From the IMG/VR virus record IMGVR_UViG_3300028384_001500, positions 62,001 through 126,000 of that record: a DNA stretch of 64,000 bases; one strand, given 5' to 3'. A program made the position numbers and the translations under genes. Below are positions 1 through 64,000 of this stretch, piece after piece (position 1 is the first letter of the stretch; the number at the start of each line of letters is the position of its first letter). This DNA is from a virus. The notes under the pieces are model-generated. The model did not search any database. It saw nothing but the letters and a program-made list of their open reading frames with translations, and was not told the origin of the DNA.

Positions 1-527
1 TCTTCTGGACCTAGGTCAGAAGGTAGTGCCTCAATTGTTTTTTCTGTGCCTCTTTTCTTTTTTCTAACGCGAATTCCTGATTGATTAGAAATAGATTCTG
101 CTATAAGATCAAAATCAGATATTTTTGTTTTCTTAGAGATGCTAAATCCTTCAAAGAGTGTATTAGTGTCTTCCTCTCTATCGATTGCTTCATCTAAGAT
201 TACGTGAAGTTTTCTGTAAAAAAATTCTACTTGTGATATAGGCACTTCTTTACATATGACAGATGCTGCAGCGCATAATTCATTGATTGTACCGGGCACA
301 TATTCTTCATCCTCGACAGGAGGTGTTTCAATAGACAACTGGGTTGCCATATGTGATGATGGTTTAATTGGATTATCTTCCTCGTAAAAACCAAAGGGGT
401 CAGAGTTTGGAGACTGGACGTTAAAAGGGTGAATCATTCTACCACCTGTCCCATCATTACCTCTATTTTCATTTAGGCGCTTTTTTAATATATTAAAAAG
501 AACACTTTTTTTAACAGCAACTTTCAT
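1..527 (-). CDS. Partial hypothetical protein with candidate head-targeting leader (C-terminus outside window)
   Basis: Read directly from the sequence: an ATG at 527-525 opens a frame with no stop down to base 1, at least 175 residues. A GAGGT Shine-Dalgarno lies 5 nt before the ATG. The N-terminus reads MKVAVKKSVLFNILKKRLNE, a basic amphipathic helix ending in L-N-E followed by Asn, like the leaders of the tagged proteins at 6-25 kb. The rest is rich in Asp, Glu, Ser and Pro, then turns basic (RVRKKR near residue 155). There is no family I recognise. Its place just downstream of the lysis-like cassette and an acidic core-like protein would fit a head-core or internal protein, but that is inference. 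Confidence 0.6.
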   Translation of the reverse strand, partial: MKVAVKKSVLFNILKKRLNENRGNDGTGGRMIHPFNVQSPNSDPFGFYEEDNPIKPSSHMATQLSIETPPVEDEEYVPGTINELCAAASVICKEVPISQVEFFYRKLHVILDEAIDREEDTNTLFEGFSISKKTKISDFDLIAESISNQSGIRVRKKKRGTEKTIEALPSDLGPE

Positions 528-571
528 GTAAACCTCACTTAAAACTATCTTTATTAATTATCAAAGAAAAA

Positions 572-967
572 TTAATTTTGATTTACAGAATATGTAATTC
601 CTATTGTAACGGCACTGCCAAGTGCAAAACCGCCTATAAAGGCAGCACGCTGGATCCAATCTTTTCTTGCCTGAATTTTTAACTCTTCGTCTCTATTTTC
701 TAACATTTTTTTATACATGTCTTCATTTGCTTGACATGTTATTGCATAAAGATCATATTTTAAATTTAATTCATCAGCAAGTTTTTGAACTTGATATTCT
801 CTTTCTAGATCAGCATTAAGTAACTCGCTTTCATGTGTAGCAATAATTCCTGCCAGTGCATCATGTGTAATTAGTTTTCCGGAAAAAGGTGCTGACTCAC
901 CTTTTTCTAATGTAATAAAATCAACACTTGCTGCCCAAAGTGTCCCAATCAAAGCATATAAAAACAT
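572..967 (-). CDS. Small membrane protein with signal peptide and C-terminal TM segment, lysis-type
   Basis: 131 residues. Residues 1-13 form a short hydrophobic signal ending in AWAAS-type small residues (LWAAS). Residues 45-95 are charged and helical, and residues 107-125 form a clear transmembrane segment (FIGGFALGSAVTIGITYSV). The start ATG overlaps the preceding stop by one base (TAATG). It is the last of three short membrane genes (572-1562), a layout common for phage holin/spanin cassettes. A signal-anchored coiled-coil protein fits a spanin-like or accessory lysis role, but no diagnostic motif is visible, so the function is inferred from architecture and context only. Confidence 0.55.
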   Translation of the reverse strand: MFLYALIGTLWAASVDFITLEKGESAPFSGKLITHDALAGIIATHESELLNADLEREYQVQKLADELNLKYDLYAITCQANEDMYKKMLENRDEELKIQARKDWIQRAAFIGGFALGSAVTIGITYSVNQN

Positions 968-1293
968 TATTCCCCCTTTAAACTGTATTTCTCCTTTAAG
1001 ATTTTATCAAGTTCTTCAGGATTGTTTTCTAATTCTTTTTGACGTTCTTCTTTATTTTCAGCGATTTTTTCAATATCTTCACGAAATTTCTCTTCCGCTT
1101 CTGATCGCTTAGATATAAATTCTTTGTAAGACTTTTTCTGCTCTTCATTAACTTTCTGATCGCGTTCTGCTTTAGCCTTACTGTCACCTTTTTCTACCTT
1201 TTCTATACTATCTCTTTTTTTGGAAGCAGCAATTGCAATAATTGCAAGTATGCCGCCGATAATCCACTGCCATTGATCTTTTAGCCAATTCAT
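967..1293 (-). CDS. Single-TM coiled-coil protein, possible i-spanin-like
   Basis: About 108 residues starting MNWLKDQWQW. I place the start at 1293, not at the upstream ATG at 1305. The ATG at 1293 makes a TAATG overlap with the previous stop and has AAAGG just before it, while the upstream ATG has no Shine-Dalgarno. Residues ~9-25 are a transmembrane helix (WIIGGILAIIAIAA). The remainder is almost all Lys/Glu and should form a long coiled coil. N-terminal TM plus a charged periplasmic coiled coil is the shape of an inner-membrane spanin (Rz type). No o-spanin lipobox is seen in the neighbours, so the call is tentative. Confidence 0.55.
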   Translation of the reverse strand: MNWLKDQWQWIIGGILAIIAIAASKKRDSIEKVEKGDSKAKAERDQKVNEEQKKSYKEFISKRSEAEEKFREDIEKIAENKEERQKELENNPEELDKILKEKYSLKGE

Positions 1294-1562
1294 TAGCCTT
1301 TCCATATTTTTGCAAAATCAATTGCAGATTGGCCACCAATATACATCATAGCAATCATTCCCCAGGTATCAGCATCTAGCCCTGAGTAAACTAAAAGTGC
1401 TGTTGCTGTGGCAAATACTAATAATTTTCTAGATATTACTTTTTCTTGTAGCCCATCTAACAAGCCTTTTGACTTACTTTCAAGATAAAAGTCTTTTTTG
1501 AATTTTTCTACCTTATCTTCAGGTAACTTATTAACTGCTTCTTTAATTTCTTCTAAGCTCAT
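1293..1562 (-). CDS. Holin-like small membrane protein
   Basis: 89 residues. An N-terminal charged helical region (1-44) is followed by two hydrophobic stretches (about 46-62 and 66-82) separated by a short polar turn (GLDADTWG). Two C-terminal transmembrane hairpins in under 100 residues, next to a spanin-shaped gene, suggest a holin. The cell-wall amidase of this phage is not adjacent but at 39.7-40.6 kb. An alternative is a membrane protein unrelated to lysis. Confidence 0.5.
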   Translation of the reverse strand: MSLEEIKEAVNKLPEDKVEKFKKDFYLESKSKGLLDGLQEKVISRKLLVFATATALLVYSGLDADTWGMIAMMYIGGQSAIDFAKIWKG

Positions 1563-1563
1563 G

Positions 1564-1833
1564 CTAATCCTCGTCTTCTATCATATTAAATATACTTTCA
1601 ACATCTGATTTACTAAAACTTTTATTTGATTTTTGCTTCTTTTCTTCGACAACATCATCTAAAAACTTTAACATTTTATTGTCTTCAATTTCAATTCTCT
1701 TTGCAAAAGCTTCAACAACTTCTTGCATTGATAGGCTTCTTGCTGCACAAGCCATTTTTAGAGCTGTGTGGCTGTCTTTTGTCAGGCTAAAATGAACTGA
1801 CTTTTTAACAAGAACATTATATTTTGAAGACAT
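1564..1833 (-). CDS. Small ribbon-helix-helix-like putative DNA-binding protein
   Basis: 89 residues, preceded by AGGGGG 6 nt upstream of the ATG. Residues 12-46 look like a ribbon-helix-helix fold. A strand VHFSLTKDSH is followed by a helix (TALKMACAARSLS), a turn and a second helix (MQEVVEAFAKRI), the arrangement of Arc/CopG/ParD-type regulators. The C-terminal half is charged and probably disordered. It may regulate phage transcription or the adjoining lysis-type genes. The assignment rests on pattern only. Confidence 0.45.
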   Translation of the reverse strand: MSSKYNVLVKKSVHFSLTKDSHTALKMACAARSLSMQEVVEAFAKRIEIEDNKMLKFLDDVVEEKKQKSNKSFSKSDVESIFNMIEDED

Positions 1834-1834
1834 A

Positions 1835-2440
1835 TTAACCCCCTACAGATCCTGCGCCGGCAGGATTTGCACCCACAGCTAATGGTACATCTTCTGCATA
1901 ATCTACGTCAAACTCTTCAACAGTAATACCAAATTGTTCTTCAAGGATATCTAGATAGGCTGATACAAATCTATCACCATAGTTTTCATCAAGAAAGTTT
2001 TTTGCTCTATTGACAATTGCAGTCTCTACATCTAAAAGTTTTCGATAATTCATAATTAATCTTGCAACTTTAATTGTAAACTTATCAATGTCTAAGTCAG
2101 GAACTCTTTCTTTTTCGGCAGCGTCAGCCGTCATTTCTTCTGATCCGGAAGGTTCTGTTACACCGGCATCATCCTCAATAGGCTCTTCTGCCGGTTCTTC
2201 TTCAGCGCCTTCTTCTTGTTCTAAGAGCATTCGAAGAGATCCTTTAAATAACGCTTCCATCAAGGCATCTTCTTCGTCTCTGATTGCTCTTTTTTCATAC
2301 AATAAGATTAAGGAGTCAATTTGGTCATCGACACTGTCAGCTGACTTTCTAGCTTTTGCATCACCTGAAGATTTCACTTTGCCTTCTGGCGCGTCTTTTG
2401 ACTCTTCATCTTGTTCAAATAAAAACTTTGTTAAGTTCAT
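1835..2440 (-). CDS. Acidic helical protein, possible prohead core/scaffold component
   Basis: 201 residues and strongly acidic, with a Glu/Pro/Asp-rich linker at ~76-112. Helical regions flank the linker: 36-75 (SVDDQIDSLILLYEKRAI) and 115-175 (IKVARLIMNYRKLLDVETAI). The C-terminus is Gly/Ala-rich. The N-terminus MNLTKFLFEQD resembles in size and form the T4 capsid-targeting peptide, with L-F-E at residues 7-9. Acidic low-complexity composition and adjacency to a leader-bearing gene fit a head-core protein, but I do not recognise a defined family. Confidence 0.5.
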   Translation of the reverse strand: MNLTKFLFEQDEESKDAPEGKVKSSGDAKARKSADSVDDQIDSLILLYEKRAIRDEEDALMEALFKGSLRMLLEQEEGAEEEPAEEPIEDDAGVTEPSGSEEMTADAAEKERVPDLDIDKFTIKVARLIMNYRKLLDVETAIVNRAKNFLDENYGDRFVSAYLDILEEQFGITVEEFDVDYAEDVPLAVGANPAGAGSVGG

Positions 2441-2441
2441 T

Positions 2442-3119
2442 TTAACTCCTTAAAACTTGAATAATTTTATCTGCCTTTGCGATTCTTTCTTCAATAACAG
2501 GCCATCTTAAAAGCTTCATCATGGCACGTGTATATGTATCTACGTCTTTTAAATAGTCTCTATAATAAGCGTGTTGCCATGCGTCCATTACAATAATAGG
2601 ATAAGAACCAAAAGGGACGTTGTTTGTGTGTAAGTCTACAACTGCATTCATGTATGTTTGGGTATAAGTGTTTAGATAAGTTATTGCCCATCCGCATTGA
2701 GAAGCAGACATACAAGCCATAAAATCTTTTTGCCATGCATCAAAACTACCAAAGTCTCTTGCTAATCTCATGTATGCAAGCGAGTCCATTTTTATTTCTG
2801 AATGAGGATCACCAATATTTGAAAAATACAGCTCATGAAGATAAACACCATTCATATTAAAGGCTTCATCAAGCTTTAAAGAGCGAAATTCTGAGTGATT
2901 GCAGTTAACGTTTGATTTGTCAACTGTGTCTAACTTTGCACTAATTTTATTAAAGTTTTTTAAGTAACCTTGATAAAGTTCAACGTGATTTTGAAAATTA
3001 TCTTTACTTAAAAAGTCAGAGTTAAAAGTAAAAGACTTTTCTTGCGCGCTTAATGCTTCATTAAGATTTAATGTTTCTTTGATAATTTCTTTTGCTTTTT
3101 TACTAAAAAGATCTTTCAT
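2442..3119 (-). CDS. sodB: Iron/manganese superoxide dismutase with extra N-terminal leader
   Basis: 225 residues, converting superoxide to H2O2 and O2. All four metal ligands of the Fe/Mn-SOD family are visible: His45 (NHVELYQGYLKN), His95 (YLHELYFSN), Asp179 and His183 (MDAWQHAYYRDY). Bacterial SODs begin close to the first ligand helix, but this one carries ~25 extra residues. They form a basic amphipathic helix ending L-N-E-A (residues 19-22), matching the leaders on the candidate head-packaged proteins. It may therefore travel in the virion. Gln at the position of the usual Glu in the D-x-W-E-H motif (here D-A-W-Q-H) is a small variation. The enzyme call is firm; metal type is not assigned. 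Confidence 0.88.
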   Translation of the reverse strand: MKDLFSKKAKEIIKETLNLNEALSAQEKSFTFNSDFLSKDNFQNHVELYQGYLKNFNKISAKLDTVDKSNVNCNHSEFRSLKLDEAFNMNGVYLHELYFSNIGDPHSEIKMDSLAYMRLARDFGSFDAWQKDFMACMSASQCGWAITYLNTYTQTYMNAVVDLHTNNVPFGSYPIIVMDAWQHAYYRDYLKDVDTYTRAMMKLLRWPVIEERIAKADKIIQVLRS

Positions 3120-3359
3120 TTAAACTGCCTCGTATTCACTAAACTCTTTTTCAGGTATTTGAACATAAACTTTTTTATTGTCACCTGGCTTACTATAATA
3201 TCTATAAGCAATAATTAAAGGTTTGCCGTTTTCAAAAGTAATTTTTTTAATTGTATATTCTATTTTTGTAGGCTTATGTCTTATTAAAAGATGATTAGAC
3301 AACATTGAAATTGTCTTTCCCTTCTTTTTTGTAATACCTTTTTTTAAATTTTCTTTCAT
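3120..3359 (-). CDS. Small basic hypothetical protein
   Basis: 79 residues, Lys-rich at the N-terminus (LKKGITKKKGKT), then a beta-rich stretch (TKIEYTIKKITFENGKPLIIAYRYYS). No recognised family. The stop lies directly against the SOD start, so the two are probably co-transcribed. Upstream (3361-3399) a TTGATT and a TATTAT separated by 16 nt could be a promoter, which is weak evidence. Confidence 0.5.
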   Translation of the reverse strand: MKENLKKGITKKKGKTISMLSNHLLIRHKPTKIEYTIKKITFENGKPLIIAYRYYSKPGDNKKVYVQIPEKEFSEYEAV

Positions 3360-3399
3360 AGTAGAGTCTCAATAGATAATATAATTATCGATGATTTAA

Positions 3400-3816
3400 T
3401 CAAACATCACTTAATTTTTTTACTTCTACGCCGCACCCTTTTAATATCTCAATACCTGTCATATCTGGTTCATAGTCTTTTATGTACAAAACTTTGTCAA
3501 TCCCAGCGTTAACAATACATTTTGCGCAAACAGGGCATGGAGAATGTGTTAGATACATTTTCTTTTTCTTTGGGTTATTAAAATCACACTTAATAAGCGC
3601 GTTAACTTCGGCGTGTATAAATCCGCTTCTTCCTGTTTCTAAACTATCACGCTGATTAGGGCCGCCTTTATGATCACCGTTATATCCAAGTGCTAAAACT
3701 TGCGTATTGTCCTCAGTTACAATAACAGCGCCCACTTGAAACTTTTGATCAGGTGAGCGCTTGGAAATGTTTGTAACAAATTCGGACCAAATTGAATTCC
3801 AATCAGGTCTATTCAT
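3400..3816 (-). CDS. dCMP/CMP deaminase family (zinc-dependent)
   Basis: 138 residues. The catalytic zinc signature is complete: HAEVNALI (His-Ala-Glu near residue 68) and PCPVCAKC (Pro-Cys-x-x-Cys near residue 98). ComE/dCMP deaminases convert dCMP to dUMP, which feeds thymidylate synthesis; ThyX and dUTPase are encoded in this window. The start is supported by MNRPDWNSIWSEF, typical of the family. It sits upstream of the SOD block and downstream of a DHH phosphoesterase in a tight same-strand run. Substrate choice between dCMP and CMP cannot be read from the sequence. Confidence 0.85.
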   Translation of the reverse strand: MNRPDWNSIWSEFVTNISKRSPDQKFQVGAVIVTEDNTQVLALGYNGDHKGGPNQRDSLETGRSGFIHAEVNALIKCDFNNPKKKKMYLTHSPCPVCAKCIVNAGIDKVLYIKDYEPDMTGIEILKGCGVEVKKLSDV

Positions 3817-3819
3817 TCT

Positions 3820-4659
3820 TTACTCCTTGTCAAAAAGGTCCTCAATTTTAAAGTCTCCAGGCAAAGTAAATCCAGCAGCTTTTTTATGACCACCTCCACC
3901 AAAGCGCTTAGATACTTCAGAAACATCAATGTGCTCATGAAATGCTCTTAAACTAACCTTGATCATTTTATCATTATGATCATAATACCAAATAAGTGCA
4001 TAATCACAATCAGGAGACAACTTAGCGCCAATTTCACTCATCCAATGAGATGAGTTAACTACCATTACGTGCTTACCGCCAATTTTTCTGCTAGCTGCCT
4101 TGTCACATACTTTTTTAATAACAGTCTTTGAGTAGGCAAGAATATAACTACCTCTTTTAACAGCATCATCAAAGACACTGTCATCTTCAAACTTCTCAAA
4201 CTCTTCAAACTCAAAAGGTACCATATCAAATGCTGCACTAAACTCTTTTGAGTAGGGCAGTTCCCATCTCCAAAGGTCTCTGTCTGTAATATACTGAATA
4301 AACTTTGGTGCTTCTTTGCCGGGGTGAAAAAATTCCCATGCCATTGTTGCTCCGCTTTTATTCATGTCAAAAATTGTATTTGATATATCATGAAGTTCTA
4401 CAACAGCAGACTTGTGATGATCGATCACAAGCAACTCTTTTGCTTCTTCGATCATCTTTTTTGTTGTTGCGTTGTTAAATGAAAAATCTAGTATCACCAC
4501 AGTCTTACCTTTGACGTCTGGTGGCTCTTGACCGTGTTTGCAAGGATAATACTCAGCTCTGTTACCAAGAAGCTTCCAAGCTGAATACGCAGATCCGAAT
4601 CCATCAGTACAATTTGCATGATAAATAACACAGTTAACACTTGAAGGGTCTAACATCAT
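3820..4659 (-). CDS. DHH/DHHA1-family phosphoesterase
   Basis: 279 residues. The N-terminal DHH domain shows YHANCTDGFGSA (metal-binding Asp), VVILDFSF and the namesake IDHHKSA. The C-terminal DHHA1 domain ends with the substrate-binding loop GGGGHKKAAGF. This layout is that of NrnA-type nanoRNase/pAp phosphatases, which use two Mn2+ ions to hydrolyse short oligonucleotides or 3'-phosphoadenosine phosphate. In a phage it could recycle short RNA or DNA products or remove signalling dinucleotides; the substrate is not determined by sequence. Confidence 0.85.
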   Translation of the reverse strand: MMLDPSSVNCVIYHANCTDGFGSAYSAWKLLGNRAEYYPCKHGQEPPDVKGKTVVILDFSFNNATTKKMIEEAKELLVIDHHKSAVVELHDISNTIFDMNKSGATMAWEFFHPGKEAPKFIQYITDRDLWRWELPYSKEFSAAFDMVPFEFEEFEKFEDDSVFDDAVKRGSYILAYSKTVIKKVCDKAASRKIGGKHVMVVNSSHWMSEIGAKLSPDCDYALIWYYDHNDKMIKVSLRAFHEHIDVSEVSKRFGGGGHKKAAGFTLPGDFKIEDLFDKE

Positions 4660-4670
4660 TCTCTCCTGAT

Positions 4671-5249
4671 TTAGTCTCTCATATAATTATGGTGTAATTG
4701 ACATCTTGCTTCATAAAGTTCTGACCCACCTACTTGAATTTGATTATTACCTTTTGTGTTTGAAAGACTGTTTTGTGTTTTTCTTGCTGTGTACCTCGCA
4801 TCAGACTGACACACAGTACACACTGCAGTACATTTTTCTATTTTTGTACAATAAGGCATAATGTTTTTTACCTCCTCAAAAGGTTCTCCCGTGAAGGAAA
4901 GGTCGATAGAAGCTACAATTACATTATAACCTTTTTTAAAAAGTTTTACACAAGCCTCAGCACCATTTTGAATTAAAAACAACTCGTCAATAATAACACT
5001 GTCTATTTCAGATAACTCTTCTAATTCAACAATCTTGTTTATGATTTCATCGCCTGACGACACTAGATGCGCCGGCAATTTATTAAAGTTATGTGTAACT
5101 ATTTCTCCAAACTCAGAATATCGATCATCCATTCTAGACTTAAAAGAAACAATTTTTTGTTTTTGATATTGACGCTTATCAGCCTCCATCAAAAGCCTAG
5201 TTGTTTTTGAACTAAACATAGGACCGGTATACAAAATCAATTCAGTCAT
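4671..5249 (-). CDS. tdk: Thymidine kinase (type II)
   Basis: 192 residues. P-loop GPMFSSKTT at residues 9-17, a Walker B-like region VIIDELFLI, and a C-terminal lasso/zinc domain with CTVC and a later CQLH supplying the structural zinc ligands. Type II thymidine kinases phosphorylate thymidine to dTMP. The gene overlaps the epimerase start by 8 nt. With ThyX, dUTPase, dCMP deaminase, deoxyribosyltransferase and NrdJ it forms a complete set for dTTP supply from both salvage and de novo routes. Confidence 0.9.
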   Translation of the reverse strand: MTELILYTGPMFSSKTTRLLMEADKRQYQKQKIVSFKSRMDDRYSEFGEIVTHNFNKLPAHLVSSGDEIINKIVELEELSEIDSVIIDELFLIQNGAEACVKLFKKGYNVIVASIDLSFTGEPFEEVKNIMPYCTKIEKCTAVCTVCQSDARYTARKTQNSLSNTKGNNQIQVGGSELYEARCQLHHNYMRD

Positions 5250-6258
5250 CTAACCCCCACCATTTATAAGTTCTTTCCATTCCTTCCCAAAAGTGCACCA
5301 AAGGCTCATAACCAAAGTCTTTATTGGCTTTTTTCCAGCTAGCTAATGTGTGTTTTACATCACCAGGCCGCTCAGGAGCATGTTTTACTTTGACTTTATC
5401 GCCAAAGCGCTCTTTCATTGCATCAAGTATTTCGTTATTTGATACAAATTGTCTACAAGCAATATTATAGCAGTCGCCTTTAAAAGACTTTTTTGACATG
5501 GCTGCCAGAATGTTAGCACTTACAATATTGTCAATATAGCACATATCACGTGTTTGCTCACCATCTCCATCAGATCTACATTCCAATCCGTTAGCAATTG
5601 CGTGACACCATGCTGATACTGCCGTTGAATATGGGCTGTCTCCATATTGCCCAGGCCCAAAAACATTAAAGTATCTAAGGCAAACAATATCTAAGTTATA
5701 AAGCTTACATGCCATTTTTGAAAAATCTTCAATTGCTGATTTTTGCCAGGCATAAGGCGACTTTGGATCTTTTGGGTGTGTTTCAGGCGTTGGTAATACA
5801 TCAGCTCCTCCGTATACAGACGAAGAAGAAGCCCAAACAATTCTATCTACACATCCCCTTGCTGCTTCAAAAAGCTTTATAGTTTTTCCGATATTAACAT
5901 CTGTTGTATGATAAGGTTGCTCTACAGAGTAGCTCACACGCGGTACAGCTGCTTGATGAAACACAACGTCGTACATTCCTTGCATAATCGCATTGCAAGT
6001 ATTGTCATTTGCAAAGTCATCCTCAATTACCAATACTTCATCTTGTGGACGGTCTTTTCCTTCTTTTGATAATGCATATTGGTATGCATCATAAAAACTT
6101 CCGTTAGGTATCATTCTTGTGTTTAGTCCGTCAAGTAACTCATAATGACCATTTGACATGTCATCAACAATATCTACTTGCCAACCTTTTTTAACCAGTG
6201 CTTTTGTGAGATTACTACCAATAAAACCACACCCACCTGTTACTAAAGCTTTTTTCAT
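5242..6258 (-). CDS. NAD-dependent nucleotide-sugar epimerase/dehydratase (extended SDR)
   Basis: 338 residues. Rossmann signature GGCGFIG (8-14), acidic residues binding the NAD ribose (VDDMSNG), catalytic Ser in ASSSSVYGG and YAWQK (Tyr-x-x-x-Lys). The C-terminal half has PYST and RPGDVKHT features of the UDP-sugar epimerase group. It resembles UDP-glucose 4-epimerase or a related 4-epimerase. It probably alters host or virion surface glycans, and a second such enzyme is at 18110-19102. The AAGGAG Shine-Dalgarno precedes the ATG closely. Confidence 0.85.
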   Translation of the reverse strand: MKKALVTGGCGFIGSNLTKALVKKGWQVDIVDDMSNGHYELLDGLNTRMIPNGSFYDAYQYALSKEGKDRPQDEVLVIEDDFANDNTCNAIMQGMYDVVFHQAAVPRVSYSVEQPYHTTDVNIGKTIKLFEAARGCVDRIVWASSSSVYGGADVLPTPETHPKDPKSPYAWQKSAIEDFSKMACKLYNLDIVCLRYFNVFGPGQYGDSPYSTAVSAWCHAIANGLECRSDGDGEQTRDMCYIDNIVSANILAAMSKKSFKGDCYNIACRQFVSNNEILDAMKERFGDKVKVKHAPERPGDVKHTLASWKKANKDFGYEPLVHFWEGMERTYKWWGLDD

Positions 6259-6323
6259 ATATTCTCCTTAACATAGTTATTATAACCAGTCAGTTAAGTT
6301 TTTATAAATAATATACTTATTGT

Positions 6324-8051
6324 CTATCTTAATTTAGGGCGAAGTTTGTCAATTAATCCTTCGACACTTTCTGAAGGGATAAATCTTTTATTTAAAAAAT
6401 ACCCTAGTGAATTATATGCTGCCATGGCATGTTCTTTATCAACTTTTTTAAAAGCTTCAATGAGAACAAGAAACATGGCATATTCGCCGGGTTTAGTTAC
6501 ACCGTCCATCCCATATGTTAAATTAGCCATAGATACAATTAACTCACTTAAAGCCTTACTGGCATTGCGCATGTACCTCATTACGACAGAAAGAAGCCTG
6601 TTATTATTCACAGCGTTAATAATTGCATTAGCTGGTTTGACTCCGCTATTAATTTTGTTTGCTGCTTCTTTTCCAGCTTTTTCAGACTCCCGACCAAATA
6701 TGTAGTATAATTCATTGCTTAAAACTCTTATGGTTTCTTTTTCGCCTAGTTTTTTAAGTACTGGCAGTACTCTATTTGCAAAAGAAAGAATGTCAACGCT
6801 GTCTTTCCTAAGTTTAACTATAGACAACAATTCAGCAATTATTGTTGCGGTAATATTAAAACTGCCTGTGGATTGGTAAAGGCCTTTTGTTTTTTTAACA
6901 AACTGTGGAGAAATTCTTAATTCTAACAATGCGCCTCCAAGGGTTTCAACATCGGCACTTTTGTACTTTGCACGAATTATTTCCCGTGCCTTTTCTTTTG
7001 CCCTATTGCCTATTATTGTCTCTTGTCCAAACCTATCACCTAGTATTGCATCATCAAATACGTCATCAAACTCAATTACATTTATAATGCCTTGCAAAGT
7101 AGAAGCAGTTGACAGTGCTTTTTCAAAAAACAAAATTTCTAGTGCATATTTTTTATACTGGTCTTCTGTTGTGCCGTCAACGACGCTAAAAGATGACAAC
7201 ACTTTTTGCTTAAGATAGTGATATCCTTCCTCTTGAATGACGTCAGCGTTTATTTTTATATATTTTTTGAGTCCTTGATATCTTTTTAAGAAAACTTCAA
7301 CGTTTGACAGTTCTAGCTCTGTTAGCCCGATACCCTTTGAACGGTCTCTTAGATTGTTGCTTATAAACTTACCTGGCCGGGCAGTTGTTGTCGCGGATCT
7401 TTTTAATACATTTTTAATGCTAGACTTATCTATTCTTTTCCAGTTTACATTTTTTATTGTACCTGCGGCTTGAATTTCATCAACTGTTGTATGTGCAACA
7501 GGAAAGGTGTTTGCATCATCAAATATTAGACAAACGTACCCGTCATTACTACCTCTAAATAACATACCAACGATATCATTCATTAAAAAAACTGATAATA
7601 CTTTTGCCCACCCACCGCTTAACACGTCTTTTTCTGGTAACGACGCGTCAAGAAGATGCGCGTTTTTAGAATTTTCAATATCACTAATTTGAGTTCGCAC
7701 GTTTTGCATTTTTTCTAACTGTTGTCTTACTGTCAAAACTTTTCCATGAACTAGTTTGCATGTGTCTTCGTTCAATGCAAGAAAATTGTTTAAATTTGTT
7801 TTAAACTTGTAAACGTAAGGACCATAACTACCTGTACCTGTATTGGAAACAAACAGATCTTTGTCATCATACACAGTGTAAAGACCCATACCGTAAAGTC
7901 CACCGGCACCTCCACCAGGTTGAAAACCGCCAGAATTGTAGCTTTTAATCAGCTCAACTGGAGGTGTTCTAGACCCATGGTAAACTATTGCTGTTTTGCC
8001 GTAAATCGCTTCATTTATTAATTTTCTTAATTGTTTTCTTTCAAGTATCAT
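6324..8051 (-). CDS. Leader-bearing putative ADP-ribosyltransferase (Alt-like internal protein candidate)
   Basis: 575 residues from the ATG at 8051, preferred over an upstream ATG at 8078 because AAGGA precedes it and the shared leader then starts at residue 1 (MILERKQLRKLINEA, with I-N-E at 12-14 followed by Ala). Directly after the leader comes VYHGSRTPP (His25) and a Gly-rich turn leading to GMGLYTVY (54-61). This is the H...G-x-G-x-Y pattern of PARP-like/H-Y-E ADP-ribosyltransferases. The glutamate of the third motif cannot be placed with certainty. The C-terminal 350 residues are helical and unassigned. T4 Alt is a head-packaged ADP-ribosyltransferase with a cleaved leader, a close parallel by layout; homology to Alt is not claimed. 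Confidence 0.6.
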   Translation of the reverse strand: MILERKQLRKLINEAIYGKTAIVYHGSRTPPVELIKSYNSGGFQPGGGAGGLYGMGLYTVYDDKDLFVSNTGTGSYGPYVYKFKTNLNNFLALNEDTCKLVHGKVLTVRQQLEKMQNVRTQISDIENSKNAHLLDASLPEKDVLSGGWAKVLSVFLMNDIVGMLFRGSNDGYVCLIFDDANTFPVAHTTVDEIQAAGTIKNVNWKRIDKSSIKNVLKRSATTTARPGKFISNNLRDRSKGIGLTELELSNVEVFLKRYQGLKKYIKINADVIQEEGYHYLKQKVLSSFSVVDGTTEDQYKKYALEILFFEKALSTASTLQGIINVIEFDDVFDDAILGDRFGQETIIGNRAKEKAREIIRAKYKSADVETLGGALLELRISPQFVKKTKGLYQSTGSFNITATIIAELLSIVKLRKDSVDILSFANRVLPVLKKLGEKETIRVLSNELYYIFGRESEKAGKEAANKINSGVKPANAIINAVNNNRLLSVVMRYMRNASKALSELIVSMANLTYGMDGVTKPGEYAMFLVLIEAFKKVDKEHAMAAYNSLGYFLNKRFIPSESVEGLIDKLRPKLR

Positions 8052-8107
8052 AAGATAATCAATCCTTTTTTTATACATATCTTACACAACTTAAACTTTA
8101 ACCTAAT

Positions 8108-8662
8108 TTACAACACTACTTCGATATCACTAGCGTCAATGCCTGTACTATATATTACTTTATCTCTACCTTCTAGTCCTTTAATCTCCATAAGAAACCA
8201 GAAACCTGCAACATTACCTTCCAGTGCTTTAACAATATCAGCAACTGCAACTGCCGTTCCACCTGTCGCTAGAACATCATCAACAATAAGAATGTTTTCA
8301 TCAGTCCTGATATCATCTTTGTGGATCTCAACTCTATCTTTGCCGTATTCTAGGCCATAATCTTGATGCACAACATCGCGAGGCAACTTTCCTGCTTTCC
8401 TAGCAAGTACTAGGGGTAAACCGGTTTCGTACGCAAGAAGTGATCCAAAGAGAAAACCTCGTGACTCTATTGCAACAATTTTGTCAAAGGCGCGGCCGCT
8501 GTTTTTAATAAAACGTGCTTGTGCCTTAATTAGATTTTTAAGCTCACTTTGATCTTGCAATAAGGGTGTAATATCTTTAAATGTAATTCCTGGCTTTGGA
8601 AAATCAGGTACATCAATAATTAGTTTTTGAATTCTTTTTAACATAAAATCGTATTCGCTCAT
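8108..8662 (-). CDS. apt: Adenine phosphoribosyltransferase
   Basis: 184 residues. N-terminal PDFPKPGITFKDITPLL is characteristic of APRT; the PRPP-binding motif ILIVDDVLATGGT is at about 124-136, with VAIESRGFLFG upstream. The enzyme makes AMP from adenine and PRPP. It could salvage adenine released from host nucleic acid or by ribosyl-transfer enzymes such as the deoxyribosyltransferase at 25.2 kb. It overlaps the next gene upstream by 4 nt (ATGA). Length and motifs match typical bacterial APRT. Confidence 0.93.
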   Translation of the reverse strand: MSEYDFMLKRIQKLIIDVPDFPKPGITFKDITPLLQDQSELKNLIKAQARFIKNSGRAFDKIVAIESRGFLFGSLLAYETGLPLVLARKAGKLPRDVVHQDYGLEYGKDRVEIHKDDIRTDENILIVDDVLATGGTAVAVADIVKALEGNVAGFWFLMEIKGLEGRDKVIYSTGIDASDIEVVL

Positions 8663-8892
8663 TTTTTCTTTTTCCTTCCTCGCTTTTTAGGTTGAGGTTT
8701 TACCTTTTTCTTTTCTGGTATTTTTATATGATTTTTATGGATTTCAAGGTGAAGACAAAAGTCTTTTCCCTCTGTTGTTGATTTAAAAACAATCCATCCT
8801 TCTGCATCACAAGAGATAACTTCGTGTTTTTTAAATCGCTTGCCAATTTTAACAGAAACTTTGTCACCTTTTTCTGGATAAACTAGTTTCAT
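8659..8892 (-). CDS. Small basic protein with AT-hook-like tail
   Basis: 77 residues. A beta-rich body (KGDKVSVKIGKRFKKHEVISC) is followed by a Lys/Pro-rich tail ending KKRGRKKKK, which contains the RGR core of an AT-hook. It overlaps its neighbours on both sides by 4 nt, so it is translationally coupled between dUTPase and APRT. A small nucleic-acid-binding protein is likely from composition, but no family is recognised. Confidence 0.55.
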   Translation of the reverse strand: MKLVYPEKGDKVSVKIGKRFKKHEVISCDAEGWIVFKSTTEGKDFCLHLEIHKNHIKIPEKKKVKPQPKKRGRKKKK

Positions 8893-9308
8893 TGCCCGGT
8901 GCTTCCGTATCCACCTGTACCACGTTCAGTTGGTGTTAACTCGTCTACCTCAACAAAGTCAATCCTAGGATAAGGCATAATAATTAACTGACCTATTCGA
9001 TCTCCAATTTGATATTCATTACGATTTGCAGACAAAGAAAACTTCATCATAATTTCGCCTCTGTATCCACTGTCAATTACTCCTACACAATTTGTTAGTG
9101 ACTGGCCAGTTTTGTACACAGATGATCGTGGAAAGAGTAAACCAACGTGCCATGGAGGTATTTCAACTGCTAATCCGGTGTGATATGTAAAACAACCATA
9201 TTGGTCTGTTGTTACATCTATTGCTGTTAGGTCCATTCCAGCGTCACCTCGTTTTGCGTATTTTGGAATAACTGCATCTTTGTGTAGTTTTTTAATGCTT
9301 ACTTTCAA
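8889..9308 (-). CDS. dut: dUTPase (trimeric), TTG start
   Basis: 139 residues, hydrolysing dUTP to dUMP. The conserved motifs are present in order: AGMDLTA, PRSSVYK, GVIDSGYRGEI, GDRIGQLII and the C-terminal GTGGYGSTG arm. The initiation codon is TTG at 9308-9306, with AGAGGAT upstream and no suitable in-frame ATG near the expected N-terminus (KVSIKKLHKDA). It begins one base after the stop of the 38-residue membrane peptide, suggesting translational coupling. Confidence 0.93.
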   Translation of the reverse strand: MKVSIKKLHKDAVIPKYAKRGDAGMDLTAIDVTTDQYGCFTYHTGLAVEIPPWHVGLLFPRSSVYKTGQSLTNCVGVIDSGYRGEIMMKFSLSANRNEYQIGDRIGQLIIMPYPRIDFVEVDELTPTERGTGGYGSTGQ

Positions 9309-9309
9309 T

Positions 9310-9426
9310 TTAATCCTCTAACTTGTATTTTTTAAAAACGTATTTGAACATGTATACCCAGATTAAAATACTAGGTACAGTTGTAAAAGGTACAATAATC
9401 TGGTACCACTCTTGCGATGCTGACAT
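9310..9426 (-). CDS. 38-residue single-TM membrane peptide
   Basis: Short gene read from the sequence: ATG at 9426-9424, stop TAA at 9312-9310, GGAG 5 nt before the start. The product begins MSASQEWYQIIVPFTT, has one transmembrane helix over residues ~10-30 (IIVPFTTVPSILIWVYM), and ends with a basic-acidic tail (KKYKLED). It fills the gap between the dUTPase and the gene at 9438-9680 exactly. Function unknown; the ribosome-binding site, spacing and clean TM profile support a real gene. Confidence 0.6.
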   Translation of the reverse strand: MSASQEWYQIIVPFTTVPSILIWVYMFKYVFKKYKLED

Positions 9427-9437
9427 TATAACTCCTG

Positions 9438-9680
9438 TTATCTTTTGAGATCTGATTGAATAAATCTATCTACTAATACCCATTTGTTTTCTGACAAAAA
9501 ATCTCTTCTGTATAAATCTCCTTTTTCATCATATGCGTAGCCAAGAAAATTTGAGAAATTTCTTTTTTTATAATCTATCCATCTTTGCAAATAAGGTTTA
9601 TTTACCATGTTCTCTTCTTTTTTAGACAAATAGTCTTTTAAAGAATTGTCTGTAATAGGTTTAAGTTGATCTGAATTCAT
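9438..9680 (-). CDS. Small hypothetical protein
   Basis: 80 residues, charged and aromatic-rich (RWIDYKKRNFSNFLGYAYDEKG), beginning MNSDQLKPITDN. No membrane segment, signal or known motif. It lies 8 nt downstream of the kinase gene and 11 nt upstream of the membrane peptide, in the same operon. Confidence 0.5.
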   Translation of the reverse strand: MNSDQLKPITDNSLKDYLSKKEENMVNKPYLQRWIDYKKRNFSNFLGYAYDEKGDLYRRDFLSENKWVLVDRFIQSDLKR

Positions 9681-9688
9681 TGTTACTC

Positions 9689-10600
9689 CTAAATAATATG
9701 TCCTGAATTAATTTTAATTTCTATTTTGCAATAATCACCTTGACGGTCACATTTAAAATATCGAAAAACTTCTGCTGTAAGATGTTTAATAAAGTTAAGA
9801 TCATATGACAGTGTTTCTTTCACATTTGATGATCGTAAAAAGAACTTTGCGTCCATGTGGCCATCACGAACTAAAAAATGAGCAAGGCTAATACAAGAAT
9901 TATCAGTGTAAATATATCTTCTCGAGTCCAACCCTTCTGCTCTTTCGTACTCATTTTCACCTCGCATTTCTGCTTTAATTTTATTAAATACTGCATTTTC
10001 AATTTTTCGGTAGTATTCTTTTTCTTTGTGGTAGTTTAACATTGTTTTGTTGACGTCGGAAAAATCGCCTGTATCATAATGAACAAAATTAAGGCCTAGT
10101 ACTTCGTTGCCGCTTTTAAGGGCTGCCATTTGTGTTGCTGCGTTACTGAGGTTGGCCATAGAATCATTTTCCAGTTTATAATACTGGTTTACTAAGTCTT
10201 TGACTAACTGTTTATCCACAACCTTACCAATAACTGTCACATTAGGATAATTGCCAAATTCATCAGCAGCCTCTTGAAAAAGATCGTATATTTTTCTAAG
10301 ACTAGTGATGTTTTGAATTGGATCACCTCGTTTTTGAAAACGATCAACAATTACCTTCCATTCAGGCAAGCAGATAATTGTTTGGTTGTTTAAGTTGTGT
10401 AATTCTCGTTTTAATTGTTCAACGTGATTAAAAGTGTCGCGACCGTAATAACGAGCGTGAATAAGCATAGAAAGTGCAGATCGATCTTGAATATTCCACT
10501 TATATCCTGTTTCTTTATGAATCATTTCATAAAGAGTTGTTTTTCCACTACAATCAGGGCCTTCAATAAAAATATAATCAATTGGTGTGCTGTGTGACAT
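9689..10600 (-). CDS. Nucleotide kinase fused to thymidylate-synthase-like C-terminal half
   Basis: 303 residues. The N-terminal part has a P-loop GPDCSGKT (14-21) and the layout of thymidylate/deoxynucleotide kinases. From ~165 the sequence aligns without gaps to the core of ThyA-type synthases: Cys236 sits at the catalytic Cys, VRDGHMD and RSSNV follow (Arg256-Ser257), then SYDLNF, and the end GDYCKIEIKINSGHI mirrors the ThyA Gly-Asp-Phe...His-Leu-Tyr segment. Two changes stand out: the ThyA RSxD Asp is Asn259, and the Asn that selects dUMP (Asn177 in E. coli) is Asp267. Asp at that site is known in dCMP hydroxymethylase. The N-terminal third of a full synthase is missing, so activity is uncertain. 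Confidence 0.65.
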   Translation of the reverse strand: MSHSTPIDYIFIEGPDCSGKTTLYEMIHKETGYKWNIQDRSALSMLIHARYYGRDTFNHVEQLKRELHNLNNQTIICLPEWKVIVDRFQKRGDPIQNITSLRKIYDLFQEAADEFGNYPNVTVIGKVVDKQLVKDLVNQYYKLENDSMANLSNAATQMAALKSGNEVLGLNFVHYDTGDFSDVNKTMLNYHKEKEYYRKIENAVFNKIKAEMRGENEYERAEGLDSRRYIYTDNSCISLAHFLVRDGHMDAKFFLRSSNVKETLSYDLNFIKHLTAEVFRYFKCDRQGDYCKIEIKINSGHII

Positions 10601-10644
10601 TTATTACCTCATTTATATAGTATTATATTTTAAAGGCAATAAAT
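10599..10644 (-). promoter_or_regulatory. SD-occluding hairpin before the kinase/TS-like gene
   Basis: On the minus strand ATTTATTGCCT (10644-10634) can pair with AGGTAATAAAT (10609-10599), 11 pairs with one G-U. This buries the GAGG Shine-Dalgarno (10610-10607) and part of the ATG at 10600. The loop contains a TATAAT box. A transcript arriving from upstream would fold, while one started from the local promoter would lack the 5' arm. Confidence 0.5.
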
Positions 10645-10650
10645 TTACAT
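10622..10650 (-). promoter_or_regulatory. Candidate promoter, AAATGTAA box plus TATAAT
   Basis: Minus-strand ATGTAA (10650-10645, within TTAAATGTAAA) is separated by exactly 17 nt from TATAAT (10627-10622). It would start transcription a short distance upstream of the ATG at 10600. The upstream box is not a sigma-70 TTGACA; it recurs before several other genes here. Confidence 0.45.
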
Positions 10651-10654
10651 TTAA

Positions 10655-11590
10655 TTAAGCAGGAGGAGTACCTCTTAACCAGAAATATAGATCTTTTATA
10701 AAATCTTTAATGTTAGAACTTCCGCCCGGGCCTTTTTTAAGTACTTCTTTTTTAACGAGACGATAGCTACCGTCGCTTTTTTTAACAAGTTGTTCAATAG
10801 TATGCCTTGAACCGTCTTTTCTAATTACATACCTTATCGATCCTTTTCTACCTGCTACATCTTTTAATACATCCCATTCCATCACCGGATCTAAGCCGTC
10901 GTAAGTTAGATCAAATTTACTAGCTATGTCAGGGCTTAGATCAGCCAGATGATCATCAGCAACTCTTAAAAGTTCATCAACAGCTGATTCAGTAGGAGAG
11001 ATAAATGGGTCAAAGACACCTGCAGCTCCGGCAGCAGCAGTTCCGGCTAACATGTTCTTAAGAAGGTCGCGACGGCTTAAATTCATTGACAGATTGGTCA
11101 CGTCAATTGTATTTCCATCGTCTTCGTCAGGCGTCATTTCTATGCTAGGATAGTTGGTTGGTCCTGGCAAAGCATGCATATTTTTTCCTTTACTCGGGCT
11201 TTGAGATTTAGATGAAGCTGGTACTATTTCTTTTTTTGCTGTGGGCTGAAACTGATCTTCCCAGGATCTTTTTTTGTTTGGATCTGCAGATGCGTATTCA
11301 GAACTTCTTCTGTTTATCTTGACCTTTAGCGGTTCGATTGGAGGTACAGACATACCGGCTTCCTTTGCAGCAATTCTTTTTTGTGTTTCTTCTTTGACTT
11401 GCTGAAGGAATATTTGATACATTCTATCGTAATCGTCTAGATCTTTTGCTTGTGCTGCTAACAGTTCAAACTCTTCACCTAGCTCTAACTCTACTTGCAT
11501 TCTAATTAACTCTTTTTCTGATTTGGATAAGCGGGCTTCGTTCAGTATGTTTTTGATTATTTTTTTTAATTTATGCTTCGTTAGTTTCAT
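10655..11590 (-). CDS. Leader-bearing protein with internal Tat-like motif
   Basis: 311 residues. The leader MKLTKHKLKKIIKNILNEA has L-N-E at 16-18 followed by Ala19. Residues 20-75 are a charged helix; 76-165 are low-complexity Ser/Pro/Lys, probably disordered. At 172-178 the sequence reads SRRDLLK, followed by NMLAGTAAAGAAG. This is a twin-arginine signal (S/T-R-R-x-x-L-K plus hydrophobic Ala/Gly stretch) placed in the middle of the protein. The C-terminal 110 residues are mixed alpha/beta with no family recognised. No Shine-Dalgarno precedes the internal Met169, so separate initiation there is unlikely. A processed form could expose the motif, but this is speculation. Confidence 0.6.
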   Translation of the reverse strand: MKLTKHKLKKIIKNILNEARLSKSEKELIRMQVELELGEEFELLAAQAKDLDDYDRMYQIFLQQVKEETQKRIAAKEAGMSVPPIEPLKVKINRRSSEYASADPNKKRSWEDQFQPTAKKEIVPASSKSQSPSKGKNMHALPGPTNYPSIEMTPDEDDGNTIDVTNLSMNLSRRDLLKNMLAGTAAAGAAGVFDPFISPTESAVDELLRVADDHLADLSPDIASKFDLTYDGLDPVMEWDVLKDVAGRKGSIRYVIRKDGSRHTIEQLVKKSDGSYRLVKKEVLKKGPGGSSNIKDFIKDLYFWLRGTPPA

Positions 11591-11625
11591 TTTTCTATAT
11601 TTTGTTTATTCTTTAATCTTAGCGA

Positions 11626-14073
11626 TCAAATAAGAAAGTCATTATAAGCTTCTGGCCATGGGACGTTGTTTGCTAGCGAATAGCTTTGCCATCTGAGCTT
11701 CCCGTCAATCACATACTTTACAATTTCATAAAGAGACAAGGCCCAACCGTATGTTTCAGGGTTATTCATTTCAGGTTGATCTTCATATTCTTGTAAGTAA
11801 GCAATTATTTCTGCCATATAGTCGTGAATATTATTAATTGTCCTATATCCTCTTTCGTATAATTTTACTATTTTTGCATGCTCTATTCCCATTTCAGATG
11901 CCGGCATCATAGCTTCCATCCATTGATCTTGAAAAATTTCTTGTAAATCAACGACACTATTTCGATCAACAAATATAGAGATATTTTCAGCTAGCCTTTT
12001 TGTCTTTCCTGCTTGGGCTTTATATGATTGAAAGTTTGGTCCTTTAATTAACGGATCTTCTCGCAACTTAAATATGACTGATGCAGCATTAACTCTAGGT
12101 GTTGTTCTAAAGTCTAGCATACCGTTTCTATAATTTTGTGGGTTTAATAAGATTTCTCTGTGTATTGCTCTTTCGTACACTTTGATTGGATAAATTGGAT
12201 CAAGATGTATTTTGCTGCCAAAATAATAAAACGAATTAAGTTCAGCAGCAGAATCAAGATATTTTAAAAATGTACTAGGTAATTTTTCTTCTATCATTGC
12301 AAACGTTTTGTTATCAGCATACGTCGCAAATGTACTTATTAGCTTATCATGTTTTCCTTGTATTTCGCCAAATTCGTTAGACACGACATTTCCTTGACCT
12401 GGTAGAGTACGCATTTGATAGTTAAAACTGCCGTGGAATTCTCTTAATTTTAAATCTTCAGGGCAATTTGGATGTGTTGTTAAGACAAGTGTATGCCGTC
12501 TAGCATTATCGGCGTCTCTTTGACTGTTAAAAAGTTCATATAACGCTGTTATATGTTCAGGTGTTAAGCCGGGGTGTCGAATAATTCTTGTAAAATAGTA
12601 GTCTCGAGGTGGATTAGGATCGTTCCATTCATTACCAGAAATTACGTTATTTGTGACAATATCTTCAACCATTTCATTGAATAGCTCAGGCGTAGGTTCT
12701 CGTTTATAAATTTGAATCCCATAGTACTGGTTCATATCCAAAGTGTTTGTTGTGTCAATAAAGTTATGTAATATTCCCGAAGGTATTTTTCCGCCATTTT
12801 TTGCCTTTTCTGATCTATACACTTTTGTCATAAAATCAGGAGGTAAAGGTAGAATTGACTTAATTAACGCGTCAAAAGGAACATGTTCTATTGCGACTGC
12901 TGCTACTTCTGGCCGTGCTGAATTTCTAAAACTTATCGGGTGTCTGTAAACTGCCCGCTCAGGATCTTTGACCATTTCAATAAAAATGTCAACGTTCGAA
13001 GAATATTGACATATACCTCTAACTTGCTCTGCAAATAAATTTAAATCTTCCGGAGAAGTAGCAGCTGCTCTTAAGTCTCTATATTGATCAAGCGTTAATG
13101 ACTTATAATAAGCAATTATATCTACTGTCTTTCTACTAGGTTTTTTAACATCAGCCTCAATCAAATCATAAAGTCTTTGTCCTATGTGTCTAATAATTGT
13201 TTCTTTTGATGCTGGTTTGTTGTCACCGTTAACTGTCGCATGCCCATCACTGCGCAATTCAACGTGATCACCCTGTTTGACAAAACTTAGACAAAATTTT
13301 CGCTCTGGAGCGCGTGGGTTATAGTCGCCAACACGAGTTAGATAATACATATGCAAGTTCATTTTTTTGTGATAGTTAAGGAACATATTTCCACTTCCAT
13401 CGACTGTTGTGCACCATGTCATATTACCTAGCTGTGCTTTATCAATAGGTGAGTTAGGGTTAAGATAATTATAGTTTGGCCCCATACGCCCTAATGATAT
13501 TGATCCTTTATAGGTTTTAGGATAAGCAACAAAGTAAGGATTAGAGCTAGATGGCATAGCAATAACTTCAAACTCTGATGTTTGACCATTAACACCGTCA
13601 GCGATTACTTGGTTAAGTACATCAGTTCTTTTACCTACTCCTGATCCACTTTCTATATATTCCATTGCTTCATTGTATGTTAAAGTTGTGTTGTCAGGTT
13701 GTACTACATCGATCTTTGGTAGAAGATCAATAAACTGATTTGCAGTCCCTCTAACAGGACGTGGCGGTAATTCACCTCGTCGAGCATTATTAATAATCTT
13801 ATTTAAGATATCTTTACCACCTTGGGCTATATCTCTAAGACTATGTCCTTGACCACCGTCATTAAGTGTATTGAAAAGTATTTTTGCCATGATCGGATCG
13901 TTAAACGGAGGTTTCCAGTCATTTCCAAAAACATACATTTTAAAGTCTTGATCACTAATAATTCCCCTTTGGATAAATTGATTAAATGACCTTTTCTTTA
14001 TTTCAGTAAGAAGACTAGCCTCTTTTAGATAATTTTCAATTATCAAAGACAGTTGTTTGCGTGTTACTTTCAC
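11626..14073 (-). CDS. Large leader-bearing protein with WCT motif
   Basis: 815 residues. The leader MKVTRKQLSLIIENYLKEA has L-K-E at 16-18 and Ala19, the same register as three other tagged proteins. Near residue 220 there is a distinctive GNMTWCTTVDGSGNMF with a following Tyr-His. This Trp-Cys-Thr...Asn-x-Phe signature occurs, as far as I recall, in uncharacterised proteins of large phages. The C-terminal two-thirds is helical with repeated proline-initiated segments (for example HPGLTPEHITALYELF and HPNCPEDLKLREF), suggesting helical repeats. No enzyme motif is certain. Size, leader and location favour an internal virion protein. Confidence 0.6.
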   Translation of the reverse strand: MKVTRKQLSLIIENYLKEASLLTEIKKRSFNQFIQRGIISDQDFKMYVFGNDWKPPFNDPIMAKILFNTLNDGGQGHSLRDIAQGGKDILNKIINNARRGELPPRPVRGTANQFIDLLPKIDVVQPDNTTLTYNEAMEYIESGSGVGKRTDVLNQVIADGVNGQTSEFEVIAMPSSSNPYFVAYPKTYKGSISLGRMGPNYNYLNPNSPIDKAQLGNMTWCTTVDGSGNMFLNYHKKMNLHMYYLTRVGDYNPRAPERKFCLSFVKQGDHVELRSDGHATVNGDNKPASKETIIRHIGQRLYDLIEADVKKPSRKTVDIIAYYKSLTLDQYRDLRAAATSPEDLNLFAEQVRGICQYSSNVDIFIEMVKDPERAVYRHPISFRNSARPEVAAVAIEHVPFDALIKSILPLPPDFMTKVYRSEKAKNGGKIPSGILHNFIDTTNTLDMNQYYGIQIYKREPTPELFNEMVEDIVTNNVISGNEWNDPNPPRDYYFTRIIRHPGLTPEHITALYELFNSQRDADNARRHTLVLTTHPNCPEDLKLREFHGSFNYQMRTLPGQGNVVSNEFGEIQGKHDKLISTFATYADNKTFAMIEEKLPSTFLKYLDSAAELNSFYYFGSKIHLDPIYPIKVYERAIHREILLNPQNYRNGMLDFRTTPRVNAASVIFKLREDPLIKGPNFQSYKAQAGKTKRLAENISIFVDRNSVVDLQEIFQDQWMEAMMPASEMGIEHAKIVKLYERGYRTINNIHDYMAEIIAYLQEYEDQPEMNNPETYGWALSLYEIVKYVIDGKLRWQSYSLANNVPWPEAYNDFLI

Positions 14074-14100
14074 TTACTTCTCCAAATATATTATATATAT

Positions 14101-17100
14101 TTAATCAGTTACTAAAGGTCTTACTTTTCTTGAACTAGTGCTAGCACCCCAATTAGGATCGTTAGATGCGTCAGTTAACCATATTGAATACGGCACCATT
14201 GTTTCAGGTTTCTCGCCCCACATTCTTAACCAGCCTGTGTTGTTTTCATAGTCTGTAATTTTAAGTCGATAAAAAGTCTTTTTATTCTTAGTTGTCTTTT
14301 TAATCATGTCAACAATACAACACCAAGCAATGCATTTTTCACCAGGTAACATTTTAAGAACTGACTTAACGCCTGCTGATTGTATTTTTTCCATCATATC
14401 ATCTGGGAAAGCAAGATCATCACGTGTTGCTGAACAAAGATCTTGATACATTGTTAACTTGTCAATTCTACCCCAGTCTTCAATGTCTTTTGTTTGATCA
14501 ATAAGAATAGGCAGGATAGGGTCAGCATCTTTTTTCTTTGCTTGCCGGAGTGTCATACCATACTTTGACTTTTTAAGTGTGTTATAATTTTCAATAATAA
14601 TTTCGTAAAGCTGTTTATGATTATTGATTGTTCCATCCCACATTTCTTGCAGGCCATTAAATGCCTCAACTTGACATAGAGATGCAAAACCGGTTTTGTT
14701 AAGTTTAGAGTGACGCCATTTACCTTCATCATTGAACAACATGTCAGCAACTGATTTATATGGCCTGTTTTGCATAATTTCAACAACTGCTGTTTTACCT
14801 ACACCTTTGATTGATGTTAAGGGTGGTATAAAGGCTTTTTTCTTATCAGACCATTGCCAATATGTACCTGATTCGTTAACATCTGGCAATTCAACACGGT
14901 AACCCATTTCTTTAATTTCAGCAATTGCCTTGGTTAATGCGTTAGGGTTATTGTTTTCTGACTCAAGAATAGTACCTAACCAGTCTGTTTCGTAGTAAGT
15001 ATGCAACCATGCTGCGTAATACGAACCGATTGCATATGCGACAGCATGCGACTTATTAAAACCATAAACTGAGAAGAATTCAATACGCTCCCATAGTTCT
15101 TGCGAGACATGCTCTGGCACACCATTAATTTCTTTCGCACCGGTTACAAACTTAATGCGTGCAGCTTCACGTTCATCACCTTTCTTACCCATTGTATCGA
15201 GAGATTTTTTAACCAAGGTTTTACGAAGTTTATCTGACTCAGCTGGTGTGAAACCGCCTAACTTTTGTGCAAGAAGCATAAACTGTTCTTGAAAGGTAAC
15301 ATGACCAAACGTCGGTCCAAGAATATCCTTAATGATAGGATGATCATAGTGGATTTCATCAGCACGCATTTTATCTTTTACATATTTCTTGTGCACGTTT
15401 GCTCGAAGTGGACCTGGTCGATAAATAGCTGTAAGTGCGGCTAATTCAATAATTGTTGTTGGTTTAGCATCTTCACAAAAGCGACGAGCACCTTCAGCAG
15501 TAAATTGAAAAACACCTACCTTGCGACGCTGATGGTATACATGTTTCCAAACCTCAGGATCGTCTTGTTCTACATAACGACAATTTAGATGCTTATCAAA
15601 CCAATCACGAATTTCTAGAAATGTAGGTTCTTTACCTGTTTCACGCGTCAAAATACGCTTAATGCAGTTTTCAACGTCTTTAAGTAGTGTTAAGCCAAGA
15701 AAGTCAAACTTAATAAACCCGTTATCTTCAAGATTACGAAAGTTCATACCTTCTGTCCACGGTGTTTGTAGTTCACCTCGCACACCAATAATAGGCATGC
15801 CGCGAGCTAAATCATCAGCTGGGCCAATAATAACACCACCTGCGTGTCGACCAATCGATCGATTTTGCATGAATAGTGCTTCGATATGATCCTTTACTTT
15901 TGGGTATTTTTCCATAAAAGAGCGGTAACCTTTTGAATATGTCATGCAGTCTTCGTGTTTAAGAACAAATACAGACTTTTCAGTATTTTCATCACGAGCT
16001 TGAGACATCACCTCATCTTGTAAAGGGCCGGTCATTTTATTTACTTCAGCAAAGTCGACACCGTAAAACTTAGCGATATCTTTAACAAGTGATTTAAGCT
16101 TAAGTGTGTTAAAGTTGGAGACAGGAATTACAGCTTCATCGCCATATAGTTCACGGGCAGCGTTAATTAGCGCATCACGATCACCAGCATCAGAGTCGAT
16201 ATCGGGCCACGAAGTACGATGTCGACCTAGAAAACGCTCCCATAGCAAATCATATTTAAGTGGATCAACTTGGGTAATCCCTAATAAGTAATTTACTAAT
16301 GAGCCTCCACCAGAGCCACGGGCTGCGCCAAATAGAGTATGATCTGCTGCCTTATGAAAGACTTCATTCATTACTAAGAAGTAGTTTTCGAATCCGAGGA
16401 ACTTGATGTCTTCGAGCTCGTGTTTTGCTCGTTCAACGTATTCAGTTTTTGTATGAAGGCCTTCTTTAACAAGTGCTTGTTTGACTTTTTGCGCCAGCTG
16501 TTGAAAAGCAGTTTGATTAGGGTTGTTGAAATCGGGAAGCTTAACAGAAGTATCAATCCAACAGTCTTCACACTTTTGCCATGCAATATCATGTGTAATT
16601 TCAATCGATCTTTTAATTGTTTCTTCATATCCTTCGTATGTTTCTTTATATTCGTCATAATGTCGTGTAAATTCATCCCACATCTGTGTTGCGTTCTTTG
16701 GATAAAGCTCACATTTTAGATCTTCAAACTCTGGTAACGGACTTGGGTCGTTACCCATCCACCCTAATTTTTTATAAAGTTCTCTTGCCTCCCATTTATC
16801 AGGTGAATAATAGTGTGAGTCTGGCGTGGATATCAGCTGTAAACCTGTTTGATCAGCATGCCGCAAGAGATGATGATTAACAAGGTGCTGCTGTTTAAGT
16901 CGATTAAATTGCAACTCTAAGTAGAAGTTATCTTCACCTACAGCGTCAACAAATCGCTCAGATAAGTATGACAGTTCTTGCTGAATTTGCTCGTCTGATA
17001 TTTTTAAAGCATTACCACGCATAATACGATTAGAATATATTCCACCTAGACAGGCTGTAGAAACATTGAGCCCTTTACCGTATTGTCTAAGCAGGTCAAA

Positions 17101-17619
17101 GTCAATACGAGGATATCTATAAAAGCCATCAGTATAAGCACGTTTAATTAGAGTAAATAAGTTACCTAAACCTTCACGGTTTTGCGCAGTAACTACCAGA
17201 TGATAACGTCGTTTCCATTCGTCTTTACCTAAATCAAAAGACTTAGTTTCTTCTTCGTTTTCAATGATATGACCACCTTCTTCCTCTTCTTTGATTGCCT
17301 TTTTCTTTGCAGCAGCTCGATCGATTTTAGCTTGTTCATAATCAGCTTTCCAGTCTTTAAGTGAAGGAACAAAATAAAACTCACAACCGTAAATCTGACG
17401 AAACTTACGACCAGACTTTTTAACTTTTTCAGCATGCTTATGAGCATGTGCCAATCCACTACCGTTTCCATGATCAGTTAATGCCCAAGCATCCATGCCG
17501 TTTTCTAGTACAAAGTCAATATGGTCAGAGGGGTACCCTAATCCATCAAAAACAGAAAAACCTGTGTGACCGTGAAAACCAACAAATCGATCGGGCGGGG
17601 TAAGTAATTTGATATCCAT
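14101..17619 (-). CDS. dnaE: Family C replicative DNA polymerase (Pol III alpha-like)
   Basis: 1172 residues, about the size of bacterial DnaE. PHP domain at the N-terminus (FHGHTGFSVFDG, ALTDHGNGSG). The polymerase palm shows ARGSGGGSLVNYLLG (~433), DPLKYDLLWERFL and the catalytic PDIDSD (~471), followed by RSIGRHAGGVII, GVFQFTAEGARRFC and YGFNKSHAVAYA. The second conserved segment is SDAGDRD instead of the usual IDF-x-x-x-R. This would be the main replicase, replacing the family B enzyme of T4-type phages. The start ATG at 17619 has AAGGAG at 17634-17629, inside a hairpin (separate entry). Confidence 0.93.
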   Translation of the reverse strand: MDIKLLTPPDRFVGFHGHTGFSVFDGLGYPSDHIDFVLENGMDAWALTDHGNGSGLAHAHKHAEKVKKSGRKFRQIYGCEFYFVPSLKDWKADYEQAKIDRAAAKKKAIKEEEEGGHIIENEEETKSFDLGKDEWKRRYHLVVTAQNREGLGNLFTLIKRAYTDGFYRYPRIDFDLLRQYGKGLNVSTACLGGIYSNRIMRGNALKISDEQIQQELSYLSERFVDAVGEDNFYLELQFNRLKQQHLVNHHLLRHADQTGLQLISTPDSHYYSPDKWEARELYKKLGWMGNDPSPLPEFEDLKCELYPKNATQMWDEFTRHYDEYKETYEGYEETIKRSIEITHDIAWQKCEDCWIDTSVKLPDFNNPNQTAFQQLAQKVKQALVKEGLHTKTEYVERAKHELEDIKFLGFENYFLVMNEVFHKAADHTLFGAARGSGGGSLVNYLLGITQVDPLKYDLLWERFLGRHRTSWPDIDSDAGDRDALINAARELYGDEAVIPVSNFNTLKLKSLVKDIAKFYGVDFAEVNKMTGPLQDEVMSQARDENTEKSVFVLKHEDCMTYSKGYRSFMEKYPKVKDHIEALFMQNRSIGRHAGGVIIGPADDLARGMPIIGVRGELQTPWTEGMNFRNLEDNGFIKFDFLGLTLLKDVENCIKRILTRETGKEPTFLEIRDWFDKHLNCRYVEQDDPEVWKHVYHQRRKVGVFQFTAEGARRFCEDAKPTTIIELAALTAIYRPGPLRANVHKKYVKDKMRADEIHYDHPIIKDILGPTFGHVTFQEQFMLLAQKLGGFTPAESDKLRKTLVKKSLDTMGKKGDEREAARIKFVTGAKEINGVPEHVSQELWERIEFFSVYGFNKSHAVAYAIGSYYAAWLHTYYETDWLGTILESENNNPNALTKAIAEIKEMGYRVELPDVNESGTYWQWSDKKKAFIPPLTSIKGVGKTAVVEIMQNRPYKSVADMLFNDEGKWRHSKLNKTGFASLCQVEAFNGLQEMWDGTINNHKQLYEIIIENYNTLKKSKYGMTLRQAKKKDADPILPILIDQTKDIEDWGRIDKLTMYQDLCSATRDDLAFPDDMMEKIQSAGVKSVLKMLPGEKCIAWCCIVDMIKKTTKNKKTFYRLKITDYENNTGWLRMWGEKPETMVPYSIWLTDASNDPNWGASTSSRKVRPLVTD

Positions 17620-17625
17620 ATAAGA

Positions 17626-17669
17626 AAACTCCTTGTAGTATTTTTGTTATAGTATACCACAAGGAGTTT
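17626..17669 (-). promoter_or_regulatory. SD-occluding hairpin before dnaE
   Basis: Minus-strand AAACTCCTTGT (17669-17659) pairs perfectly with ACAAGGAGTTT (17636-17626), 11 bp, extended by GTAT/ATAC after a mismatch. The second arm contains the AAGGAG Shine-Dalgarno, and its tail GTTTTCTT could also act as a terminator run. The loop carries the TATACT of the local promoter. It is either an attenuator or a translational switch. Confidence 0.6.
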
Positions 17670-17679
17670 AAGATTACAT
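17651..17679 (-). promoter_or_regulatory. Candidate dnaE promoter, AAATGTAA box plus TGGTATACT
   Basis: Minus-strand ATGTAA (17679-17674), 17 nt spacer, TATACT (17656-17651) preceded by TGG, an extended -10. The predicted start lies within the hairpin loop, so this transcript would not contain the hairpin's 5' arm. Confidence 0.5.
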
Positions 17680-17690
17680 TTTCACAAATA

Positions 17691-18098
17691 TTATTTATTT
17701 TCTTTGCAACTATCACACAAAGTATAAATCCAACCTCGATTACTATCTTGTTTTGCTGAAGGTTTGCTACATTCTGTGCAAATATGATATGACATAGCCT
17801 CAGCCATACTCACTAATCCATCGATGTAGTCATCACCACCGTATGTGTAGAAACAAAGTCCACCAAACTTTTCTTTAACTTGGACTGCTTCGCAAATAAG
17901 GTGTTCTTCTTCAGATTTGTTTCTGTTTACGTTTATGACCCTGTTTTGAATATTTTCACAAAGAGTATCTATTAGGTCATACCATCCATCGCCGCAAGAT
18001 ATCCCCCAGCACATTGCTGTCACTGTTTTGTCTAGATCTTTTTGGCGAAAAATGTTTGGATATTTTTCATAAAGTTGTTGTTGGAGTTCTGCTTTCAT
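17691..18098 (-). CDS. Zinc-ribbon-like hypothetical protein
   Basis: 135 residues. Landmarks: CGDGWYDLIDTLC near 35-47, KEKFGGLCFYTYGG near 86-99, and a C-terminal pair of Cys-x-x-Cys knuckles (CTECS and CDSCKEN) separated by a Trp-containing segment. The combination, including GWYDLI and KFGGL, is one I associate with uncharacterised phage and bacterial proteins. Zinc binding is inferred from the cysteines; the function is unknown. It follows the epimerase by 11 nt. Confidence 0.55.
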   Translation of the reverse strand: MKAELQQQLYEKYPNIFRQKDLDKTVTAMCWGISCGDGWYDLIDTLCENIQNRVINVNRNKSEEEHLICEAVQVKEKFGGLCFYTYGGDDYIDGLVSMAEAMSYHICTECSKPSAKQDSNRGWIYTLCDSCKENK

Positions 18099-18109
18099 GA
18101 TTTACCTCT

Positions 18110-19102
18110 TTAAAAGAATTCTGTCAAGTCAATGTTTTTTTCTTCTGCTTCTTCAAGAAAACGAAGCGGATTGTAACCTTCTGATTTTAATATGCTTTCA
18201 AACGACATTCGAATTCCTTCTTCTAGTGATATTCTAGGAGACCAGCCAGTATACTCTCTGACCTTTTTACCACTTAAGATATGATTTCCCATATACTCTG
18301 TCTGCGGGAGCCATTCAATTGTATCTGCAAAACTCTGGCCGCAAACACGATCCATAAGTGATACTATCTCACCGGTGACAAGCGGTGTTTCAGCAGCGAT
18401 ATTAAAGTCGTTATTCCAGCACTTTTCTTCTTTAATGCAAGAAAAGACACCGTCACAATAGTCATTGACATGTAGGTAGTCTTTGATTTTTGTTGGATCC
18501 AAAAACATTTGGACCTTTTTTACGCCGTTTAGCTTCGCGTAAATTGTTTTGGCAATGAGTGAATTCATATCACCGTCACCACCGTAAGCAAAGAGAGGTC
18601 GTACAATCATCCATTTATCACTATGTGACTTGACTACTTCTTCAGCTGCCAATTTTTGGCATCCATAAAATGTATGCGGGCCTCTATCTGAATTTTCTTT
18701 TATTTGGCTTTGCTGGTATTTTTCCGTTGCATAGATGACAGTTGTACCCATATAACAAACAGGAATACCACATTTCTTTGCCGCACGGCAGATGTTAAAT
18801 GTGCCTTGCACGTTTGTTAACGTCGACTCTTTTGAGTTAAGAGCAACAACATCAGTACCAACAACTGCTGCGTTGTGGATGACAACATCAATATCGTTAA
18901 CTTCAAAAAACTTTTGCCATGCTGTTTCGCTATTACGGTGAATACAAGGTTCACCTTTTTCTGTGGTATATTGTGACACATACGCTGCATCTTCATTTAA
19001 TTCATGTACACCTGATATAAATTGAAAACCGTGCATCTTTGCCCGTTTGGCAAGATTAGTGCCGATAAAGCCGCGTTCACCTGTTATAAAAACTTTTGAC
19101 AT
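18110..19102 (-). CDS. Extended SDR nucleotide-sugar epimerase/reductase
   Basis: 330 residues. NAD-binding GERGFIGTN at 8-16, a Thr-rich active-site strand (YMGTTVIYA), catalytic YGCQK, and a family-typical C-terminal region (KIKDYLHVNDYC, NIAAETPLV). It is distinct in sequence from the epimerase at 5242-6258, notably GTT instead of SSS at the active-site strand. The likely role is interconversion of an NDP-sugar for surface glycan change; the substrate is not defined. The Shine-Dalgarno GGAGG is 5 nt from the ATG and hidden in a hairpin. Confidence 0.8.
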   Translation of the reverse strand: MSKVFITGERGFIGTNLAKRAKMHGFQFISGVHELNEDAAYVSQYTTEKGEPCIHRNSETAWQKFFEVNDIDVVIHNAAVVGTDVVALNSKESTLTNVQGTFNICRAAKKCGIPVCYMGTTVIYATEKYQQSQIKENSDRGPHTFYGCQKLAAEEVVKSHSDKWMIVRPLFAYGGDGDMNSLIAKTIYAKLNGVKKVQMFLDPTKIKDYLHVNDYCDGVFSCIKEEKCWNNDFNIAAETPLVTGEIVSLMDRVCGQSFADTIEWLPQTEYMGNHILSGKKVREYTGWSPRISLEEGIRMSFESILKSEGYNPLRFLEEAEEKNIDLTEFF

Positions 19103-19105
19103 AAA

Positions 19106-19139
19106 AACCTCCGTAGTAAATATACTATACTAGGAGGTT
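19106..19139 (-). promoter_or_regulatory. SD-occluding hairpin before the epimerase gene
   Basis: Minus-strand AACCTCC-TAGTA (19139-19128) pairs with TACTA-g-GGAGGTT (19118-19106), 12 pairs with one bulged G. The perfect Shine-Dalgarno GGAGG (19112-19108) is wholly inside the stem, followed by TTTTT then ATG. The TATAGT of the local promoter lies at the loop. Confidence 0.6.
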
Positions 19140-19152
19140 ATAAATTTTTCAA
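19124..19152 (-). promoter_or_regulatory. Candidate sigma-70-like promoter TTGAAA-N17-TATAGT
   Basis: Minus-strand TTGAAA (19152-19147), 17 nt spacer, TATAGT (19129-19124). Good match to host housekeeping promoters. The predicted start is inside the hairpin loop, which would free the GGAGG for ribosomes. Confidence 0.5.
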
Positions 19153-19189
19153 AAACTAAAAACAATTAAATAGTTTATTGGTGAAAGTA

Positions 19190-19486
19190 TTATCTTTTTC
19201 TAGCAATGTCATACTGATGAATTATATAATCAGCTAAAGCGTCAATGCCATGCTTGTCATAAATTTTTATTAATTTATCGCTATTATCATACAATCTCAT
19301 CATAGTTTTATAAGGCATCGTATATTCTTTTGCAAGTTGAAAAATAAAACCGGTTATTCCATCCTTTTCGTAAGCTTGATCTAGATCTGATACCACATCA
19401 TTGGCAACTTCTGTAGGTGATGATGCTAATTTTTGACTCTCAGCAATAATTAATCTTCTTAATTGTCTTCGTGTAATTCTTTTCAT
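19190..19486 (-). CDS. Small leader-bearing helical protein
   Basis: 98 residues. The leader MKRITRRQLRRLIIAES has I-A-E at 14-16 followed by Ser. The remaining ~80 residues are predicted helical (VANDVVSDLDQAYEKDG, FIFQLAKEY, IHQYDIARKR). AAGGAAATAATA precedes the ATG, and an AAATGTAA box lies just upstream at 19508-19500. It would make a small internal protein comparable in size to T4 IPI or IPII. No known domain. Confidence 0.55.
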   Translation of the reverse strand: MKRITRRQLRRLIIAESQKLASSPTEVANDVVSDLDQAYEKDGITGFIFQLAKEYTMPYKTMMRLYDNSDKLIKIYDKHGIDALADYIIHQYDIARKR

Positions 19487-19559
19487 TATTATTTCCTTGT
19501 TTACATTTAATTATCTAGTTAATTATTAAATTGTTTCTCATACTATTAATTTTTATGAT

Positions 19560-20642
19560 TTAAACACCAGTTACAACTTCTGTATAATCCATCAACTCAG
19601 CTGTATTGGGTATTAATTCAGACGGTTGTGTTGTTGGGTTTGCAGCTATTACTCTTAAATTCCAAAAAGATGATATCAAGCCTTGCCCTTTCCCAGCAAT
19701 ATAAGCAAGGTGTGTTGCAAACGTACCACAATTATATTCATCCATGACTGGAAGCAACGTATATAGGTGACATTTGTCTTTTATGCTTAATCCGTAATCA
19801 ATTGCCGACTGGACATAATTTACGTCTGGGCAAATGTAAAGTTCTCCTGCATGCAATGACCCTAATTTTTTCTTTGCTAGCTGTCCTAACCTTCTAGCCT
19901 CTTTTTGCGTCACAGTTATCATTCCTGTGCCTGTAAATTTTTTAAATGACTTAACGGGGTCAAACATTAGATCTGGGTCATAGTCAACAATGTTTGCCTT
20001 TCCTAACGATGCATACCTAACTTTTCCACCGGTTGCTAAAGATTTCTTAATAAGCTTAGGCGTGTATTTCCCTTGGAGGACGTATTTGTCAATAACTCCT
20101 CTTAGTTTATCTAGACTTGATTTAGAACATTGTCCGCTATATCTACCAAAGTCAAAATAGTGCGCACTACCATCACCTGCTATCAATATAATACCACCGT
20201 GGCCTTGAGGGAATAAATACTCTAAAGCTTGTTTTTCCATGCCTGTCAATCCTAGTGATTTAGATAAGGGTTTAGACCCAGTCCAGTGGCACATTATGAC
20301 ACATCCGTTTGCTGAGCTTGATCCAGTAGTTGATTTAGGCTTTGGTTTTTCGCTCTTTTTACTCTCTTCTTCGTCATCTCCAAAACTAGGTAAGTACTTT
20401 CCTAATCCAAAATATTCAGTATCAGCTTCGTATTCTTTTCCAAATTGTCTATATGCTTTTGCTACATAAGCGTTGTTTTTGGTTTTTTCGCTCGGCGGAT
20501 CTAATTCTAATCGATGTGCATCTTCTGGATATGTATCGTTCAACCACTGTCTAAACGCATCTGCTTCTTTTTTGTTTGTCGGCGCTGCTTCGTTTAGATA
20601 ATTTTCAATTATAATTTTTAAATCGCTTTTTTTAATTTTCAT
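19560..20642 (-). CDS. Leader-bearing permuted papain-fold (NlpC/YiiX-like) protein
   Basis: 360 residues. Three parts. (1) Leader MKIKKSDLKIIIENYLNEA, L-N-E at 16-18 then Ala19. (2) Residues 24-75: a small domain with DAFRQWLND and YRQFGKEYE that is also present in the protein at 22355-23500. (3) From ~110: GHGGIILIAGDG then YFDFGRYSG (His near 147), and much later YNCGTFATHLAY (Cys near 304). His first and Cys last is the order of circularly permuted papain-like enzymes. A Ser/Lys-rich linker separates domains 2 and 3. Amidase, peptidase or acyltransferase activity is possible. The same His...Cys layout is in 23512-24552. Confidence 0.6.
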   Translation of the reverse strand: MKIKKSDLKIIIENYLNEAAPTNKKEADAFRQWLNDTYPEDAHRLELDPPSEKTKNNAYVAKAYRQFGKEYEADTEYFGLGKYLPSFGDDEEESKKSEKPKPKSTTGSSSANGCVIMCHWTGSKPLSKSLGLTGMEKQALEYLFPQGHGGIILIAGDGSAHYFDFGRYSGQCSKSSLDKLRGVIDKYVLQGKYTPKLIKKSLATGGKVRYASLGKANIVDYDPDLMFDPVKSFKKFTGTGMITVTQKEARRLGQLAKKKLGSLHAGELYICPDVNYVQSAIDYGLSIKDKCHLYTLLPVMDEYNCGTFATHLAYIAGKGQGLISSFWNLRVIAANPTTQPSELIPNTAELMDYTEVVTGV

Positions 20643-20663
20643 CTTCTTGTCTTTTTAGTTGCT

Positions 20664-21290
20664 TTACCAGTTTTGGTATACTTTGTATATATTAATATCG
20701 TTACTTAAATATCCAGGCGAAACAACATTTTCTTCTAATTTTAAACTATTTAATTTATAACCATTTGGAATGATTTTACCAATTTTAACAGCTAAAGTTA
20801 AATCTTTAATTTTTTGGGGTTCTTCTAAATCTAAATTGGCATATTCCAGAGATTTATAAGCTAATTCTGAGCAATACTGTGCTGAACTAGACCAGCTAAG
20901 TCGGCTGTCGTAAGGTTTTCCTACTTGTGACTTTAAGTACCTTTTTACTTTTGCGTGATTTTTTTCTGTGATATCATCATGACGATAAACTACAAATCTT
21001 TTTCCTGTCCCTCTTCTATTAATATATTTTGTCAAGCTTATTTTTTTAACTGGGCCGTGCGCTTCATAAACGTAAAATTTGTTATTTTCTTTTACGACAA
21101 CCCCTACATGGTTGTAAGGACTAAAAGTCGCAGCTTGAATTGCGAGTGCCTGACTGCGACCTACTTCTGTTTGGAAAATTAAATCTCCAGTCTCGGCAAT
21201 ATTTTCATAGTCCTGTTGGTCATATGTAAGTCTTAAAGCTTCACAAGATACAAATAGTCCTGCGATCGCGGCGTATATATATTTTTTCAT
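20664..21290 (-). CDS. YiiX-like permuted papain-fold secreted enzyme, probable lipoprotein
   Basis: 208 residues. N-terminal signal MKKYIYAAIAGLFVSC; Cys16 after VS makes a plausible though non-ideal lipobox. The mature part follows the YiiX/YaeF family (MEROPS C92-type): TGDLIFQTEVGRSQALAIQ, then YNHVGVVV with His61, VYEAHG with Glu77, and AQYCSELAYKSLEYA with Cys140. Family members are permuted NlpC/P60-like hydrolases of the envelope. The export signal implies action in the periplasm during infection, perhaps on peptidoglycan peptides or lipids. It lies between two leader-bearing proteins of a related fold. Confidence 0.75.
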   Translation of the reverse strand: MKKYIYAAIAGLFVSCEALRLTYDQQDYENIAETGDLIFQTEVGRSQALAIQAATFSPYNHVGVVVKENNKFYVYEAHGPVKKISLTKYINRRGTGKRFVVYRHDDITEKNHAKVKRYLKSQVGKPYDSRLSWSSSAQYCSELAYKSLEYANLDLEEPQKIKDLTLAVKIGKIIPNGYKLNSLKLEENVVSPGYLSNDINIYKVYQNW

Positions 21291-21422
21291 AACATCCTTT
21301 GTTTTGTTAGGGTTTGTATATTAATATTATACCTAAGAAATAAAATAGTTGCACTTTTGTAAGTTTTTAATATATTCTTAGGTAAAATAATATTTTTCTT
21401 TACATTTAAGCTATTTTATTGA
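21291..21422 (-). promoter_or_regulatory. 132-nt intergenic region with inverted repeats and a TATAAT
   Basis: Very AT-rich and without an ORF. It holds an AAATGTAA box (21407-21399), an inverted repeat CCTAAGAA...TTCTTAGG about 40 nt apart, and a minus-strand GGTATAAT near 21326. The distance between the box and that -10 is too long for one promoter, so the arrangement differs from the other box sites. Confidence 0.3.
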
Positions 21423-22253
21423 CTATAAAAGATAAAACAGTCCATACAACTCAGAAACTGATTTTCCTTTTCCTTCCCTGTTTAATCTTTTTACTTCTTT
21501 TAACCATACAGCCTTTCTTTGACTAGGCTTCATTTTAATTGCTTCATAGCTAAACTTTGACGTTTCTTTTGTATCAGTAATGATTACCCAATACGGTTTT
21601 GCCATCCCTACCCTTTCTAAGTCATTAGTCCAACTAATAAAATCCGATCCTTTCAACCCTAAAGGTTTGGCAAATATATCAAATTGCGGTCCTAGGTTAG
21701 ACTCATTTCTGTGATCACAAATAACCCCGAGACCCCATACAATAAAAGAGCTTTTAGGTTCACCATTAACAATTTCAGTTCTAATTGTTACGGCAAAGTG
21801 ATCCATGAAAGGTAAACCGTATCTATAAAAAGAAACAGCTTGCGTTATATTTTTAGTATAGGATTTTCTTTTACTCTTATTGTAAAGACTAAGCGCAGTT
21901 TGCTCATGCTCTAAAAACCTCATTTTAAATGATTTGTTTTTTCCGTGCGCTGGTGCGTACATTACAGCGTCTCTTAAAAAGTCCATTTGTGAATCACTTG
22001 GCAAATCTTTATCAAGGTAAGCATCCCCTAAAACAGAGACATGATGATATCCTTTTAGAGGGCCGACTGCAGGGACAAAATAAGAAGCAAATCCAATTGT
22101 TTCTAAATAAGACTTAACTCTTATTTTGTCAAATGTTGTCCAGACATCTTTTTTTCCTAGCCCAGCTAAGTCATGAATTACAAAAGGTGAAGATAATATT
22201 GATGTTATTGTGATCGTAATTAAGGATTTTTTAAGTAATTGAAATATTTTCAT
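21423..22253 (-). CDS. Exported protein of unknown function
   Basis: 276 residues. An N-terminal signal sequence (KKSLITITITSILSSPF) precedes a mature domain of ~250 residues. Features include GYHHVSVLGDAYLD, RDAVMYAPAHG and FLEHEQTALSLY; the several His/Asp/Glu residues could bind metal, but no signature is recognised. The AAGAGG Shine-Dalgarno is close to the ATG. Between two leader-tagged genes and next to a secreted YiiX-like enzyme, it may be part of the same envelope- or host-takeover set. Confidence 0.55.
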   Translation of the reverse strand: MKIFQLLKKSLITITITSILSSPFVIHDLAGLGKKDVWTTFDKIRVKSYLETIGFASYFVPAVGPLKGYHHVSVLGDAYLDKDLPSDSQMDFLRDAVMYAPAHGKNKSFKMRFLEHEQTALSLYNKSKRKSYTKNITQAVSFYRYGLPFMDHFAVTIRTEIVNGEPKSSFIVWGLGVICDHRNESNLGPQFDIFAKPLGLKGSDFISWTNDLERVGMAKPYWVIITDTKETSKFSYEAIKMKPSQRKAVWLKEVKRLNREGKGKSVSELYGLFYLL

Positions 22254-22294
22254 TGTTTTCCTCTTTAAAAGGTTGCGTTGTTGATTATATTTCT

Positions 22295-22323
22295 ATTATA
22301 TACTTAAAAAAATTAGGTTACAT
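22295..22323 (-). promoter_or_regulatory. Candidate promoter, AAATGTAA box plus TATAAT
   Basis: Minus-strand ATGTAA (22323-22318, in AAAAATGTAACC), 17 nt spacer, TATAAT (22300-22295), 42 nt upstream of the ATG at 22253. Same architecture as the dnaE and kinase promoters. Confidence 0.5.
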
Positions 22324-22354
22324 TTTTACAAATTAAAAAAATTTAATTTTACTA

Positions 22355-23500
22355 TTACTCTTCATCATCACCAAAAAACGAGTCACTTGCTGCACTTGCG
22401 ATATTTTGAAGTTTATTTGCTCCGCCGAAAGTCAATGACTGTAGTGCATCAGTCGCGTACGCACCAATATCCCACAATGTACCTAGTACTTCATTAGGTG
22501 ATTCTTTATCCAGCTCAATGTCAATTGGAATCCCGGTGTAACCAAAGAGCCCCTCATAAAATCTACAAATATTTTCTATTGATGCTCTTGATAAAAAGTC
22601 TTCAGGTACCCACCCTTTTTTCTTACCACGATAGACTAATAAATTACCTTTTGCTGCAGCTGACAAAAACTTTTTAAAATTTTCTTCTTTTTGAAAAAAT
22701 TCAGGATCTTCAGCAGCTCTTTGCCCTTTTTTAATGTCGTCTTGTCCAAGTAAATTAACTGCGGGATTAAAATCATACTGATCTTTTATGAAGATCTTGT
22801 CATTTTTTACTACAACTGTCATATGTGTAAAACTATTGAAGATATTATTTAAAGGATCTTTTGATGTAAGACTGTCTTTAATAGAAGAATTACCTTTCAT
22901 ATTTTCAGCCATGTTATACGTTCCTGTACTAGGACCGCCAAATCTTTCAACATATGCTTTTGATGTAGCAACACGCTTATAGTCGGCATCAGAACCCCAC
23001 CCGCCTATTTTGTTTGTCTTTTTATGTTTAACAGCGTCAGCTGCTATAATTCTTAAACAATCTGCTAAAGAAGTTGTTAATGAATTTTCAGTTATTGGTG
23101 CAGTTCTCATTTCCACAAAGTCAAAAAACAATTGTGATATCCAATTTTCTTGCCCTAAAACAGCTAAAAAAGGCCGAAGAAGAACAACAGCAGACTTTGC
23201 AGTAATTGCTGTTGCAACTGAAAATAAACCCGCGCCTTTATTTTCTTTTTCTCTTGATTTTTCAAACTCTTTACCAAATTTTTCGTAAGCTACATAAAGA
23301 CCGTCCCAAGTAGAACTACCTGATGCTTTTGTGATGTCAATTTCAGGATCAGCAGCTTCTTCCTTTTTATTAGCTAGCATCCAAGCTCTAAACTCATCTG
23401 AAGTTTTTTTATCTTTGGCATATTTCCACGTTTTACCTTCACCGGCTTCAGTTAAATAATTTTCAATTAAAATTCTTAAATTTCTTTTTGATATTCTCAT
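22355..23500 (-). CDS. Leader-bearing protein with FRxW/FGKE domain
   Basis: 381 residues. The leader MRISKRNLRILIENYLTEA has L-T-E at 16-18 then Ala19. Next comes a domain (about 33-80) with DEFRAWMLA and YVAYEKFGKEFE, matching the same region of the 19560-20642 protein. Residues ~93-113 are hydrophobic (SVATAITAKSAVVLLRPFLAVL) and may touch membrane. The C-terminal half contains THMTVVVKNDKIFIKDQYDF and VYRGKKKGWVPEDFL, and the tail is acidic. No catalytic motif is recognised. It sits in the tagged-protein cluster, 11 nt after the gene at 23512-24552. Confidence 0.55.
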   Translation of the reverse strand: MRISKRNLRILIENYLTEAGEGKTWKYAKDKKTSDEFRAWMLANKKEEAADPEIDITKASGSSTWDGLYVAYEKFGKEFEKSREKENKGAGLFSVATAITAKSAVVLLRPFLAVLGQENWISQLFFDFVEMRTAPITENSLTTSLADCLRIIAADAVKHKKTNKIGGWGSDADYKRVATSKAYVERFGGPSTGTYNMAENMKGNSSIKDSLTSKDPLNNIFNSFTHMTVVVKNDKIFIKDQYDFNPAVNLLGQDDIKKGQRAAEDPEFFQKEENFKKFLSAAAKGNLLVYRGKKKGWVPEDFLSRASIENICRFYEGLFGYTGIPIDIELDKESPNEVLGTLWDIGAYATDALQSLTFGGANKLQNIASAASDSFFGDDEE

Positions 23501-23511
23501 AACATTCCTTT

Positions 23512-24552
23512 TTATTTTAAAGTTTCTTTTGCTAAGTTTACAGCGTGAGGTGGAAATTGAAAAAGTTTTTTGTCAATTGATCCTGGCATTTTTCCTTTTT
23601 TTGCAAGATGTAGTAGTTTGTATCCTAAACTAGAACAATTATCTGATCCATCACTTTTAGTAACTGTATCGTCCCCAGTGAAAGTATCAATCATACCCCT
23701 TAAAGAACTTGCCAAGTCTCCAGCAGATGATGCCGGAACTAATGAGTACTTATTGCATTTATAACTAGCTGTATGACCAATTACTTTATTGATAAATTTG
23801 CAGTCATTAATAATTGCATAATCTTCATAGTCTGATGTTCTACTAAGAATGTTTTCAACTTCGCCTTCTTTGAATAAATAGTGTGTACCATCTTTTGATT
23901 TTACCAAAGATGCTTCCGGCCCGGGTAAATCTTTTTTAACTAAAGATCCAACAGCATATACACCTACTGATCCACCAATTGCATTTAAAATATTTTCAAA
24001 AGCACTTTTATTTTTTTGTTGACATTCCGCATGCCCTCCATCCTCTTTAGAATAGACACCAAAATCTACGCTAAAAGGAATTCTTGTCCTAGGATGAATA
24101 TAAATCACCTTAATATGTCCTTCAGGTATTGCGTCTAATACTTTTTTCTTTGCTGACTCAGGAACCATACCAATAAACAAGTCTGATACAGGCTTGGAGG
24201 TTGTATTAATTATGATTGCAGGATACCCTACATCTTTTTCATATGCATACTTTCTACCTGTCTGCTTTTTTGATATCATTTTTTCAACTTCTGCATTGAT
24301 TTTTTGATGTACGTCTTTATAAGCAGACTTAATTTTTTCTAAACTTAAAGGCTTTTCTTTACTCACGTTTGAAACATCAGTACCTGAAATTTTTGCTTGC
24401 GCAGGCCAAGAAGTAAGAAATATACCCTTGCTATCTTTATACCCTTTAATATTAAAGTTTGAAAATTTTATAGAAAATTCTTTTTTTTCATTTTCGTTTT
24501 CAAACAAATATTGCTTAATTAAATTTTTTAAGTTATTTTCAGATATTAACAT
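23512..24552 (-). CDS. Leader-bearing permuted papain-fold candidate, divergent paralogue
   Basis: 346 residues. The leader MLISENNLKNLIKQYLFEN has L-F-E at 16-18 then Asn19. The core shows GHIKVIYIHPRT then FSVDFGVYSK (His near 144), and late in the protein DNCSSLGYKLLHLAKKG (Cys near 304). Spacing and surrounding residues (G-H, D-F-G-x-Y, N-C-x(6)-L-x-x-A-x-K-G) match the protein at 19560-20642, so the two are probably distant paralogues. An internal GGHAECQQ adds a further His/Cys pair. The enzymatic role is inferred from fold pattern only. Confidence 0.5.
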   Translation of the reverse strand: MLISENNLKNLIKQYLFENENEKKEFSIKFSNFNIKGYKDSKGIFLTSWPAQAKISGTDVSNVSKEKPLSLEKIKSAYKDVHQKINAEVEKMISKKQTGRKYAYEKDVGYPAIIINTTSKPVSDLFIGMVPESAKKKVLDAIPEGHIKVIYIHPRTRIPFSVDFGVYSKEDGGHAECQQKNKSAFENILNAIGGSVGVYAVGSLVKKDLPGPEASLVKSKDGTHYLFKEGEVENILSRTSDYEDYAIINDCKFINKVIGHTASYKCNKYSLVPASSAGDLASSLRGMIDTFTGDDTVTKSDGSDNCSSLGYKLLHLAKKGKMPGSIDKKLFQFPPHAVNLAKETLK

Positions 24553-24562
24553 TATCGCTTCC

Positions 24563-25162
24563 TTAAAAAGAAGACTTCATAGATGCATCACCAGATGACT
24601 TTGCTGATTTTGCAATTGAATCTGTTGACTTTCTTAAAGAGTCAGCAGATGAATCCATTGCAGCACTTAATATGTCACCAAAAGAAAACTTTTTCTGTTT
24701 TTCTTTATCCATTGTAAAAGTTTTACCCATTGTAGAAGCTTTTGGTCCCGCAACAACTCTAAATTTGTCACCACCAGCTTTCTGATAAAGATACGGATCT
24801 TGCTTTCTAGATCCTACTTCACCCATTTCTGTCATACCGCTTGACCAAAATTTATCTAACCCCTTCCAAATAAAGTAGTCTTTTGATTTTAAATCTTTTC
24901 CTGTTCTTTTTCCAATTGAATTCATTACATTCTTAACTTGATTATTAGTTCCAGGTGCAGCATCACCAACACCATATTGGTTCCCGCCAAAGTGAATTTT
25001 AAGTGCTTCTTTGTTTGATTTATCAGCAACAAAGTGTCCTGAATTTGGTAACATGTCGTCACCAAACATTTTCTTTGCCATTTGTTCAAAAGCGTTTTCG
25101 TTGATTGCGTAACTAATAGCTTCGTTAATAAGTCGTCTAAGCTGCATTCTAGAAAGTTTCAT
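24563..25162 (-). CDS. Leader-bearing small protein, Ser/Lys-rich tail
   Basis: 199 residues from the ATG at 25162; an upstream TTG at 25174 is rejected because it lies in the Shine-Dalgarno (GGAG-TATAAT-ATG). The leader MKLSRMQLRRLINEA has I-N-E at 12-14 then Ala15. A second N-E follows at YAINENAF. The middle is Gly-rich and basic (HFGGNQYGVGDAAPG, WKGLDKFW), and the C-terminus is a low-complexity Ser/Asp/Lys helix. No known domain. It is the first gene after a terminator, so this cluster begins a new transcript here. Confidence 0.55.
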   Translation of the reverse strand: MKLSRMQLRRLINEAISYAINENAFEQMAKKMFGDDMLPNSGHFVADKSNKEALKIHFGGNQYGVGDAAPGTNNQVKNVMNSIGKRTGKDLKSKDYFIWKGLDKFWSSGMTEMGEVGSRKQDPYLYQKAGGDKFRVVAGPKASTMGKTFTMDKEKQKKFSFGDILSAAMDSSADSLRKSTDSIAKSAKSSGDASMKSSF

Positions 25163-25174
25163 ATTATACTCCAA

Positions 25175-25209
25175 ATAAAATAAAAGGTCAGAATTAATTA
25201 TTCTGACCT
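25175..25209 (-). terminator. Intrinsic terminator after the ThyX-deoxyribosyltransferase pair
   Basis: Minus-strand stem AGGTCAGAAT/ATTCTGACCT (25209-25200 with 25194-25185), 10 bp with a 5-nt loop, followed by TTTTATTTTATTT. It lies between the stop at 25239 and the next start at 25162. Confidence 0.8.
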
Positions 25210-25238
25210 ATACATATTATCTAGTAAATTTTTAAAGT

Positions 25239-25688
25239 TTATTCGATATCACCTTGATATCGCTCAACAATAAGTCTTTCTGTAACCTTACATTGTGCGA
25301 GATAAACATCTAGATCCTCTAAAGATCTACACACCTTAATACCACTTGCTGCTAGCATAAGATTAAATTGTGCACCTGGAGGAAGCCCATCGCAAAAATA
25401 CACAATTGGCTTTTCTAGACAATTCATGTAACCTGCTTCAAAAATACTACCCATGTCTTTATTTCGAGTATTACATAACATCCAATCACACTCATGTAAA
25501 TGTTTAATATTACCACTAAAGATTTGATCTTGCATTGATTCATTAGCATCATTATCACATAGATTTTCATCTTTTGGTGAAAAATAGCTAACACCATGCT
25601 TTTCAAATACCGATTTAATATTTTCTACTTCTTCAAGCCATTCAGGTGAAAACCACCCACTAGCTAAATAAACTTTTCCAAATCCCAT
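25239..25688 (-). CDS. Nucleoside 2-deoxyribosyltransferase-like protein
   Basis: 149 residues. The N-terminal strand KVYLASGWFSPEW, then GVSYFSPKDE, CDWMLCNTRNKDMGSIFEAGYM (nucleophile Glu in FEAGY, Asp in CDWM) and KPIVYFCDG are the landmarks of the NDT family. These enzymes move deoxyribose between bases or hydrolyse deoxynucleosides/nucleotides. The gene follows thyX by one base and shares its terminator, so it is likely part of nucleotide salvage. Base specificity is not readable. Confidence 0.8.
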   Translation of the reverse strand: MGFGKVYLASGWFSPEWLEEVENIKSVFEKHGVSYFSPKDENLCDNDANESMQDQIFSGNIKHLHECDWMLCNTRNKDMGSIFEAGYMNCLEKPIVYFCDGLPPGAQFNLMLAASGIKVCRSLEDLDVYLAQCKVTERLIVERYQGDIE

Positions 25689-25689
25689 G

Positions 25690-26676
25690 TTATTGTCTCC
25701 CCATAAATTGATTATGTTCTTGTGTTAGTTCGTTAATTTCGCTTAAAGCATTTTCCCATAGCTTTGTAAATACTGTGTCGCCACCTGGGTTTTCTGTACC
25801 ATTAATGTCTTCCCGGCGTGATTGATATATACTGTCATTTGGGTGATAATCAAAGATATCATTCTTGGGTTCTGGCCAGTAAAGATTCGTACCTCTAGAT
25901 GTGTGACCACCTTTACCATCAGGTACTCGGAAAGTTTTAACGTAATGCATATCTGGTTTGCCGAAATTAATACGTGTACTTGCTTCAGGTAAAACTTTAA
26001 GTACTTCTCGTGCCATGTATGCAGCAAGCAGATTATCAGCTGCAGGTTGAATTTGCATATCTTGACGTTGAGCAATAAAACCTAACAGATCTTTTAAATT
26101 AAGACGCATTAGATAGAATGACGTCATTGCTTTTGGAAGTATCATTCGAGCGTCCATCATAGATACAGCTTTTGAGTCTGTCATATCTGCGTAGAGCTGT
26201 TTTGACTCACGTACGAGACGGCGCCACCTATCAGCAAACTCAGGACTATTTTGTACTGATTCAGGAATAACTGCATCGTCATGGCGCAAGTCGCGGTCAC
26301 CTGTACATTGTGCTGCAAAAGAACCAGCACGATGGCGAATAATATGAGTAACTTCTTGAAATGAAAGCCCTGACAATTTAAAGGTAAAACCTAGACATTC
26401 CATAGGGGTTGGTAATGCACGAAAATTAAGTACATCTTCAAGATTTTCTGACAACTCTTTTAAAGAAGCTGTTGCCGGGTTTGTGTCATCGTGATGATCA
26501 GCCCAAGTAGCTTTTACATATTGCCATGCAACATTAAGCGCTTGAGATCGAGTTGGTGCATCTACAAGTTCTACTTTAAGTGCTTTAAGGTTATTATGAA
26601 ATGTTGTTTTTGGTTCTTCACCAAACTTTAAATCCATTGGTAAAGTAATAGGAATTAAATTTAAGTTTTGAGGCAT
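25690..26676 (-). CDS. thyX: Flavin-dependent thymidylate synthase
   Basis: 328 residues, longer than the usual 220-250. The ThyX motif is RHRAGSFAAQC: RHR and the first Ser are kept, but the position usually Ser (RHR-x7-S) is Cys. The second half has LPKAMTSFYLMRLNLKDLLGF, FIAQRQDMQIQPA and a C-terminal extension of ~70 residues (YWPEPKNDIFDYHPND). It methylates dUMP using methylene-tetrahydrofolate and FAD. This is the phage's complete thymidylate synthase; the ThyA-like piece at 9689-10600 is partial. Confidence 0.93.
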   Translation of the reverse strand: MPQNLNLIPITLPMDLKFGEEPKTTFHNNLKALKVELVDAPTRSQALNVAWQYVKATWADHHDDTNPATASLKELSENLEDVLNFRALPTPMECLGFTFKLSGLSFQEVTHIIRHRAGSFAAQCTGDRDLRHDDAVIPESVQNSPEFADRWRRLVRESKQLYADMTDSKAVSMMDARMILPKAMTSFYLMRLNLKDLLGFIAQRQDMQIQPAADNLLAAYMAREVLKVLPEASTRINFGKPDMHYVKTFRVPDGKGGHTSRGTNLYWPEPKNDIFDYHPNDSIYQSRREDINGTENPGGDTVFTKLWENALSEINELTQEHNQFMGRQ

Positions 26677-26716
26677 TTTATCTCCTTGTTAAATAATGTG
26701 TGTTTATATAATATAG

Positions 26717-26746
26717 CAAAAAAAGCACTATTACAAAATAGTGCTT
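26717..26746 (-). terminator. Intrinsic terminator upstream of thyX
   Basis: Minus-strand stem AAGCACTATT/AATAGTGCTT (26746-26737 with 26732-26723), 10 bp, 4-nt loop, then TTTTTTT. It ends the transcript coming from the 26769-30.5 kb genes. A TATATTAT stretch just after it may be the thyX promoter. Confidence 0.85.
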
Positions 26747-26768
26747 AATTATTTTAAAGTATTTTTAA

Positions 26769-26999
26769 TTATTTTATTAAGTTAACTGATGATGCCATTT
26801 CCGGGTCAAAATCCATCCTTAACTCAATAAGCGGATTAAATTTTACACCGCTTCTTTCTACAATAAGCGCACCTTGCGGTTTTACTAACTCTCCAGAAAT
26901 TTCTATTCCGTCAAAATCAATCTCTGTTTCTTTTTGATACTTTACACTTCTGTCATTTTCTTGACTATACGCTAATGCTATCCCTAATATTAAAAACAT
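26769..26999 (-). CDS. Small exported protein, host-like
   Basis: 76 residues. The signal peptide is short (MFLILGIALAYSQ) and the mature part ~63 residues: EIDFDGIEISGELVKPQGALIVER, then FNPLIELRMDFDPEMASSV. The pattern E-x-D-F-x-G...G-E-L-x-x-P...F-N-P-L-I-x-L-R-x-x-F-x-x-E-M reminds me of small periplasmic proteins of deltaproteobacteria-type bacteria (from memory, gliding-motility gene clusters). If right, it would be an acquired host gene and a clue to the host. Confidence in the match is low; presence of a signal peptide is clear. Confidence 0.5.
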   Translation of the reverse strand: MFLILGIALAYSQENDRSVKYQKETEIDFDGIEISGELVKPQGALIVERSGVKFNPLIELRMDFDPEMASSVNLIK

Positions 27000-27000
27000 T

Positions 27001-27954
27001 TTACCCTCCTAATAATAAATTTAATTCTTTTAAAGTTGACATTGCCTGATAATAGTTTTCATAATGAAAAATATTTTCATTGTTTAAATGTTCATTGTAT
27101 GCTTTTTTAGGAACCAAACACTTAATACCGTGTTTTGCATAGTCTTCAGCATGTTTTGGCGCGTCGTCAATGGCAAACTTAATTGCACCTTGATCATAGT
27201 ATTTTGACTTAGCACACCAACGAAATTTTTCAGCTGAAAAACTAATTGCATCACACGGAATGTTTTGTTGGCAAATCCAAAAATACGTATCATACAAGCA
27301 TTGCAACTCTTCTTCAGGGCGTGCAGTCAAAAGATGAATCCAGTATCCTCGGTGCTTTAATTGCCATAGAAGTTCTAAATTATCTGTGTCAATTGAAAGT
27401 TTTGCAAATCCTTCGTCATCTAAGAACATTTTAAAGACTGCTTCAGAGTTAAGATTGATTTTTGACAATGCTGAAATAAAGTAGTATTCTTTTGAGTTGA
27501 CATCAGCATCTACTTTAAATTTTTCTTTAAGCCAGTCAGAAAAACCTTGACGGAAGTTTGCCAGCACGTCATCAATATCTACAATTGCAACCGGTTGAAG
27601 ATCTTTCCGTTTTCTATTTTGCAATTCACGGTGTTTGTTAAGGTAGATATCTTTTTTATTAAAAGCTTTTTCAAACTCTTCTGGAGTTATTTCCCATGTG
27701 TTTAATGTAGCCATCATATATCTAATGACGTCAACTGTTTCATACAAAACAGTTTTTCTATTTGCTAAAGGTTCTGTATGTGAATGATGATTTTTATAGT
27801 GGGTTGCGTTAACTAATGCACTTAATTCAGCATGCGCACATAAGACATTTTCTTGCGTAATTTTCTCTTTAAGTTCACGTGATAATTGATCTGATCTTCC
27901 TACAATTTTATTGTTGTATACCTTTTGAAGGTTCATCATGCGTTTGAATGACAA
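27001..27954 (-). CDS. All-alpha NTP pyrophosphatase fused to HAD-family phosphatase
   Basis: 317 residues. Residues 36-105 form a MazG/dimeric-dUTPase-type all-alpha domain (HAELSAL with Glu43, then YETVDVIRYM with Glu72 and Asp75). Residues 120-310 are a HAD domain: VDIDDVLANF (Asp126, Asp128), LLTARPEE, and FAIDDAPKHAEDY. The first domain would cleave an NTP/dNTP to NMP and the second remove phosphate from a nucleotide, a two-step arrangement in one polypeptide. Start: TTG at 27954 with AGAGG 6 nt upstream, overlapping the previous gene by 47 nt. ATG codons at 27939/27936 have no Shine-Dalgarno. Confidence 0.8.
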   Translation of the reverse strand: MSFKRMMNLQKVYNNKIVGRSDQLSRELKEKITQENVLCAHAELSALVNATHYKNHHSHTEPLANRKTVLYETVDVIRYMMATLNTWEITPEEFEKAFNKKDIYLNKHRELQNRKRKDLQPVAIVDIDDVLANFRQGFSDWLKEKFKVDADVNSKEYYFISALSKINLNSEAVFKMFLDDEGFAKLSIDTDNLELLWQLKHRGYWIHLLTARPEEELQCLYDTYFWICQQNIPCDAISFSAEKFRWCAKSKYYDQGAIKFAIDDAPKHAEDYAKHGIKCLVPKKAYNEHLNNENIFHYENYYQAMSTLKELNLLLGG

Positions 27955-28168
27955 ATTTCACCTCTTTATTATTTATTTTAAAGTTATTAAATTCATTTAA
28001 ATAATAATCAAACATGTCATTTTTTACATTATTAAAAATAAACATTGTGTCTTTTGTTTCAACGCTACCAGAAATTAAAACGTTTCCAACCATATTTTTT
28101 TTAATGGTTGAAAACGTCTTTTTGTTATCTGGTAATTCCTTTCCGTTAAAAATTACCTTAGTACCCAT
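27908..28168 (-). CDS. Hypothetical protein
   Basis: 86 residues, beta-rich (KVIFNGKELPD, GNVLISGSVETKDTMFIF, KEVKFVIQTHDE). No motif is recognised. Its 3' end overlaps the NTPase-HAD fusion by 47 nt and its start overlaps the MazG-like gene by 11 nt, so it is embedded in the operon. Confidence 0.5.
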   Translation of the reverse strand: MGTKVIFNGKELPDNKKTFSTIKKNMVGNVLISGSVETKDTMFIFNNVKNDMFDYYLNEFNNFKINNKEVKFVIQTHDEPSKGIQQ

Positions 28169-28535
28169 TCCTTAACCTCTCCTTAATTATCTTGTGTTTT
28201 GATAAAAAAGCTTGATAAAGGTCATTCTCATCAAATCCTGTCACAATAAGCATTGCAAAAAAGTAGTTAAATGCGTCAACAATCTCTTCTAAAAATTCAT
28301 CTTTGTCAACTTCTGGTATATCAGTTTGGCGATGAGGTTTCCAATTTTTAAGATGCTGTAGTGCTTCAAACATTTCTTCAACGCCTTTAAGCGCTAAATC
28401 TCTGCAAACTTGCTGTGATTCTTTTTGTGACATGTCAAGAGGAAAGTCAGGATAAGAGCCGGGGATGTTTTCTTTCATTTCATTAATAAAATCTAATCGC
28501 TTATCAAACATTTCTTTAAGTTTGCAATTAGTCAT
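28158..28535 (-). CDS. MazG-like/dimeric dUTPase-type NTP pyrophosphatase
   Basis: 125 residues, all helical. The metal-binding signature is visible as GVEEMFEALQHLKNW followed by FLEEIVDAFNYFFAML (Glu-Glu...Glu...Asp). The family hydrolyses dUTP, dCTP or non-canonical NTPs to monophosphate and PPi. This is the second all-alpha pyrophosphatase in 1.6 kb, besides a trimeric dUTPase elsewhere; the three may differ in substrate. Stop and start overlap by 1 nt with the upstream gene. Confidence 0.75.
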   Translation of the reverse strand: MTNCKLKEMFDKRLDFINEMKENIPGSYPDFPLDMSQKESQQVCRDLALKGVEEMFEALQHLKNWKPHRQTDIPEVDKDEFLEEIVDAFNYFFAMLIVTGFDENDLYQAFLSKHKIIKERLRNGY

Positions 28536-28774
28536 TAGGACTCCTGATCAGGTTTAATCTTAGCAGCTTCTGATAACATTTTTTCAATATTAGATTTTTG
28601 GGTTTTTTCATACTCTGGTTCTAGGTGTAAAGAGCCATTTTCATCTGATACTAATTGAATCATTCTAAAGTGATCAACAACATCTGTCCCTGTAATAAAG
28701 CCTAGTTGGATCAATTGAACAATATGTGCTATAGTGCTATCGTTAAGTTTAAAATTGCTTAGTTTGTTTTCCAT
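28535..28774 (-). CDS. Small hypothetical protein
   Basis: 79 residues. LNDSTIAHIVQLIQLGFITGTDVVDHFRMIQL forms a helix-loop-helix with an amphipathic character, then an acidic stretch and a helical C-terminus. I think similar short proteins are common in marine myoviruses, without known function. It is in the repair/nucleotide operon. Confidence 0.5.
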   Translation of the reverse strand: MENKLSNFKLNDSTIAHIVQLIQLGFITGTDVVDHFRMIQLVSDENGSLHLEPEYEKTQKSNIEKMLSEAAKIKPDQES

Positions 28775-28784
28775 TTTTTATCTC

Positions 28785-29594
28785 CTACTTTTGAAATGAT
28801 GGTACCCAATGTGTTGTTCTTTTATCAGCAGTTTTTTCTTTAATTACTGCCCTTCCATTTGGGTCAGTTTTCTGATTATACACTGCAAATCTTCGACTGT
28901 ACAATCCTTCCTTACCATTTGGTTGCCTATAACTTTCAATTGTTGCACCACCTATTTTGTACGATCTTTTTGATTGAGTAAACGTATTATAGTAAAGATC
29001 ATGCCATTCATCGTTAGATATGTCTTTAACCAATCGATTAGGTGATACTTTGGAATTCCAAAGAATTTCAGCCTTGAGGTAATTACCAACCCCTGAAATA
29101 ACTGATTGATTCATAAGACATTCCGCAATTGTTTTGTTTTGTTTTTTAATAAATCTATTTTTAAAACCTTTCCAATCGATATTTGCTGTTAAAACATCTG
29201 GACCTAATGAATTAAGCTTTTTATTTAAAACTTTTTTATCGTTAACAAATTTAAGTGTTCCAAAGTTTCTAATATCATTATAATAAAGTTCTGTTCCATC
29301 GTCAAAAAACATTACAAATCTTGCGTGTTTGTGTCGTTTATTACTCCACATACCAGTCATTCCTAGTGTACTAAAAAGATAATATTCGCTATAACCTTCA
29401 GTAAAGGTTATATAAATAAATTTACCTTTGCAATTTGCTGCATGAAATATTGCTGGTAAAGTAATAATATCTTCTCCGGGTATACTACCTTTTTTACTAT
29501 AACGACCGGATAATATTGAATATCCTGTCAAACCTTTTCCGTTAAATTGCGTTAAAAAGTCTGTTGTTGTTCTTACTTCTGGTCCTTCTGGCAT
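28785..29594 (-). CDS. Fpg/Nei-family DNA glycosylase with zincless finger
   Basis: 269 residues. The N-terminus PEGPEVR supplies the catalytic proline and glutamate (Pro2, Glu3). The helix-two-turn-helix reads SVISGVGNYLKAEILWNSKVSP. At the C-terminus, where Fpg/Nei carries a four-Cys zinc finger, the sequence is YNQKTDPNGRAVIKEKTADKRTTHWVP with no cysteine. The finger's Arg (ADKRTTHWVP) and the overall hairpin remain, as in zincless NEIL1- or plant-type enzymes. It excises oxidised bases and nicks DNA. In a phage with SOD and a Dps-like protein it adds to oxidative-damage defence. Confidence 0.88.
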   Translation of the reverse strand: MPEGPEVRTTTDFLTQFNGKGLTGYSILSGRYSKKGSIPGEDIITLPAIFHAANCKGKFIYITFTEGYSEYYLFSTLGMTGMWSNKRHKHARFVMFFDDGTELYYNDIRNFGTLKFVNDKKVLNKKLNSLGPDVLTANIDWKGFKNRFIKKQNKTIAECLMNQSVISGVGNYLKAEILWNSKVSPNRLVKDISNDEWHDLYYNTFTQSKRSYKIGGATIESYRQPNGKEGLYSRRFAVYNQKTDPNGRAVIKEKTADKRTTHWVPSFQK

Positions 29595-29629
29595 ATTATA
29601 AATCCTAGATTAAAGTTGTTTTTATAATA

Positions 29630-30355
29630 TTACTTAAGCCTTTTTCTTTTTACACTAATTTTTTGTGGTCTTTGCCCAACTTTTCTTTTAGGTTTTCTGG
29701 CTTTAATGACTTCTTGAATTTTTTCTTCTGCAAACTCAAATCCCATTGCTATTAAAATTTTTTTTAATTCAGCATCTTTATTTTCTTCTGGAACGTGATA
29801 CCACTGCCAGCCTAGCTTTCTTGATATATCTTTGATTTTATTTGTTTTTTTAAGCAAATCGGTAGCTATGTTTTTTTCGATTTCTTTTTCAGGGACTTCA
29901 ATATCTAAATCGTGTGCAACCATTATAAGATCTGAGTAATTAGTTTTTTCATATGCACTTTGAGCTATTTCAAAAAGTGTATTAAATTTGTTTCTTAACA
30001 CTTCTGAATTAATATGCATTGTTACGTCTGGGTGCGTTGACTTTGCAATTCTGATGTATGTTTTCCGTGCCCATTTATCTATATTAGTATTTTTTTTAGA
30101 TGACTTCTGTATATTATCTCGTTTGTCTGTCACAACAATATCTTTATCTTTTGGACCGGTCTGAAATATATTGTCATATACCTCTTTTTGGTCAACGCCT
30201 TTATGATTAGTATTTTTAATTTTTTCTCTAAAAAAAGAAAGTCTAAAGTTTAAGTCAGAATTACCTTCCTCAAATTCTTTAGACACTACTTTTTCTTTTT
30301 CAAATGCTAGTTTATATTCTAATATTTTTACTTTATTTTCTAGACTTATATTCAT
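29630..30355 (-). CDS. J-domain (DnaJ-like) protein
   Basis: 241 residues. The coiled-coil N-terminus (1-45) is followed by a J domain at about 90-145: RKTYIRIAKSTHPDVT holds the essential His-Pro-Asp, with a helix KFNTLFEIAQSAYEKTNY after it. Helix II is recognisable, but the Gly/Phe and zinc regions of DnaJ are absent. The C-terminus is very basic (KARKPKRKVGQRPQ, VKRKRLK). J proteins stimulate host DnaK; this one may recruit it for virion assembly or takeover. The basic tail might bind nucleic acid. It overlaps the next gene upstream by 23 nt. Confidence 0.7.
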   Translation of the reverse strand: MNISLENKVKILEYKLAFEKEKVVSKEFEEGNSDLNFRLSFFREKIKNTNHKGVDQKEVYDNIFQTGPKDKDIVVTDKRDNIQKSSKKNTNIDKWARKTYIRIAKSTHPDVTMHINSEVLRNKFNTLFEIAQSAYEKTNYSDLIMVAHDLDIEVPEKEIEKNIATDLLKKTNKIKDISRKLGWQWYHVPEENKDAELKKILIAMGFEFAEEKIQEVIKARKPKRKVGQRPQKISVKRKRLK

Positions 30356-30548
30356 TTTTAATTTTTTTAGCCAAGAGCCAAGGCCACACTAAAAACAAGT
30401 TTAAGTCTTTCTCTAACTCTTTAATCTTAGCTTGCGTTTTGTTTCTTGTTTTTAAGTCTGTCTTGATAGGCGTATGACGCAGATTTTCTAAGTCTGTCAT
30501 AATAGTGTAAGCAAAAACTATTGATAGCGCAAAATATAATTCAATCAT
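30333..30548 (-). CDS. Small membrane protein
   Basis: 71 residues with a hydrophobic N-terminal segment (MIELYFALSIVFAYTIM), a basic middle (KTDLKTRNKTQAKIKELEKD) and a shorter hydrophobic stretch (LNLFLVWPWLLA) before a basic tail. No family. It overlaps both neighbours (1 nt and 23 nt). Confidence 0.5.
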   Translation of the reverse strand: MIELYFALSIVFAYTIMTDLENLRHTPIKTDLKTRNKTQAKIKELEKDLNLFLVWPWLLAKKIKNEYKSRK

Positions 30549-31051
30549 TATTTACCCTTCGTTAATTTTTTAATTAAATTCATTATGTCTTGATCTGTAA
30601 ACTCTTTTTTTCTTCTTGACTCAGAAACTACTTTTCTTTTTCTTTTTGTATTGTTTGACACGCTTACGCTTGCTGGTCTATTATTTTTCTTTTTAACTTC
30701 AACAAGCGAAGCAGATGTTTTTACTTTTGGTTTACTTCTTACTGTCACTGCCTCTGCAGTGACTTTAAGCCTTTTCTCAAATTCACCTTGCAATTTAAGA
30801 GGTTCAAAAAATCGATCGTCTACGACAACTTCTAAAGTCATATCGTAGACACCCTCCTTTAAAACGTGATCTAGTGGTGGAAGTGTCACAGAAACTTCGT
30901 CACCAGCGCTTTGCCCCTCAAATGCCAGTGACATATTTTTAGATTCAAGCATAAGTCGACACTTAGCAGAACCCGGGCGTGTGCCCTCAATTTGCACTTG
31001 AAACGTTAATTCGTTTTCTTCGTCAATCATCAAATCAATCTTTGAGGACAT
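30548..31051 (-). CDS. Putative virion/assembly protein with beta domain and basic tail
   Basis: 167 residues. Residues 1-95 are a beta-rich domain (LTFQVQIEGTRPGS, DEVSVTLPPLD, EGVYDMTLEVVVDDRFFEPL). Residues 100-150 are basic and low complexity; the C-terminus is a helix (QDIMNLIKKLTKGK). I associate the D-D-R-F-F-E-P-L type domain with conserved unknown proteins in marine myoviruses. Its place next to fibre and tail genes suggests a structural or assembly role. Confidence 0.5.
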   Translation of the reverse strand: MSSKIDLMIDEENELTFQVQIEGTRPGSAKCRLMLESKNMSLAFEGQSAGDEVSVTLPPLDHVLKEGVYDMTLEVVVDDRFFEPLKLQGEFEKRLKVTAEAVTVRSKPKVKTSASLVEVKKKNNRPASVSVSNNTKRKRKVVSESRRKKEFTDQDIMNLIKKLTKGK

Positions 31052-31406
31052 TTTTTCTCCTTATTTCAGCTTCAACAATTATCTCAGGATTTTTAACTGC
31101 AAGTTTTGTAGGTGTAACTTCAATCCTAGGTGTAGGTTTATCCTGATATGTTGTACTTACTTTATTAATTATCGGATTGATTAAGTCTTTTCCATTAATT
31201 GCTACCAATGCCACACTTATCTTTAATTCTTCTAACAAGTCTTGGTATTTATCTTTTGCACGTCTCCCTGCAATTCTTGCGCCTCTTGCTGCATCAACAA
31301 CTTGGTCAACAAGGAAAGGTAAAAAACCTCTTGCTATAACTTGAGTCGTAGGGCCACCTAATCCTCTTGTTACTAGTAATCCTCCCGGGCGATTAGTCAA
31401 AGCCAC
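31035..31406 (-). CDS. Hypothetical virion-associated protein
   Basis: 123 residues. Gly/Leu-rich N-terminus (RPGGLLVTRGLGGPTT), a small helical middle and a C-terminal extended segment (PRIEVTPTKLAVKNPEIIVEAEIRRK). No catalytic motif. Overlaps the previous gene by 1 nt and the next by 17 nt, in the string 30333-31825 downstream of the fibre terminator. Confidence 0.45.
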   Translation of the reverse strand: MALTNRPGGLLVTRGLGGPTTQVIARGFLPFLVDQVVDAARGARIAGRRAKDKYQDLLEELKISVALVAINGKDLINPIINKVSTTYQDKPTPRIEVTPTKLAVKNPEIIVEAEIRRKNVLKD

Positions 31407-31825
31407 TAGGTTACTCTTGTTCTTTCAAATATTTCATTTATTGATGCATTGCCGTTTCTATCTTTTAAGTCATATCTTGCAATTTCCGTGACGTTGTCAT
31501 CTTCGTAAAAAACCATTTGATTTGTATTTTCATCAATAATCCATCGTCCAGTATGAATAAAACGAGCCATTTTCTGATCCATTTTAATTTCTTCAGTTGC
31601 ATACACAGACGTGTTTCCGTCTACTGACCAAACAATAGACCCACTAAATCTGTTATTAAGGTCAAGCTCTACACCATACAATCCCGTTGAACTACCTAAC
31701 TGGTATACACCGGTATTAGTTGCTGATGTAGTTTCTGATCCTAATGTATCATATATAGAGTACCTAATATCAGACGTTCTATCAGCATAGCCTTTTCCTA
31801 GGTTTGCAGTTTGTAAAACTTTCAC
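31406..31825 (-). CDS. Putative tail/virion protein
   Basis: 139 residues, mostly beta. Landmarks: YSIYDTLGSETTSA, GVYQLGSSTGLYG, YATEEIKMDQKMARFIHTG, RWIIDENTNQMVFYEDDN. The pattern of alternating short strands ending in I-F-E-R resembles small tail-tip or fibre-associated proteins I have seen in marine phages. The function is inferred from composition and neighbourhood. Confidence 0.45.
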   Translation of the reverse strand: MKVLQTANLGKGYADRTSDIRYSIYDTLGSETTSATNTGVYQLGSSTGLYGVELDLNNRFSGSIVWSVDGNTSVYATEEIKMDQKMARFIHTGRWIIDENTNQMVFYEDDNVTEIARYDLKDRNGNASINEIFERTRVT

Positions 31826-31844
31826 TTATTTCTCCTTTTGTCAC

Positions 31845-32186
31845 TTAGTTTGACGGGTCTGACGCCAAGATTTCGCTTAGATTCTGAGATTGACTTTCTT
31901 CTTGCCCTTGCAAATCGTTTCCCAGTTCAGCTTGTTTTTCTAGTTTTTGGAACTGTACCATTAAATTTTGGCGCAAACTATTTTCAGTTGTTAAAGCTAG
32001 AGCAAAGTCTCTAATACTATGAAGCGTTTCTATTAAATATTTAATTTTTTCTTGATCATCTTGATAATCTTTTGATGCTACTTCTTTAAGAGAATTATCA
32101 ACAAAAGACTTCATTTGTGAAAGTTGGTAAAGAGTTTGCTTTTCAAGTGTTGGTTTAATTAATTGTACAAAAGTTTCTTTATTCAT
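31845..32186 (-). CDS. Small helical hypothetical protein
   Basis: 113 residues, almost entirely helical with heptad-like leucines (YQLSQMKSFVDNSLKEV, NLMVQFQKLEKQAEL) and a Gln/Ser-rich tail. First gene after the terminator at 32211-32244. It might be a tail-assembly or fibre chaperone; no motif supports this. Confidence 0.45.
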   Translation of the reverse strand: MNKETFVQLIKPTLEKQTLYQLSQMKSFVDNSLKEVASKDYQDDQEKIKYLIETLHSIRDFALALTTENSLRQNLMVQFQKLEKQAELGNDLQGQEESQSQNLSEILASDPSN

Positions 32187-32210
32187 GTTGCCTCCAAGAC
32201 TAATTATTAT

Positions 32211-32244
32211 AAAAAAAAAGAGAAGGCAGTAAATACCTTCTCTT
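32211..32244 (-). terminator. Intrinsic terminator after the fibre gene at 32270
   Basis: Minus-strand stem AAGAGAAGG/CCTTCTCTT (32244-32236 with 32226-32218), 9 bp, 9-nt loop, followed by TTTTTTT. It separates the fibre genes from 31845-32186. Confidence 0.85.
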
Positions 32245-32269
32245 AATTATTCATCAAAAATTAATTTGA

Positions 32270-34096
32270 TTATCCGCGCTTAATGATCTGTACAAGATCT
32301 TCAGCTTCCAAGTCAAAAGCAAATGCCAATTCAGTTGAACTTGAGATTTCATAATCTCTAGAACCGGCGATTCTTTGTGCGTTTGAACCAGAAACTAAAA
32401 GTTGACCGTTAACAAATACATCAAGAACCTTACCTTGATCTGCGCCCTGTGAAAGATCATCAATAGTGTCACCAATATAAGATACACCAGTTTCACCACT
32501 GTCAATAGAAATATCAGTTCCAGCTGCAATTGGAGAGTCAATTACAAGTACCTGCTTTTTAGTAGTAGCTGTCGCGCTAGCATCACCAAAAGTTAAGTTT
32601 CCTGAACCATCAGTTTGTAATACTTGATTAGCAGCACCATCAGCAGCCGGCAATACAAAAGTAAGATTTGTGTCACCATCAATGTTATTAGGTGCCTTAA
32701 GCGATACAAATTCTGAACTAGATCCGGTAGTTACTAATCTTAATTCAGCGGCTGATGAACCGGCGTCGATTTGTAAACCGCTAGAAGCAGAAAGTACTGA
32801 AACTGCGTTATCTTTTAAGTTTAAGAAACCTACGTTAAAAGCAGTGTTTGGAGCATCATAGTGACCAAACTTGACTTCATTAGTTGTAGCTACATTAACT
32901 GCTGCAGTTGCTGGTGATGATCCGCCGGCGCCGGCTTGAGCAAACATAACGTTACCCGTGTTAGCGTCTAGTCCTAAATCATTACCTGCAGATGAACTTA
33001 AAGCAAGCGTGTTTTGAGATGAAATAAATTCTAACAAACCTGTTCTAGTTCCGCCATCTTCAAATTTAATTTTTCCGCTATCAGCATCTAATGTAATATC
33101 AGTAGCTGCATTAACTACAAATGACGCATTAGCTATAGCCGTTAAATTAGTTGAGTCAATCTCAAACTTATCTGTTGAACTACCAACTTCAATATCCTTT
33201 GCTCTAAATGTTACTAAGTTAGAAAATGAAGGTGTTGCTTCACCATTCTGTGCGTCCATTCTTGCAACAGCAATAATATCGTTTCCTAAGGTACCAATGA
33301 TAGTAGATTCGTCTGACGTATTAGAACCAGATGCAAATGCAATTGCTGATGTACCACTAGCATTACCTGCATTAACTGCGTTGTTTTTGTGAAGCAAGAT
33401 CATTCTATCTTCAACAAGCAGGTTAGTTGTATCAAGTGTTGTTGTTGCACCATTTACAGTGAGATCACCTGTAACCGTAAGATTGTCTGCAACTGTTACT
33501 TCAGAAGTTGTATGACCAATTGTAATGGCAACTCCTGAACTATCTGTACCTAAGTTAATCTGTGTATCAGCTTCAATATCCAGTGTACCGTCTGCTGATG
33601 ATCCAATATTAATAGCTGAGTCTCTAAATTGAAAAACGCTCGCACCGTTCAACAGTAACCCAGTGTCAGCAACGTGTGTTAAATTAACATCATCATCTGC
33701 ACCAAAGTTAAGTACTGCTGCGTCTGACTGAAGACTTGCATCATCAGCGAATACAACAGTTTTGTCTGTTCCTGTACTACTCCCAATTGTTAAAGCAGCA
33801 GATGCACCGTCTTCCTGATTAAAAATGATACCACCATCTGCGGCATAGGTAATACGAGTATTGCCATCAATATCTTTTAAAGTTGAAAGATCGTTGCCAG
33901 CAAAGGTTGTTGCACCGTGCACCCTGGTAATAGATGATACAATTTCTGAAAGTACACCCACCATCGATCCGGAACTTAAAGCAATTGCGTCTAATGATCC
34001 AGCTGCAGAAGCTGGTCTTGTGTCAATAATACCACCTTCGACGTCCCCGAAAGAACCGGTAATTTGACCTAATCTTAATTGTGTTCTTGAAGCCAT
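32270..34096 (-). CDS. Tail fibre / virion surface protein
   Basis: 608 residues, Ser/Thr/Ala/Asp-rich and composed of short beta repeats (for example NFGADDDVNLTHVADTGLLLNG and TIGSSTGTDKTVVFAD), typical of trimeric beta-helical fibres. The C-terminus (about 555-605) carries DVFVNGQLLVSGS...RDYEISS...FAFDLEAEDLVQ, a module also found twice in the 34418-35776 protein. The N-terminus RTQLRLGQITGSFG is a conserved start of such proteins. AAGGAG precedes the ATG. It is likely a receptor-binding or decoration fibre. Confidence 0.7.
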   Translation of the reverse strand: MASRTQLRLGQITGSFGDVEGGIIDTRPASAAGSLDAIALSSGSMVGVLSEIVSSITRVHGATTFAGNDLSTLKDIDGNTRITYAADGGIIFNQEDGASAALTIGSSTGTDKTVVFADDASLQSDAAVLNFGADDDVNLTHVADTGLLLNGASVFQFRDSAINIGSSADGTLDIEADTQINLGTDSSGVAITIGHTTSEVTVADNLTVTGDLTVNGATTTLDTTNLLVEDRMILLHKNNAVNAGNASGTSAIAFASGSNTSDESTIIGTLGNDIIAVARMDAQNGEATPSFSNLVTFRAKDIEVGSSTDKFEIDSTNLTAIANASFVVNAATDITLDADSGKIKFEDGGTRTGLLEFISSQNTLALSSSAGNDLGLDANTGNVMFAQAGAGGSSPATAAVNVATTNEVKFGHYDAPNTAFNVGFLNLKDNAVSVLSASSGLQIDAGSSAAELRLVTTGSSSEFVSLKAPNNIDGDTNLTFVLPAADGAANQVLQTDGSGNLTFGDASATATTKKQVLVIDSPIAAGTDISIDSGETGVSYIGDTIDDLSQGADQGKVLDVFVNGQLLVSGSNAQRIAGSRDYEISSSTELAFAFDLEAEDLVQIIKRG

Positions 34097-34202
34097 AATT
34101 TTCTCCTTGTGTTAGTTATATAGCATATTCGACCTAACTCAACGTAACCTACGATATTTCTTCGTTATTATTATATATTATGATACAATCTAAAGTGACG
34201 TT

Positions 34203-34421
34203 CTAATTTTTGAAAATTATATTCTTTAAATTTTTAATGTGACTATCAAATTTTGCAGACTCGCTATTAACATACTCAATAGCAAACTTATTTCCTTTAT
34301 TATCAGCGTCGTCAAACTCAAATCTAAATCGTCCACTTCGCTCTCTGCGGGCATCAATAAGTGTCATGCCTTTCATCATAAGGTAAGCAGCAATAGCGAT
34401 GTCAGAAGTTATATATGTCAT
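34203..34421 (-). CDS. Small DUF5659-like protein
   Basis: 72 residues. YITSDIAIAAYLMMKGMTL, then ERSGRFRFEFDDADN, matches my memory of the DUF5659 pattern (Tyr-x-Thr-x-Asp-x-x-x-Ala-Ala-x-Leu). Function unknown; found widely in phages. It sits between two fibre genes and overlaps the upstream gene by 4 nt. A 106-nt gap (34097-34202) after it holds no gene and no clear promoter. Confidence 0.5.
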   Translation of the reverse strand: MTYITSDIAIAAYLMMKGMTLIDARRERSGRFRFEFDDADNKGNKFAIEYVNSESAKFDSHIKNLKNIIFKN

Positions 34422-35776
34422 GATACCACCTTATTATACATTGCCATAACCAAACTGTTTTCCTCAGGTGTTGATCCTGTTGTAAAATATAAATGAGAGC
34501 CAGTGACAGAATAGTCCTGGTAATCTGCTTTGTCGTTAGGGACCTGTAATTGACCGTTAACAAAAACACTAACTTCGTCAGAAGAAAAAGGTGTATTTGC
34601 AAACGTAAAATAAGTATTCTCTCCGTTTGCATTACCTCCTAAGACTTCATTAAAAACCATTTCTTTTTCAACTTTTATTGTAAAACTTCCACCTGCTCCA
34701 GCGTCAGAAGAAGTTAAACCGGTACCAACATCAATTACCCTTTCATTATCTAAAGATCCGGTTGCAGATAAAACTAAGTATGATGCCCCGGCGTCACCGT
34801 CACCGCTTGAAGAAGATCCTGAGTTGTAAGTTACTACGCTTACTACGTCGGAAGGGTTAAGATCAAAACCAAACTTAATTTCATTTGAAGTTGGTGTAAA
34901 GTAGTCAACATCAGCTGTGCCTACTTCTGAATCTGAACCTGAAAGAAGTAATTGACCGTTAACAAAAACATCAATCAGCGTTTCATCAAAAGCGCTGTCT
35001 TGAAAGTTTGAATTAGGTACAGAAAATGCAGATCCGGAAGTTGTTAATGAAGTAACAATATAGTCTCTTTTTTCTCTTCCACCACCCCCACCGCCTGATC
35101 CACCTGAGGCAGCTGCATCAGAAACAACCTCGTCAAGCATTTTACCAACATAGATAAATGCTCGTGCAAATGCAGGTATTTTTGACGCATTATAATCTTG
35201 TACAAAAAGTACTCCGTTGTACGTGTCTACTTGCCAATCAATATCATCAAGCAGCGGTATTTCTGTTCCTGCATTTCCCGACCCGTCGTCTTCGTATATT
35301 TTAATAACATAAGGGTTAACTAGCTCTCTTGAATAAAAGGGTGGAATTAACTGGACTTTGCCTAACGTTTCATGAACAATTTTGTCATTATCAAAGTTAC
35401 TGTCTCCTGCTTTAGAGTTGTCTGTGTCAGTTTCATATGTGGATTTAAATTTAAAAGCATAAGCATGAGGCCCAGAGACTTGAGAAGATTCTCCACTGTC
35501 ACTACCGGCGCCACCGCCTGAATCATTTGCGTCATATGTTGAACCAGGAATTGTTTCTAAAACAAACTCAACGTATTCGACAGTGCTGCTTTGTACTGTA
35601 TTTAAAGTCAACGTAGGCGTTTGTGGTATTGCTTCACCAAACAAAAGATCTGCAGATGTTTGTACAGTTGAACCAATTGACTCATTAACATCAAGGTTAA
35701 GATTTGAAGTATGTGCTTTACCTAATAGTTTTTTCTGAGAAAAGAGCGTTGCTGTTTCGTTAGTTTTTAATGCCAT
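34418..35776 (-). CDS. Tail fibre-associated protein with repeated VNGQL module
   Basis: 452 residues from the ATG at 35776, which forms TAATG with the preceding stop and has GGAG 9 nt upstream; an ATG 15 nt earlier is less likely. The N-terminal half has SRELVNPYVIKIYED and a beta domain. A Gly-rich hinge (SGGSGGGGGGREK) follows near 230, then two copies of a module VFVNGQL(L/Q)...DY...F-x-F (about 270-320 and 400-450). The module also ends the 32270-34096 protein, so they may share a partner or fold. It is likely a fibre connector or distal subunit. Confidence 0.65.
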   Translation of the reverse strand: MALKTNETATLFSQKKLLGKAHTSNLNLDVNESIGSTVQTSADLLFGEAIPQTPTLTLNTVQSSTVEYVEFVLETIPGSTYDANDSGGGAGSDSGESSQVSGPHAYAFKFKSTYETDTDNSKAGDSNFDNDKIVHETLGKVQLIPPFYSRELVNPYVIKIYEDDGSGNAGTEIPLLDDIDWQVDTYNGVLFVQDYNASKIPAFARAFIYVGKMLDEVVSDAAASGGSGGGGGGREKRDYIVTSLTTSGSAFSVPNSNFQDSAFDETLIDVFVNGQLLLSGSDSEVGTADVDYFTPTSNEIKFGFDLNPSDVVSVVTYNSGSSSSGDGDAGASYLVLSATGSLDNERVIDVGTGLTSSDAGAGGSFTIKVEKEMVFNEVLGGNANGENTYFTFANTPFSSDEVSVFVNGQLQVPNDKADYQDYSVTGSHLYFTTGSTPEENSLVMAMYNKVVS

Positions 35777-38700
35777 TACGCAACGCTCCATCTGATGTCT
35801 ATTTGACTAACATATCCAGTCCAGTCTTCGCTAGCTGTAATTCTTACAACAATTGATTCTGCACCTGAGGTTTGACCATTTATGCTAAACGTTCCAAAGT
35901 TAACTTCGTTTGCAGCTCCTCCACTATCAATTGTCGCGTCTAGCGTTCCTGAAAGACAACCGTCGCCTTCTTGACCTGATACAGACCCTGCCCCTGAGGT
36001 GAATGCAACTGCTAAATCAACAAATTCGTTTTTGCCCGGGCATTTTAATTCAATTGTGCAATTTTTGTTTGCACCTTTTCCTGTTGATCGATCAACAATT
36101 GTTGCATCACCATAAATTGTTATACCAAAACGTGCCAAATCGTTATTAGAGCTATTTTCAAAATATCTAAAATACTCACGCGTTGATTCTGTTAGTGAGC
36201 TGTAATTAACATTATTATCAGGACCTTCAAAAACACCTCCATCAGTATGATTTCTAAAGTCACCAGAGTTACCACCTTTAAGCGGAGATATTAGAATTCC
36301 GTCATAAACCATTAAACCTTTGGCAAATCCTGCATAACTACCAGCGTCATTTATGGATATCTGAGAGTCCCATGCGTTTCCTGCCAATGTTATACTATTT
36401 TGTGTTGCAAAAGTTCCACTTTGAATTCGATATTGTTCACCATTAAAATATTCGTTGTCATGAGTAGAATTATCGCTAGCTGAATATACTAACAGATTTG
36501 TTGCAGTTTGTGTTGCAATTGTATGATTGTTTTTAAGTGGATGTTTAAACGTTAAAGCCCCACCACAATTTAGCAATGAAGTTCCTGTATCTGAAGTAAA
36601 TGCGCCTGATAGAGAAGTTGATTGACTAAATTGTATAGATGCAGTTATGTGCGTGACTTCGTTTTGAGCGTCAGCGTTTGTGTTTAAAGACTGTAAAGGA
36701 GCAGCACCATCATTTTCAGTCCTGTCAGCAGTTAAACCGTCCCCTCTCTGGACAATCGATACTGCATTTGCATTTGTAAGACTAGTCAATCTAATTGCAT
36801 CGCTATCGTTTGAGTATACATTTTTATAAATGTTACTTATTCGTGTTTCAATACTTCCTGTTGGGTTGACAAAGTATTTGACACCGCTCAAGTAAAATAC
36901 ATCATCATCACCAAATTGTGTTATTCCTGTTCCTGCATCTGTGATATTATTATTTTGACTTTCGCTGTCATTTACCCACTCAATATAGTTTGTGGTTCTA
37001 GTTCCCCAACTTCCTACATGTTTGACACGTGCATAATTCCATCCGTCTCTTTGATCATCAGTATGTACACGATATTTCCCTGTTCTTTGTATCTCTAAAT
37101 AATAAGGAACATCATTATCGTATTCAGCTGGTCTCCAAACACTTAAATCAAAAAACCCGCTACTACCTGTAAATGTTGTACCTGTTCCGCTTCCTGGTTC
37201 ACCAGCCCCAACATTGTTGTATGTTCCTGTTAAGTCAACTGTATGTAAGTCTGTTCCATTTACTTCTAGTACTAGTGAACCGCTATTGGCGTCTGAAAAA
37301 GAATTTGTAACATAATCTGGTAAAACTGCTGAGACATCTTCATTTAAGTCTCCCTCTATAGTAGTCGTCTTATCAAAAACAGCTGTTCTAATATTATTAC
37401 TTGACGTTAAAACCTGATATGTAGCATTTAGGCCTACTGAACTAAATCCTGCTGTTGTTCCTACATTTGTATAGCCTGTGATTGATTTTGTCGTACCAAA
37501 TGACAAAGCAGCCGTTACACCGGTATCGTTACAATCTATGTCGTCTAGGTCAGGTATTGCTGTGATTGTTCCTGTTCCTGCACCAAAAGTGACGTCAATT
37601 TGACTTATATAACCTGTCCAAGAAGTATCAGCCTCTATTCTTATTCCAATATACTCGTCATCAAGTATACCTACTGTGCCTAATGTAATGTAGTTAAGTG
37701 CATCTAAACTATTGTCAAAAGACAAGGATCCGTTTGCTGTGTGAGCTCCGTCATTATCATCATATGCGTCTAATACAAACTCTGTTGCTAAGTCCAACCA
37801 ACCGGTTTCTCTGGTTCCGTTATCTGGAAATTTAACAAATACTCTAATTCTTCCGGTGTTTAACGAGGTTGATGCTGGCACAATTGTTGTACCCGACCCT
37901 TGTATATTTAAGGTTAGATCATATTGAGTTGATCCTGTTTCATTTCTGAACCACCTATAAAACGTTCTTTGACCGGTTTCACCGCTATAATCCGGATTAC
38001 CAGATGGACCATTGCTAAAAGTACTAAAGTCACCGCTGTTTAATGTATTTAAAGGCGATTTAAGTCTTTGATTAAAAAACTGCAATCCGTTAGAATGACC
38101 ACCATTTGATGCCGTCATAAAGACTTCACTATCCCAAATATTACCGGCATCAACTAAAGAAGCTTGTGTATTATAAGATCCGGAAATTATTCTAAAATTT
38201 TCTCTTCTAAATGTTTCTCTTTGATTTGTCGAATTATTAGATCGATTATAAATTAGTATCCCTTCATCTGTTGCTTGCCCTGCATTAGAAAGATTAGATT
38301 TAAAAGGATGAGTAACATTTACACCAGCAGTGATTGACCCACTCAACATTTGTGTTGCAGTTATTGTAGAAGAACCTGTGATATGTAAATTTTTTGTATG
38401 ATCTTCACCTGCAATAGTATCAATTGTTGGCTTTGTTTGGCTGGATATAGAAAAAGAAACACCTGAGTTTAGAGAACCGGCATTAGAAGTTGTAAATGTT
38501 ATGTTGTTTGTGTCGTACACATTTCTATAAACATTATCTGCCCTTACACGATATTCTGCGCTTCCTCCAGTAAAATACTCTACACCTGACAAATGCACTG
38601 TTCCTGTGCCGGTAAATTCTAATTCATTACCAGAAGTTGACAACGCATCTGAATTTGTATCATTTAACCATTCTACATAGTTTGTTTCGATTGTTGTTGT

Positions 38701-39645
38701 ACCGTAAACATGAAGTACACGAGCATAATTCCAACCTTGTCTTTGATCAGATGAAACAACTCGATACCCGCCTGTTCTATGTTTAAAGTTAGGAAATGAT
38801 GATCCGTTATCAAGAGTACCATCAGTTGCTACTGATAAAGATGTAAAGCAAGATCCCGTTGTGTTTGTATTGCCGCTTCCGAAAGAAGTAAGATCTGTTG
38901 TGTGTACAACAGCTCCGTTGATTTCAAGCCTTAATTCGCCTTGATCAGCGTTGCCAAAAGCATTAGCAGCGTAATTGTTACCTGTTCCAGAAGGATCTTG
39001 GGTCACGTCTTCGTTAAGCGTCCCTTCTATCGTTCTTAAAGATCCAAAAGCGCCCACCCTAATATTATTACCTGATGAACCGGGCGAATAAGTATCATTT
39101 ACGTCTAATGCTCCAAAACCTGCTGCAGTTCCGACTGAATAATAAGGTGTTAATTCACTTTCTAAATCGTTATCAGCTCCAAATGAAAGCTCAACTGTAC
39201 TTGCGCCTGTGTTGTCATTATCAATATCGTCTAAATCAGGTGCGGGAGCAGGTGCCAACAAAGAAAGTATTTCATTAAATCTATCAATTGCAATTCCTAG
39301 ACGTGTTGCGGGTGTAAAATCTTTAAACAAACCGTCTGTATAGTCACCATCTTCAGCAATACCAATTGATGCTGTTAGAGCTGCCCTTCCTCCAGTTTCA
39401 TCGTTTAATATAAAACCGTCTGAGGCCGCAATAGTAGAAACGGTGGAAACATCAACAGATCCTGAACTAACTGTTATACTTCCACCGGCACCTGCTGTAC
39501 CAATAGTAAAGTTTCCATTTCCATCATCTTGTACAGTTACATTGCTTCCAGCGACAATACTTCCAGATAAAAATCCTCCGTATCCATCAGCAATTTGCAG
39601 CGACCCTAAGGACCCTGACGACTCATTAACTCTTAATGCTGTCAT
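35776..39645 (-). CDS. Large tail fibre with internal tandem duplication
   Basis: 1289 residues. After an N-terminal ~130-residue region (SLQIADGYGGFLSGSI) the protein consists of two copies of a ~570-residue unit. Copy 1 (137-~690) and copy 2 (~697-1289) share PDLDDID, GWNYARV(L/K)HV, a YFxxxTGS-type VEYF/VKYF segment, NVY(R/K)NVY, RxxFRxF and the closing WTGY(I/V)SQID. The two are clearly homologous but diverged, so the duplication is old. It is Ser/Thr/Asn-rich and beta-structured. It is the longest fibre here and a good candidate for the receptor-binding long fibre. Confidence 0.75.
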   Translation of the reverse strand: MTALRVNESSGSLGSLQIADGYGGFLSGSIVAGSNVTVQDDGNGNFTIGTAGAGGSITVSSGSVDVSTVSTIAASDGFILNDETGGRAALTASIGIAEDGDYTDGLFKDFTPATRLGIAIDRFNEILSLLAPAPAPDLDDIDNDNTGASTVELSFGADNDLESELTPYYSVGTAAGFGALDVNDTYSPGSSGNNIRVGAFGSLRTIEGTLNEDVTQDPSGTGNNYAANAFGNADQGELRLEINGAVVHTTDLTSFGSGNTNTTGSCFTSLSVATDGTLDNGSSFPNFKHRTGGYRVVSSDQRQGWNYARVLHVYGTTTIETNYVEWLNDTNSDALSTSGNELEFTGTGTVHLSGVEYFTGGSAEYRVRADNVYRNVYDTNNITFTTSNAGSLNSGVSFSISSQTKPTIDTIAGEDHTKNLHITGSSTITATQMLSGSITAGVNVTHPFKSNLSNAGQATDEGILIYNRSNNSTNQRETFRRENFRIISGSYNTQASLVDAGNIWDSEVFMTASNGGHSNGLQFFNQRLKSPLNTLNSGDFSTFSNGPSGNPDYSGETGQRTFYRWFRNETGSTQYDLTLNIQGSGTTIVPASTSLNTGRIRVFVKFPDNGTRETGWLDLATEFVLDAYDDNDGAHTANGSLSFDNSLDALNYITLGTVGILDDEYIGIRIEADTSWTGYISQIDVTFGAGTGTITAIPDLDDIDCNDTGVTAALSFGTTKSITGYTNVGTTAGFSSVGLNATYQVLTSSNNIRTAVFDKTTTIEGDLNEDVSAVLPDYVTNSFSDANSGSLVLEVNGTDLHTVDLTGTYNNVGAGEPGSGTGTTFTGSSGFFDLSVWRPAEYDNDVPYYLEIQRTGKYRVHTDDQRDGWNYARVKHVGSWGTRTTNYIEWVNDSESQNNNITDAGTGITQFGDDDVFYLSGVKYFVNPTGSIETRISNIYKNVYSNDSDAIRLTSLTNANAVSIVQRGDGLTADRTENDGAAPLQSLNTNADAQNEVTHITASIQFSQSTSLSGAFTSDTGTSLLNCGGALTFKHPLKNNHTIATQTATNLLVYSASDNSTHDNEYFNGEQYRIQSGTFATQNSITLAGNAWDSQISINDAGSYAGFAKGLMVYDGILISPLKGGNSGDFRNHTDGGVFEGPDNNVNYSSLTESTREYFRYFENSSNNDLARFGITIYGDATIVDRSTGKGANKNCTIELKCPGKNEFVDLAVAFTSGAGSVSGQEGDGCLSGTLDATIDSGGAANEVNFGTFSINGQTSGAESIVVRITASEDWTGYVSQIDIRWSVA

Positions 39646-39675
39646 TAACTATACTCAAACAAAAACTTAACTTAA

Positions 39676-39710
39676 CTTAAAAACATCATGCAGCGTAACC
39701 ACATGATGTT
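39676..39710 (-). terminator. Intrinsic terminator between amidase and long fibre
   Basis: Minus-strand stem AACATCATG/CATGATGTT (39710-39702 with 39690-39682), 9 bp, 11-nt loop, then TTTTTAAG. It ends the amidase transcript. The fibre start at 39645 lacks a strong Shine-Dalgarno. Confidence 0.7.
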
Positions 39711-39746
39711 ATAAATATACACTATCAAGTAAAAGTGTTAAAAAAA

Positions 39747-40640
39747 TTATTTAAGGTCTTGTAACAAGTTTTTAATGTCTAGTCCTGCACAATCTATTTT
39801 TCTTCTTGTGGCGTGGTAGTGACTTACAAATCCTTTAAATTTATTTGTCTCAACTTCTTTAGAAACACCTTTTAAAGTATTACCATTTTTGTCGACTGGG
39901 CATTCTAAAGGTATACCTAAGCCTTTGTGAATAGCTTTCCATAATGCTTGTAGTGCCTGGATCTGAACATTGTAAAAACCTGTAAATGGTTTCATAGGTT
40001 TTCCGTGAATTGTTTCACCTTCAATTACTGGCCGTTCTCCAAATCCATTTTTCTTGTACCAACTTTGCCACTTTAAATCATATGCATTACTAATTTCAAT
40101 TCCTACTGTGCTATGATTTAAAGTTCTAGAGCCTGCATGCCATGCAGCATGATTCATGTCCATAGTTTGATAAATTGTGCCATCATTGTCTAGTAAAAAG
40201 TGAACCGATATTCCTCGCTTTTTAAGTACACGATTACACGTTTTTGAATTGAGACAAACATCCCAGTGATTCATGAACATTTTAATGTCTCTTTTTTCTG
40301 TATATGGCGTATATCCTTTTTCTAATTTAAGGCCTTTTTCCTCAGACCACAGCACCACTTTAGGCCAGTTAATTGGAATAAAATTTCCTTGGTGTACTAT
40401 AAACGACTCGTCTTTGTCAGGTATAAGATCCGGTTCATAATCGTCAATATTCTGCTCCCTTTCTGTTAGCAGTCTTCTATATGTCCCAGACCCACAAAGA
40501 CCGTCTGCAGTTAGACCGTTATTTTTTTGCCAATTAGTAATTTTTTTAATTAAATCTTTGTCGAATTTATCATGCCCGAACCACTCAGGTGTCCACCCGT
40601 GTTTTTCTGCCTTTGATTTATTGTAAGCTATTTTATCCAT
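39747..40640 (-). CDS. N-acetylmuramoyl-L-alanine amidase with peptidoglycan-binding domain (endolysin)
   Basis: 297 residues from ATG 40640 (AGGAG 6 nt upstream); a longer reading from 40691 would overlap the Dps-like gene by 50 nt. Residues ~20-60 form a PG_binding_1-type domain (KKITNWQKNNGLTADGLCG, GTYRRLL). The catalytic part is an Amidase_2/T7 lysozyme-type zinc amidase: MNHWD (His125), HFLLDNDGTIYQTMD, HAAWHAGS, VGIEISN, and SHYHATRRKIDCAG at the end providing the other His and Cys ligands. No signal peptide, so it needs a holin or a virion location. It is a probable endolysin. Confidence 0.88.
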   Translation of the reverse strand: MDKIAYNKSKAEKHGWTPEWFGHDKFDKDLIKKITNWQKNNGLTADGLCGSGTYRRLLTEREQNIDDYEPDLIPDKDESFIVHQGNFIPINWPKVVLWSEEKGLKLEKGYTPYTEKRDIKMFMNHWDVCLNSKTCNRVLKKRGISVHFLLDNDGTIYQTMDMNHAAWHAGSRTLNHSTVGIEISNAYDLKWQSWYKKNGFGERPVIEGETIHGKPMKPFTGFYNVQIQALQALWKAIHKGLGIPLECPVDKNGNTLKGVSKEVETNKFKGFVSHYHATRRKIDCAGLDIKNLLQDLK

Positions 40641-40641
40641 A

Positions 40642-41106
40642 TTATACTCCTCTTTTGACTCGCTGCCCGAGTAAATATATATATGTCTCATATTGGTTAG
40701 CTGCAGCCGCTAAATAGTCGTCCAATCCAAGTGTTAACATTCTTTTACTTTCTAGGCTTCTATAAAGACTAGTTAGATGTTTAACATGATGTCGCATAAA
40801 AGCTAGACCTTCAGCAGATATCGCGTCTGCGTTCATGTCGACAGGTGAGGAAAACTGGGTTAAAAATTTAATGGACTCAGAAGTAGCTGCTATTGGACAT
40901 GCAATTTTTTCTGTGTCTAAAATAACAATAAATTTTTCAATTAATGCGTCAAAATCTTCGTTAATTCCATTGTATATTTCACCGTAAAGATTGACATGAT
41001 CACCCGCAAATCCTGCACCTTTTGTAACATGATGTGCGGCGTGAAACCATGTTAATAGCGCTTTTGTACACCCAACGTAAGCAGATACTTCTTCTAACAT
41101 TTTCAA
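40642..41106 (-). CDS. Dps-like ferritin-family protein
   Basis: 154 residues, four-helix ferritin size. The Dps ferroxidase fingerprint H-x(3)-K-G-x-x-F-x(3)-H is present exactly as HHVTKGAGFAGDH (His25, Lys29-Gly30, Phe33, His37), followed by Asp53 and Glu57 with the Dps D-x(3)-E spacing, one residue further on than usual. Dps proteins oxidise and store iron and protect DNA from peroxide. There is no Lys-rich N-terminal DNA-binding tail. Genes for Dps-like proteins are uncommon in phages; with SOD and the Fpg/Nei enzyme it forms an oxidative-stress set. Another ferritin-like helical protein is the alternative. Confidence 0.65.
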   Translation of the reverse strand: MKMLEEVSAYVGCTKALLTWFHAAHHVTKGAGFAGDHVNLYGEIYNGINEDFDALIEKFIVILDTEKIACPIAATSESIKFLTQFSSPVDMNADAISAEGLAFMRHHVKHLTSLYRSLESKRMLTLGLDDYLAAAANQYETYIYLLGQRVKRGV

Positions 41107-41123
41107 CTCCTATAATAACTTAA

Positions 41124-41726
41124 CTATTCTAAATTAATTGTAACATCCAAGTCAACACTCATTTTAGGCACTCTTAAGTGATTTGCTAAATTATGCTTTT
41201 TAGCTTCAGTCGAATCTAAAAACCAATCAGCGTGCTTTTTCTTATCTACTAGCTTAAGAAAGTAGTCATCTGCCTTGCCGCAGTTTTGTGCCATCATTTT
41301 ATACACAATTTGATTAAGGCGATCTGACTCTTTTGCAGAAGCTTTTACTTCTTCTACTTTACCTAGTTGTCCTGAACTTACGTCGTGGATCATAAGTGTT
41401 GCGTTAGGATCCATGAATCTACGTCCTTCTTCTCCAAAAGAAAATAGTATAGCTCCACAACTCATTGCTTTTCCTTGCACGATTGTTGCAACAGGTAATT
41501 CTGCGTTTTTAATTGTAGAAATCATCGACATCAAAGAGTATACTTGGCCACCGTAACTATCAATAACAATTGGAATTACTTTTTGCCCTGTGTTGTGTGC
41601 CATTGCCATTTTTGTTGCAAACTCTTTTGCGCTTTCTTCATCAAACTTATTAACTCTAACAATTACAGGTTGTAAGTGTAATTCATATTCTTTAACAAGT
41701 GGCGATGTATTATATTTCCAAAGCAT
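41124..41726 (-). CDS. ClpP-like serine protease
   Basis: 200 residues. The catalytic triad of family S14 is in place: Ser89 in GKAMSCGAI, His114 in TLMIHDVSSG and Asp171 in DWFLDSTEA. VIDSYGG near 54-60 provides the oxyanion glycines. It has no N-terminal propeptide. Two roles are possible: a phage copy of the host ClpP altering proteolysis, or a head-maturation protease, as in some phages. A T4-type gp21 protease is not in this window. It begins a transcript after the NrdJ terminator. Confidence 0.82.
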   Translation of the reverse strand: MLWKYNTSPLVKEYELHLQPVIVRVNKFDEESAKEFATKMAMAHNTGQKVIPIVIDSYGGQVYSLMSMISTIKNAELPVATIVQGKAMSCGAILFSFGEEGRRFMDPNATLMIHDVSSGQLGKVEEVKASAKESDRLNQIVYKMMAQNCGKADDYFLKLVDKKKHADWFLDSTEAKKHNLANHLRVPKMSVDLDVTINLE

Positions 41727-41755
41727 ATATTTCTCCTTTTTAAATTTATGTTTCT

Positions 41756-41761
41756 ATTATA
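41756..41761 (-). promoter_or_regulatory. TATAAT box before the clpP-like gene
   Basis: Minus-strand TATAAT (41761-41756) lies 30 nt upstream of the ATG at 41726, just after the terminator. The terminator arm CTCCTCTTTTT can also pair, with a bulge, with the AAAAAGGAG Shine-Dalgarno, so terminator and ribosome site may compete. Confidence 0.35.
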
Positions 41762-41791
41762 ACAAAAAAGAGGAGTTATTACACTCCTCTT
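41762..41791 (-). terminator. Intrinsic terminator after nrdJ
   Basis: Minus-strand stem AAGAGGAGT/ACTCCTCTT (41791-41783 with 41776-41768), 9 bp, 6-nt loop, then TTTTTTGTT. It marks the end of the uvsX-exonuclease-helicase-nrdJ operon. Confidence 0.85.
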
Positions 41792-41812
41792 GATAAACAG
41801 GTAACGGTTATT

Positions 41813-44287
41813 TTATCCGCATTTACTGCTACCGCAAGACTTACATGTGACACAGCCTTCTTGATATACTAGGCTACCTTCTGCTCCACAGTGTGGGCAT
41901 TTTTTAGCAACCTTAGTTCCGTCGACAATGTAGTTTTTAAGACAGCGGGAAATAACCTTTGAAAAACTAAACATGTCCATTTCTTTGTCTTTTTGCATTT
42001 GTTCAACTAAGTACTGAACTGGTACTCCATGTCGCAAAGAAGTAGAAATAACTCTTGTATAACCGGCATGATTAGGATTGTCAAAGACAGATACTACGTC
42101 TTTTATAATAAGGGTATTATCGTCTTTTCCTACTGTTAGGTCGTATTTACTATTCTTGGTCTTGAAAACTCTTTTTTGGAGTTTACCATGTTTATATCTT
42201 GTCGGGATTTCTATCTGATCTGCTTCGCCGCCAATGACTTCATAAGGCATTCCGTCTAGGAGGCCAACTAACACTACCCATTTTTGTCCTTTAACAGACG
42301 TGTGGTATATGTCGCAATCTAACTCTTCCGGTCTTTTTGGCGCATCTCTTTCTACAATTTTATTATTATCTTCTTTCTTATCATCTGTTGAAACTAGCAC
42401 ACCTGATCGTGAACCATCGCGGTATACAGTCACACCTTTGCATCCGAGCTCCCAACCAAGCATGTAAATGTCTTTTACTGTCTCTACGTCAATGTCATTT
42501 GGAAGATTAGTAGTATTCGAGATAGCATGGCAGATCCACTTTTGTGCAACTGACTGGAGTTTCACCTTTGCACGCCAATCAATTTCATTAGCAGTGCCAC
42601 CATGATATGGAGAGCGTTCGATTGCTGTATCTACTTCCTCGTCAGAAACGTAATTCACGGCCATCCATTCTTTAAATTTGTGATGGTACACATTAAACTC
42701 TGTCCATTCGTCGCCAAGATCGTCTACAAACATCACCTTCTCACCGTTTTGCACTTTCTTACGTCTCTTGTAGTACAGCATGAAAGCAGGTTCAATACCT
42801 GATGTAGTTTGGGTGAGACATGACACTGAGCCGGCAGGTGCTGTTGTTGTGTTCGCAATGTTGCGACGTCCGTAAGTACGATAATCTTCAACAACTTCAG
42901 GCGTCAATTCGCTAATAACTCTTTTTAGGAAAGGGTGAACTTTTTCTTTTCTGTGATTAAATATTTCAAAAGCGCCTCTTTCTTTTGCAAGCTGAATAGA
43001 TTCTTCGTAAGAAGCAAGTGACAACCATTTATAGATCTCTTCAACTGTTTCGATTGATTTATCATCACCATATATCTGGCCTAACATAGCGATAGTGTCG
43101 CCTAATCCAGTTACACCTAGGCCAGTTCTACGACCGTTTTGAGCGACCTCTTTAATCTTAAGCCAGAGCTGTTTTTCTGGTAATTTTGTTTCATCTCCTT
43201 CGGGGTCGCTATCAATTTTTGCAAGAATTTTATCAATCTGTTCAATTTCAAGATCGATCATGTCGTCCATTAAGCGCTGAGCTTTTCGAGAATAGTTTCT
43301 AAACTTACCCCAATCGAAACTTGCTTTGTCTGTCCATGCGTTTTCTACGAAGGAGGTGAGGTTCATTAGCATAAGACGACATGAGTCATACGGGGAAAGG
43401 ATAATTTCTCCGCAAGGGTTCGTCGACACAGAGCCAAAACCTACATCCGAGTAAGCATCAGATGGAGTCATGCGTGTGGCTGTATCCCAGAAAAGAACGC
43501 CTGGTTCTGCTGATGCGTGTGCTCCTTCGATAAGTTCGTTCCAAACTTCTGTTGCTTTTAAGTGGTCATGAACTTCAGGATTATCTGAGTCGACTGGCCA
43601 TCGAACTGTATAGTGATCATCATTTTTTACAGCATTCATAAACTCGTCTGTGACGCGAACAGAGATATTGGCACCTGTCACTTTTGTCAAGTCTCGCTTA
43701 ATTCTAATAAAGTCTAGTACTTGTGGGTGGTGAACAGAGATTGAAAGCATTAATGCACCTCGGCGACCACCTTGTGCAACCTCTCGACATGAGTTTGAAA
43801 ACCTTTCTAAAAAGACCTCAATACCGTCTGTAGTTTTTGCTGCATTTGATGTGATCATTCCCTTAGGGCGAATAGTGGAAACATCAAAGCCTACGCCACC
43901 TCTTCGCTTCATAATCTGTACTTGCTCTTGGTCTGTCTTTAGAATCCCACCGTAAGAGTCTTCTGGCGCTTCAATTACAAAGCAGTTAGATATAGACTGT
44001 ATTTTTGCTTTATTTCCAATACCACTCATAGGTGATCCTTGAGGTACCACAAAGCGAAACCCTTGAAATAAGCCATATATCTCTTCAAAGCTCATTGGGT
44101 TGTCATATTTTTGTTCAATACGGGCAAATTCCTTTGCCAATCTTTTGTGCATATCATCCGGTGTTAATTCCAGATAACTGCCTTCTTCATCTTGCAATGC
44201 ATATTTTCCTGCAAAAACTGATGCTGCTAATTCGTCACCACCAAAATATTCTAGCGACGATTCATAAACCTTTTGATAATCGTACAT
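41813..44287 (-). CDS. nrdJ: Class II (adenosylcobalamin-dependent) ribonucleotide reductase
   Basis: 824 residues. Signatures: SISNCFVIEAPEDSYGGI, MKRRGGVGFDVSTIRP, STNPCGEIILSPYDSC (active-site Cys and Glu), TTTAPAGSVSCLTQT, and GVTVYRDGSRSGVL. The C-terminus carries two Cys-x-x-Cys groups (CPHCG and CKSCGSSKCG, about 797-823) for redox relay. The B12-dependent class II enzyme makes dNDP/dNTPs without a separate radical subunit, so no NrdB is needed. It implies a host that makes or imports cobalamin. Last gene of the recombination/replication operon. Confidence 0.92.
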   Translation of the reverse strand: MYDYQKVYESSLEYFGGDELAASVFAGKYALQDEEGSYLELTPDDMHKRLAKEFARIEQKYDNPMSFEEIYGLFQGFRFVVPQGSPMSGIGNKAKIQSISNCFVIEAPEDSYGGILKTDQEQVQIMKRRGGVGFDVSTIRPKGMITSNAAKTTDGIEVFLERFSNSCREVAQGGRRGALMLSISVHHPQVLDFIRIKRDLTKVTGANISVRVTDEFMNAVKNDDHYTVRWPVDSDNPEVHDHLKATEVWNELIEGAHASAEPGVLFWDTATRMTPSDAYSDVGFGSVSTNPCGEIILSPYDSCRLMLMNLTSFVENAWTDKASFDWGKFRNYSRKAQRLMDDMIDLEIEQIDKILAKIDSDPEGDETKLPEKQLWLKIKEVAQNGRRTGLGVTGLGDTIAMLGQIYGDDKSIETVEEIYKWLSLASYEESIQLAKERGAFEIFNHRKEKVHPFLKRVISELTPEVVEDYRTYGRRNIANTTTAPAGSVSCLTQTTSGIEPAFMLYYKRRKKVQNGEKVMFVDDLGDEWTEFNVYHHKFKEWMAVNYVSDEEVDTAIERSPYHGGTANEIDWRAKVKLQSVAQKWICHAISNTTNLPNDIDVETVKDIYMLGWELGCKGVTVYRDGSRSGVLVSTDDKKEDNNKIVERDAPKRPEELDCDIYHTSVKGQKWVVLVGLLDGMPYEVIGGEADQIEIPTRYKHGKLQKRVFKTKNSKYDLTVGKDDNTLIIKDVVSVFDNPNHAGYTRVISTSLRHGVPVQYLVEQMQKDKEMDMFSFSKVISRCLKNYIVDGTKVAKKCPHCGAEGSLVYQEGCVTCKSCGSSKCG

Positions 44288-44300
44288 TAAGTCTCCCTGA

Positions 44301-45683
44301 TTATTTTCCTGTTATCTCTTTCCATTTTGATTTAAGCATGTTTTTTGTTCCAACATTAGAGGCTTCAACTACATCTGCAATTGACATTTCTCCAACGTCT
44401 TCTAATACGTTAATTTTTGACATTGACGTATCGATACGGATTGGGAACATTAATCCGTCGCGACCTGCACGATTTTTTGCCACAAAGAGTCGACCTGCTC
44501 CTGTAGATTTTTCCATAGGCTTACGTGAAAGTGAAACAACAACATCTGCCACCATGGCTTTACCATATGCCTCAGACATATTTTCCAATCCTACAACATC
44601 AGCTTTAGCAGAGTCTCTGTTTGCTTGTGATGCTGTCCAGATAGGTATATTCATTTCCATTGCCAAGTTCCTAAGTTCTTCATATACTAATTTTAGTTCG
44701 TGTCTAAGTGAATCGTAAGTTCGTGTTGATCGCATAATATCCGCATAATCGATCACGAGTAAGCTCGGTTTGAAATCTTTCATAGCTAGTTTTTCTAGGT
44801 GATTTCTAATAGTTACGATGCTTGCCGCGCCGGTCGGGTATTGCTTAATTATTAAGCGACCATAGTCATTTTCTGAATAAGTTTCGAGTATTTTTTCTTT
44901 ATGTTGAATAACATTTGAAGATGGTATACTACATAAATTACTGTCGTATCTTATACCAACTGCAGTTTCAGTTAATTCAAAAGTATAATGAACTACATTT
45001 TTTCCACGACGCAATGCCTCAGCACCCATAGCAACTAGGTAATGAGATTTTCCAACCCCAGTATTAGCAACTACAACGCCAATTTCACCTCGTCCTAAGC
45101 CACCGTTTAAGACATCTTTTTTGTCCAAATGGCTAATACCTGTTGGGCATGTTGCACGATCAATAAGTTGAAAGCGCGCTTCATGGTCTTCAAAAAAGTC
45201 ATGACCTGTCGTTGATGAACTACCTTTAAAGACAGCATCTTTCATAATACTAAGAACAGACTCGTAATTTTCTGACTTAATTGCTTTTACACTATCTTCA
45301 AGTGCTTGTTGGAGTGCTTGTTTCTTGCAAAAGTCAAGCGATTTATCTTTTACGTACTTGAGATCTGTTAGGTTGGGATTTGCTTTCATGCGAGAAAGAT
45401 ATTCAATTACTTGTTCTCGAAGAATAACATCATCGCCAGTAGACAAATCATCCTTGATAATAGAAACTAATAATGGGAGTGTCGGGAAGTTCCTATATTT
45501 TTCATGAAAACTGAAAAATCTGTCACAAAGAAATTGGAGATATTTAAGTTCAAAGTAGTCATATTTCATTACCTCCATCATTTGTGAAGCCCAAGAATGA
45601 TCATCTAAAAGTGCTTGAAAAATCTTTTCTTGAAAATCTTTTCCGTATTTTGAAAAGTAATTGATATTTGCTGATGCGTTCAT
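44301..45683 (-). CDS. Replicative DNA helicase (DnaB/T4 gp41 type)
   Basis: 460 residues. The N-terminal helical domain (1-150) is followed by the RecA-fold motor: Walker A ANTGVGKSH near 206-214, Walker B region SLLVIDYADIM, TASQANRDSAK and arginine-finger region KNRAGRDG. It is closest in layout to T4 gp41, a 5'-3' hexameric helicase. It overlaps the exonuclease gene by one nucleotide (TAATG). The primase partner is not in this window. Confidence 0.9.
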   Translation of the reverse strand: MNASANINYFSKYGKDFQEKIFQALLDDHSWASQMMEVMKYDYFELKYLQFLCDRFFSFHEKYRNFPTLPLLVSIIKDDLSTGDDVILREQVIEYLSRMKANPNLTDLKYVKDKSLDFCKKQALQQALEDSVKAIKSENYESVLSIMKDAVFKGSSSTTGHDFFEDHEARFQLIDRATCPTGISHLDKKDVLNGGLGRGEIGVVVANTGVGKSHYLVAMGAEALRRGKNVVHYTFELTETAVGIRYDSNLCSIPSSNVIQHKEKILETYSENDYGRLIIKQYPTGAASIVTIRNHLEKLAMKDFKPSLLVIDYADIMRSTRTYDSLRHELKLVYEELRNLAMEMNIPIWTASQANRDSAKADVVGLENMSEAYGKAMVADVVVSLSRKPMEKSTGAGRLFVAKNRAGRDGLMFPIRIDTSMSKINVLEDVGEMSIADVVEASNVGTKNMLKSKWKEITGK

Positions 45684-46660
45684 TATAAAATTTTTCCTTG
45701 TTTGAGGTTTCTAAAAAGATACCCATGTTGAAGAATATCAATGTTGTTTATATTATTTTCTTTTAGGTATTTTATTGCATTCATATTATTCCATGCCGGC
45801 TTAAAATTTTCAATGCTTTCATCAAGTTTTTTGGTTTGCATATGTACTAAGTTGTCTACATCCAATCTAACCAATCTAATATTACGCTCTATCAACTTTT
45901 CGTTATCTTTAATGGATTTATATATCTTTTTCTTTGGATTGTCTTGGTGTTTAACGTCGTTCTCTACAAATAATTGAAATGCATTACTTTCGAAGTCTTC
46001 TTTTTTAAGCAGATCTCCGTATTCCTTTACCAGTGTTTTATAACCAGCACCCGGGACTCCTGGAATATTATCTGACTTATCACCTACTATTGATTTAGCC
46101 AGGCAGAAGTTATGAGGATGAACACCATACTTTTCTAAGACTTTGTCCGTGTTAATAAATGACTTTGAGTTTGGAGAATACAGAATGCAATTCTCGTCAA
46201 CAAGTTGATAAAAATCATGATCGCCTGTAACAATAATCTTATTTTTATCTTTGAGTTTGTATTTTGCCATATAGCCAATTGCGTCGTCAGCCTCTGCGTC
46301 TTCTATGTAGACTTGACAGACAGGTAGGTTACTCAGTATTCCTACAAGATTTCTAATTTGAAAGTTTCTGTTTTCAACTGTGTCTGGTATTTCTTCTTTA
46401 TCATAATACCGATTCATCTTTGCCGGTCGACTTCCGCGTTTATAATCTGGATATAGATCTCTTTTTCGCTTGCTTCCTCCACCTTCCCAAACAACAATTA
46501 CACCTTCAGGCTTGCACTTTTCAATAAGGTTAATGAGATTGTAGTAAAAACCCACAATCCCGCCTATTTGTTCACCGTTTTCTGACATTGCCGGATGCGC
46601 TATATAATGCCTCATAAAAACATTGAGTGCATCAAATATAAGAATTCTGTCTTTTACCAT
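45683..46660 (-). CDS. 5'-3' exonuclease / flap endonuclease
   Basis: 325 residues. PIN/FEN metal-binding acidic clusters: ILIFDALN, EDAEADDAIGYM, VTGDHDFYQLV, and a helix-three-turn-helix IVGDKSDNIPGVPGAG. It belongs to the Pol I 5'-nuclease/T4 RNase H family and removes RNA primers and flaps. In this phage the nuclease is a separate gene and neither polymerase carries it. Start overlaps the uvsX stop by 1 nt. Confidence 0.92.
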   Translation of the reverse strand: MVKDRILIFDALNVFMRHYIAHPAMSENGEQIGGIVGFYYNLINLIEKCKPEGVIVVWEGGGSKRKRDLYPDYKRGSRPAKMNRYYDKEEIPDTVENRNFQIRNLVGILSNLPVCQVYIEDAEADDAIGYMAKYKLKDKNKIIVTGDHDFYQLVDENCILYSPNSKSFINTDKVLEKYGVHPHNFCLAKSIVGDKSDNIPGVPGAGYKTLVKEYGDLLKKEDFESNAFQLFVENDVKHQDNPKKKIYKSIKDNEKLIERNIRLVRLDVDNLVHMQTKKLDESIENFKPAWNNMNAIKYLKENNINNIDILQHGYLFRNLKQGKIL

Positions 46661-47826
46661 TATAAGTCACTCTCATCAAAGTCTAAGAGTAAATTACCAA
46701 CTTCTTTTACTTCCTCATATGACTCTGTGTCAATATCAACGCCGTCAGATGTGCCCATCTTTTTAATCATTGCGTCTTTAAGAATAATATTGACAATCGG
46801 ACCCCAGTAGTTATCTTCCATAATTTCGTTAAACTCAGTTTTTCTAAACTTTTTAGAGTCTATTTCACTACCGTTTTCATCCATAATTTGAATTGTTTTC
46901 CAGCCACCAGTACCAGAAACAAGATAACATCGATCTTTATGAGTTACCATGCCGTGTTTTCTTAATAAGTCAAAAGTCTCTTCATGTTCAACAATACCTT
47001 TTCCAAAGTGAATCTGGAATGCTACTTTTCTAAAAGGCGGTGCAACTTTGTTTTTAACCGTTTTAGCCCAAACATTAATACCGATAACGTCGTCACCATC
47101 TTTGATCTGTTGTCCCGCTCCCAATTTGATTCGTATAGATGAGTGAAAAGGGATTGCCTTACCTCCGGGTGTAGTATCAGGATCTCCATACATAACTCCT
47201 ACTTTTGTTCGTATTTGATTTAAGCAAACTAAAAGACTGTTTGTTTGCCCAATCACACCTGTAATTTTTCTCATACCTTTAGAAATAGCCCTTGCTTGGA
47301 GCCCAATACTTTCTTTGTCATAATCACCTAACAACTCTGCTTTTGGAGAAGATGCAGCAACACTATCCCATATAATAGTAACAGGTACATCTTTATCTAA
47401 AGCTCGTGCTTTAAGAATAGTTTTTTCAGCCAAATCAAGAACTTCTTCAGTACAATGTGTATCTACATATACAAACCTTTGAGAGACATCTACACCTAAG
47501 TTGCCTAAATTTTCAATACTTGTTGCGTTCTCAGTGTCGATGTAAACAACAATACCACCCATTTTTTGGGTACTTCTTGCAATTTGCGTGGCGATGTGAG
47601 ATTTTCCAATCGATGGCGGCCCGAACATTTCAACAATTCTTCCTTCTGGAAAACCTCCATTTTCTTGATTAGCACAGATATAGTCTAGCATTTTAGACCC
47701 TGTGCTAATCCATCTTTTTACTTGCGTAGGGCTTTCGTCTTCTGCAAGGTTATAAGCAACTTTTGTTTTATAATCTTTGTTTAAAGACTTAATAAGCTGC
47801 GAGGTAAAATCATCTTTCTTTCCCAT
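46660..47826 (-). CDS. uvsX: RecA/UvsX recombinase
   Basis: 388 residues. Walker A GPPSIGKSH (67-75), VVYIDTENA, VTIIWDSVAAS (Walker B), LLVCLNQIRTKVG (L2/Gln region) and TTPGGKAIPFHSS are RecA-family hallmarks. It forms filaments on ssDNA, probably working with the gp32-like SSB at 50.5 kb. The acidic C-terminal tail (DESDL) is typical. First gene of the operon, with its own promoter just upstream. Confidence 0.93.
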   Translation of the reverse strand: MGKKDDFTSQLIKSLNKDYKTKVAYNLAEDESPTQVKRWISTGSKMLDYICANQENGGFPEGRIVEMFGPPSIGKSHIATQIARSTQKMGGIVVYIDTENATSIENLGNLGVDVSQRFVYVDTHCTEEVLDLAEKTILKARALDKDVPVTIIWDSVAASSPKAELLGDYDKESIGLQARAISKGMRKITGVIGQTNSLLVCLNQIRTKVGVMYGDPDTTPGGKAIPFHSSIRIKLGAGQQIKDGDDVIGINVWAKTVKNKVAPPFRKVAFQIHFGKGIVEHEETFDLLRKHGMVTHKDRCYLVSGTGGWKTIQIMDENGSEIDSKKFRKTEFNEIMEDNYWGPIVNIILKDAMIKKMGTSDGVDIDTESYEEVKEVGNLLLDFDESDL

Positions 47827-47850
47827 TATTTACTCCTAGATTATAGGAAT

Positions 47851-47880
47851 ATTATACAATGAGATGATTATAATTTTCAA
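47851..47880 (-). promoter_or_regulatory. Sigma-70-like promoter of the uvsX operon
   Basis: Minus-strand TTGAAA (47880-47875), 18 nt spacer, TATAAT (47856-47851), 25 nt before the ATG at 47826. A short stem TCCTA/TAGGA downstream includes part of the AGGAG Shine-Dalgarno, a weaker version of the hairpins near dnaE. Confidence 0.6.
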
Positions 47881-50381
47881 TCAATAAGATTAATAATTTT
47901 TTGGCTTTTAATAATTTTTCTACGAATATTAGACTCCCACAATAAATCATCTAAAAACAAATTTTCTTTTAAATTTTCAGATTTACCCATAATAAAGTCA
48001 TATATTTTAATAATTTGATTAGGGGATAAATGACTTCCTGTTTTTGCACCAATAGCCTTCATTGTTTGTGGATCTTTTCTCATTTGATTATAAAAGTCTA
48101 ACCATGTCTTGTAATTTCCGTCGTTAACTTTACCTGCTGATGCTAACTCTTCAAACCCAGACTTGACTTTATTTCCGGCGTCTCCTGTTTTTGAAATATA
48201 GTATTCCCAAGACATTTTATTTTTTGGCTCACTTTCTTTTGTTGCTGATATAGTTTCTTTACCTTTATTTTTGATTTTTTTATTTTCTTCCCCTCCGGAA
48301 GGTGGTTTTACTGATATCTCTTTCTCTGCTGCTTTTCTTAACTTTTTAAATTCTGGATACCACGTTTCAGCATTTAAAAATCCTTTATCAAACAAACTTC
48401 TTAGTTTTTTGGCAATTTTTGCATTTTCTCCAGTAGCACTCGATAGTTTTTCACCATTTAGCATCATTATTCTTTCAATTGCTAGTAGGTTAAATAAAGC
48501 ACTGCGCCTTTTCTCATCAATATCTTTTGGATTAAGACCCTTAAAGTCTTTTTTTGCTGCAGCGTCAATAAAATCTTGTGCCCATTCATTTTCTTCATGC
48601 CACTTGGTAAACATTCCCGTATCAAGAACGCCAACTTTATCGGCTGCTTGCCGTCCAACACTGACGAATAAATCATTAGTATCTACTGTCATAAAGTCAT
48701 TAAATGGTTTTCCGATAAGAAAATAACCAGCTCCACCAGCTGCCGTCGCAGCAATTGTCGCGCCAAAAGCGACTCCTAAAGTCAATGCAAGGCCAGCACC
48801 AGCTGGTGCAGCTATAGCAAGTGTACCAAATCCAATTGTCATGTTTCCAGCTGCTATGGCTAACGCGTTATAAAACTCCTCATCATTGTATTCCTCGTTT
48901 GTAAAAGCGTTATACAGTTCGTAAAAACCAAATGCTAAGACGATTGCTGGGCCTAGCGCTTTTGCGAGACCGGTTACAAACTTTCCACTTGCGCTGACTG
49001 CCACTTCTGTAGATTCTTGTCCTGCATTTTTAGCTACTATTTCTGCAACTTCTTCACCCGGCAACGATCCCAGAAGTCCGTGAGCTCCTTGCTTTGCGAC
49101 TTCTTCAGAAATCTCACCACTACCGGCATTTACAATTTGTTGTGTCAATGCTGTCTCTAACTGAGGAGCTCCTTTAGCTATTTGTGCACCTTTTTCTATA
49201 GCGCCTTCAGCAAAATCTTTCACCACAAGCTCTGTGGTTCCAGAAGCTGTTTGTATTGCTGTTTTACTTGTGGTTTGCGCGCCTGTCTTTGTTAATCCTG
49301 TTTCAGCAGCTTGTGCTCCTGTTTTTGCTAATCCTGTTTCAGCAGCAGCTGATGCTTTCACGCCTAATTGTTTTCCTAGCTCTGCAAGAGCATCATCAGA
49401 CATACCAGCAGCTTGAGCTTGTGCCATTTTTTTAAGTGTCTCTTGGGAAACATCTTTAAAACCTTGCTCTGAAAGCGACTGGGAAATATTTTTAATAATT
49501 GCTTTTTCTAATTCTGGTGAATTTGCAAGTTTAGATGCACCTTTTTTAAAATATTCTTCTCCCAATTCGCTTGTCATTGCTGCAACTAAGTCATCAGGGG
49601 TCGACGATGCAGATGACGAAGCTACACTGGCTAGCCTTTGAGTACCTTGTGATTCAGCGGCTGGTGTTGTTGTTAAAGCAGTTGTCATTTTTTCTGTTGC
49701 AGCAACTTGGGAGGCGGGAGGAGGAGCTATAGCTTTAGTTGCATTAGTATGAACAGCTAGCGATGATTCTGGTGCTGCCGTATCAATTATTTTTTCCATA
49801 GGCAGTAATTTTTCAGCATTTTGAATAGCTTTTTTTGCTGCTTGTGATGTTGAATTAGATGACACTACAGCTGGAGTTCCTTTAGAAGTTTGAGCTACAA
49901 TTTTACCAGTATCAGTTGTTATTTTGTACTCTGTCCCACGCAAACCATTCATATATAGAACACTAGATCTAGAAATTGCGTCTTTAGATACTTTAATAGT
50001 TTCTGCAAAACCGGTTTTTGTTAAGACCTTACCTGTTTTGACACTAACTCTTGCTAAAACTGCTTCTCCTCCATCTACACCAATAACACGGTAAAGACCT
50101 TTACACCCTTTAGGTATTGTGTTGTTTGTAAAAATAGCTTTAGAAGTTGCTTTTGCGACACCCTTTACCGTATTAGGGCTTCTAATGACCTTACCATTCG
50201 TTGATACCATGATAAAATCACCCATTGCATCAGCTGATCCGGTAAGCAAAGACTCGTTTAAAATTGAATTATACCATCTTTGCTGACGCTTAATATTTTC
50301 ATGAATAATATTTTTTCCTTTTTCTCTTCGTATAGACTCTTCTAATAGTTTTCTAATCTGTAATCTTTTTAACTTTTTCAT
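47877..50381 (-). CDS. Large leader-bearing protein with central membrane segments, candidate ejection protein
   Basis: 834 residues. The leader MKKLKRLQIRKLLEES has L-E-E at 13-15 then Ser; a further L-N-E-S is at ~41-44. Residues 45-180 contain two beta units (GVDGGEAVLARVSVKTGKVL, YKITTDTGKIVAQTS). The 190-460 region is Ala/Thr-rich, helical and partly repetitive (tandem 12-residue unit). Around 465-560 are strongly hydrophobic stretches (PAIVLAFGFYELY, AGLALTLGVAFGATIAATAA) that could span membrane. The C-terminal 270 residues are helical. Leader plus membrane segments suggests an internal protein that forms part of a DNA-injection channel. No homology to T7 gp15/16 is claimed. Confidence 0.6.
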   Translation of the reverse strand: MKKLKRLQIRKLLEESIRREKGKNIIHENIKRQQRWYNSILNESLLTGSADAMGDFIMVSTNGKVIRSPNTVKGVAKATSKAIFTNNTIPKGCKGLYRVIGVDGGEAVLARVSVKTGKVLTKTGFAETIKVSKDAISRSSVLYMNGLRGTEYKITTDTGKIVAQTSKGTPAVVSSNSTSQAAKKAIQNAEKLLPMEKIIDTAAPESSLAVHTNATKAIAPPPASQVAATEKMTTALTTTPAAESQGTQRLASVASSSASSTPDDLVAAMTSELGEEYFKKGASKLANSPELEKAIIKNISQSLSEQGFKDVSQETLKKMAQAQAAGMSDDALAELGKQLGVKASAAAETGLAKTGAQAAETGLTKTGAQTTSKTAIQTASGTTELVVKDFAEGAIEKGAQIAKGAPQLETALTQQIVNAGSGEISEEVAKQGAHGLLGSLPGEEVAEIVAKNAGQESTEVAVSASGKFVTGLAKALGPAIVLAFGFYELYNAFTNEEYNDEEFYNALAIAAGNMTIGFGTLAIAAPAGAGLALTLGVAFGATIAATAAGGAGYFLIGKPFNDFMTVDTNDLFVSVGRQAADKVGVLDTGMFTKWHEENEWAQDFIDAAAKKDFKGLNPKDIDEKRRSALFNLLAIERIMMLNGEKLSSATGENAKIAKKLRSLFDKGFLNAETWYPEFKKLRKAAEKEISVKPPSGGEENKKIKNKGKETISATKESEPKNKMSWEYYISKTGDAGNKVKSGFEELASAGKVNDGNYKTWLDFYNQMRKDPQTMKAIGAKTGSHLSPNQIIKIYDFIMGKSENLKENLFLDDLLWESNIRRKIIKSQKIINLID
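49279..49350 (-). repeat. Tandem 36-bp coding repeat (two copies)
   Basis: Two adjacent 36-bp units (49279-49314 and 49315-49350), differing at only a few bases, encode A-A-E-T-G-L-(A/T)-K-T-G-A-Q twice within the large leader-bearing protein. The near-identical nucleotides point to a recent duplication. Confidence 0.75.
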
Positions 50382-50435
50382 GAATATTATCTCCCTAATG
50401 CAAAGCTTTACTTCTATATATATTTAATTAAACAC

Positions 50436-50461
50436 AAAAAAACCTAGGCAGCGCCTAGGTT
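50436..50461 (-). terminator. Intrinsic terminator after the SSB gene
   Basis: Minus-strand stem AACCTAGGC/GCCTAGGTT (50461-50453 with 50449-50441), 9 bp, 3-nt loop, then TTTTTTTG. Strong terminator between SSB and the large leader-bearing protein. Confidence 0.88.
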
Positions 50462-50487
50462 TTAATATATCTTTTAAGTTAATTAAG

Positions 50488-51267
50488 TTAACTCATAAGA
50501 TCAGAAAAAGCATCGTCTAGACTAGAGTAACTTTTTCCACCTTCGTCACTAGAGCTTTTAGAAGAAGTTTCATTGCTACTAGTCCATTCAGATCCAGTGC
50601 TTTCTGCTTCTTCTTCACCGTTAAGCCAGTTATTGATAATATTACTTAGTTCGTCGTATGACTTAAGTCTAAAAATATTATTAATATCTGGAATACCGTC
50701 TACCCATTCTTTTGCTTGACTCTTATCTTTAGAAAGAGCAGATGCTTTACGAACAGGGAGTACTTCAGTTTTTGCCCATTGTTGGCCAGGTGATTTAGTA
50801 CATTTAATCTTAAGATCAGTGCCTGTTTTAAGATCTGTAATATCACCGTAGTCTTCATCCATCATAAGTGATAGTAGCGACTGATACACTAATTTACCAA
50901 ATGACCAAATACGTACACCTTCACCTTCTTCACCTCGTACAACGACTGGTGCGTATACACGCATTTTAGGATACAATTTTTTTGCCATTTCATAGCTTTC
51001 TTTTGTTCCTTCGTCGCGAAGCTTATTAATCAACTCTTGGATTGGGTCACGCTTACCAAATTGGCTTGGTGCCAGTAATCCTCGTTGACCGGGAATATTG
51101 TAGTAGAATTGTAATTCTTTGAATGGTTGCCCGTCGTTATCAGGAAAAGAAAGAAGTCTTACTTTATATTCTTGCCCCTCTTCAGGTTTCCACATTACAT
51201 TTCTGCTAGTGTTATTACCGCTAAGTTTGTCTAGTTTACGTTTAATCGCATCAAAATCAAGTGCCAT
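50488..51267 (-). CDS. Single-stranded DNA-binding protein, T4 gp32-like
   Basis: 259 residues from ATG 51267 with GGAGG 5 nt upstream; the ATG at 51279 lies within that Shine-Dalgarno and is rejected. Basic N-terminus (FDAIKRKLDKLSG), then the core with KVRLLSFPDNDGQPF, YYNIPGQRGLL, MRVYAPVVVRGEE, RIWSFGKLVYQSLLSLM, as in gp32. A Ser/Glu-rich acidic tail (TGSEWTSSNETSS) ends in DDAFSDLMS. The tail would recruit the helicase, recombinase and polymerases. The zinc-finger cysteines of T4 gp32 are absent. Confidence 0.85.
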   Translation of the reverse strand: MALDFDAIKRKLDKLSGNNTSRNVMWKPEEGQEYKVRLLSFPDNDGQPFKELQFYYNIPGQRGLLAPSQFGKRDPIQELINKLRDEGTKESYEMAKKLYPKMRVYAPVVVRGEEGEGVRIWSFGKLVYQSLLSLMMDEDYGDITDLKTGTDLKIKCTKSPGQQWAKTEVLPVRKASALSKDKSQAKEWVDGIPDINNIFRLKSYDELSNIINNWLNGEEEAESTGSEWTSSNETSSKSSSDEGGKSYSSLDDAFSDLMS

Positions 51268-51365
51268 TATTTCCTCCATTAATGTTTAACTTGTAATGTT
51301 CAAATTGCAATGTTTAAATTGAACTATAACATTATAGACAGTAATTAGAAGATTTATTAAAAAAT
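51268..51365 (-). promoter_or_regulatory. SSB leader region with -10 box and repeats
   Basis: 98 nt without a gene. It contains a minus-strand TATAAT (51336-51331), then an imperfect inverted repeat GTTCAA(A/T)TT...AATTTGAAC and a TTGTAATGTT/TTGCAATGTT direct repeat before GGAGG. A structured leader would allow the autoregulation known for T4 gene 32; this is inference. Confidence 0.4.
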
Positions 51366-51854
51366 TTACTTGTAAGGAAAACTTTTTTCTCTATTGAACT
51401 TTTGACGCTTTTTTCTTTGTCTTACAGTCTCTGGTCGACCTTTACTAGTAAAGCCCATAGGAACAGCTGGGCCGGCTACGCCTCCTGCGGACATCTCATC
51501 AATCATATCGTCTAGGCCTTCTAAGTCTTCAACCTTTTCTTTACTTTTTCTAGACTGTCTAACTAGCTTTTGGTTCATTGCGTTAAGATCGTCTACACTG
51601 GTCTCAAAAATATTTTCTAGCGTTTCTACTAACATATATTTTCCTGCGCGATAAACTCTACATTCTAATATAATGTCTTCGTCGTCTTCTTCCATTTCAT
51701 CAAATTCGTAACCTTTATTTACCCTTTGAGAGTATCTAGAAAAAGCTGTATCAGCATCTGCCAAAGGTGCTGTTGTATTTTTATGCCTGTAACCACCTGC
51801 ACCAAAACCATCCGGTCTAAATGCACCCATTCCTATTTCTTTTAATTTTTTCAT
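51366..51854 (-). CDS. Hypothetical protein, charged
   Basis: 162 residues. N-terminal Gly-rich segment (GMGAFRPDGFGAGGYR), acidic middle (FDEMEEDDEDIILECRVYRAG), a helix (LENIFETSVDDLNAMNQ) and a very basic C-terminus (RPETVRQRKKRQKFNREK). It lies between the family A polymerase and the SSB, so a DNA-replication accessory role is possible. No recognised motif. Confidence 0.5.
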   Translation of the reverse strand: MKKLKEIGMGAFRPDGFGAGGYRHKNTTAPLADADTAFSRYSQRVNKGYEFDEMEEDDEDIILECRVYRAGKYMLVETLENIFETSVDDLNAMNQKLVRQSRKSKEKVEDLEGLDDMIDEMSAGGVAGPAVPMGFTSKGRPETVRQRKKRQKFNREKSFPYK

Positions 51855-51865
51855 AATAATAACTA

Positions 51866-52933
51866 TTATGAATATACTTTAAATTCTATCGGAATTGTAA
51901 TGTTGCTTATTTTTTCTGTTATACTTTTAATGTTTTTTAATTCTTTTAGTCTAGACTTTTCTATTTGAAATGTCATGCTATCATGTATAAAAAAACATCT
52001 GTCTACTTTTAAAGTCTGGGCAAAGTCATAGAAAGCCAAAGAGCAATAATCAACAGCAGAAGACTGAATCCAGTAGTTGATTAAATTGCTGTCGCTTGTA
52101 ATTGGACGTCCGTAATAGTTAAGCATAAAACCATTATCTTCAAACTCTTTTGTTAAATCGCTATTAAGTTTGTTAAGTCCTATTTCTTCCTTAATTTTTC
52201 TTACATTCGTGACACTAGTTTGCATAATTCTAGAAATAGTGTTTTCATTTGCGCCATATATCATCGATAGTATACCTCGTTTAAAACTATCACGGTCAGT
52301 AATTTTTACATTATAGTTATTAGATATCCATTGATATACATCTTTTACGCCTTTCAAATCATAGCCTTTTGATAGTAAATAAAAGAAAGGTTCGCAAGAT
52401 TTAAAATCAACCTCAACCAATACCTTACTATCATCAATTGACTTAAGTCTGTAACGATTTTCTTTTTTCATTGTTAAGAAATTATAGCCCTTATGTATAC
52501 CGGTTCTTCCTGTCACACCGGCGTGATTATAGTGTGGTACTTCTAATATTTCACCGTTCAAACTAACATTTTTAAGATCTAGATAACACTTTTTCCTAAT
52601 TGGGAATATTGATGTGTGATAATTAGTAACTAAATTAATAGTATCTTTAATAGAGTTAAATAAATACTCAGTGTATTCTCTGGACTTAGGTTTACCTAGT
52701 AATTTATTCACCTCAAGACTACCTGAAATATTTAAGCAGTTTAACCCTGGATAGTATTCTTTTACAGTTTTAATCTTATCTAAGTTAGACAATTGTCTAA
52801 TATTTGATAGTGATTGAATTGTTAAAGTTGTCTTAGCTTTCTCAGATATGCTAATAGATATATCTTTTTTGTTCAAAGAATAATCTTTATTAATAACAAC
52901 TGAATTTATAATTTCTTTATTTCTAATACTCAT
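51866..52933 (-). CDS. Standalone family A DNA polymerase core (palm/fingers), no exonuclease
   Basis: 355 residues, about half of a normal Pol I Klenow fragment. Motifs in order: TGRTGIHKGYNFLTM (141-155, the T-G-R...N-L motif), motif A VEVDFKSCEPF with Asp176 and Glu181, motif B RDSFKRGILSMIYGANE with Arg214, Lys218, Tyr226-Gly227, WIQSSAVDY (Gln290), and motif C FFIHDSMTF (His317-Asp318). Glu at motif A +5 is the DNA polymerase steric gate; T7-type RNA polymerases have Gly there. The Phe/Tyr762 position is Leu. No 3'-5' exonuclease domain is present. It has no Shine-Dalgarno and may be near-leaderless. Possible repair or accessory polymerase beside the DnaE-type replicase. Confidence 0.8.
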   Translation of the reverse strand: MSIRNKEIINSVVINKDYSLNKKDISISISEKAKTTLTIQSLSNIRQLSNLDKIKTVKEYYPGLNCLNISGSLEVNKLLGKPKSREYTEYLFNSIKDTINLVTNYHTSIFPIRKKCYLDLKNVSLNGEILEVPHYNHAGVTGRTGIHKGYNFLTMKKENRYRLKSIDDSKVLVEVDFKSCEPFFYLLSKGYDLKGVKDVYQWISNNYNVKITDRDSFKRGILSMIYGANENTISRIMQTSVTNVRKIKEEIGLNKLNSDLTKEFEDNGFMLNYYGRPITSDSNLINYWIQSSAVDYCSLAFYDFAQTLKVDRCFFIHDSMTFQIEKSRLKELKNIKSITEKISNITIPIEFKVYS

Positions 52934-52941
52934 GTATTATT

Positions 52942-52969
52942 AATATAGCTAAAGTATACCAATTTACAT
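52942..52969 (-). promoter_or_regulatory. Candidate promoter of the family A polymerase gene
   Basis: Minus-strand ATGTAA (52969-52964), 16 nt spacer, TATATT (52947-52942), only 8 nt before the ATG at 52933. Transcription from here would begin at or next to the start codon, consistent with the absence of a Shine-Dalgarno. A TGGTATACT in the spacer is an alternative -10. Confidence 0.35.
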
Positions 52970-52971
52970 TT

Positions 52972-55900
52972 TTATTTTGTTGTTTCAAACGTCTTTGCTA
53001 AGTTATCAGCAAATGATGATACAGCACCCATATTAGAAGGCACTAAAGTAAGCGTTGTTGAAAAGTCACCAGCTCTAATTGTATGCGTTACGTCTTTTAC
53101 TGTATAAATGTTGTCCAAACTTGTATTTGTTCCAAAGTCAATAAAAATAGTATTACCTCTACTTATCATTGGCATACCCATTAAAGTGCAACTAACTGTA
53201 TTGGGGAACATTGTTATAGACTCAAAATTAGTCTCTTCAGATAATCCGTTAACCTGACCGTTTCTAAGGTTACCATAACTCTCAACCATTAAAATATTAG
53301 CCATCTCTCCGGATGTATTTGAATTTACAGATAAGTTTCTAACTGTAGAACCGGCTGAACCGTATATTATAGTTGGATACGTTCTTTTAATGTATTGTTT
53401 TGCCTCGTTAAAATTCATATTTTTGATATTGGTAATGACGTCTTCTTCGTTACCTGACCCTAAAGAAATAAGTTCACCATTAATCCCATCAGTCATGGCA
53501 GTCATTAATGTGTGCTCTTTTGGCGACATAACTGTTTCTTCGTCGTATACATGCACTCTAAGAATTGTTTTGTTTTTGTGTAGACCGTTGTCTACGTCTT
53601 TTGGTGGAAAAATACTATTCTTAACACGCTGGTAATAATCAGGTTCTTGATCGTTGTTAGTAGCATAAATAGCATCAACAACTTCAAAGTCTAACGATAT
53701 ATTAGGTCTTACAAACTTATCATAATTAGGAAATATTTTTGCTAGGCCGTCTGTTTTGTACATTTCTGAAAGCTTTTGTGAAAGCGCAGATTTTGTTTGT
53801 TTTGACAAAACTGATGAATATTTTTTTGTTAATTCACTTACTCTTTTTTTATATTCTTCATTACTAAGTAAACCTTTATTAAAAGAATTCTTATTTCCGT
53901 ATCCTAGTTTTATGTTTGTTTGGGATATATTAAATATAATCTCGTCAGTAGAATCGCTTAAATCTAATCCTAACGCTGTTTTAGTTTCTTCATCGCTTAA
54001 GTTTGCTAGCATTAAGTCAACTTTATCAGCTTCTTCTTTTTGCCCCATAAATTCGGTCTGTTTTTTAAAAACGTCGCTAATATTATATACTGGTAAGTTT
54101 TTATCCTTAACAATATTTTCAAGAATACTAAAAGCTCTTTTTACAGATATGTTTGAGCTTATCTTTACAGCTTCTTGAAATTTTTCTCTAATTTCTTTTA
54201 TAGGGATTGGCAAACTAGCAGTTGTGTGAACTCTTCCTCCTCCTGAATGGTGATTAAGAGGATAAAATACTAGTTGAACTTCATCATAAAGACATGTCGC
54301 AGCTAGTGGATATCCTACTAGACTTGATATTGCTTTTCCTAAGGTAACGTATTCAGAAAATTCTGAATCACCTATTCCTTTGTTTTTAGAAAATGCTGTT
54401 TTTTGGAGGCTTGGGCTGTTTTCATGTATAAAGCCTGTAAGAAAGTCTTTTTCATTTAAATCTTTTTGTAAACTGCTGTTATAGACGACAGCTGTTATAA
54501 AAGGGTCGACAATATCAATTCCTAATTCAAATGCTTTAATCTTACCGTACATCCTCTGCAACATTGTTTCTTTATTTTCAGAAAAAATACCTGCGCTTTC
54601 TAATTTTTGCATAATAGGTCGAACAGAGATGTCAACATCTTCATCGATTAGCGCTTCAAGTCTAATTTCTTCTTTTTCTTCTTCTGTTAAAGCACTTTCA
54701 ATTCTAAGTGCATACTTTAAAGCTACAATCGCATTTTGATTATTATGTCTAAAAGCTTTCATTAATTCTCGATAGGTTGGCCATGAAATTGAATTACTAA
54801 TATCTTTAGCTGATCTTTCGTTAAGTTTGATTTCGTGTCGTACTTCTGCAGCTTTTTCCTTCCCTAACGTGCTATTTAATGACTTACTATAATCTTGAGC
54901 TGCTTTTTTAATAAACTCTTTAAATACGTTCATAGGGACTTCTGGACCAGCCCCACAGTGTACTCTTTCAGTTTGTCTAAATCCATAGGCTACTAGACCT
55001 ACATTGATACCGACAGCACTTCCTTCTGAAAAGTCATAATCACAACTAACAACTTGAAAAACTGACCGGTCTTTAAGGGAATTTAAATACCTACCAATGA
55101 CATTGTCAGAGTTAACTCCACCTTCAGGGTGATTCCAACCATATTCAATAACAATTCTAGTTGTTGCAAATTGAGAACTTGAAACTAAAGGGGCCAAGTC
55201 TCTTAAGCGTGACCGGTCGTGAAGAGTAAGTTTTAGACTGGCCTTTTTTGATGACATAATACCATACCCAGCACCTGTTATGCTAACATTAATACTGTCA
55301 AGCGATAAAAAAGGCATAATTGGTTCAAGTATCGGATCATTATTATTTGGTTTACCTGTAAACGGATCAATTTTATCTATGCTATATTCGTTTCTATTAA
55401 TATCTGCGTTTGAAAAAGTCTGAGGTGCGTTAAATATGTCCATATAAGCAATGTCTATGTTTTGCAATGCTTCTTTTTCATCGTCTTTAATCGCTGACGA
55501 AACAGGTTTAAGATCACCAAATCCAAAAGAGTCCTCGAGTACATATCCCCCACCTTCTTTTTCTCTAGTAAACCTCATGAAAGCAGCACTGTTTAACTTA
55601 TTAGGCGCTAATTTTTTATTATTTGCATCTCTTTGATAATTCTCTGTTAAGACGTTAATTGAAACATAGGGCACACACCTAGACATCTCAATGGGTGGTA
55701 TTGCATTAAAAAATATAGGCAGGTGATCTCGACCTTTACCCGCAATACTAGCCTTAGGGTGTTTCATTACTAATGCACTTAAGCTAGGACTATTATACCT
55801 GTCAGGAATACCTTTTGATTTATTAATTTCCGGAACAAAAAGCTGATCACTGTATATATTGACATCTGACGGATACTGTTTTGGTTTTTTCTTATCATCA

Positions 55901-56580
55901 TCTTCATAAAGAACTTTTCCGTTTTTATCTTTTATTTTGTCCTTTTTAAGATTTTTTACTCCATAAAAAAGTAAACAATCGTTCATCGATGCTATATTGT
56001 CTTGTGTTGGAGATTGCTCATAAGCAATAAGTTGATCATTTGACCTAAATGCAATATCAGCGTCTAGACTATCGCCAATAACTACTATTTCTTCTTGAGT
56101 AAACTCTTGTTGTTGTCCACTTTGTATGTCCAAAGATTGTCCTGCCTCTTGACGTTCAAAAATTTTTAAATCTTTATTAGGCGTATAGTTAAAAACTGAG
56201 TCAATAAAGCCTTCCCCTTGACCAGGTGGAAAAGTTCCAGGTACTGTCGTCATGACCTGTCTTATAAATTCATCTCCTTTAAATTCAGCCAGTTTGTCTA
56301 ACTTTGAAATATTACCTTGAGTCAATAAGTCATGAATAAAATACGTACCAGTCGTTCGATCTAAAATTCTAGGGGCAATCTGACTTATAAATTTAACTAA
56401 GTCTTCGTCTTGCTTATCTTCATTAACCGGTGGTAAAACATTGTCTATATTTTCATTAAAAATGTAAACATTGTTTTTAGACAGACCTAAAACAAAACCA
56501 GTAAAATCAGATGCTGCTTCTTTTAAGTTTTCATAGCTTAGGTTGTAATTACCTATTGAATCGTATTTTGAACTACTCAT
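52972..56580 (-). CDS. Large baseplate hub/tail protein
   Basis: 1202 residues. The region around 420-470 (SINVSITGAGYGIMSSKKASLKL) and the C-terminus (CTLMGMPMISRGNTIFIDF, NIYTVKDVTHTIRAGDFST, LTLVPSN) are typical of phage late-control/hub proteins of the gp27/gpD group, which form the axis below the tail tube. Residues ~390-410 and 620-900 are additional, unrecognised domains. It overlaps the LysM protein start by 4 nt and is followed by the family A polymerase promoter. Function is inferred from the C-terminal pattern and its place in the baseplate operon. Confidence 0.7.
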   Translation of the reverse strand: MSSSKYDSIGNYNLSYENLKEAASDFTGFVLGLSKNNVYIFNENIDNVLPPVNEDKQDEDLVKFISQIAPRILDRTTGTYFIHDLLTQGNISKLDKLAEFKGDEFIRQVMTTVPGTFPPGQGEGFIDSVFNYTPNKDLKIFERQEAGQSLDIQSGQQQEFTQEEIVVIGDSLDADIAFRSNDQLIAYEQSPTQDNIASMNDCLLFYGVKNLKKDKIKDKNGKVLYEDDDKKKPKQYPSDVNIYSDQLFVPEINKSKGIPDRYNSPSLSALVMKHPKASIAGKGRDHLPIFFNAIPPIEMSRCVPYVSINVLTENYQRDANNKKLAPNKLNSAAFMRFTREKEGGGYVLEDSFGFGDLKPVSSAIKDDEKEALQNIDIAYMDIFNAPQTFSNADINRNEYSIDKIDPFTGKPNNNDPILEPIMPFLSLDSINVSITGAGYGIMSSKKASLKLTLHDRSRLRDLAPLVSSSQFATTRIVIEYGWNHPEGGVNSDNVIGRYLNSLKDRSVFQVVSCDYDFSEGSAVGINVGLVAYGFRQTERVHCGAGPEVPMNVFKEFIKKAAQDYSKSLNSTLGKEKAAEVRHEIKLNERSAKDISNSISWPTYRELMKAFRHNNQNAIVALKYALRIESALTEEEKEEIRLEALIDEDVDISVRPIMQKLESAGIFSENKETMLQRMYGKIKAFELGIDIVDPFITAVVYNSSLQKDLNEKDFLTGFIHENSPSLQKTAFSKNKGIGDSEFSEYVTLGKAISSLVGYPLAATCLYDEVQLVFYPLNHHSGGGRVHTTASLPIPIKEIREKFQEAVKISSNISVKRAFSILENIVKDKNLPVYNISDVFKKQTEFMGQKEEADKVDLMLANLSDEETKTALGLDLSDSTDEIIFNISQTNIKLGYGNKNSFNKGLLSNEEYKKRVSELTKKYSSVLSKQTKSALSQKLSEMYKTDGLAKIFPNYDKFVRPNISLDFEVVDAIYATNNDQEPDYYQRVKNSIFPPKDVDNGLHKNKTILRVHVYDEETVMSPKEHTLMTAMTDGINGELISLGSGNEEDVITNIKNMNFNEAKQYIKRTYPTIIYGSAGSTVRNLSVNSNTSGEMANILMVESYGNLRNGQVNGLSEETNFESITMFPNTVSCTLMGMPMISRGNTIFIDFGTNTSLDNIYTVKDVTHTIRAGDFSTTLTLVPSNMGAVSSFADNLAKTFETTK

Positions 56581-56882
56581 ACTAACAACCCAAAGACTTC
56601 AGAAAGACTACTAGGAACTCTGACAACTGTTCCTGGCGGAACTTGAAGAGCGTAACCTATTCCACTAGCTGCTGCAAGAACCCACCAAAAACTAGAGTCT
56701 CCATAATAGAGACCTGCTAAGTAATCTAGTCTCTCGCCTTCTTCTAAGATATGAACTGTATAATTAATAGCTTGTCTTTCGACAGCTTTGAATATTCTTG
56801 GACTAGCATTTGATATACCTACAAATCCTTCACCCAGGCTAGTTTTTCCGTTTTTTGTAAAAGAGTATCTTGAAAATGCCAT
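56577..56882 (-). CDS. Baseplate wedge protein with LysM-like domain (gp53-like)
   Basis: 101 residues. Central LysM-type fold: YTVHILEEGERLDYLAGLYYGDSSFWW, then VPPGTVVRVP. Small LysM-containing proteins of this length occur in myovirus baseplates (T4 gp53, P2 gpX group), where they join wedge subunits. Neighbouring hub and tail genes support this. ATGA overlap with the 52972 gene. Confidence 0.78.
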   Translation of the reverse strand: MAFSRYSFTKNGKTSLGEGFVGISNASPRIFKAVERQAINYTVHILEEGERLDYLAGLYYGDSSFWWVLAAASGIGYALQVPPGTVVRVPSSLSEVFGLLV

Positions 56883-56889
56883 AATCTAC

Positions 56890-59800
56890 CTATTTGTTGT
56901 TTTTACCTGTTGACTTTAAAGAATATGCACCTTTTTCCCTAAAGTTAAACTCAGCCTGATTTCCTCCGTCACTATAAACGTCACCTGAAACATTACGCAT
57001 AATTTCACCAACGTTGTAAAGAGGTGCTTTATTATAACCACTATGATCAAGACCAGGAGGAATGTCATGAATAACATCAAAACTAAAAGATATTTTACAT
57101 CCCATAGGTGCACGAGCGCCATAATCAACTTCCCATGGAAAATTATCTAACCAGTTAAAGTTAATGCCACCCATAACACCTGCCAATCCTCGCCCTCTTG
57201 TAGTTTCTATAGCCCTTACAAAAGGATTGTTTTCCGGTCTCATAAATAAAGAAGTATCTGAAGCGTAAAGTGTTCTGACAAAATCAACTACTTCGTTAGG
57301 AACACCTACACCCTGGGACCATTCTGTACTTAAATTAAGTGCTGAATCTATTACACCTGTCGGGTCTGTTAAGAAAAGTGAAGCGCCAACAATACTAGTG
57401 TTAAAAAGCTCTTTAGGGTCTGGTAATATATCGTGATGAGACACAATCAAATACGTTTCTTTTAACTCTTTTGGTGCATTACCATCTGTCACTTTAACTT
57501 TATAGCCAATTGTATTTGCTGGTAATCCTTCAAAGTCTGTTCCTTTTTCTACAACCCTTATTTTTAGTCTTCTACTCACAAGAAACTTTTTACCTGTCTC
57601 GGCATAATAACCATTAACGACATTAGGTTTAAGTATCATCCTTCTGAAAGCACTAACGATTCCTGTCGTATTGTACCCACCTGATATGTTGTTGCCTGTT
57701 GTAGGATTATAAAGAGAGCTATTGTCAATATTTCTCCTTAGTTTACCTAATGTAGTTCCAGAAACGCCTACGTCAGTTAAATTTGGGTCTCTCAGTTGTC
57801 TAACTATTCCGCCTACAGCAAGCGGATTTGCATAACCGTTTACTAAAAAATTAGACAACAACTGTATAACAGCGCCTTTTCCAGCTTTCATTGCTGATTT
57901 AGCTATTTGACTTCCAGGAGTTTCAGCGCTATTAAAAGCTGTTGTAACTATTGAATGCGGGCTTCCAAATAAAGCTAGCCAAGTTTTTAAAACAACCTCT
58001 TGAGCCTGGTTCATATCATCAATAGCAGCACTGTCATTTATACCTTGTTTTAAAAGAGAAGACTCTTCAGGTCTTACACTAACGTTACCATCACCAATAC
58101 CAAACGTTCTTGCCAGCGCAAATCTAGAATAATTTGACTTAATAACATCACCAATGCGCAAACGAACAATAGGGGAAGCACCAATTACCTGACTAAAAGG
58201 CATGTAAAATTTACTGTCTCCTGACTCAGAGTTAGAAACCATAGATCCGGCAGTCCATTGCGGGTATAATAGTGTCACTAATTTATTTATCTTATACCAC
58301 ATCGCATCAAAGTCTTCTCTATTAGTGGCAAAAAGAGTAAATCCTACACTCAAACTCCTGCTAGTGCTTTTATATATTTGAACTGCATCCATACGACCGT
58401 AACCATCGACCTTGTTAAAGTTAGGAGATATCTGATCTGTTAGTGTGTCTAAAAATGCATTAAAAGAAATAATTTCGTTAGTTCTAAGGTCTTGAATATA
58501 GAACGGTACATACTCAGCATCAAGTTTATCTTCAAGTACTTTTACCACTTCGTTAGGAATTCTATTATAAGATCCGTCAACGTCGATACCAGTGAAGGTA
58601 TTTTTGACTAATTTTGATCCAAACATGCCTCTAACAGGACTAGCTCCATATACAGTATTGTTAAGTTTTGATGCAGCTCTAATTATATTTGCTGGAAGTA
58701 TGTACATAGAAGGTGTACTATCTTGAGACCAACTTAACTCATTTTTATTCATACCAAATTTCTTTCTAGACTTGTGAACAGCTGCTTCGTCCGGGTATGA
58801 GTCTACATCTCTAAGTGTTTTAAAGTCTTGTTCAGCATTTTTAACACCTGAGGTTGTCTGTAAGCTAATATCACCTATAACTGCCATGGCATTAAAAAAT
58901 CTAATAAACTTGTTATTCTCTAAAAGATCTTTATAGACAATAAAAAGATCGTTTTCGTCCATAGGTTCGTTAAGGCTGCTAGTTCTACCCACAACTGTCT
59001 CATATGTTTTAAGAACAGATTTTGCCACTGCTAACCAAAAACCAGGTGCTTGACCCAACACTCTGCTTTTAATTATTTTTTCTTCATCATCTGATTTAAA
59101 GTCTTTGCCTAATATAACCTCAAGCCCTCTGTCTATCGCATCACCAAGCGGATAAGTTGTATTTGTCAGGACATTTGAAAAAATATGATTATCTATTTTT
59201 AAAGAAGCTAGCTTTCTTGAACGACCTAGCATATAAGCACCAATGTCAACTTTGCTATTTTCTGATAAGTAAGCCTCAGCCGAAGACTGAAGATCAAATT
59301 TATCTTCTTCTCTAAGAATATTTATAAAACTATCAAAAAACGACTTACCAATATTTTTTAAAGCAATTAGTGCTATAGCAGCTTGTATTTTATGTAACTT
59401 GAGTGATTGACCTGAAAACCTAAATACACTATTGTAAGTTGCCCCAAAAGTCTGATTACTTTCAGCGCCTGCTTCATTTTCAATTATTTCACCTCGACCG
59501 GCTCTAATTGACTCGCCACTTACTTCTTCTGGAAAACCCTTCGCATTTTTGGCTCTAACATTGCTAAAATTAACTTTGGTTAACCCAGAAGATTTACCTA
59601 GGTTACTACCTATTTCATTGTTAAAGATTTGATCAGAGACATCTGTGATATCGCCAGAACTACTAGGGGAGTCTCCGAGATCAAAACCCGTACTTTTAAA
59701 AAGAAGACTAGCTGCCAAAGACTTTAGCTCGTTAATGCTAACAATATTACCATCTACTTCATATTCACCAAACTTATTTTGAGGATTTAGTGTACCACGA

Positions 59801-60426
59801 TTGTCAACCTTGTCTGACGTCTCAAAGTCTTCTGGTCTTTGTGGTTTAACTGTAAAAGATGTTCTTTTTTCATCCCCTACATTAGCAAATCTATTGTTTT
59901 TTAAAAACATTTTTTGAGTTGCTTGCACAATATCATTATTAACACCATTTGGGTTAGTTAGTGTCATTCCTGAATTGCTTAGGCTAGTACCTAGTACGTC
60001 TTTAAGTTTATCGTTATTTTGGTCATTCTGATTAACTTTATCAATTAGTGTAGATAAGGGTGTTCCGGAATCATCAAATTTACCGCTATTACTATACTCA
60101 TTAAGTTTTGACTTTAAAACAGTACCTTGCTTAATAAAAACTTCTTCTGCAGATGACGTATCTGCAATAGGAATTTGATCGCCTTTGTTGTTTCTATTAC
60201 CTAGCGAGTTTCCGCCTTTTAACTTGTAATTGTTTGACGATCCGTCTACAATATGTTTAAGGTAATCACCTAACAGACCGCTAATTTCATTAGATAAATC
60301 TAATAACTCTTCACCAGTTCCAGGTTCAATTCCAACTCCGTCCGGAGCATCTTTAAGTGTAATTGTTATACTATCTTTTGTAGAGCCTCTTTGTGTAAGA
60401 AAGTCTTTAAGTGTTTCTCTTGACAA
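56890..60426 (-). CDS. Large baseplate/tail structural protein
   Basis: 1178 residues. Near 640-700 is a tail-protein-type domain: PFYIQDLRTNEIISFNAFLD, LTDQISPNFNKVDGYGRMD, VGFTLFATNREDFDAMWYKINKLVTLLYPQW. A C-terminal part has PMGCKISFSFDVIHDIPPGLDH. The N-terminal ~350 residues are polar and probably flexible. The combination resembles proteins encoded beside LysM baseplate proteins in large marine myoviruses. Likely part of the baseplate wedge or tail-tube initiator; exact T4 counterpart unclear. Confidence 0.65.
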   Translation of the reverse strand: MSRETLKDFLTQRGSTKDSITITLKDAPDGVGIEPGTGEELLDLSNEISGLLGDYLKHIVDGSSNNYKLKGGNSLGNRNNKGDQIPIADTSSAEEVFIKQGTVLKSKLNEYSNSGKFDDSGTPLSTLIDKVNQNDQNNDKLKDVLGTSLSNSGMTLTNPNGVNNDIVQATQKMFLKNNRFANVGDEKRTSFTVKPQRPEDFETSDKVDNRGTLNPQNKFGEYEVDGNIVSINELKSLAASLLFKSTGFDLGDSPSSSGDITDVSDQIFNNEIGSNLGKSSGLTKVNFSNVRAKNAKGFPEEVSGESIRAGRGEIIENEAGAESNQTFGATYNSVFRFSGQSLKLHKIQAAIALIALKNIGKSFFDSFINILREEDKFDLQSSAEAYLSENSKVDIGAYMLGRSRKLASLKIDNHIFSNVLTNTTYPLGDAIDRGLEVILGKDFKSDDEEKIIKSRVLGQAPGFWLAVAKSVLKTYETVVGRTSSLNEPMDENDLFIVYKDLLENNKFIRFFNAMAVIGDISLQTTSGVKNAEQDFKTLRDVDSYPDEAAVHKSRKKFGMNKNELSWSQDSTPSMYILPANIIRAASKLNNTVYGASPVRGMFGSKLVKNTFTGIDVDGSYNRIPNEVVKVLEDKLDAEYVPFYIQDLRTNEIISFNAFLDTLTDQISPNFNKVDGYGRMDAVQIYKSTSRSLSVGFTLFATNREDFDAMWYKINKLVTLLYPQWTAGSMVSNSESGDSKFYMPFSQVIGASPIVRLRIGDVIKSNYSRFALARTFGIGDGNVSVRPEESSLLKQGINDSAAIDDMNQAQEVVLKTWLALFGSPHSIVTTAFNSAETPGSQIAKSAMKAGKGAVIQLLSNFLVNGYANPLAVGGIVRQLRDPNLTDVGVSGTTLGKLRRNIDNSSLYNPTTGNNISGGYNTTGIVSAFRRMILKPNVVNGYYAETGKKFLVSRRLKIRVVEKGTDFEGLPANTIGYKVKVTDGNAPKELKETYLIVSHHDILPDPKELFNTSIVGASLFLTDPTGVIDSALNLSTEWSQGVGVPNEVVDFVRTLYASDTSLFMRPENNPFVRAIETTRGRGLAGVMGGINFNWLDNFPWEVDYGARAPMGCKISFSFDVIHDIPPGLDHSGYNKAPLYNVGEIMRNVSGDVYSDGGNQAEFNFREKGAYSLKSTGKNNK

Positions 60427-60657
60427 TTATAACTCCTTAATACTATCTAAAATTAACTTTTTAAAGTTATCTCTTTTCTTCTTATTTTCTAAAATATTTT
60501 TTTGTGCGTCCAATACAGGAGAAAACGATGTAATCATCTCTGTTATATAAGTATCTATAACTTTAAGTTCATCTTGTGACAAATTTAAACCAAGCACATA
60601 ATCATATACTTCTTTTTTGATATGTTCTGATAAATTAAGTTTTTGACGTTGTTGCAT
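60427..60657 (-). CDS. Small helical protein in the baseplate operon
   Basis: 76 residues: helix EHIKKEVYDYVLGLNLSQDEL, helix KVIDTYITEMITSF, and a basic C-terminal helix (NKKKRDNFKKLIL). Overlaps the tape-measure-like gene by 23 nt. An assembly chaperone is possible from size and place; no motif. Confidence 0.5.
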   Translation of the reverse strand: MQQRQKLNLSEHIKKEVYDYVLGLNLSQDELKVIDTYITEMITSFSPVLDAQKNILENKKKRDNFKKLILDSIKEL

Positions 60658-62545
60658 AAACTATTCCTTCGTCTGTTTCTATTTGATAAATTCCTGTTTT
60701 AACTAACCCCTTCGCGTCAATAGTCACATTTGTTGTAGGTTGGAGGTTTATAGAAAAAGCGCCACCCATTAAATTTTTATTTAATGTTTTTAATTCTTCT
60801 TCTGTATTAGCGCTAGACTCAGCTACTTTTTCTTGTGATTCATTAGCTTTTGTTTCAACTTGTTCAGTAATGACTGTATTAGTAGGTTTAACAGGCTCTG
60901 GATTTTTCGGTGCGGGAGGACCTACAAACTCATCTTTTTCAATGCCAGCATAACTTAAACCTACGTTAACACCCTCAGCTCCTAGTTCACCTGCAAGGTT
61001 AGCTAATTGTCCCAATTGAGTAATTGTTTGGGAACCAATACTATTAACCACTTTTTCAGTCTTTTGCAAAGATATGATCGCATTATCTAACGCAGCTTGG
61101 CTTAGTCTAAATTGTCCTATTGCTTTACCTGGTAATTCACCTGCTGCTTCTCTAGTACGAATAATATTTCTTGCAACTTCGTCAGAAAATGTTGCCTGCA
61201 TTCTTAATGACTTTTCAAACTCATGGGCACCTCTATACGCACCTTCATAAGCACCACCAAAATTCTCAATTGCAGTCGCCATACCGTCCATTGTTTCTGC
61301 TTCAGTTGTTGCTGCTTCTAATCCCATTTGATCAACTTGAAGTTCACCATCTCTCATAAACTGTCGCATCTGTTCAACATTCATATTTAGCTGTCCAGCC
61401 AAAGCTCTCTGTCTAGTTTTGGACATGTTTTCTACGTCTAGTCCGGCATCAAGAATTTCCTCTCTCATTCTGAATAAAAATTCTTCTTGATCTTCATTAG
61501 CCAGATATGTCATTTCCATAGCATCCATTTGAATTCCAAATAGCGCTGAAAGGTCGCCCATTTTTTGTGCAGCACTATCAAAATTCATAAACTGATTTGT
61601 CATGTTTTGAAATGTTTGAAAATCCAACCCTAGTTGATTTAATGCGCCTGCGATTCTAGCAGCAGAATCTACACCAATATCTCCAAATTTTTCTGTATCT
61701 TGCATAATATCAAGAATATTAGCTTGCAAAGTTTCTGCTGCAGCACCAGTTGCTTTTCCAACAGATACAGCTGCAGCTGCAACGTCCTCTATAATTTGAG
61801 CAGAAGCTTCACCGGAAAAGGCATATTGTCTTCTTAGAATATTACCCATCGTATTAGATTCAATATTCATACGTTTAGAAAGAATAGCAATTCTCTCAGC
61901 TTCTTCCTCACCGAGTTCTTTTAAAGACATTGACAAGCTTACATTTTCAGCTGAGACGTCTACTAAAACATCTTTAAATAAATTAGCAGCCTCAACAGGA
62001 TCTTTAAATAGTTCTATTAGTGCATTTTTTCCTTTAAGAGCTCCTGATTCTATTTCTAAAGCTGAGTCTTTTCCATTAGCACTGACTAATCCTAAATGTT
62101 GTGCCGCCTCTAATGCTTGGCCCGAAACCCCGCTTAAGGCTTCACCTGAAGCGTATGCAGCCTCTGTTATGCCGCCAAAAGTTTTTTGAACTTGTCGAAA
62201 ATACAATACTTCGTCATCTAACTCTTTATTGTAGCTGCCTAATGCATTAAGGGCAATTTTTCCCATTTCCCCCACAGCTTTAAAAGATGCACCAAACACA
62301 GCTGTCGCATTTGCCGATACTGACTTAATAAACTTTTTATTTTTTTCGCTTTCAGATTCTCTTTCATCGTCTCTTTCATCACTAGAACTAGAAAAATCAA
62401 CGTCCGGAACGGTGTCATCACTACCTGAAGTAGATGTCGTGTCACCCGGTGAACTTGATCTTCTACCGGTGAACAGTCTTGAAACACTAGGGTCGGACAT
62501 AGCTTCTATAAAAGCTTCTTTAATTTCGTCTTTTGTAATTGACAT
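60635..62545 (-). CDS. Tail tape-measure-like protein
   Basis: 636 residues, close to T4 gp29 (590). A polar Ser/Asp/Glu-rich segment (24-75) is followed by long Ala-rich helices (ATAVFGASFKAVGEMGKIALN, RIAILSKRMNIESNTMG, DVAAAAVSVGKATGAAAE, FQTFQNMTNQFMNF). It ends in a beta C-terminus (INLQPTTNVTIDAKGLV, GIYQIETDEGIVYA). Small-residue helices and location directly after gp26/gp51-like genes fit a tape measure, which sets tail length and passes through the hub. It starts MSITKDEIKEAFIEAM, only loosely like the tagged leaders. Confidence 0.65.
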   Translation of the reverse strand: MSITKDEIKEAFIEAMSDPSVSRLFTGRRSSSPGDTTSTSGSDDTVPDVDFSSSSDERDDERESESEKNKKFIKSVSANATAVFGASFKAVGEMGKIALNALGSYNKELDDEVLYFRQVQKTFGGITEAAYASGEALSGVSGQALEAAQHLGLVSANGKDSALEIESGALKGKNALIELFKDPVEAANLFKDVLVDVSAENVSLSMSLKELGEEEAERIAILSKRMNIESNTMGNILRRQYAFSGEASAQIIEDVAAAAVSVGKATGAAAETLQANILDIMQDTEKFGDIGVDSAARIAGALNQLGLDFQTFQNMTNQFMNFDSAAQKMGDLSALFGIQMDAMEMTYLANEDQEEFLFRMREEILDAGLDVENMSKTRQRALAGQLNMNVEQMRQFMRDGELQVDQMGLEAATTEAETMDGMATAIENFGGAYEGAYRGAHEFEKSLRMQATFSDEVARNIIRTREAAGELPGKAIGQFRLSQAALDNAIISLQKTEKVVNSIGSQTITQLGQLANLAGELGAEGVNVGLSYAGIEKDEFVGPPAPKNPEPVKPTNTVITEQVETKANESQEKVAESSANTEEELKTLNKNLMGGAFSINLQPTTNVTIDAKGLVKTGIYQIETDEGIVYATTSKT

Positions 62546-62571
62546 AAATATTCCTGTTTAGATATAAATAT

Positions 62572-62871
62572 CTATGTTCCTAACTTATTTTTAATACCAG
62601 CTTCAAACTTATTTAGCATATCCATTTGGTTGTTACTATTACGATTTTTATTTCCACCGCTTCTAGCATCTTCAAATGCTTTGTTTTTATCGTCAAAATG
62701 TTTAACAAGTCGGCGTAGAAACCAAGTACGATACCGTATTGGTAACTTATGCACCTCTGAATATGACATGTTAAGGTGAAGCTGGAGGGCGAAGAATTCT
62801 TCTAGTATGTCTTCTCTCCAACTATGTACTGGGCCAAAAAAACTCCGAATTAATCGGAAGCCCCATGTCAT
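62572..62871 (-). CDS. Baseplate hub assembly factor, gp51-like
   Basis: ~99 residues from ATG 62871; a TTG at 62916 would lengthen it by 15 hydrophobic residues, and neither start has a strong Shine-Dalgarno. The core EDILEEFFALQLHLNMSYSEV, then LPIRYRTWFLRRLVKHF, is like T4 gp51 and other small tail-assembly chaperones (helix, Met-Ser-x-x-Glu, P-I-R-x-R-x-W-F). The C-terminus is polar. It overlaps the gp26-like gene by 50 nt, in the order known from T4. Confidence 0.7.
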   Translation of the reverse strand: MTWGFRLIRSFFGPVHSWREDILEEFFALQLHLNMSYSEVHKLPIRYRTWFLRRLVKHFDDKNKAFEDARSGGNKNRNSNNQMDMLNKFEAGIKNKLGT

Positions 62872-63625
62872 TATAATGATCGCAATTACTGCAATTATAC
62901 TTCCAGCGCATATCAATGCCTGGTTCAGTATCTTTGATATGTTTTCTTAGTTTTCTACTATCCATTGCCGGCATATTTAAAACAAAATGCTTGATTTTAT
63001 TTTTATCTGTAATACCATCAATAGAAACAATTGTATTTTCTAAATAACTGGTAACAGAGTTATTATAAACTACACCCGCTGCTTTAAGTCTTTTTTCTGT
63101 AATTTCAATTTCTTTTTGATCATGCCCAGTTAAAAGTTTAAATTTTACTTCTTTTTTTGTAACAGGTAACACATAGGAAAATAAGTTTTTACCAGGCTCT
63201 ACTGGGTTTTCACTAAGGCGCCTAATAGATAACTGACTTAAGTCTACATCGACTTTGTTGTTTTTTCCGCACTTTTGACAATTGTGTTTTACTTTGTAGT
63301 CTGTACCATAACCTGTGATTCTAATAGAAACCATCAAAGAGTTTCTGTCGCCATCAATCATGTCGTTAACATTAATTGTTTTGTTAATCAAACAAGATTC
63401 AATAAGCTTTTCAATTACTGTACCATCTTTAATGTATGCCTGACTAGAAAGAATGTCTTCTTCACGCGCTGTCATTGCCTTTATTTGTAGGGTTTCTGTA
63501 TTATGTAAAATAGAGTCTGGGTGGTAAATTACTCCTTTTGACGGAAGAGGTACACTCTCAACTGGAACCTCCCATCCAAATTCGTCTTTTATAACGTTAC
63601 TACGTGGAATCATGTCATTGTTCAT
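62822..63625 (-). CDS. Baseplate hub protein, gp26-like
   Basis: 267 residues. PLPSKGVIYHPDS, then IKAMTAREEDILSSQAYIKDG and LIESCLINKTINVNDMIDGDRN, is the N-terminal pattern of the T4 gp26/T4-type baseplate hub family. Two Cys-x-x-Cys knuckles (HNCQKCGKNN and YNCSNCDHYN) probably bind zinc. T4 gp26 is needed for hub assembly. First gene after the tail-tube terminator. Confidence 0.82.
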   Translation of the reverse strand: MNNDMIPRSNVIKDEFGWEVPVESVPLPSKGVIYHPDSILHNTETLQIKAMTAREEDILSSQAYIKDGTVIEKLIESCLINKTINVNDMIDGDRNSLMVSIRITGYGTDYKVKHNCQKCGKNNKVDVDLSQLSIRRLSENPVEPGKNLFSYVLPVTKKEVKFKLLTGHDQKEIEITEKRLKAAGVVYNNSVTSYLENTIVSIDGITDKNKIKHFVLNMPAMDSRKLRKHIKDTEPGIDMRWKYNCSNCDHYNDMGLPINSEFFWPST

Positions 63626-63641
63626 ATTTCTACTCCTAAAT

Positions 63642-63674
63642 ACAGAAAAAGCTTCTATAAATTATATAGAAGCT
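63642..63674 (-). terminator. Intrinsic terminator after the tail tube gene
   Basis: Minus-strand stem AGCTTCTATA/TATAGAAGCT (63674-63665 with 63659-63650), 10 bp, 5-nt loop, then TTTTCTGTA. A terminator behind the tube gene fits the need for many tube copies and fewer baseplate subunits. Confidence 0.8.
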
Positions 63675-63704
63675 TCTCTAAAAGTAAATAAAAATTAATT
63701 CTTC

Positions 63705-64000
63705 TTAGAACTGTAGTACACAATTGTCAACTTCTAGCGTTAAAGAAACTTTCATTAAGTCAGTTCCATCATAAGATAGACTTCCAAAGTTTGCTGATTG
63801 AATAATTGCACCTTTAATATCCCAAAGCTCAACAACTGTACCAATTGGATCTAACATTTTAAGTTGAAGATCACGCTTATAAAAATCAGCGTACCCTGCA
63901 CGACCTGAAACTGATTCGTAATGTGTTCTAACCCACTCCATAACTTGTTGCGCGCCTGATGGTGCAATTGGGTCATGAAGATCAACTGATATCGAGCCCC
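63705..64000 (-). CDS. Tail tube protein, gp19-like (N-terminus outside window)
   Basis: C-terminal ~98 residues only; the frame stays open to base 64000, reading ISVDLHDPIAPSGAQQVMEW upstream of the Met at 63941. VYSVDLHDP-like start, then YKRDLQLKMLDPIGTVVELWD, IKGAIIQSANFGSLSYDG, MKVSLTLEVDNCVLQF, follow the strand order of gp19/Hcp-type tube proteins, ending in the conserved L-T-L-x-x-D-x-C/A strand. The product would stack as hexamers inside the contractile sheath. Confidence 0.75.
   Translation of the reverse strand, partial: GSISVDLHDPIAPSGAQQVMEWVRTHYESVSGRAGYADFYKRDLQLKMLDPIGTVVELWDIKGAIIQSANFGSLSYDGTDLMKVSLTLEVDNCVLQF

Follow-up and report, generated by a model that had tools for sequence, protein, structure and literature searches.

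Dozens of proteins of a jumbo phage begin with the same short leader. Very probably, to judge from sequence, this leader is a two-part capsid-targeting and maturation sequence that works like the capsid-targeting sequence (CTS) of phage T4, with a basic targeting half of its own. The window, the whole stretch of 64,000 nucleotides analyzed here, spans positions 62001-126000 of a virus record that is 236,652 bases long (G000; 236.7 kb). By its gene content, the source is a jumbo phage with a gp23-type capsid protein. The original prediction read the leader as a prohead-targeting and cleavage signal. This reading is supported, at the level of predicted genes and sites, by a prohead protease, by the cleavage rule of the capsid protein and scaffold, and by the untagged replication enzymes.

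Leaders were scored using a 12-residue profile trained on 13 leaders, all from outside the window. Eight of the nine leaders predicted in the window scored 17-36 bits, and that of gene 23512 scored 8.1 bits; the top score among 1,317 internal methionines, which served as background, was 10.7 bits. Since the window scores of 17-36 bits exceed this background maximum, the leader is not due to chance. With a whole-genome profile, the 23512 leader scored 21.2 bits. All nine leaders are present, each with its (L/I)-x-E triplet at the residue given for it in the original prediction (Table 1). The leader of gene 6324 fits a start at an internal ATG, position 8051, and six homologous bodies in a related phage, G005, carry a leader at the same position.

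Table 1. Leaders in the window. A slash marks the putative cleavage site.
Gene	Leader positions	Strand	Leader	Predicted cut after	Profile score (bits)	Remarks
6324-8051	8010..8051	(-)	MILERKQLRKLINE/A	E14	26	
10655-11590	11537..11590	(-)	MKLTKHKLKKIIKNILNE/A	E18	24.9	
11626-14073	14020..14073	(-)	MKVTRKQLSLIIENYLKE/A	E18	21.7	
19190-19486	19439..19486	(-)	MKRITRRQLRRLIIAE/S	E16	35.8	one residue inserted after Met
19560-20642	20589..20642	(-)	MKIKKSDLKIIIENYLNE/A	E18	17.1	
22355-23500	23447..23500	(-)	MRISKRNLRILIENYLTE/A	E18	21.6	
23512-24552	24499..24552	(-)	MLISENNLKNLIKQYLFE/N		8.1	lowest of nine
24563-25162	25121..25162	(-)	MKLSRMQLRRLINE/A	E14	28.2	
47877-50381	50337..50381	(-)	MKKLKRLQIRKLLEE/S	E15	20.2	one residue inserted after Met
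1835-2440	2414..2440	(-)	MNLTKFLFE/Q			tenth, degenerate leader; full leaders on orthologues in G012 and G006

Extending the profile search to the full genome revealed 44 tagged genes in G000 (15,935 residues summed). One further carrier is gene 31004, in which the leader lies at residue 59 of the longest frame, as indicated by homology and an internal GTG start. The tagged set thus comprises about 44-45 genes. Four T4 proteins have such a leader: IPI, IPII, IPIII and Alt. The set had been predicted to exceed that of T4, and it does so approximately ten-fold (~45 genes vs four). The tagged genes form islands at ~24-42, 57-62, 68-87, 135-147 and 227-236 kb of G000; the 68-87 kb island is the span in which the leader was originally noticed, and that at 135-147 kb adjoins the capsid genes.

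The original description of the leaders as the same kind of peptide was correct in that the leader is shared, but understated the likeness, as the basic core, residues 1-12, is a fixed sequence: MK[IL][TS][RK]xxL[RK]x[LI]I. The mean net charge over residues 2-12 was +3.7 in leaders and +0.6 in other genes. The hydrophobic periodicity of the leaders was strong at 85 degrees per residue (0.607 vs 0.297 in shuffled sequences, sd 0.022), which corresponds to i/i+4 hydrophobic spacing. At 100 degrees, the ideal helix angle, the moment was weak (0.333 vs 0.297, sd 0.022). These values refine the basic amphipathic helix that had been proposed.

The (L/I)-x-E triplet follows the basic half in varying register, with the Glu mostly at residue 14-15, 18-19 or 21-22 and commonly followed by A, S, G, N or Q. 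We evaluated the motif by shuffling residues within each alignment column, to see whether it exceeds what composition alone would give. Within residues 10-32, [LI]xE occurred in 42 of the 44 G000 leaders as compared with 28.9 expected, and [LI]xE[AGS] in 23 as compared with 9.4. The control motifs [LI]xK[AGS], [LI]E[AGS] and [LI]x[DQNR][AGS] were not enriched in the same 44 leaders. Because part of the G000 leaders had been gathered using a pattern containing (L/I)-x-E, the analysis was repeated on a pooled set from eight phages, containing one gene per body family (118); for almost all of these genes, the 12-residue profile was the sole criterion of selection. A cut-off of 17 bits was used for this set, as false positives, such as a baseplate gene in G012, occur among scores of 12-16 bits. 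In the pooled families, [LI]xE[AGS] was enriched with z = 6.9, and [LI]xE beyond residue 14 was found in 69 families vs 34.2 expected (z = 8.8). Many leaders hold more than one possible cleavage site, and several have LKE/F or another large P1' residue. When P1' preferences of leaders and capsid protein were compared phage by phage, no close match was found.

The genome encodes the gp21-like protease that the original prediction calls for: a gp21-type (S77) prohead protease lies outside the window at G000:152966-153385 (PF03420, E = 2.7e-28), in gene 152873-153475, and the protease was present in all ten capsid-bearing relatives tested. In the relative G005 (88364-90076; IMGVR_UViG_3300011113_000805), an intein-like insert interrupts the protease precisely within LGE-C/CDHPDS; the G007 protease has a similarly split profile match. 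The capsid protein of G000 is of the gp23 type (PF07068, 6.7e-66). Its LRE61/A62 aligns with LTE65/A66 of T4 gp23, the known cut at which that protein loses 65 residues (PMC9026906), and L59 and E61 are invariant in 81 of 81 relatives. The scaffold, an LxE-rich ORF assigned by gene order alone, contains 11 LxE[AGS] sites as compared with 2.15 in shuffles, or approximately five-fold more, and none of 2000 shuffles reached 11. The (L/I)-x-E rule anticipated for the major capsid protein and scaffold holds for both, in the capsid protein at the site homologous to the T4 cut and in the scaffold along its length. The gene order resembles gp20-21-22-23; gp23 and the S77 protease were identified by profile match, and the portal, a 651-aa ORF, was assigned by gene order alone. 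In G025, two tandem gp23-type capsid genes (139350-142938) each encode LENQASQVLRE/A.

A gene located between the protease and the scaffold, G000:152321-152872, also bears the leader. The motif K-E-C-[LI]-[LIV]-E-I-[LI]-x-E-G is retained by the orthologues from six other phages, such that the leader and the conserved E-I-[LI]-x-E-G occur together in seven phages, G000 included. Based on gene position and conservation, the product is probably, by analogy to T4 gp67 and gp68, a prohead-core protein. Leader islands flank the capsid gene in G000, G001 and G008.

These head genes bear on the possibility that the leader is a localization tag for another site, such as the inner membrane, cell pole, replication compartment or tail, with LxE a mere by-product of a charged helix. 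Membrane binding is possible for basic helices whose hydrophobic residues are regularly spaced, and some tagged bodies are hydrophobic or peptidoglycan-active. Nevertheless, we consider this explanation improbable: [LI]xE exceeds the column-permuted expectation in a shifting register whereas [LI]xK, xD, xQ and [LI]E do not, the putative prohead-core gene beside the protease bears the leader, and the capsid protein and scaffold follow the same rule. Less probable still is that the leader targets the prohead core but often stays on as a lasting core- or DNA-binding helix. The net charge of ~+3.7 would suit such a helix, as would the few leaders that have no clear site or a bulky residue after the Glu, but the occurrence of [LI]xE in 42 of 44 leaders is far above expectation. 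Finally, it is hardly credible that the leader represents a gene-start cassette acting at the DNA level, either a recombination seam or an element for translation, that was spread by shuffling and encodes a peptide without a role: identical codons at shared leader residues are slightly more frequent than codon usage predicts (0.51 vs 0.42) and the arrangement of tagged genes in tandem arrays points to spread as a cassette, but the best conserved residues are encoded by a wide variety of synonymous codons, as in the six leucine codons at residue 8, which indicates that selection acts on the peptide, and the amino-acid motif is retained across separate phages and 118 body families.

As a capsid-targeting and maturation sequence, the leader would act in two steps. 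Residues 1-12 form a basic helix that most likely binds the prohead core; core binding is proposed by analogy, as no similarity to the T4 CTS was detectable in the targeting half. Tagged proteins would thereby be gathered into the core before shell closure. The predicted gp21 cleavage site, (L/I)-x-E, directly follows the basic helix at residue 14-15, 18-19 or 21-22, and the phage's gp21-type protease would cut the tagged proteins there as the shell matures. The cut proteins would, as in T4, stay in the head alongside the DNA and be delivered into the next host cell. By this analogy, we consider injection of the tagged proteins into the host likely.

The bodies behind the leader had been described as unrelated. 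This holds for most of them, but 19560 and 22355 are similar over ~80 N-terminal residues (38%), and there are a few other small paralogue groups. The 19560-20642 body matched a TseH-like hydrolase (PF25218, 4.2e-6). Database matches of tagged bodies in relatives included lysozyme, LysM, NUDIX, a zeta-toxin-like kinase and SET, and some had weak PHROG matches, including polynucleotide kinase and endonuclease VII. Most tagged bodies had no database match. This range of bodies would suit injected proteins. Kinase, GNAT acetyltransferase, zincin and M15 peptidase assignments made by eye for other tagged bodies were rejected, as none had a significant Pfam match.

The 6324 body had no Pfam match, and a YHG...GxGLYT motif was seen by eye. 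A single-sequence structure model was poor (pLDDT 37), and a model based on ten sequences (pLDDT 56) had no Foldseek match. Its possible identity as an Alt-like ADP-ribosyltransferase is a lead. The six G005 copies of this family (loci include 254095-255360, 255357-256475, 181405-182730 and 186168-187190) are joined to leucine-rich repeats and have short leaders of the form MTHLLRSLIRETLLLEE. A W-C-T...Y motif region, also seen by eye, is common to the large tagged proteins at window 11626-14073 and G000:26415-28709, 28709-31000, 31004-33667 and 144609-147044. BLAST links G000 proteins 26415, 28709, 31004 and 144609, and no Pfam family matched these large proteins.

Leaders on replication enzymes had been named as evidence against head packaging. 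No leader is present on any of the nine window enzymes tested, all of replication, nucleotide or sugar type: DNA polymerase III alpha, a DnaB-like helicase, RecA, gp32, an exonuclease, ribonucleotide reductase, thymidine kinase, ThyX and an epimerase. Similarly, Pfam revealed no replication functions among the tagged G000 proteins. Late promoters would have marked the tagged genes as late, which would favor packaging, but searches before tagged genes using the T4-type TATAAATA and TTATAAT revealed no clear enrichment. A papain-like amidase of the C92 (YiiX-like) type at window 20664-21290 (PF05708, 1.3e-20) is located among the leader genes; it has a signal-peptide-like start and no leader. 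An Fe/Mn superoxide dismutase at window 2442-3119 (PF02777, 8e-17) has an N-terminal extension ending in LNE/A, and its orthologue in G012 keeps LAE/A at the equivalent place. Based on this extension, the dismutase may carry a divergent leader and be packaged in the head.

Packaging signals of this kind are known from other phages. In T4, propeptides of 10-19 residues take the internal proteins into the core and are removed by gp21; targeting depends on the N-terminal part of the CTS and processing on residues 8 and 10 (PMC9026906). The T-even internal proteins are diverse and have only the CTS in common (PMC3012670). The present leader resembles the T4 CTS in its N-terminal location, its length of 10-20 residues, its (L/I)-x-E site behind a targeting part, and its unrelated bodies. 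The two systems also share a gp21-type protease and a gp23-type capsid protein cut by the same rule at a homologous place, the cut being predicted in G000. They differ in that the basic core has no detectable similarity to MKTYQEFIAE of T4. Indeed, the leader profile gave -14 to -15 bits for IPI, IPII and IPIII (-15 for IPIII), and the leader is thus an analogue of the T4 CTS and not a sequence relative. They further differ in the size of the tagged set and in the long tandem arrays of the relatives. In phage P1, an N-terminal signal within 30 residues of DarB suffices to package a foreign protein (PMC9024508). This signal is likewise N-terminal, but the Dar proteins have no common consensus (PMC9024508), whereas one consensus occurs on dozens of proteins here. 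Finally, in the SPN3US/phiKZ group, also jumbo phages, the prohead protease removes N-terminal propeptides from packaged ejection proteins (PMC5694885). These propeptides are mostly >100 residues, unlike the short leader, the virion is of a different lineage, and no common leader is described in the passages considered.

Judged from contig sequences, the leader is widespread in uncultured gp23-type jumbo phages, and it did not turn up in any cultured phage that we examined. The profile gave 25 hits in 141 kb of G001, 37 in 135 kb of G012, 28 in 242 kb of G025 (18 of them clustered at 9-19 kb) and 13 in 41 kb of LR756508. In G025, near-unbroken tandem arrays of 18 and 7 small tagged genes with different bodies (9257-18619 and 229887-232520) resemble a hugely expanded T4 internal-protein locus. 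A degenerate DNA pattern of the leader core matched at least 118 stretches in viral contigs, as compared with one for the scrambled pattern, and the stretches examined contained 66 unrelated body families. The prohead protease was found on 8 of 20 leader contigs, and all eight of these carried gp23. Among leader contigs of at least 120 kb, seven of eight had the protease; the eighth, G012, is a fragment ending before the head module. G012 and G016, two of the 12 contigs without the protease, belong by homology to the same phage group and have no capsid gene. They are therefore not counter-examples, as G012 stops where the capsid module should begin. The capsid regions of Flavobacterium phage immuto, Microcystis phage Mel-JY01, RM378 and XacN1 lack the leader. 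In a phage collection, tblastn searches with three tagged proteins and with the bare 20-residue leader, which is too short to be informative, yielded no matches.

The packaging principle is already known; the novelty lies in a tag unlike that of T4, a tagged set ten times larger and the arrangement of tagged genes in tandem arrays. The literature searched, mostly without subscription papers and preprints, yielded no description of this leader. We think it likely that one universal head-loading tag serves a whole lineage of uncultured gp23-type jumbo phages for loading very large, fast-changing sets of injected proteins, with tens of genes per phage and arrays of up to ~18. Injected phage proteins are normally identified virion by virion, using mass spectrometry. 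If the present reading is true, the tag allows the set of proteins that a phage injects to be read directly from its genome, and a predictive tag would make metagenomes catalogues of candidate host-takeover and anti-defence proteins. The leader would also offer a second, independent capsid-loading tag with which to package chosen proteins in phage heads. Finally, the old question of what the T4 targeting sequence binds would become testable by comparison.

Follow-up and report, generated by a model that had tools for sequence, protein, structure and literature searches.

We confirmed three hairpins on the minus strand of the genome of a giant bacterial virus (jumbo phage) of an uncultured lineage, at the starts of a dnaE-like gene, a nucleotide-sugar epimerase-like gene and a nucleotide-kinase-like gene, which probably act as compact promoter and ribosome-site modules that silence read-through RNA by masking the Shine-Dalgarno sequence (SD). 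Genes were read in the window, the whole stretch of DNA analysed (64 kb), and in ~65 kb of further stretches of the same genome, with the remainder of the genome covered by motif searches only. A sequence-only reading of the window had located all three hairpins, each with a paired SD and a -10 box in the 5′ arm or loop, and these placements proved correct:

14101-17619, minus strand: dnaE-like DNA polymerase III alpha gene, 1172 aa (Pfam PF07733, PF17657, PF02811)
17651-17678, minus strand: dnaE promoter TGTAA-N17-TATACT, of a genome-wide class, with TGTAA (-35-like) at 17678-17674 and the -10 box TATACT at 17656-17651
17654-17669, minus strand: 5′ arm (anti-SD) of the dnaE hairpin, AAACTCCTTGTGGTAT, from the fold and from pairing conserved among relatives
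17626-17641, minus strand: 3′ arm of the dnaE hairpin, ATACTACAAGGAGTTT, carrying the SD AAGGAG, from the fold, the SD-opening cost and the T count
18110-19102, minus strand: nucleotide-sugar epimerase-like gene, 330 aa (Pfam PF01370; the homologue in L111 matches PHROG 540)
19124-19151, minus strand: epimerase promoter TGAAA-N17-TATAGT, with TGAAA at 19151-19147 and the -10 box at 19129-19124
19106-19139, minus strand: epimerase hairpin AACCTCCTAGTA (19139-19128) / TACTACGGAGGTT (19118-19106), with the SD GGAGG inside the 3′ arm and a T-tract after it, from the fold
9689-10600, minus strand: nucleotide-kinase-like gene, 303 aa (PHROG 761, thymidylate kinase; Pfam AAA_28)
10622-10649, minus strand: kinase promoter TGTAA-N17-TATAAT, with the -10 box at 10627-10622
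10599-10644, minus strand: kinase hairpin ATTTATTGCCTT (10644-10633) / GAGGTAATAAAT (10610-10599), with the SD GAGG paired and no T-tract, from the fold

The stems had been put at 11-12 bp, which fits the epimerase (AACCTCCTAGTA / TACTA(C)GGAGGTT, 12 bp with a 1-nt bulge) and the kinase (12 bp including two G-U pairs, the stem also taking in the A and U of the start codon) but understates dnaE, where AAACTCCTTGTGGTAT and ATACTACAAGGAGTTT form 16 bp, one of them G-U, around a loop of 12 nt. At dnaE the -10 box extends from the last part of the 5′ arm into the loop, at the epimerase it lies across arm and loop, and at the kinase it is located between the two arms. A T-rich run, TTTTCTT, follows the dnaE SD. 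No Rfam family matched the window above its gathering threshold.

Opening the SD was computed to cost ~10-15 kcal/mol in read-through RNA and 0-1.5 kcal/mol in locally started RNA: 15.2 versus 1.5 at dnaE (computed gain 15.0), 11.7 versus 0.3 at the epimerase (gain 11.4) and 10.4 versus 0.0 at the kinase (gain 11.3). When the 17-nt promoter spacer was shuffled 3000 times per locus, no shuffle reached the real value at dnaE (p = 0.0003), and p was 0.0013 at the epimerase and 0.0007 at the kinase. These p values stand against ~20 promoters in the genome, and after correction the kinase and epimerase hairpins are significant but not overwhelming; for the kinase hairpin alone a chance origin is possible.

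A polymerase entering from an upstream co-oriented gene would transcribe both arms, and the folded read-through RNA would lock the SD in the 3′ arm, leaving translation nil or minimal. The genes upstream of the three sites are co-oriented and lie at short distances, and a simple terminator scan of the gene strand found none in between. The embedded promoter (TGTAA or TGAAA, 17 nt, a TATAAT-like box) is predicted to start RNA ~7 nt past the -10 box, beyond the 5′ arm, near 17644 at dnaE, 19117 at the epimerase and 10615 at the kinase, giving a short leader of ~15-28 nt with its SD free; these starts are predicted solely from the -10 box, and the local leaders of the epimerase and kinase would be only ~15 nt. 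At dnaE and the epimerase the T-run after the SD may make the same hairpin an intrinsic terminator for the incoming polymerase as well, while the kinase hairpin, having no T-tract, would serve for masking only. The net effect would be that each gene answers to its own promoter and not to transcription arriving from upstream. The sequence, the comparison among relatives and the predicted opening costs support the proposal that the SD is hidden in read-through RNA and that the 5′ arm is missing from local RNA; we infer from these the start sites, the consequence for translation, termination and any bearing on timing.

The dnaE hairpin persists in six genomes of close relatives, with opening gains of 8.8-15.0 kcal/mol, and the TGTAATCTTA block of the promoter is conserved in all six. 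In the alignment 92.7% of cells are paired compared with 42-55% in slid controls, and two pairs have changed on both sides among the six alleles. There are only a few alleles, close relatives of one another, and against a shuffle control their conservation is moderate only, as the score was reached in 16 of 500 shuffles and the number of pairs changed on both sides in 69 of 500. Changes in the 5′ arm of two alleles, L007 and L025 (A to G, C to T), retain G-U pairs, which fits RNA pairing rather than a DNA palindrome. The genes upstream of dnaE across the six genomes are of at least five different kinds, all co-oriented and separated from it by gaps of ~60-135 nt. In three more distant relatives (L012, L023, L027) the promoter is kept and the SD hairpin is missing. 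Searching viral contigs with the dnaE-leader DNA pattern recovered only the alleles already known, and megablast against an annotated phage collection found no near relatives, only distant DnaE proteins being found there.

The other two hairpins recur more sporadically. TGAAA-N17 also precedes the epimerase gene in L111, L108 and L107, and in L006 and L111 the hairpin is built anew from other arm sequences (15.7 kcal/mol and p 0.0003 in each); it is absent from L107, L109, L112 and L113, and in L108 it falls short of significance (p 0.27). The kinase hairpin recurs in one relative, L006 (p 0.002), and is absent from L036, L040 and L041, the latter two having neither the class promoter nor the hairpin; any conservation by compensating changes at this gene is a weak signal. 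Being missing in several relatives, both hairpins appear dispensable there. The kinase-like gene had been described as a fusion of a kinase and thymidylate synthase (TS); its P-loop nucleotide-kinase-like part is borne out, and no TS domain was detected in the protein. A separate TS-like gene lies in the window at 25690-26676.

The -10 boxes of all three hairpins belong to a phage promoter class, TGTAA-N17-TATAAT, defined independently of the hairpins, being the variants TATACT, TATAGT and TATAAT at 17 nt from TGTAA or TGAAA. Genome-wide the class has 18 matches on the gene strand and one in the reversed control, with the identical spacing of 17 nt in nearly all matches, and it also precedes tRNA genes, the tmRNA and a head-protease-like gene. 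A T4-type late box (TATAAATA) was found nowhere in the gene-strand gaps, and the embedded promoters are sigma-70-spaced, not of the T4 late type. These observations bear on the possibility that the hairpins are timing switches, in which the embedded and the upstream promoters fire at different times and the hairpin holds back the protein until the embedded one is active; this shares the masking mechanism with our preferred reading and adds a purpose. The anatomy is that of T4 gene e and I-TevI, where translation is delayed until late transcription (PMC3014915, PMC2988022), but a sigma-70-spaced promoter of the class that also serves tRNAs, the tmRNA and the head-protease-like gene, with no TATAAATA box in the gaps, makes a timing role somewhat unlikely here.

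The head-protease-like gene was itself considered as a fourth case in the window:

41756-41791, minus strand: promoter of the head-protease-like gene (41124-41726), TGTAATAACTCCTCTTTTTTGTTATAAT

A CTCC precedes its TATAAT, but the SD-opening gain of 4.7 (p 0.25) was no better than shuffles, and the CTCC belongs to a terminator lying upstream, AAGAGGAGT-GTAATA-ACTCCTCTT-TTTT, whose 3′ arm it forms.

Most strong SD hairpins are shaped like terminators, a feature that the sequence-only reading had missed. Thirteen of 17 have a T-tract after the SD, compared with 7% of other genes and 14% of chance hairpins. The hairpins could thus be mainly intrinsic terminators of the upstream units, packed tightly against a promoter in the loop and an SD in the 3′ arm, with SD masking a by-product. 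In L010 the dnaE stem (~11-12 bp) has the loop TATAAT followed by TTTCTTTTTT, with a separate SD farther downstream; at three other promoters of the class a terminator overlaps the -35 and spacer; and an endonuclease-like gene of the phage's own genome has such a hairpin followed by TTTTTT, directly downstream of the tmRNA. Termination as the main role is nevertheless unlikely: the form of a terminator is present at the epimerase, partial at dnaE, where the T-run is interrupted (TTTTCTT, TTTACTT) and the loop, at 12-13 nt, is longer than usual in a terminator, and absent from the kinase hairpins of the window and L006, which have no T-tract. Moreover, almost every one of these SDs lies within the stem, and yet, as L010 shows, a position outside it is possible.

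The prevalence of terminator-shaped stems points to shielding against upstream transcription no less than to timing. We tentatively extend the masking reading to a recurrent three-in-one element, a possibility that we hold with less confidence than masking itself, comprising a terminator, a loop with a sigma-70-type phage promoter and a 3′ arm with the following gene's SD. Such an element would terminate incoming polymerase and make any RNA that escapes untranslatable, leaving RNA started in the loop as the only productive kind, the element being rebuilt with unrelated arms at dnaE, the sugar epimerase, homing endonucleases and others. If the terminator reading is true, one hairpin of ~45 bases would combine terminator, promoter and translational lock in a compact insulator, and a gene would retain its own control after recombination behind new neighbours.

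AT-rich promoters and GGAG-type SDs often pair to some extent, and the best cases might simply have been picked from such chance pairings. Across the promoter class the mean SD pairing was 0.41, compared with 0.38 ± 0.03 when promoter halves were swapped between genes, and at the remaining promoters of the class in this genome pairing was not above shuffles. Most promoters show nothing, and the suggestion of a general device, which the absences among relatives also contradict, was not upheld. Chance is however a very improbable source of the strong tail: among 586 gene starts surveyed in the window, in a further ~65 kb of this genome and in related contigs, 12 had a read-through SD-opening gain of at least 9 kcal/mol compared with 0.4 expected from shuffles, eight of the 12 being dnaE or epimerase orthologues and the cases therefore not independent, and the dnaE hairpin is conserved in six genomes. 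Least probable of all, and rejected, is that the inverted repeats are DNA operators of a dimeric regulator, for although the palindromes overlap the -10 region, the SD complement is the only sequence common to the three, the repeat keeps its register to the SD in every case, and the arms differ in sequence from one relative to another yet still pair, in part by G-U pairs, which disrupt the symmetry at the DNA level.

Masking of the ribosome binding site (RBS) in long transcripts is established for the lysozyme gene e of T4, whose SD likewise lies in a stem, with promoters embedded in the 5′ strand and the 5′ arm present only on RNA started upstream (PMC3014915). The likeness to gene e drawn from the sequence was apt, as the same calculation gave an opening cost of 14.7 kcal/mol for the T4 e leader compared with 15.2, 11.7 and 10.4 here. 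The T4 gene, however, has late promoters (TATAAATA) and is a lysis gene, whereas here sigma-70-spaced TGTAA/TGAAA-N17-TATAAT promoters are joined to a replication gene and the stem often ends in a T-tract. In T4 I-TevI, I-TevII, I-TevIII and segB and in Aeh1 mobE a hairpin covers the RBS and a middle or late promoter is placed such that local RNA cannot form it (PMC2988022). Endonuclease-like genes of this phage group (L043, L018, L033) have similar hairpins, but here conservation is strongest at a gene of the phage itself, its DNA polymerase, and not at a mobile endonuclease. RBS sequestration is also described in reviews for the leaders of T4 soc, 49, 25, 26 and 39 (PMC2988022, PMC3014915). 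The likeness to these leaders is drawn from the reviews' descriptions.

The transposase genes of IS10 and IS50 are shielded from external promoters by a fold-back structure, in which read-through RNA hides the RBS and RNA from the element's own promoter does not. Those are the ends of mobile elements, whereas the genes here are core genes of a phage. Intrinsic terminators share the stem and T-tract with the epimerase hairpin, with dnaE in part and with others, but differ in that here the SD lies in the 3′ arm and the promoter in the loop, the dnaE loop is long and the kinase has no T-tract. We regard the hairpins as a variant of the T4 e and I-TevI device that differs in its promoter type and in its often terminator-shaped stems. 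If this is true, the logic of T4 gene e and I-TevI neither depends on late promoters nor is confined to lysis and mobile genes: in a jumbo-phage lineage it works with a sigma-70-spaced promoter at the replicative DNA polymerase gene, where it has been maintained while the gene's neighbourhood changed.

The sequence-only reading had proposed that at three genes a hairpin hides the Shine-Dalgarno sequence (SD) with a promoter in its loop, as a general timing device like that of T4 gene e. All three hairpins were found at the coordinates given:

17626-17669, minus strand: dnaE hairpin, 16 bp with one G-U, SD AAGGAG
19106-19139, minus strand: epimerase hairpin, 12 bp with one bulge, SD GGAGG
10599-10644, minus strand: kinase hairpin, 12 bp with two G-U, SD GAGG

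The SD lies within the 3′ arm of each and a -10 hexamer in the 5′ arm or loop. Spacing like that of sigma-70 promoters predicts transcription starts about 7 nt past the -10 box, so that at each of the three genes local RNA should begin 3′ of the 5′ arm. The free energy of SD opening was 15.2 kcal/mol in read-through RNA, started upstream, versus 1.5 kcal/mol in local RNA for dnaE, 11.7 versus 0.3 for the epimerase and 10.4 versus 0.0 for the kinase, and spacer shuffling reached these values at p = 0.0003, 0.0013 and 0.0007, respectively. Computed for comparison, read-through RNA of T4 gene e, where SD masking is well documented (PMC3014915), gave 14.7 kcal/mol.

The IMG/VR virus record comprises 236,652 bases (window, 62001-126000), and the minus strand carries all main genes of the window. 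No near relative was found in the annotated phage collection searched; IMG/VR yielded a set of six genomes, counting that of the window, whose dnaE proteins are 91-94 % identical, and more distant relatives down to 41 %, and kinase and epimerase loci of relatives were also compared. The dnaE hairpin is kept in all six close genomes, with a TGTAATCTTA block at its upstream edge. The genes upstream are co-oriented but different (gaps of approximately 60-135 nt), a related one seemingly being common to the window and L035 only; promoter, hairpin and dnaE are thus conserved as one unit. In the alignment 92.7 % of cells are paired versus 42-55 % with the 3′ partners slid; in two pairs both partners vary (one pair showing G-U, G-C and U-A, the other G-C and U-A), and in three more a change of one partner gives G-U or U-G. 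The excess over the shuffle control was only moderate, which is what a set of six such similar alleles would lead one to expect. The epimerase hairpin recurs with other arm sequences in L006 and L111 (15.7 kcal/mol each; in L111, protein 69 % identical, a 17-bp stem with TATAAT close to its apex) and is missing or not significant in five other relatives. For the kinase, L006 has a rebuilt hairpin, and in L038 a short stem, TATTACC/GGTAATA, forms with bases directly after the -10 box; kinase alleles L040 and L041 have neither hairpin nor TGTAA-class promoter.

In distant relatives (dnaE loci L018, L019, L030 and L033) the match to dnaE extends over about 4.8-5.0 kb rather than 3.5 kb, which suggests insertions of some 1.3-1.5 kb; L018 and L033 have endonuclease-like genes there. 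An N-terminal motif of the type MK(I/L/V)TRxQLRxxIxxxLxEA recurs in many proteins that are otherwise unrelated. It resembles a shared tag for targeting or packaging, for which the capsid-targeting sequence of T4 offers a comparison:

Window 10655-11590, 11626-14073, 19190-19486, 19560-20642: N-terminal-motif proteins
L010:3595, L112:4066, L046:1686-2243: N-terminal-motif proteins

A search blind to hairpins identified a phage promoter class, TGTAA-N17-TATAMT, with 18 matches on the gene strand and 4 on the other (reversed control, 1 and 4) and a spacer of exactly 17 with few exceptions, preceding tRNA genes, tmRNA and protein genes with short leaders. The dnaE and kinase promoters fit this class; that of the epimerase, TTGAAA-N17-TATAGT, is near the sigma-70 consensus. 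Of the 55 promoter-gene pairs compared in this genome and relatives, none gained more than 7 kcal/mol except alleles of dnaE, the epimerase and the kinase, and swapping promoter halves among genes revealed no overall excess of SD pairing. The device is thus genuine at a small number of genes and does not belong to the promoter class as such. The proposed mechanism is largely right, its generality overstated.

Two TGTAA-class promoters precede RNA features on the minus strand of this genome, the first a possible structured RNA without an Rfam match, the second possibly a split tRNA:

235573-235600 (L046): promoter followed by a strongly folding leader of about 190 nt
L042:1558-2204: group I intron match (Rfam RF00028, L042:1705-1906) between promoter and tRNA-Met gene

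A gain of at least 9 kcal/mol was found at 12 of 586 gene starts versus 0.4 expected, and a -10 hexamer was suitably placed upstream in 13 of 16 strong AT-rich cases, as opposed to 68 of 321 weak ones. Among the strong cases are homing-endonuclease-like genes in L043 (this genome, directly 3′ of tmRNA) and L018, and one function-unknown gene each in L010 and L112; such endonuclease genes in L033 have weaker hairpins. Homing endonucleases of T4 and Aeh1 are known to have hairpins that mask the RBS and hold a promoter (PMC2988022). In L043 the endonuclease gene follows the tmRNA (tag ANNNAHFESVALAA) within about 55 nt, its SD inside a hairpin, GAGGACTTTTTT, that also resembles the terminator of this tmRNA gene:

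L043:15911-17040 (this genome, about 35911-37040), minus strand: tmRNA and homing-endonuclease-like gene

A 10-bp stem, TCTCCTGTAG / CTACAGGAGA, is also predicted over the SD in the T4 denV leader (NC_000866, upstream of 65355), possibly with a sigma-70-type -10 in its loop; the literature consulted makes no mention of it.

At least four T within six bases after the SD occur in 13 of 17 strong hairpins (7 of 11 excluding dnaE), compared with 7 % of other genes and 14 % of chance hairpins of equal strength; kinase hairpins have no T-tract. At dnaE of L010 the promoter's TATAAT exactly fills the loop of a stem; TTTCTTTTTT comes next and the SD beyond it, and the same logic would operate by termination alone. 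A terminator overlaps the -35 region at three further promoters. Several promoters of this phage group overlap the preceding gene's terminator, whose loop or 3′ arm holds the -35 and whose T-tract falls in the spacer:

Window 41756-41791 and 32190-32245
L045; L035:3858-3882; L007:1701-1724

Most likely the hairpins make dnaE, epimerase and kinase deaf to upstream transcription: the SD would be hidden in read-through RNA at all three, to which termination of incoming transcription may be added at dnaE and epimerase. Delayed expression, the effect in T4, would be a possible consequence. The predicted way of working is that of the T4 gene e and I-TevI devices, although the late promoter of these is not shared, and the hairpins are therefore best classed as a variant of that kind. 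As far as the literature searched shows, what is new is that such a device is conserved at the gene of a replicative polymerase and that its form overlaps with that of terminators.

Follow-up and report, generated by a model that had tools for sequence, protein, structure and literature searches.

Why does a phage that encodes a full DnaE-type (family C) polymerase also carry a family A polymerase of 355 residues with no exonuclease? This question was raised by a first-pass annotation of a 64,000-bp stretch, bases 62001-126000 of a 236,652-bp IMG/VR virus record, which is called the window here and from which positions are counted unless stated otherwise. The annotation gave no strand for the polymerase. 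The ORF call puts the gene, here named compact PolA, on the minus strand (Table 1), and the plus strand at these positions is full of stops.

Compact PolA gene and its motifs

Through alignment with E. coli Pol I and T7 polymerase, we confirmed that the protein is a family A polymerase with its catalytic residues at the positions first proposed. Motifs A, B and C contain the Asp/Glu, Arg/Lys/Tyr and His-Asp residues of the family, and all listed catalytic residues align with T7 polymerase as well as with Pol I. Q290 corresponds to Q849 of E. coli Pol I, and Leu222, four residues after the motif B Lys (K+4), occupies the 762-equivalent site. The E. coli Pol I residues in these comparisons are D705, E710, R754, K758, F762, Y766, Q849, H881 and D882.

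The Pfam DNA_pol_A match to the protein had an E value of 1.9e-6, under the gathering score. A profile of the compact family matched the solved structures of pol nu (5e-10) and Aquifex Pol I (5e-9, profile residues 33-334). No 3'-5' exonuclease domain is fused to the polymerase; the fused 5'-3' exonuclease and the 3'-5' exonuclease-fold domain of bacterial Pol I (PolA1) are both missing, and DNA_pol_A_exo1 (PF01612) had no match anywhere in the whole record.

Table 1. Compact PolA, its motifs and the replication and repair genes of the window
Feature	Position	Strand	Evidence or remark
Compact exonuclease-free family A DNA polymerase	51866..52933	minus	355 aa ORF; Pfam, profile, model, alignment
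Motif A, D176-x4-E181 (catalytic Asp + steric-gate Glu)	52391..52408	minus	E. coli D705/E710
Motif B, R214-x3-K218-x3-L222-x3-Y226	52256..52294	minus	E. coli R754/K758/F762/Y766
Motif C, H317-D318	51980..51985	minus	E. coli H881/D882
Small acidic protein between polymerase and SSB	51366..51854	minus	Recognisable in subset of relatives
gp32-like single-stranded DNA-binding protein (SSB)	50488..51279	minus	Pfam gp32 6e-10; same place in relatives
RecA-like recombinase	46660..47826	minus	Pfam RecA 1.5e-65
Stand-alone 5'-3' exonuclease (FEN)	45683..46660	minus	Pfam 5_3_exonuc_N 2.4e-26
DnaB-like helicase	44301..45683	minus	Pfam DnaB_C 7.6e-19
Ribonucleotide reductase (RNR) large subunit	41813..44287	minus	Pfam Ribonuc_red_lgC 1e-87
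Fpg-type DNA glycosylase	28785..29594	minus	
DnaE-type (family C) polymerase, 1172 aa, presumed main replicase	14101..17619	minus	Pfam PHP, Pol3_alpha, finger, HHH

Predicted structure

An AlphaFold2 model built with 43 homologues reached a mean pLDDT of 93.6 and a pTM of 0.90. It has the palm-fingers-thumb fold of Pol I, and in sequence and model alike the active-site constellation appears intact. The top solved matches in Foldseek were Pol I large fragments (E about 4e-12), and VIA-align gave Z values of 19.8 for Bst Pol I, 19.8 for pol theta, 19.7 for pol nu and 19.4 for Klenow. Because T7, pol nu and apicoplast polymerases fit at similar Z, the fold search singles out no one relative. The match to Bst runs mostly from model residues 33-355 on Bst 388-870, i.e. 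it begins at the thumb, indicating that the protein has thumb, palm and fingers but no exonuclease domain, in agreement with the first-pass annotation. Judged from alignment and model, compact PolA is most likely a catalytically competent polymerase cut down to palm, fingers and a shortened thumb.

Homologues and conservation

A search with the neighbouring SSB recovered 80 viral loci, and in most of the longer ones a homologue of compact PolA was found just upstream; a profile search of the compact family added further homologues beyond these SSB-linked loci. The phages with this gene are large and uncultivated. None of the listed catalytic residues is lost in any of the 62 distinct homologues (334-405 aa). 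Y135, G142, R143, D176, E181, D198, Y200, R214, K218 and Y226 are invariant in 62/62, and so are Q290, S291, D295, H317 and D318. This invariance rules out a chance ORF or a pseudogene. No match to the 355-aa protein or to a distant family member (L077) was found by tblastn in 50,697 phage records, and scanning 84,980 prokaryote genomes on the basis of the profile revealed no relative of compact PolA.

In two contigs the reading frame of the homologue is split, into 258+106 aa in overlapping frames (L022/L110) and into 277+69 aa (L121). In these two, the split may reflect sequencing error, a pseudogene or recoding.

The 762-equivalent site is Leu in 38 homologues, Ile in 21 and Met in three, and is never aromatic. 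Leu at this site is therefore no peculiarity of the 355-aa gene; Leu762 is also common in virioplankton PolA (PMC6302109). The Leu762 groups described there are without RNR genes, whereas the compact family lies near an RNR gene. Among mutant enzymes, Taq polymerase with Leu at this position was slower but gained accuracy (Suzuki et al. 2000, cited in PMC6302109), and T7 polymerase with Leu there lost 97% of its activity (PMC13228545). By analogy with these Taq and T7 mutants, an effect of Leu222 on nucleotide discrimination, as first proposed, is plausible.

Gene neighbourhood and replication proteins

The order baseplate/tail genes, PolA, a hypothetical gene in some cases, SSB, RecA, FEN, DnaB and RNR was found in essentially every homologous locus that was long enough. 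The first-pass annotation had placed a family C polymerase and a separate 5' exonuclease in the same window, and both were recovered. The DnaE protein carries the PDxDxD motif (PDIDSD at residue 472). DnaE accompanies compact PolA in 8/8 contigs long enough to test, 20-36 kb downstream of it. In five further compact-PolA contigs DnaE is missing, but each of these stops within 33 kb downstream of compact PolA, and the contig ends can explain the absence. PolB was not found in any of the compact-PolA contigs examined (eight with DnaE and five without).

A stand-alone DnaQ-like 3'-5' exonuclease is encoded elsewhere in the record (record positions 4441-5016) and could proofread for DnaE. The record also encodes a DnaG-like primase and a sigma factor. 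A search confined to the NAD-dependent type revealed no ligase in the record, so ligation may rely on the host.

The window further contains, all on the minus strand, a ThyX-type thymidylate synthase (25690-26676), a thymidine kinase (4671-5249), a Fe/Mn superoxide dismutase (2442-3119) and a ClpP-like protease (41124-41726).

Relationship to divPolA1 and other known systems

The divPolA1 reported by Yutin et al. 2024 from 14 genomes, those of Flavobacterium phage immuto and related phages, is a polymerase with truncated thumb and inactivated exonuclease domain; it lies in a conserved replication neighbourhood, is accompanied by a regular A, B or C polymerase, and was judged active and tied to replication (PMC11348598). 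We found no published biochemistry on divPolA1 or on the compact type. In the immuto record the divPolA1 gene stands at the same place as compact PolA, and the regular PolA is elsewhere. In profile searches, a divPolA1 comparison set assembled from viral contigs matched the compact family with E values from 1e-10 to 8e-12.

The compact type, divPolA1 and 12 regular PolAs were placed in one maximum-likelihood tree (40 sequences). Support was 99/98 for the compact type, 100/99 for divPolA1 and 98/94 for the regular PolAs, each group forming one side of a branch; compact type and divPolA1 therefore stand together against the regular PolAs (98/94), in a tree that has long branches and a root assumed among the regular PolAs. 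Given the shared slot and the tree, common descent of the two is the simplest reading, with an in-place swap at the slot as the alternative.

Compact PolA is the exonuclease-free sister type of divPolA1. Both occupy the slot upstream of SSB-RecA-FEN-DnaB-RNR, and both are second polymerases beside a regular one. The model of immuto divPolA1 (441 aa, pLDDT 88.0) fits Bst 300-875 over residues 1-441 with a Z of 26, exonuclease domain included; divPolA1 thus retains a vestigial exonuclease domain, whereas the compact type has none. In the alignment, divPolA1 shows Glu to His, Arg to Tyr and His to Tyr changes in motifs A, B and C respectively, and the compact type keeps the canonical residues. 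One slot therefore holds two lineages degraded in opposite ways: in the divPolA1 lineage the exonuclease fold persists in dead form and three active-site residues have changed, and in the compact lineage the exonuclease domain is gone and the active site is preserved.

The presence of two polymerase families in one phage had been considered remarkable. The co-presence stands, but phages with two polymerase families were already described (PMC11348598, PMC7824862), and the compact type is distinct from immuto-type divPolA1; a published divPolA1 protein from marine bins (records such as MK892584, LR796625, MK892766 and MK892784) may already be of the compact type. Group 2.2 jumbo phages also have two polymerase families in one large phage, but there PolB is accompanied by a split Pol III alpha (family C), not by a family A enzyme (PMC7824862). 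The divPolA2 of barbaviruses is likewise a palm protein of family A that has no exonuclease and accompanies a regular polymerase, and it occurs with PolB (PMC11348598). By the published description it is set apart from the compact type in that an unrelated domain at the N-terminus replaces the thumb and the gene neighbourhoods vary (PMC11348598).

Compact PolA shares with bacterial Pol I and Klenow the palm-fingers-thumb fold and all polymerase motifs. Unlike Pol I, it lacks the 3'-5' and the fused 5'-3' exonuclease, its FEN is a gene of its own, and it has Leu/Ile/Met at 762 and S/A/D/G in place of E883.

Two further genomes carry divPolA1-like proteins. In Microcystis phage Mel-JY01 (PP395634.1), the gene four before SSB (4602-5828, 408 aa, WWT39333.1, annotated hypothetical) encodes a divPolA1-like polymerase; a 428-aa gene just upstream of SSB was rejected as a homologue, being S-AdoMet lyase-like. 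The Mel-JY01 gene annotated as DNA polymerase I (9997-11037, WWT39339.1) matches the stand-alone FEN of the window and is not a polymerase. In LR756508.1, a 484-kb unannotated uncultured phage, a divPolA1-like protein of 452 aa is encoded in the same slot (6521-7879), and this genome also has family C and family B polymerase matches.

Proposed role of compact PolA

We consider it somewhat probable that compact PolA is an active, non-proofreading auxiliary polymerase, which together with the separate FEN forms a two-piece Pol I for primer replacement, gap filling and repair. The fold, the invariant residues, the fixed gene order and the constant company of DnaE and a separate FEN count for this role. 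The invariant steric-gate Glu indicates a DNA rather than an RNA polymerase. In such a scheme DnaE would copy the genome, the separate FEN would remove RNA primers and flaps, and compact PolA, with low processivity and no proofreading, would extend the upstream 3' end over the resulting gap ahead of ligation. Gaps that arise in recombination (with RecA and SSB) and in excision repair (with the Fpg-type glycosylase) could be filled by this enzyme as well. The two-piece reading fits the situation in bacteria, nearly all of which have FEN function and, where they lack Pol I, obtain it from a stand-alone protein (PMC12926913). What Pol I combines in a single polypeptide would here be split over two genes. 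On the other side, the gene order is equally compatible with a role at the fork, the record contains no NAD-dependent ligase, and Leu762 was so costly to T7 polymerase, though natural Leu enzymes exist.

The first-pass annotation had called both enzymes replicative-type, which is overstated for the small one, since without proofreading it looks auxiliary. A core fork polymerase, serving one strand or initiation and recombination-dependent replication with DnaE as exchangeable partner, is nevertheless conceivable, and we regard it as rather unlikely. In the wider group the small PolA and SSB-RecA-FEN-DnaB-RNR are constant while the regular polymerase varies among A, B or C (PMC11348598); it is C in the compact group, A in immuto and B in Mel-JY01. 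This pattern favours a fork role, but compact PolA differs from fork polymerases in having no proofreading domain and a shortened thumb, and PHP-DnaE, the DnaQ-like exonuclease and the DnaG-like primase already make up most of a Pol III-like replisome in the record.

It is also unlikely that compact PolA is a polymerase for lesion bypass or error-prone repair, as are pol nu, pol theta and actinobacterial PolA2. Pol nu is the closest solved relative by profile, the enzyme has no proofreading and a non-aromatic 762 site, and RecA and Fpg are encoded in the genome. The similarity to pol nu is, however, just slightly above that to Pol I, 355 residues can hardly accommodate insertion loops such as those of pol nu and pol theta, and the constant place by SSB, FEN and DnaB points to replication and not to damage response. 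An obligatory two-polymerase replisome, in which the mini-PolA is fixed and defines lagging-strand or recombination-primed synthesis while the regular A, B or C polymerase is interchangeable, seems to us quite doubtful.

An inactive structural or regulatory subunit is very improbable: the strong divergence from other PolA (Pfam score under the cutoff), the reduced size and the frames split in two contigs would suit it, but the metal- and nucleotide-binding residues are all invariant in 62 distinct sequences. A PolA-derived RNA polymerase or primase in the manner of T7 RNA polymerase, an option raised for divPolA2 (PMC11348598), is hardly credible here, given that the steric-gate Glu is invariant in 62/62, the N-terminal promoter-binding domain is missing, a DnaG-like protein and a sigma factor are already in the record, and the solved matches listed for compact PolA are DNA polymerases.

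As an auxiliary polymerase or otherwise, compact PolA is very small for an enzyme with an intact active site, its family members going down to 334 aa. Small size together with the intact active site makes the family a natural test of a minimal Pol I and possibly a small polymerase tool.

Other observations in the record

A common N-terminal tag, MK(I/L)(T/S/N)(R/K)xxLRxLIxE, for example MKITRRQLRQLIIEA, is present on at least 16 of the record's proteins; none was found in shuffled sequences. The tag-bearing proteins include two in the window (24563-25174 and 10655-11590, both minus strand) and others in the rest of the record (L004, L005, L007, L009, L012). The tag looks like a T4-type capsid-targeting sequence with a gp21-protease-like (I/L)xE end, and if it serves as such, the phage would have many internal head proteins.

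The record also encodes a PrkA-type serine kinase (L011, 13661-15598, minus strand; AAA_PrkA 8e-142, PrkA C-terminal domain 2e-77), which is an unusual phage cargo.
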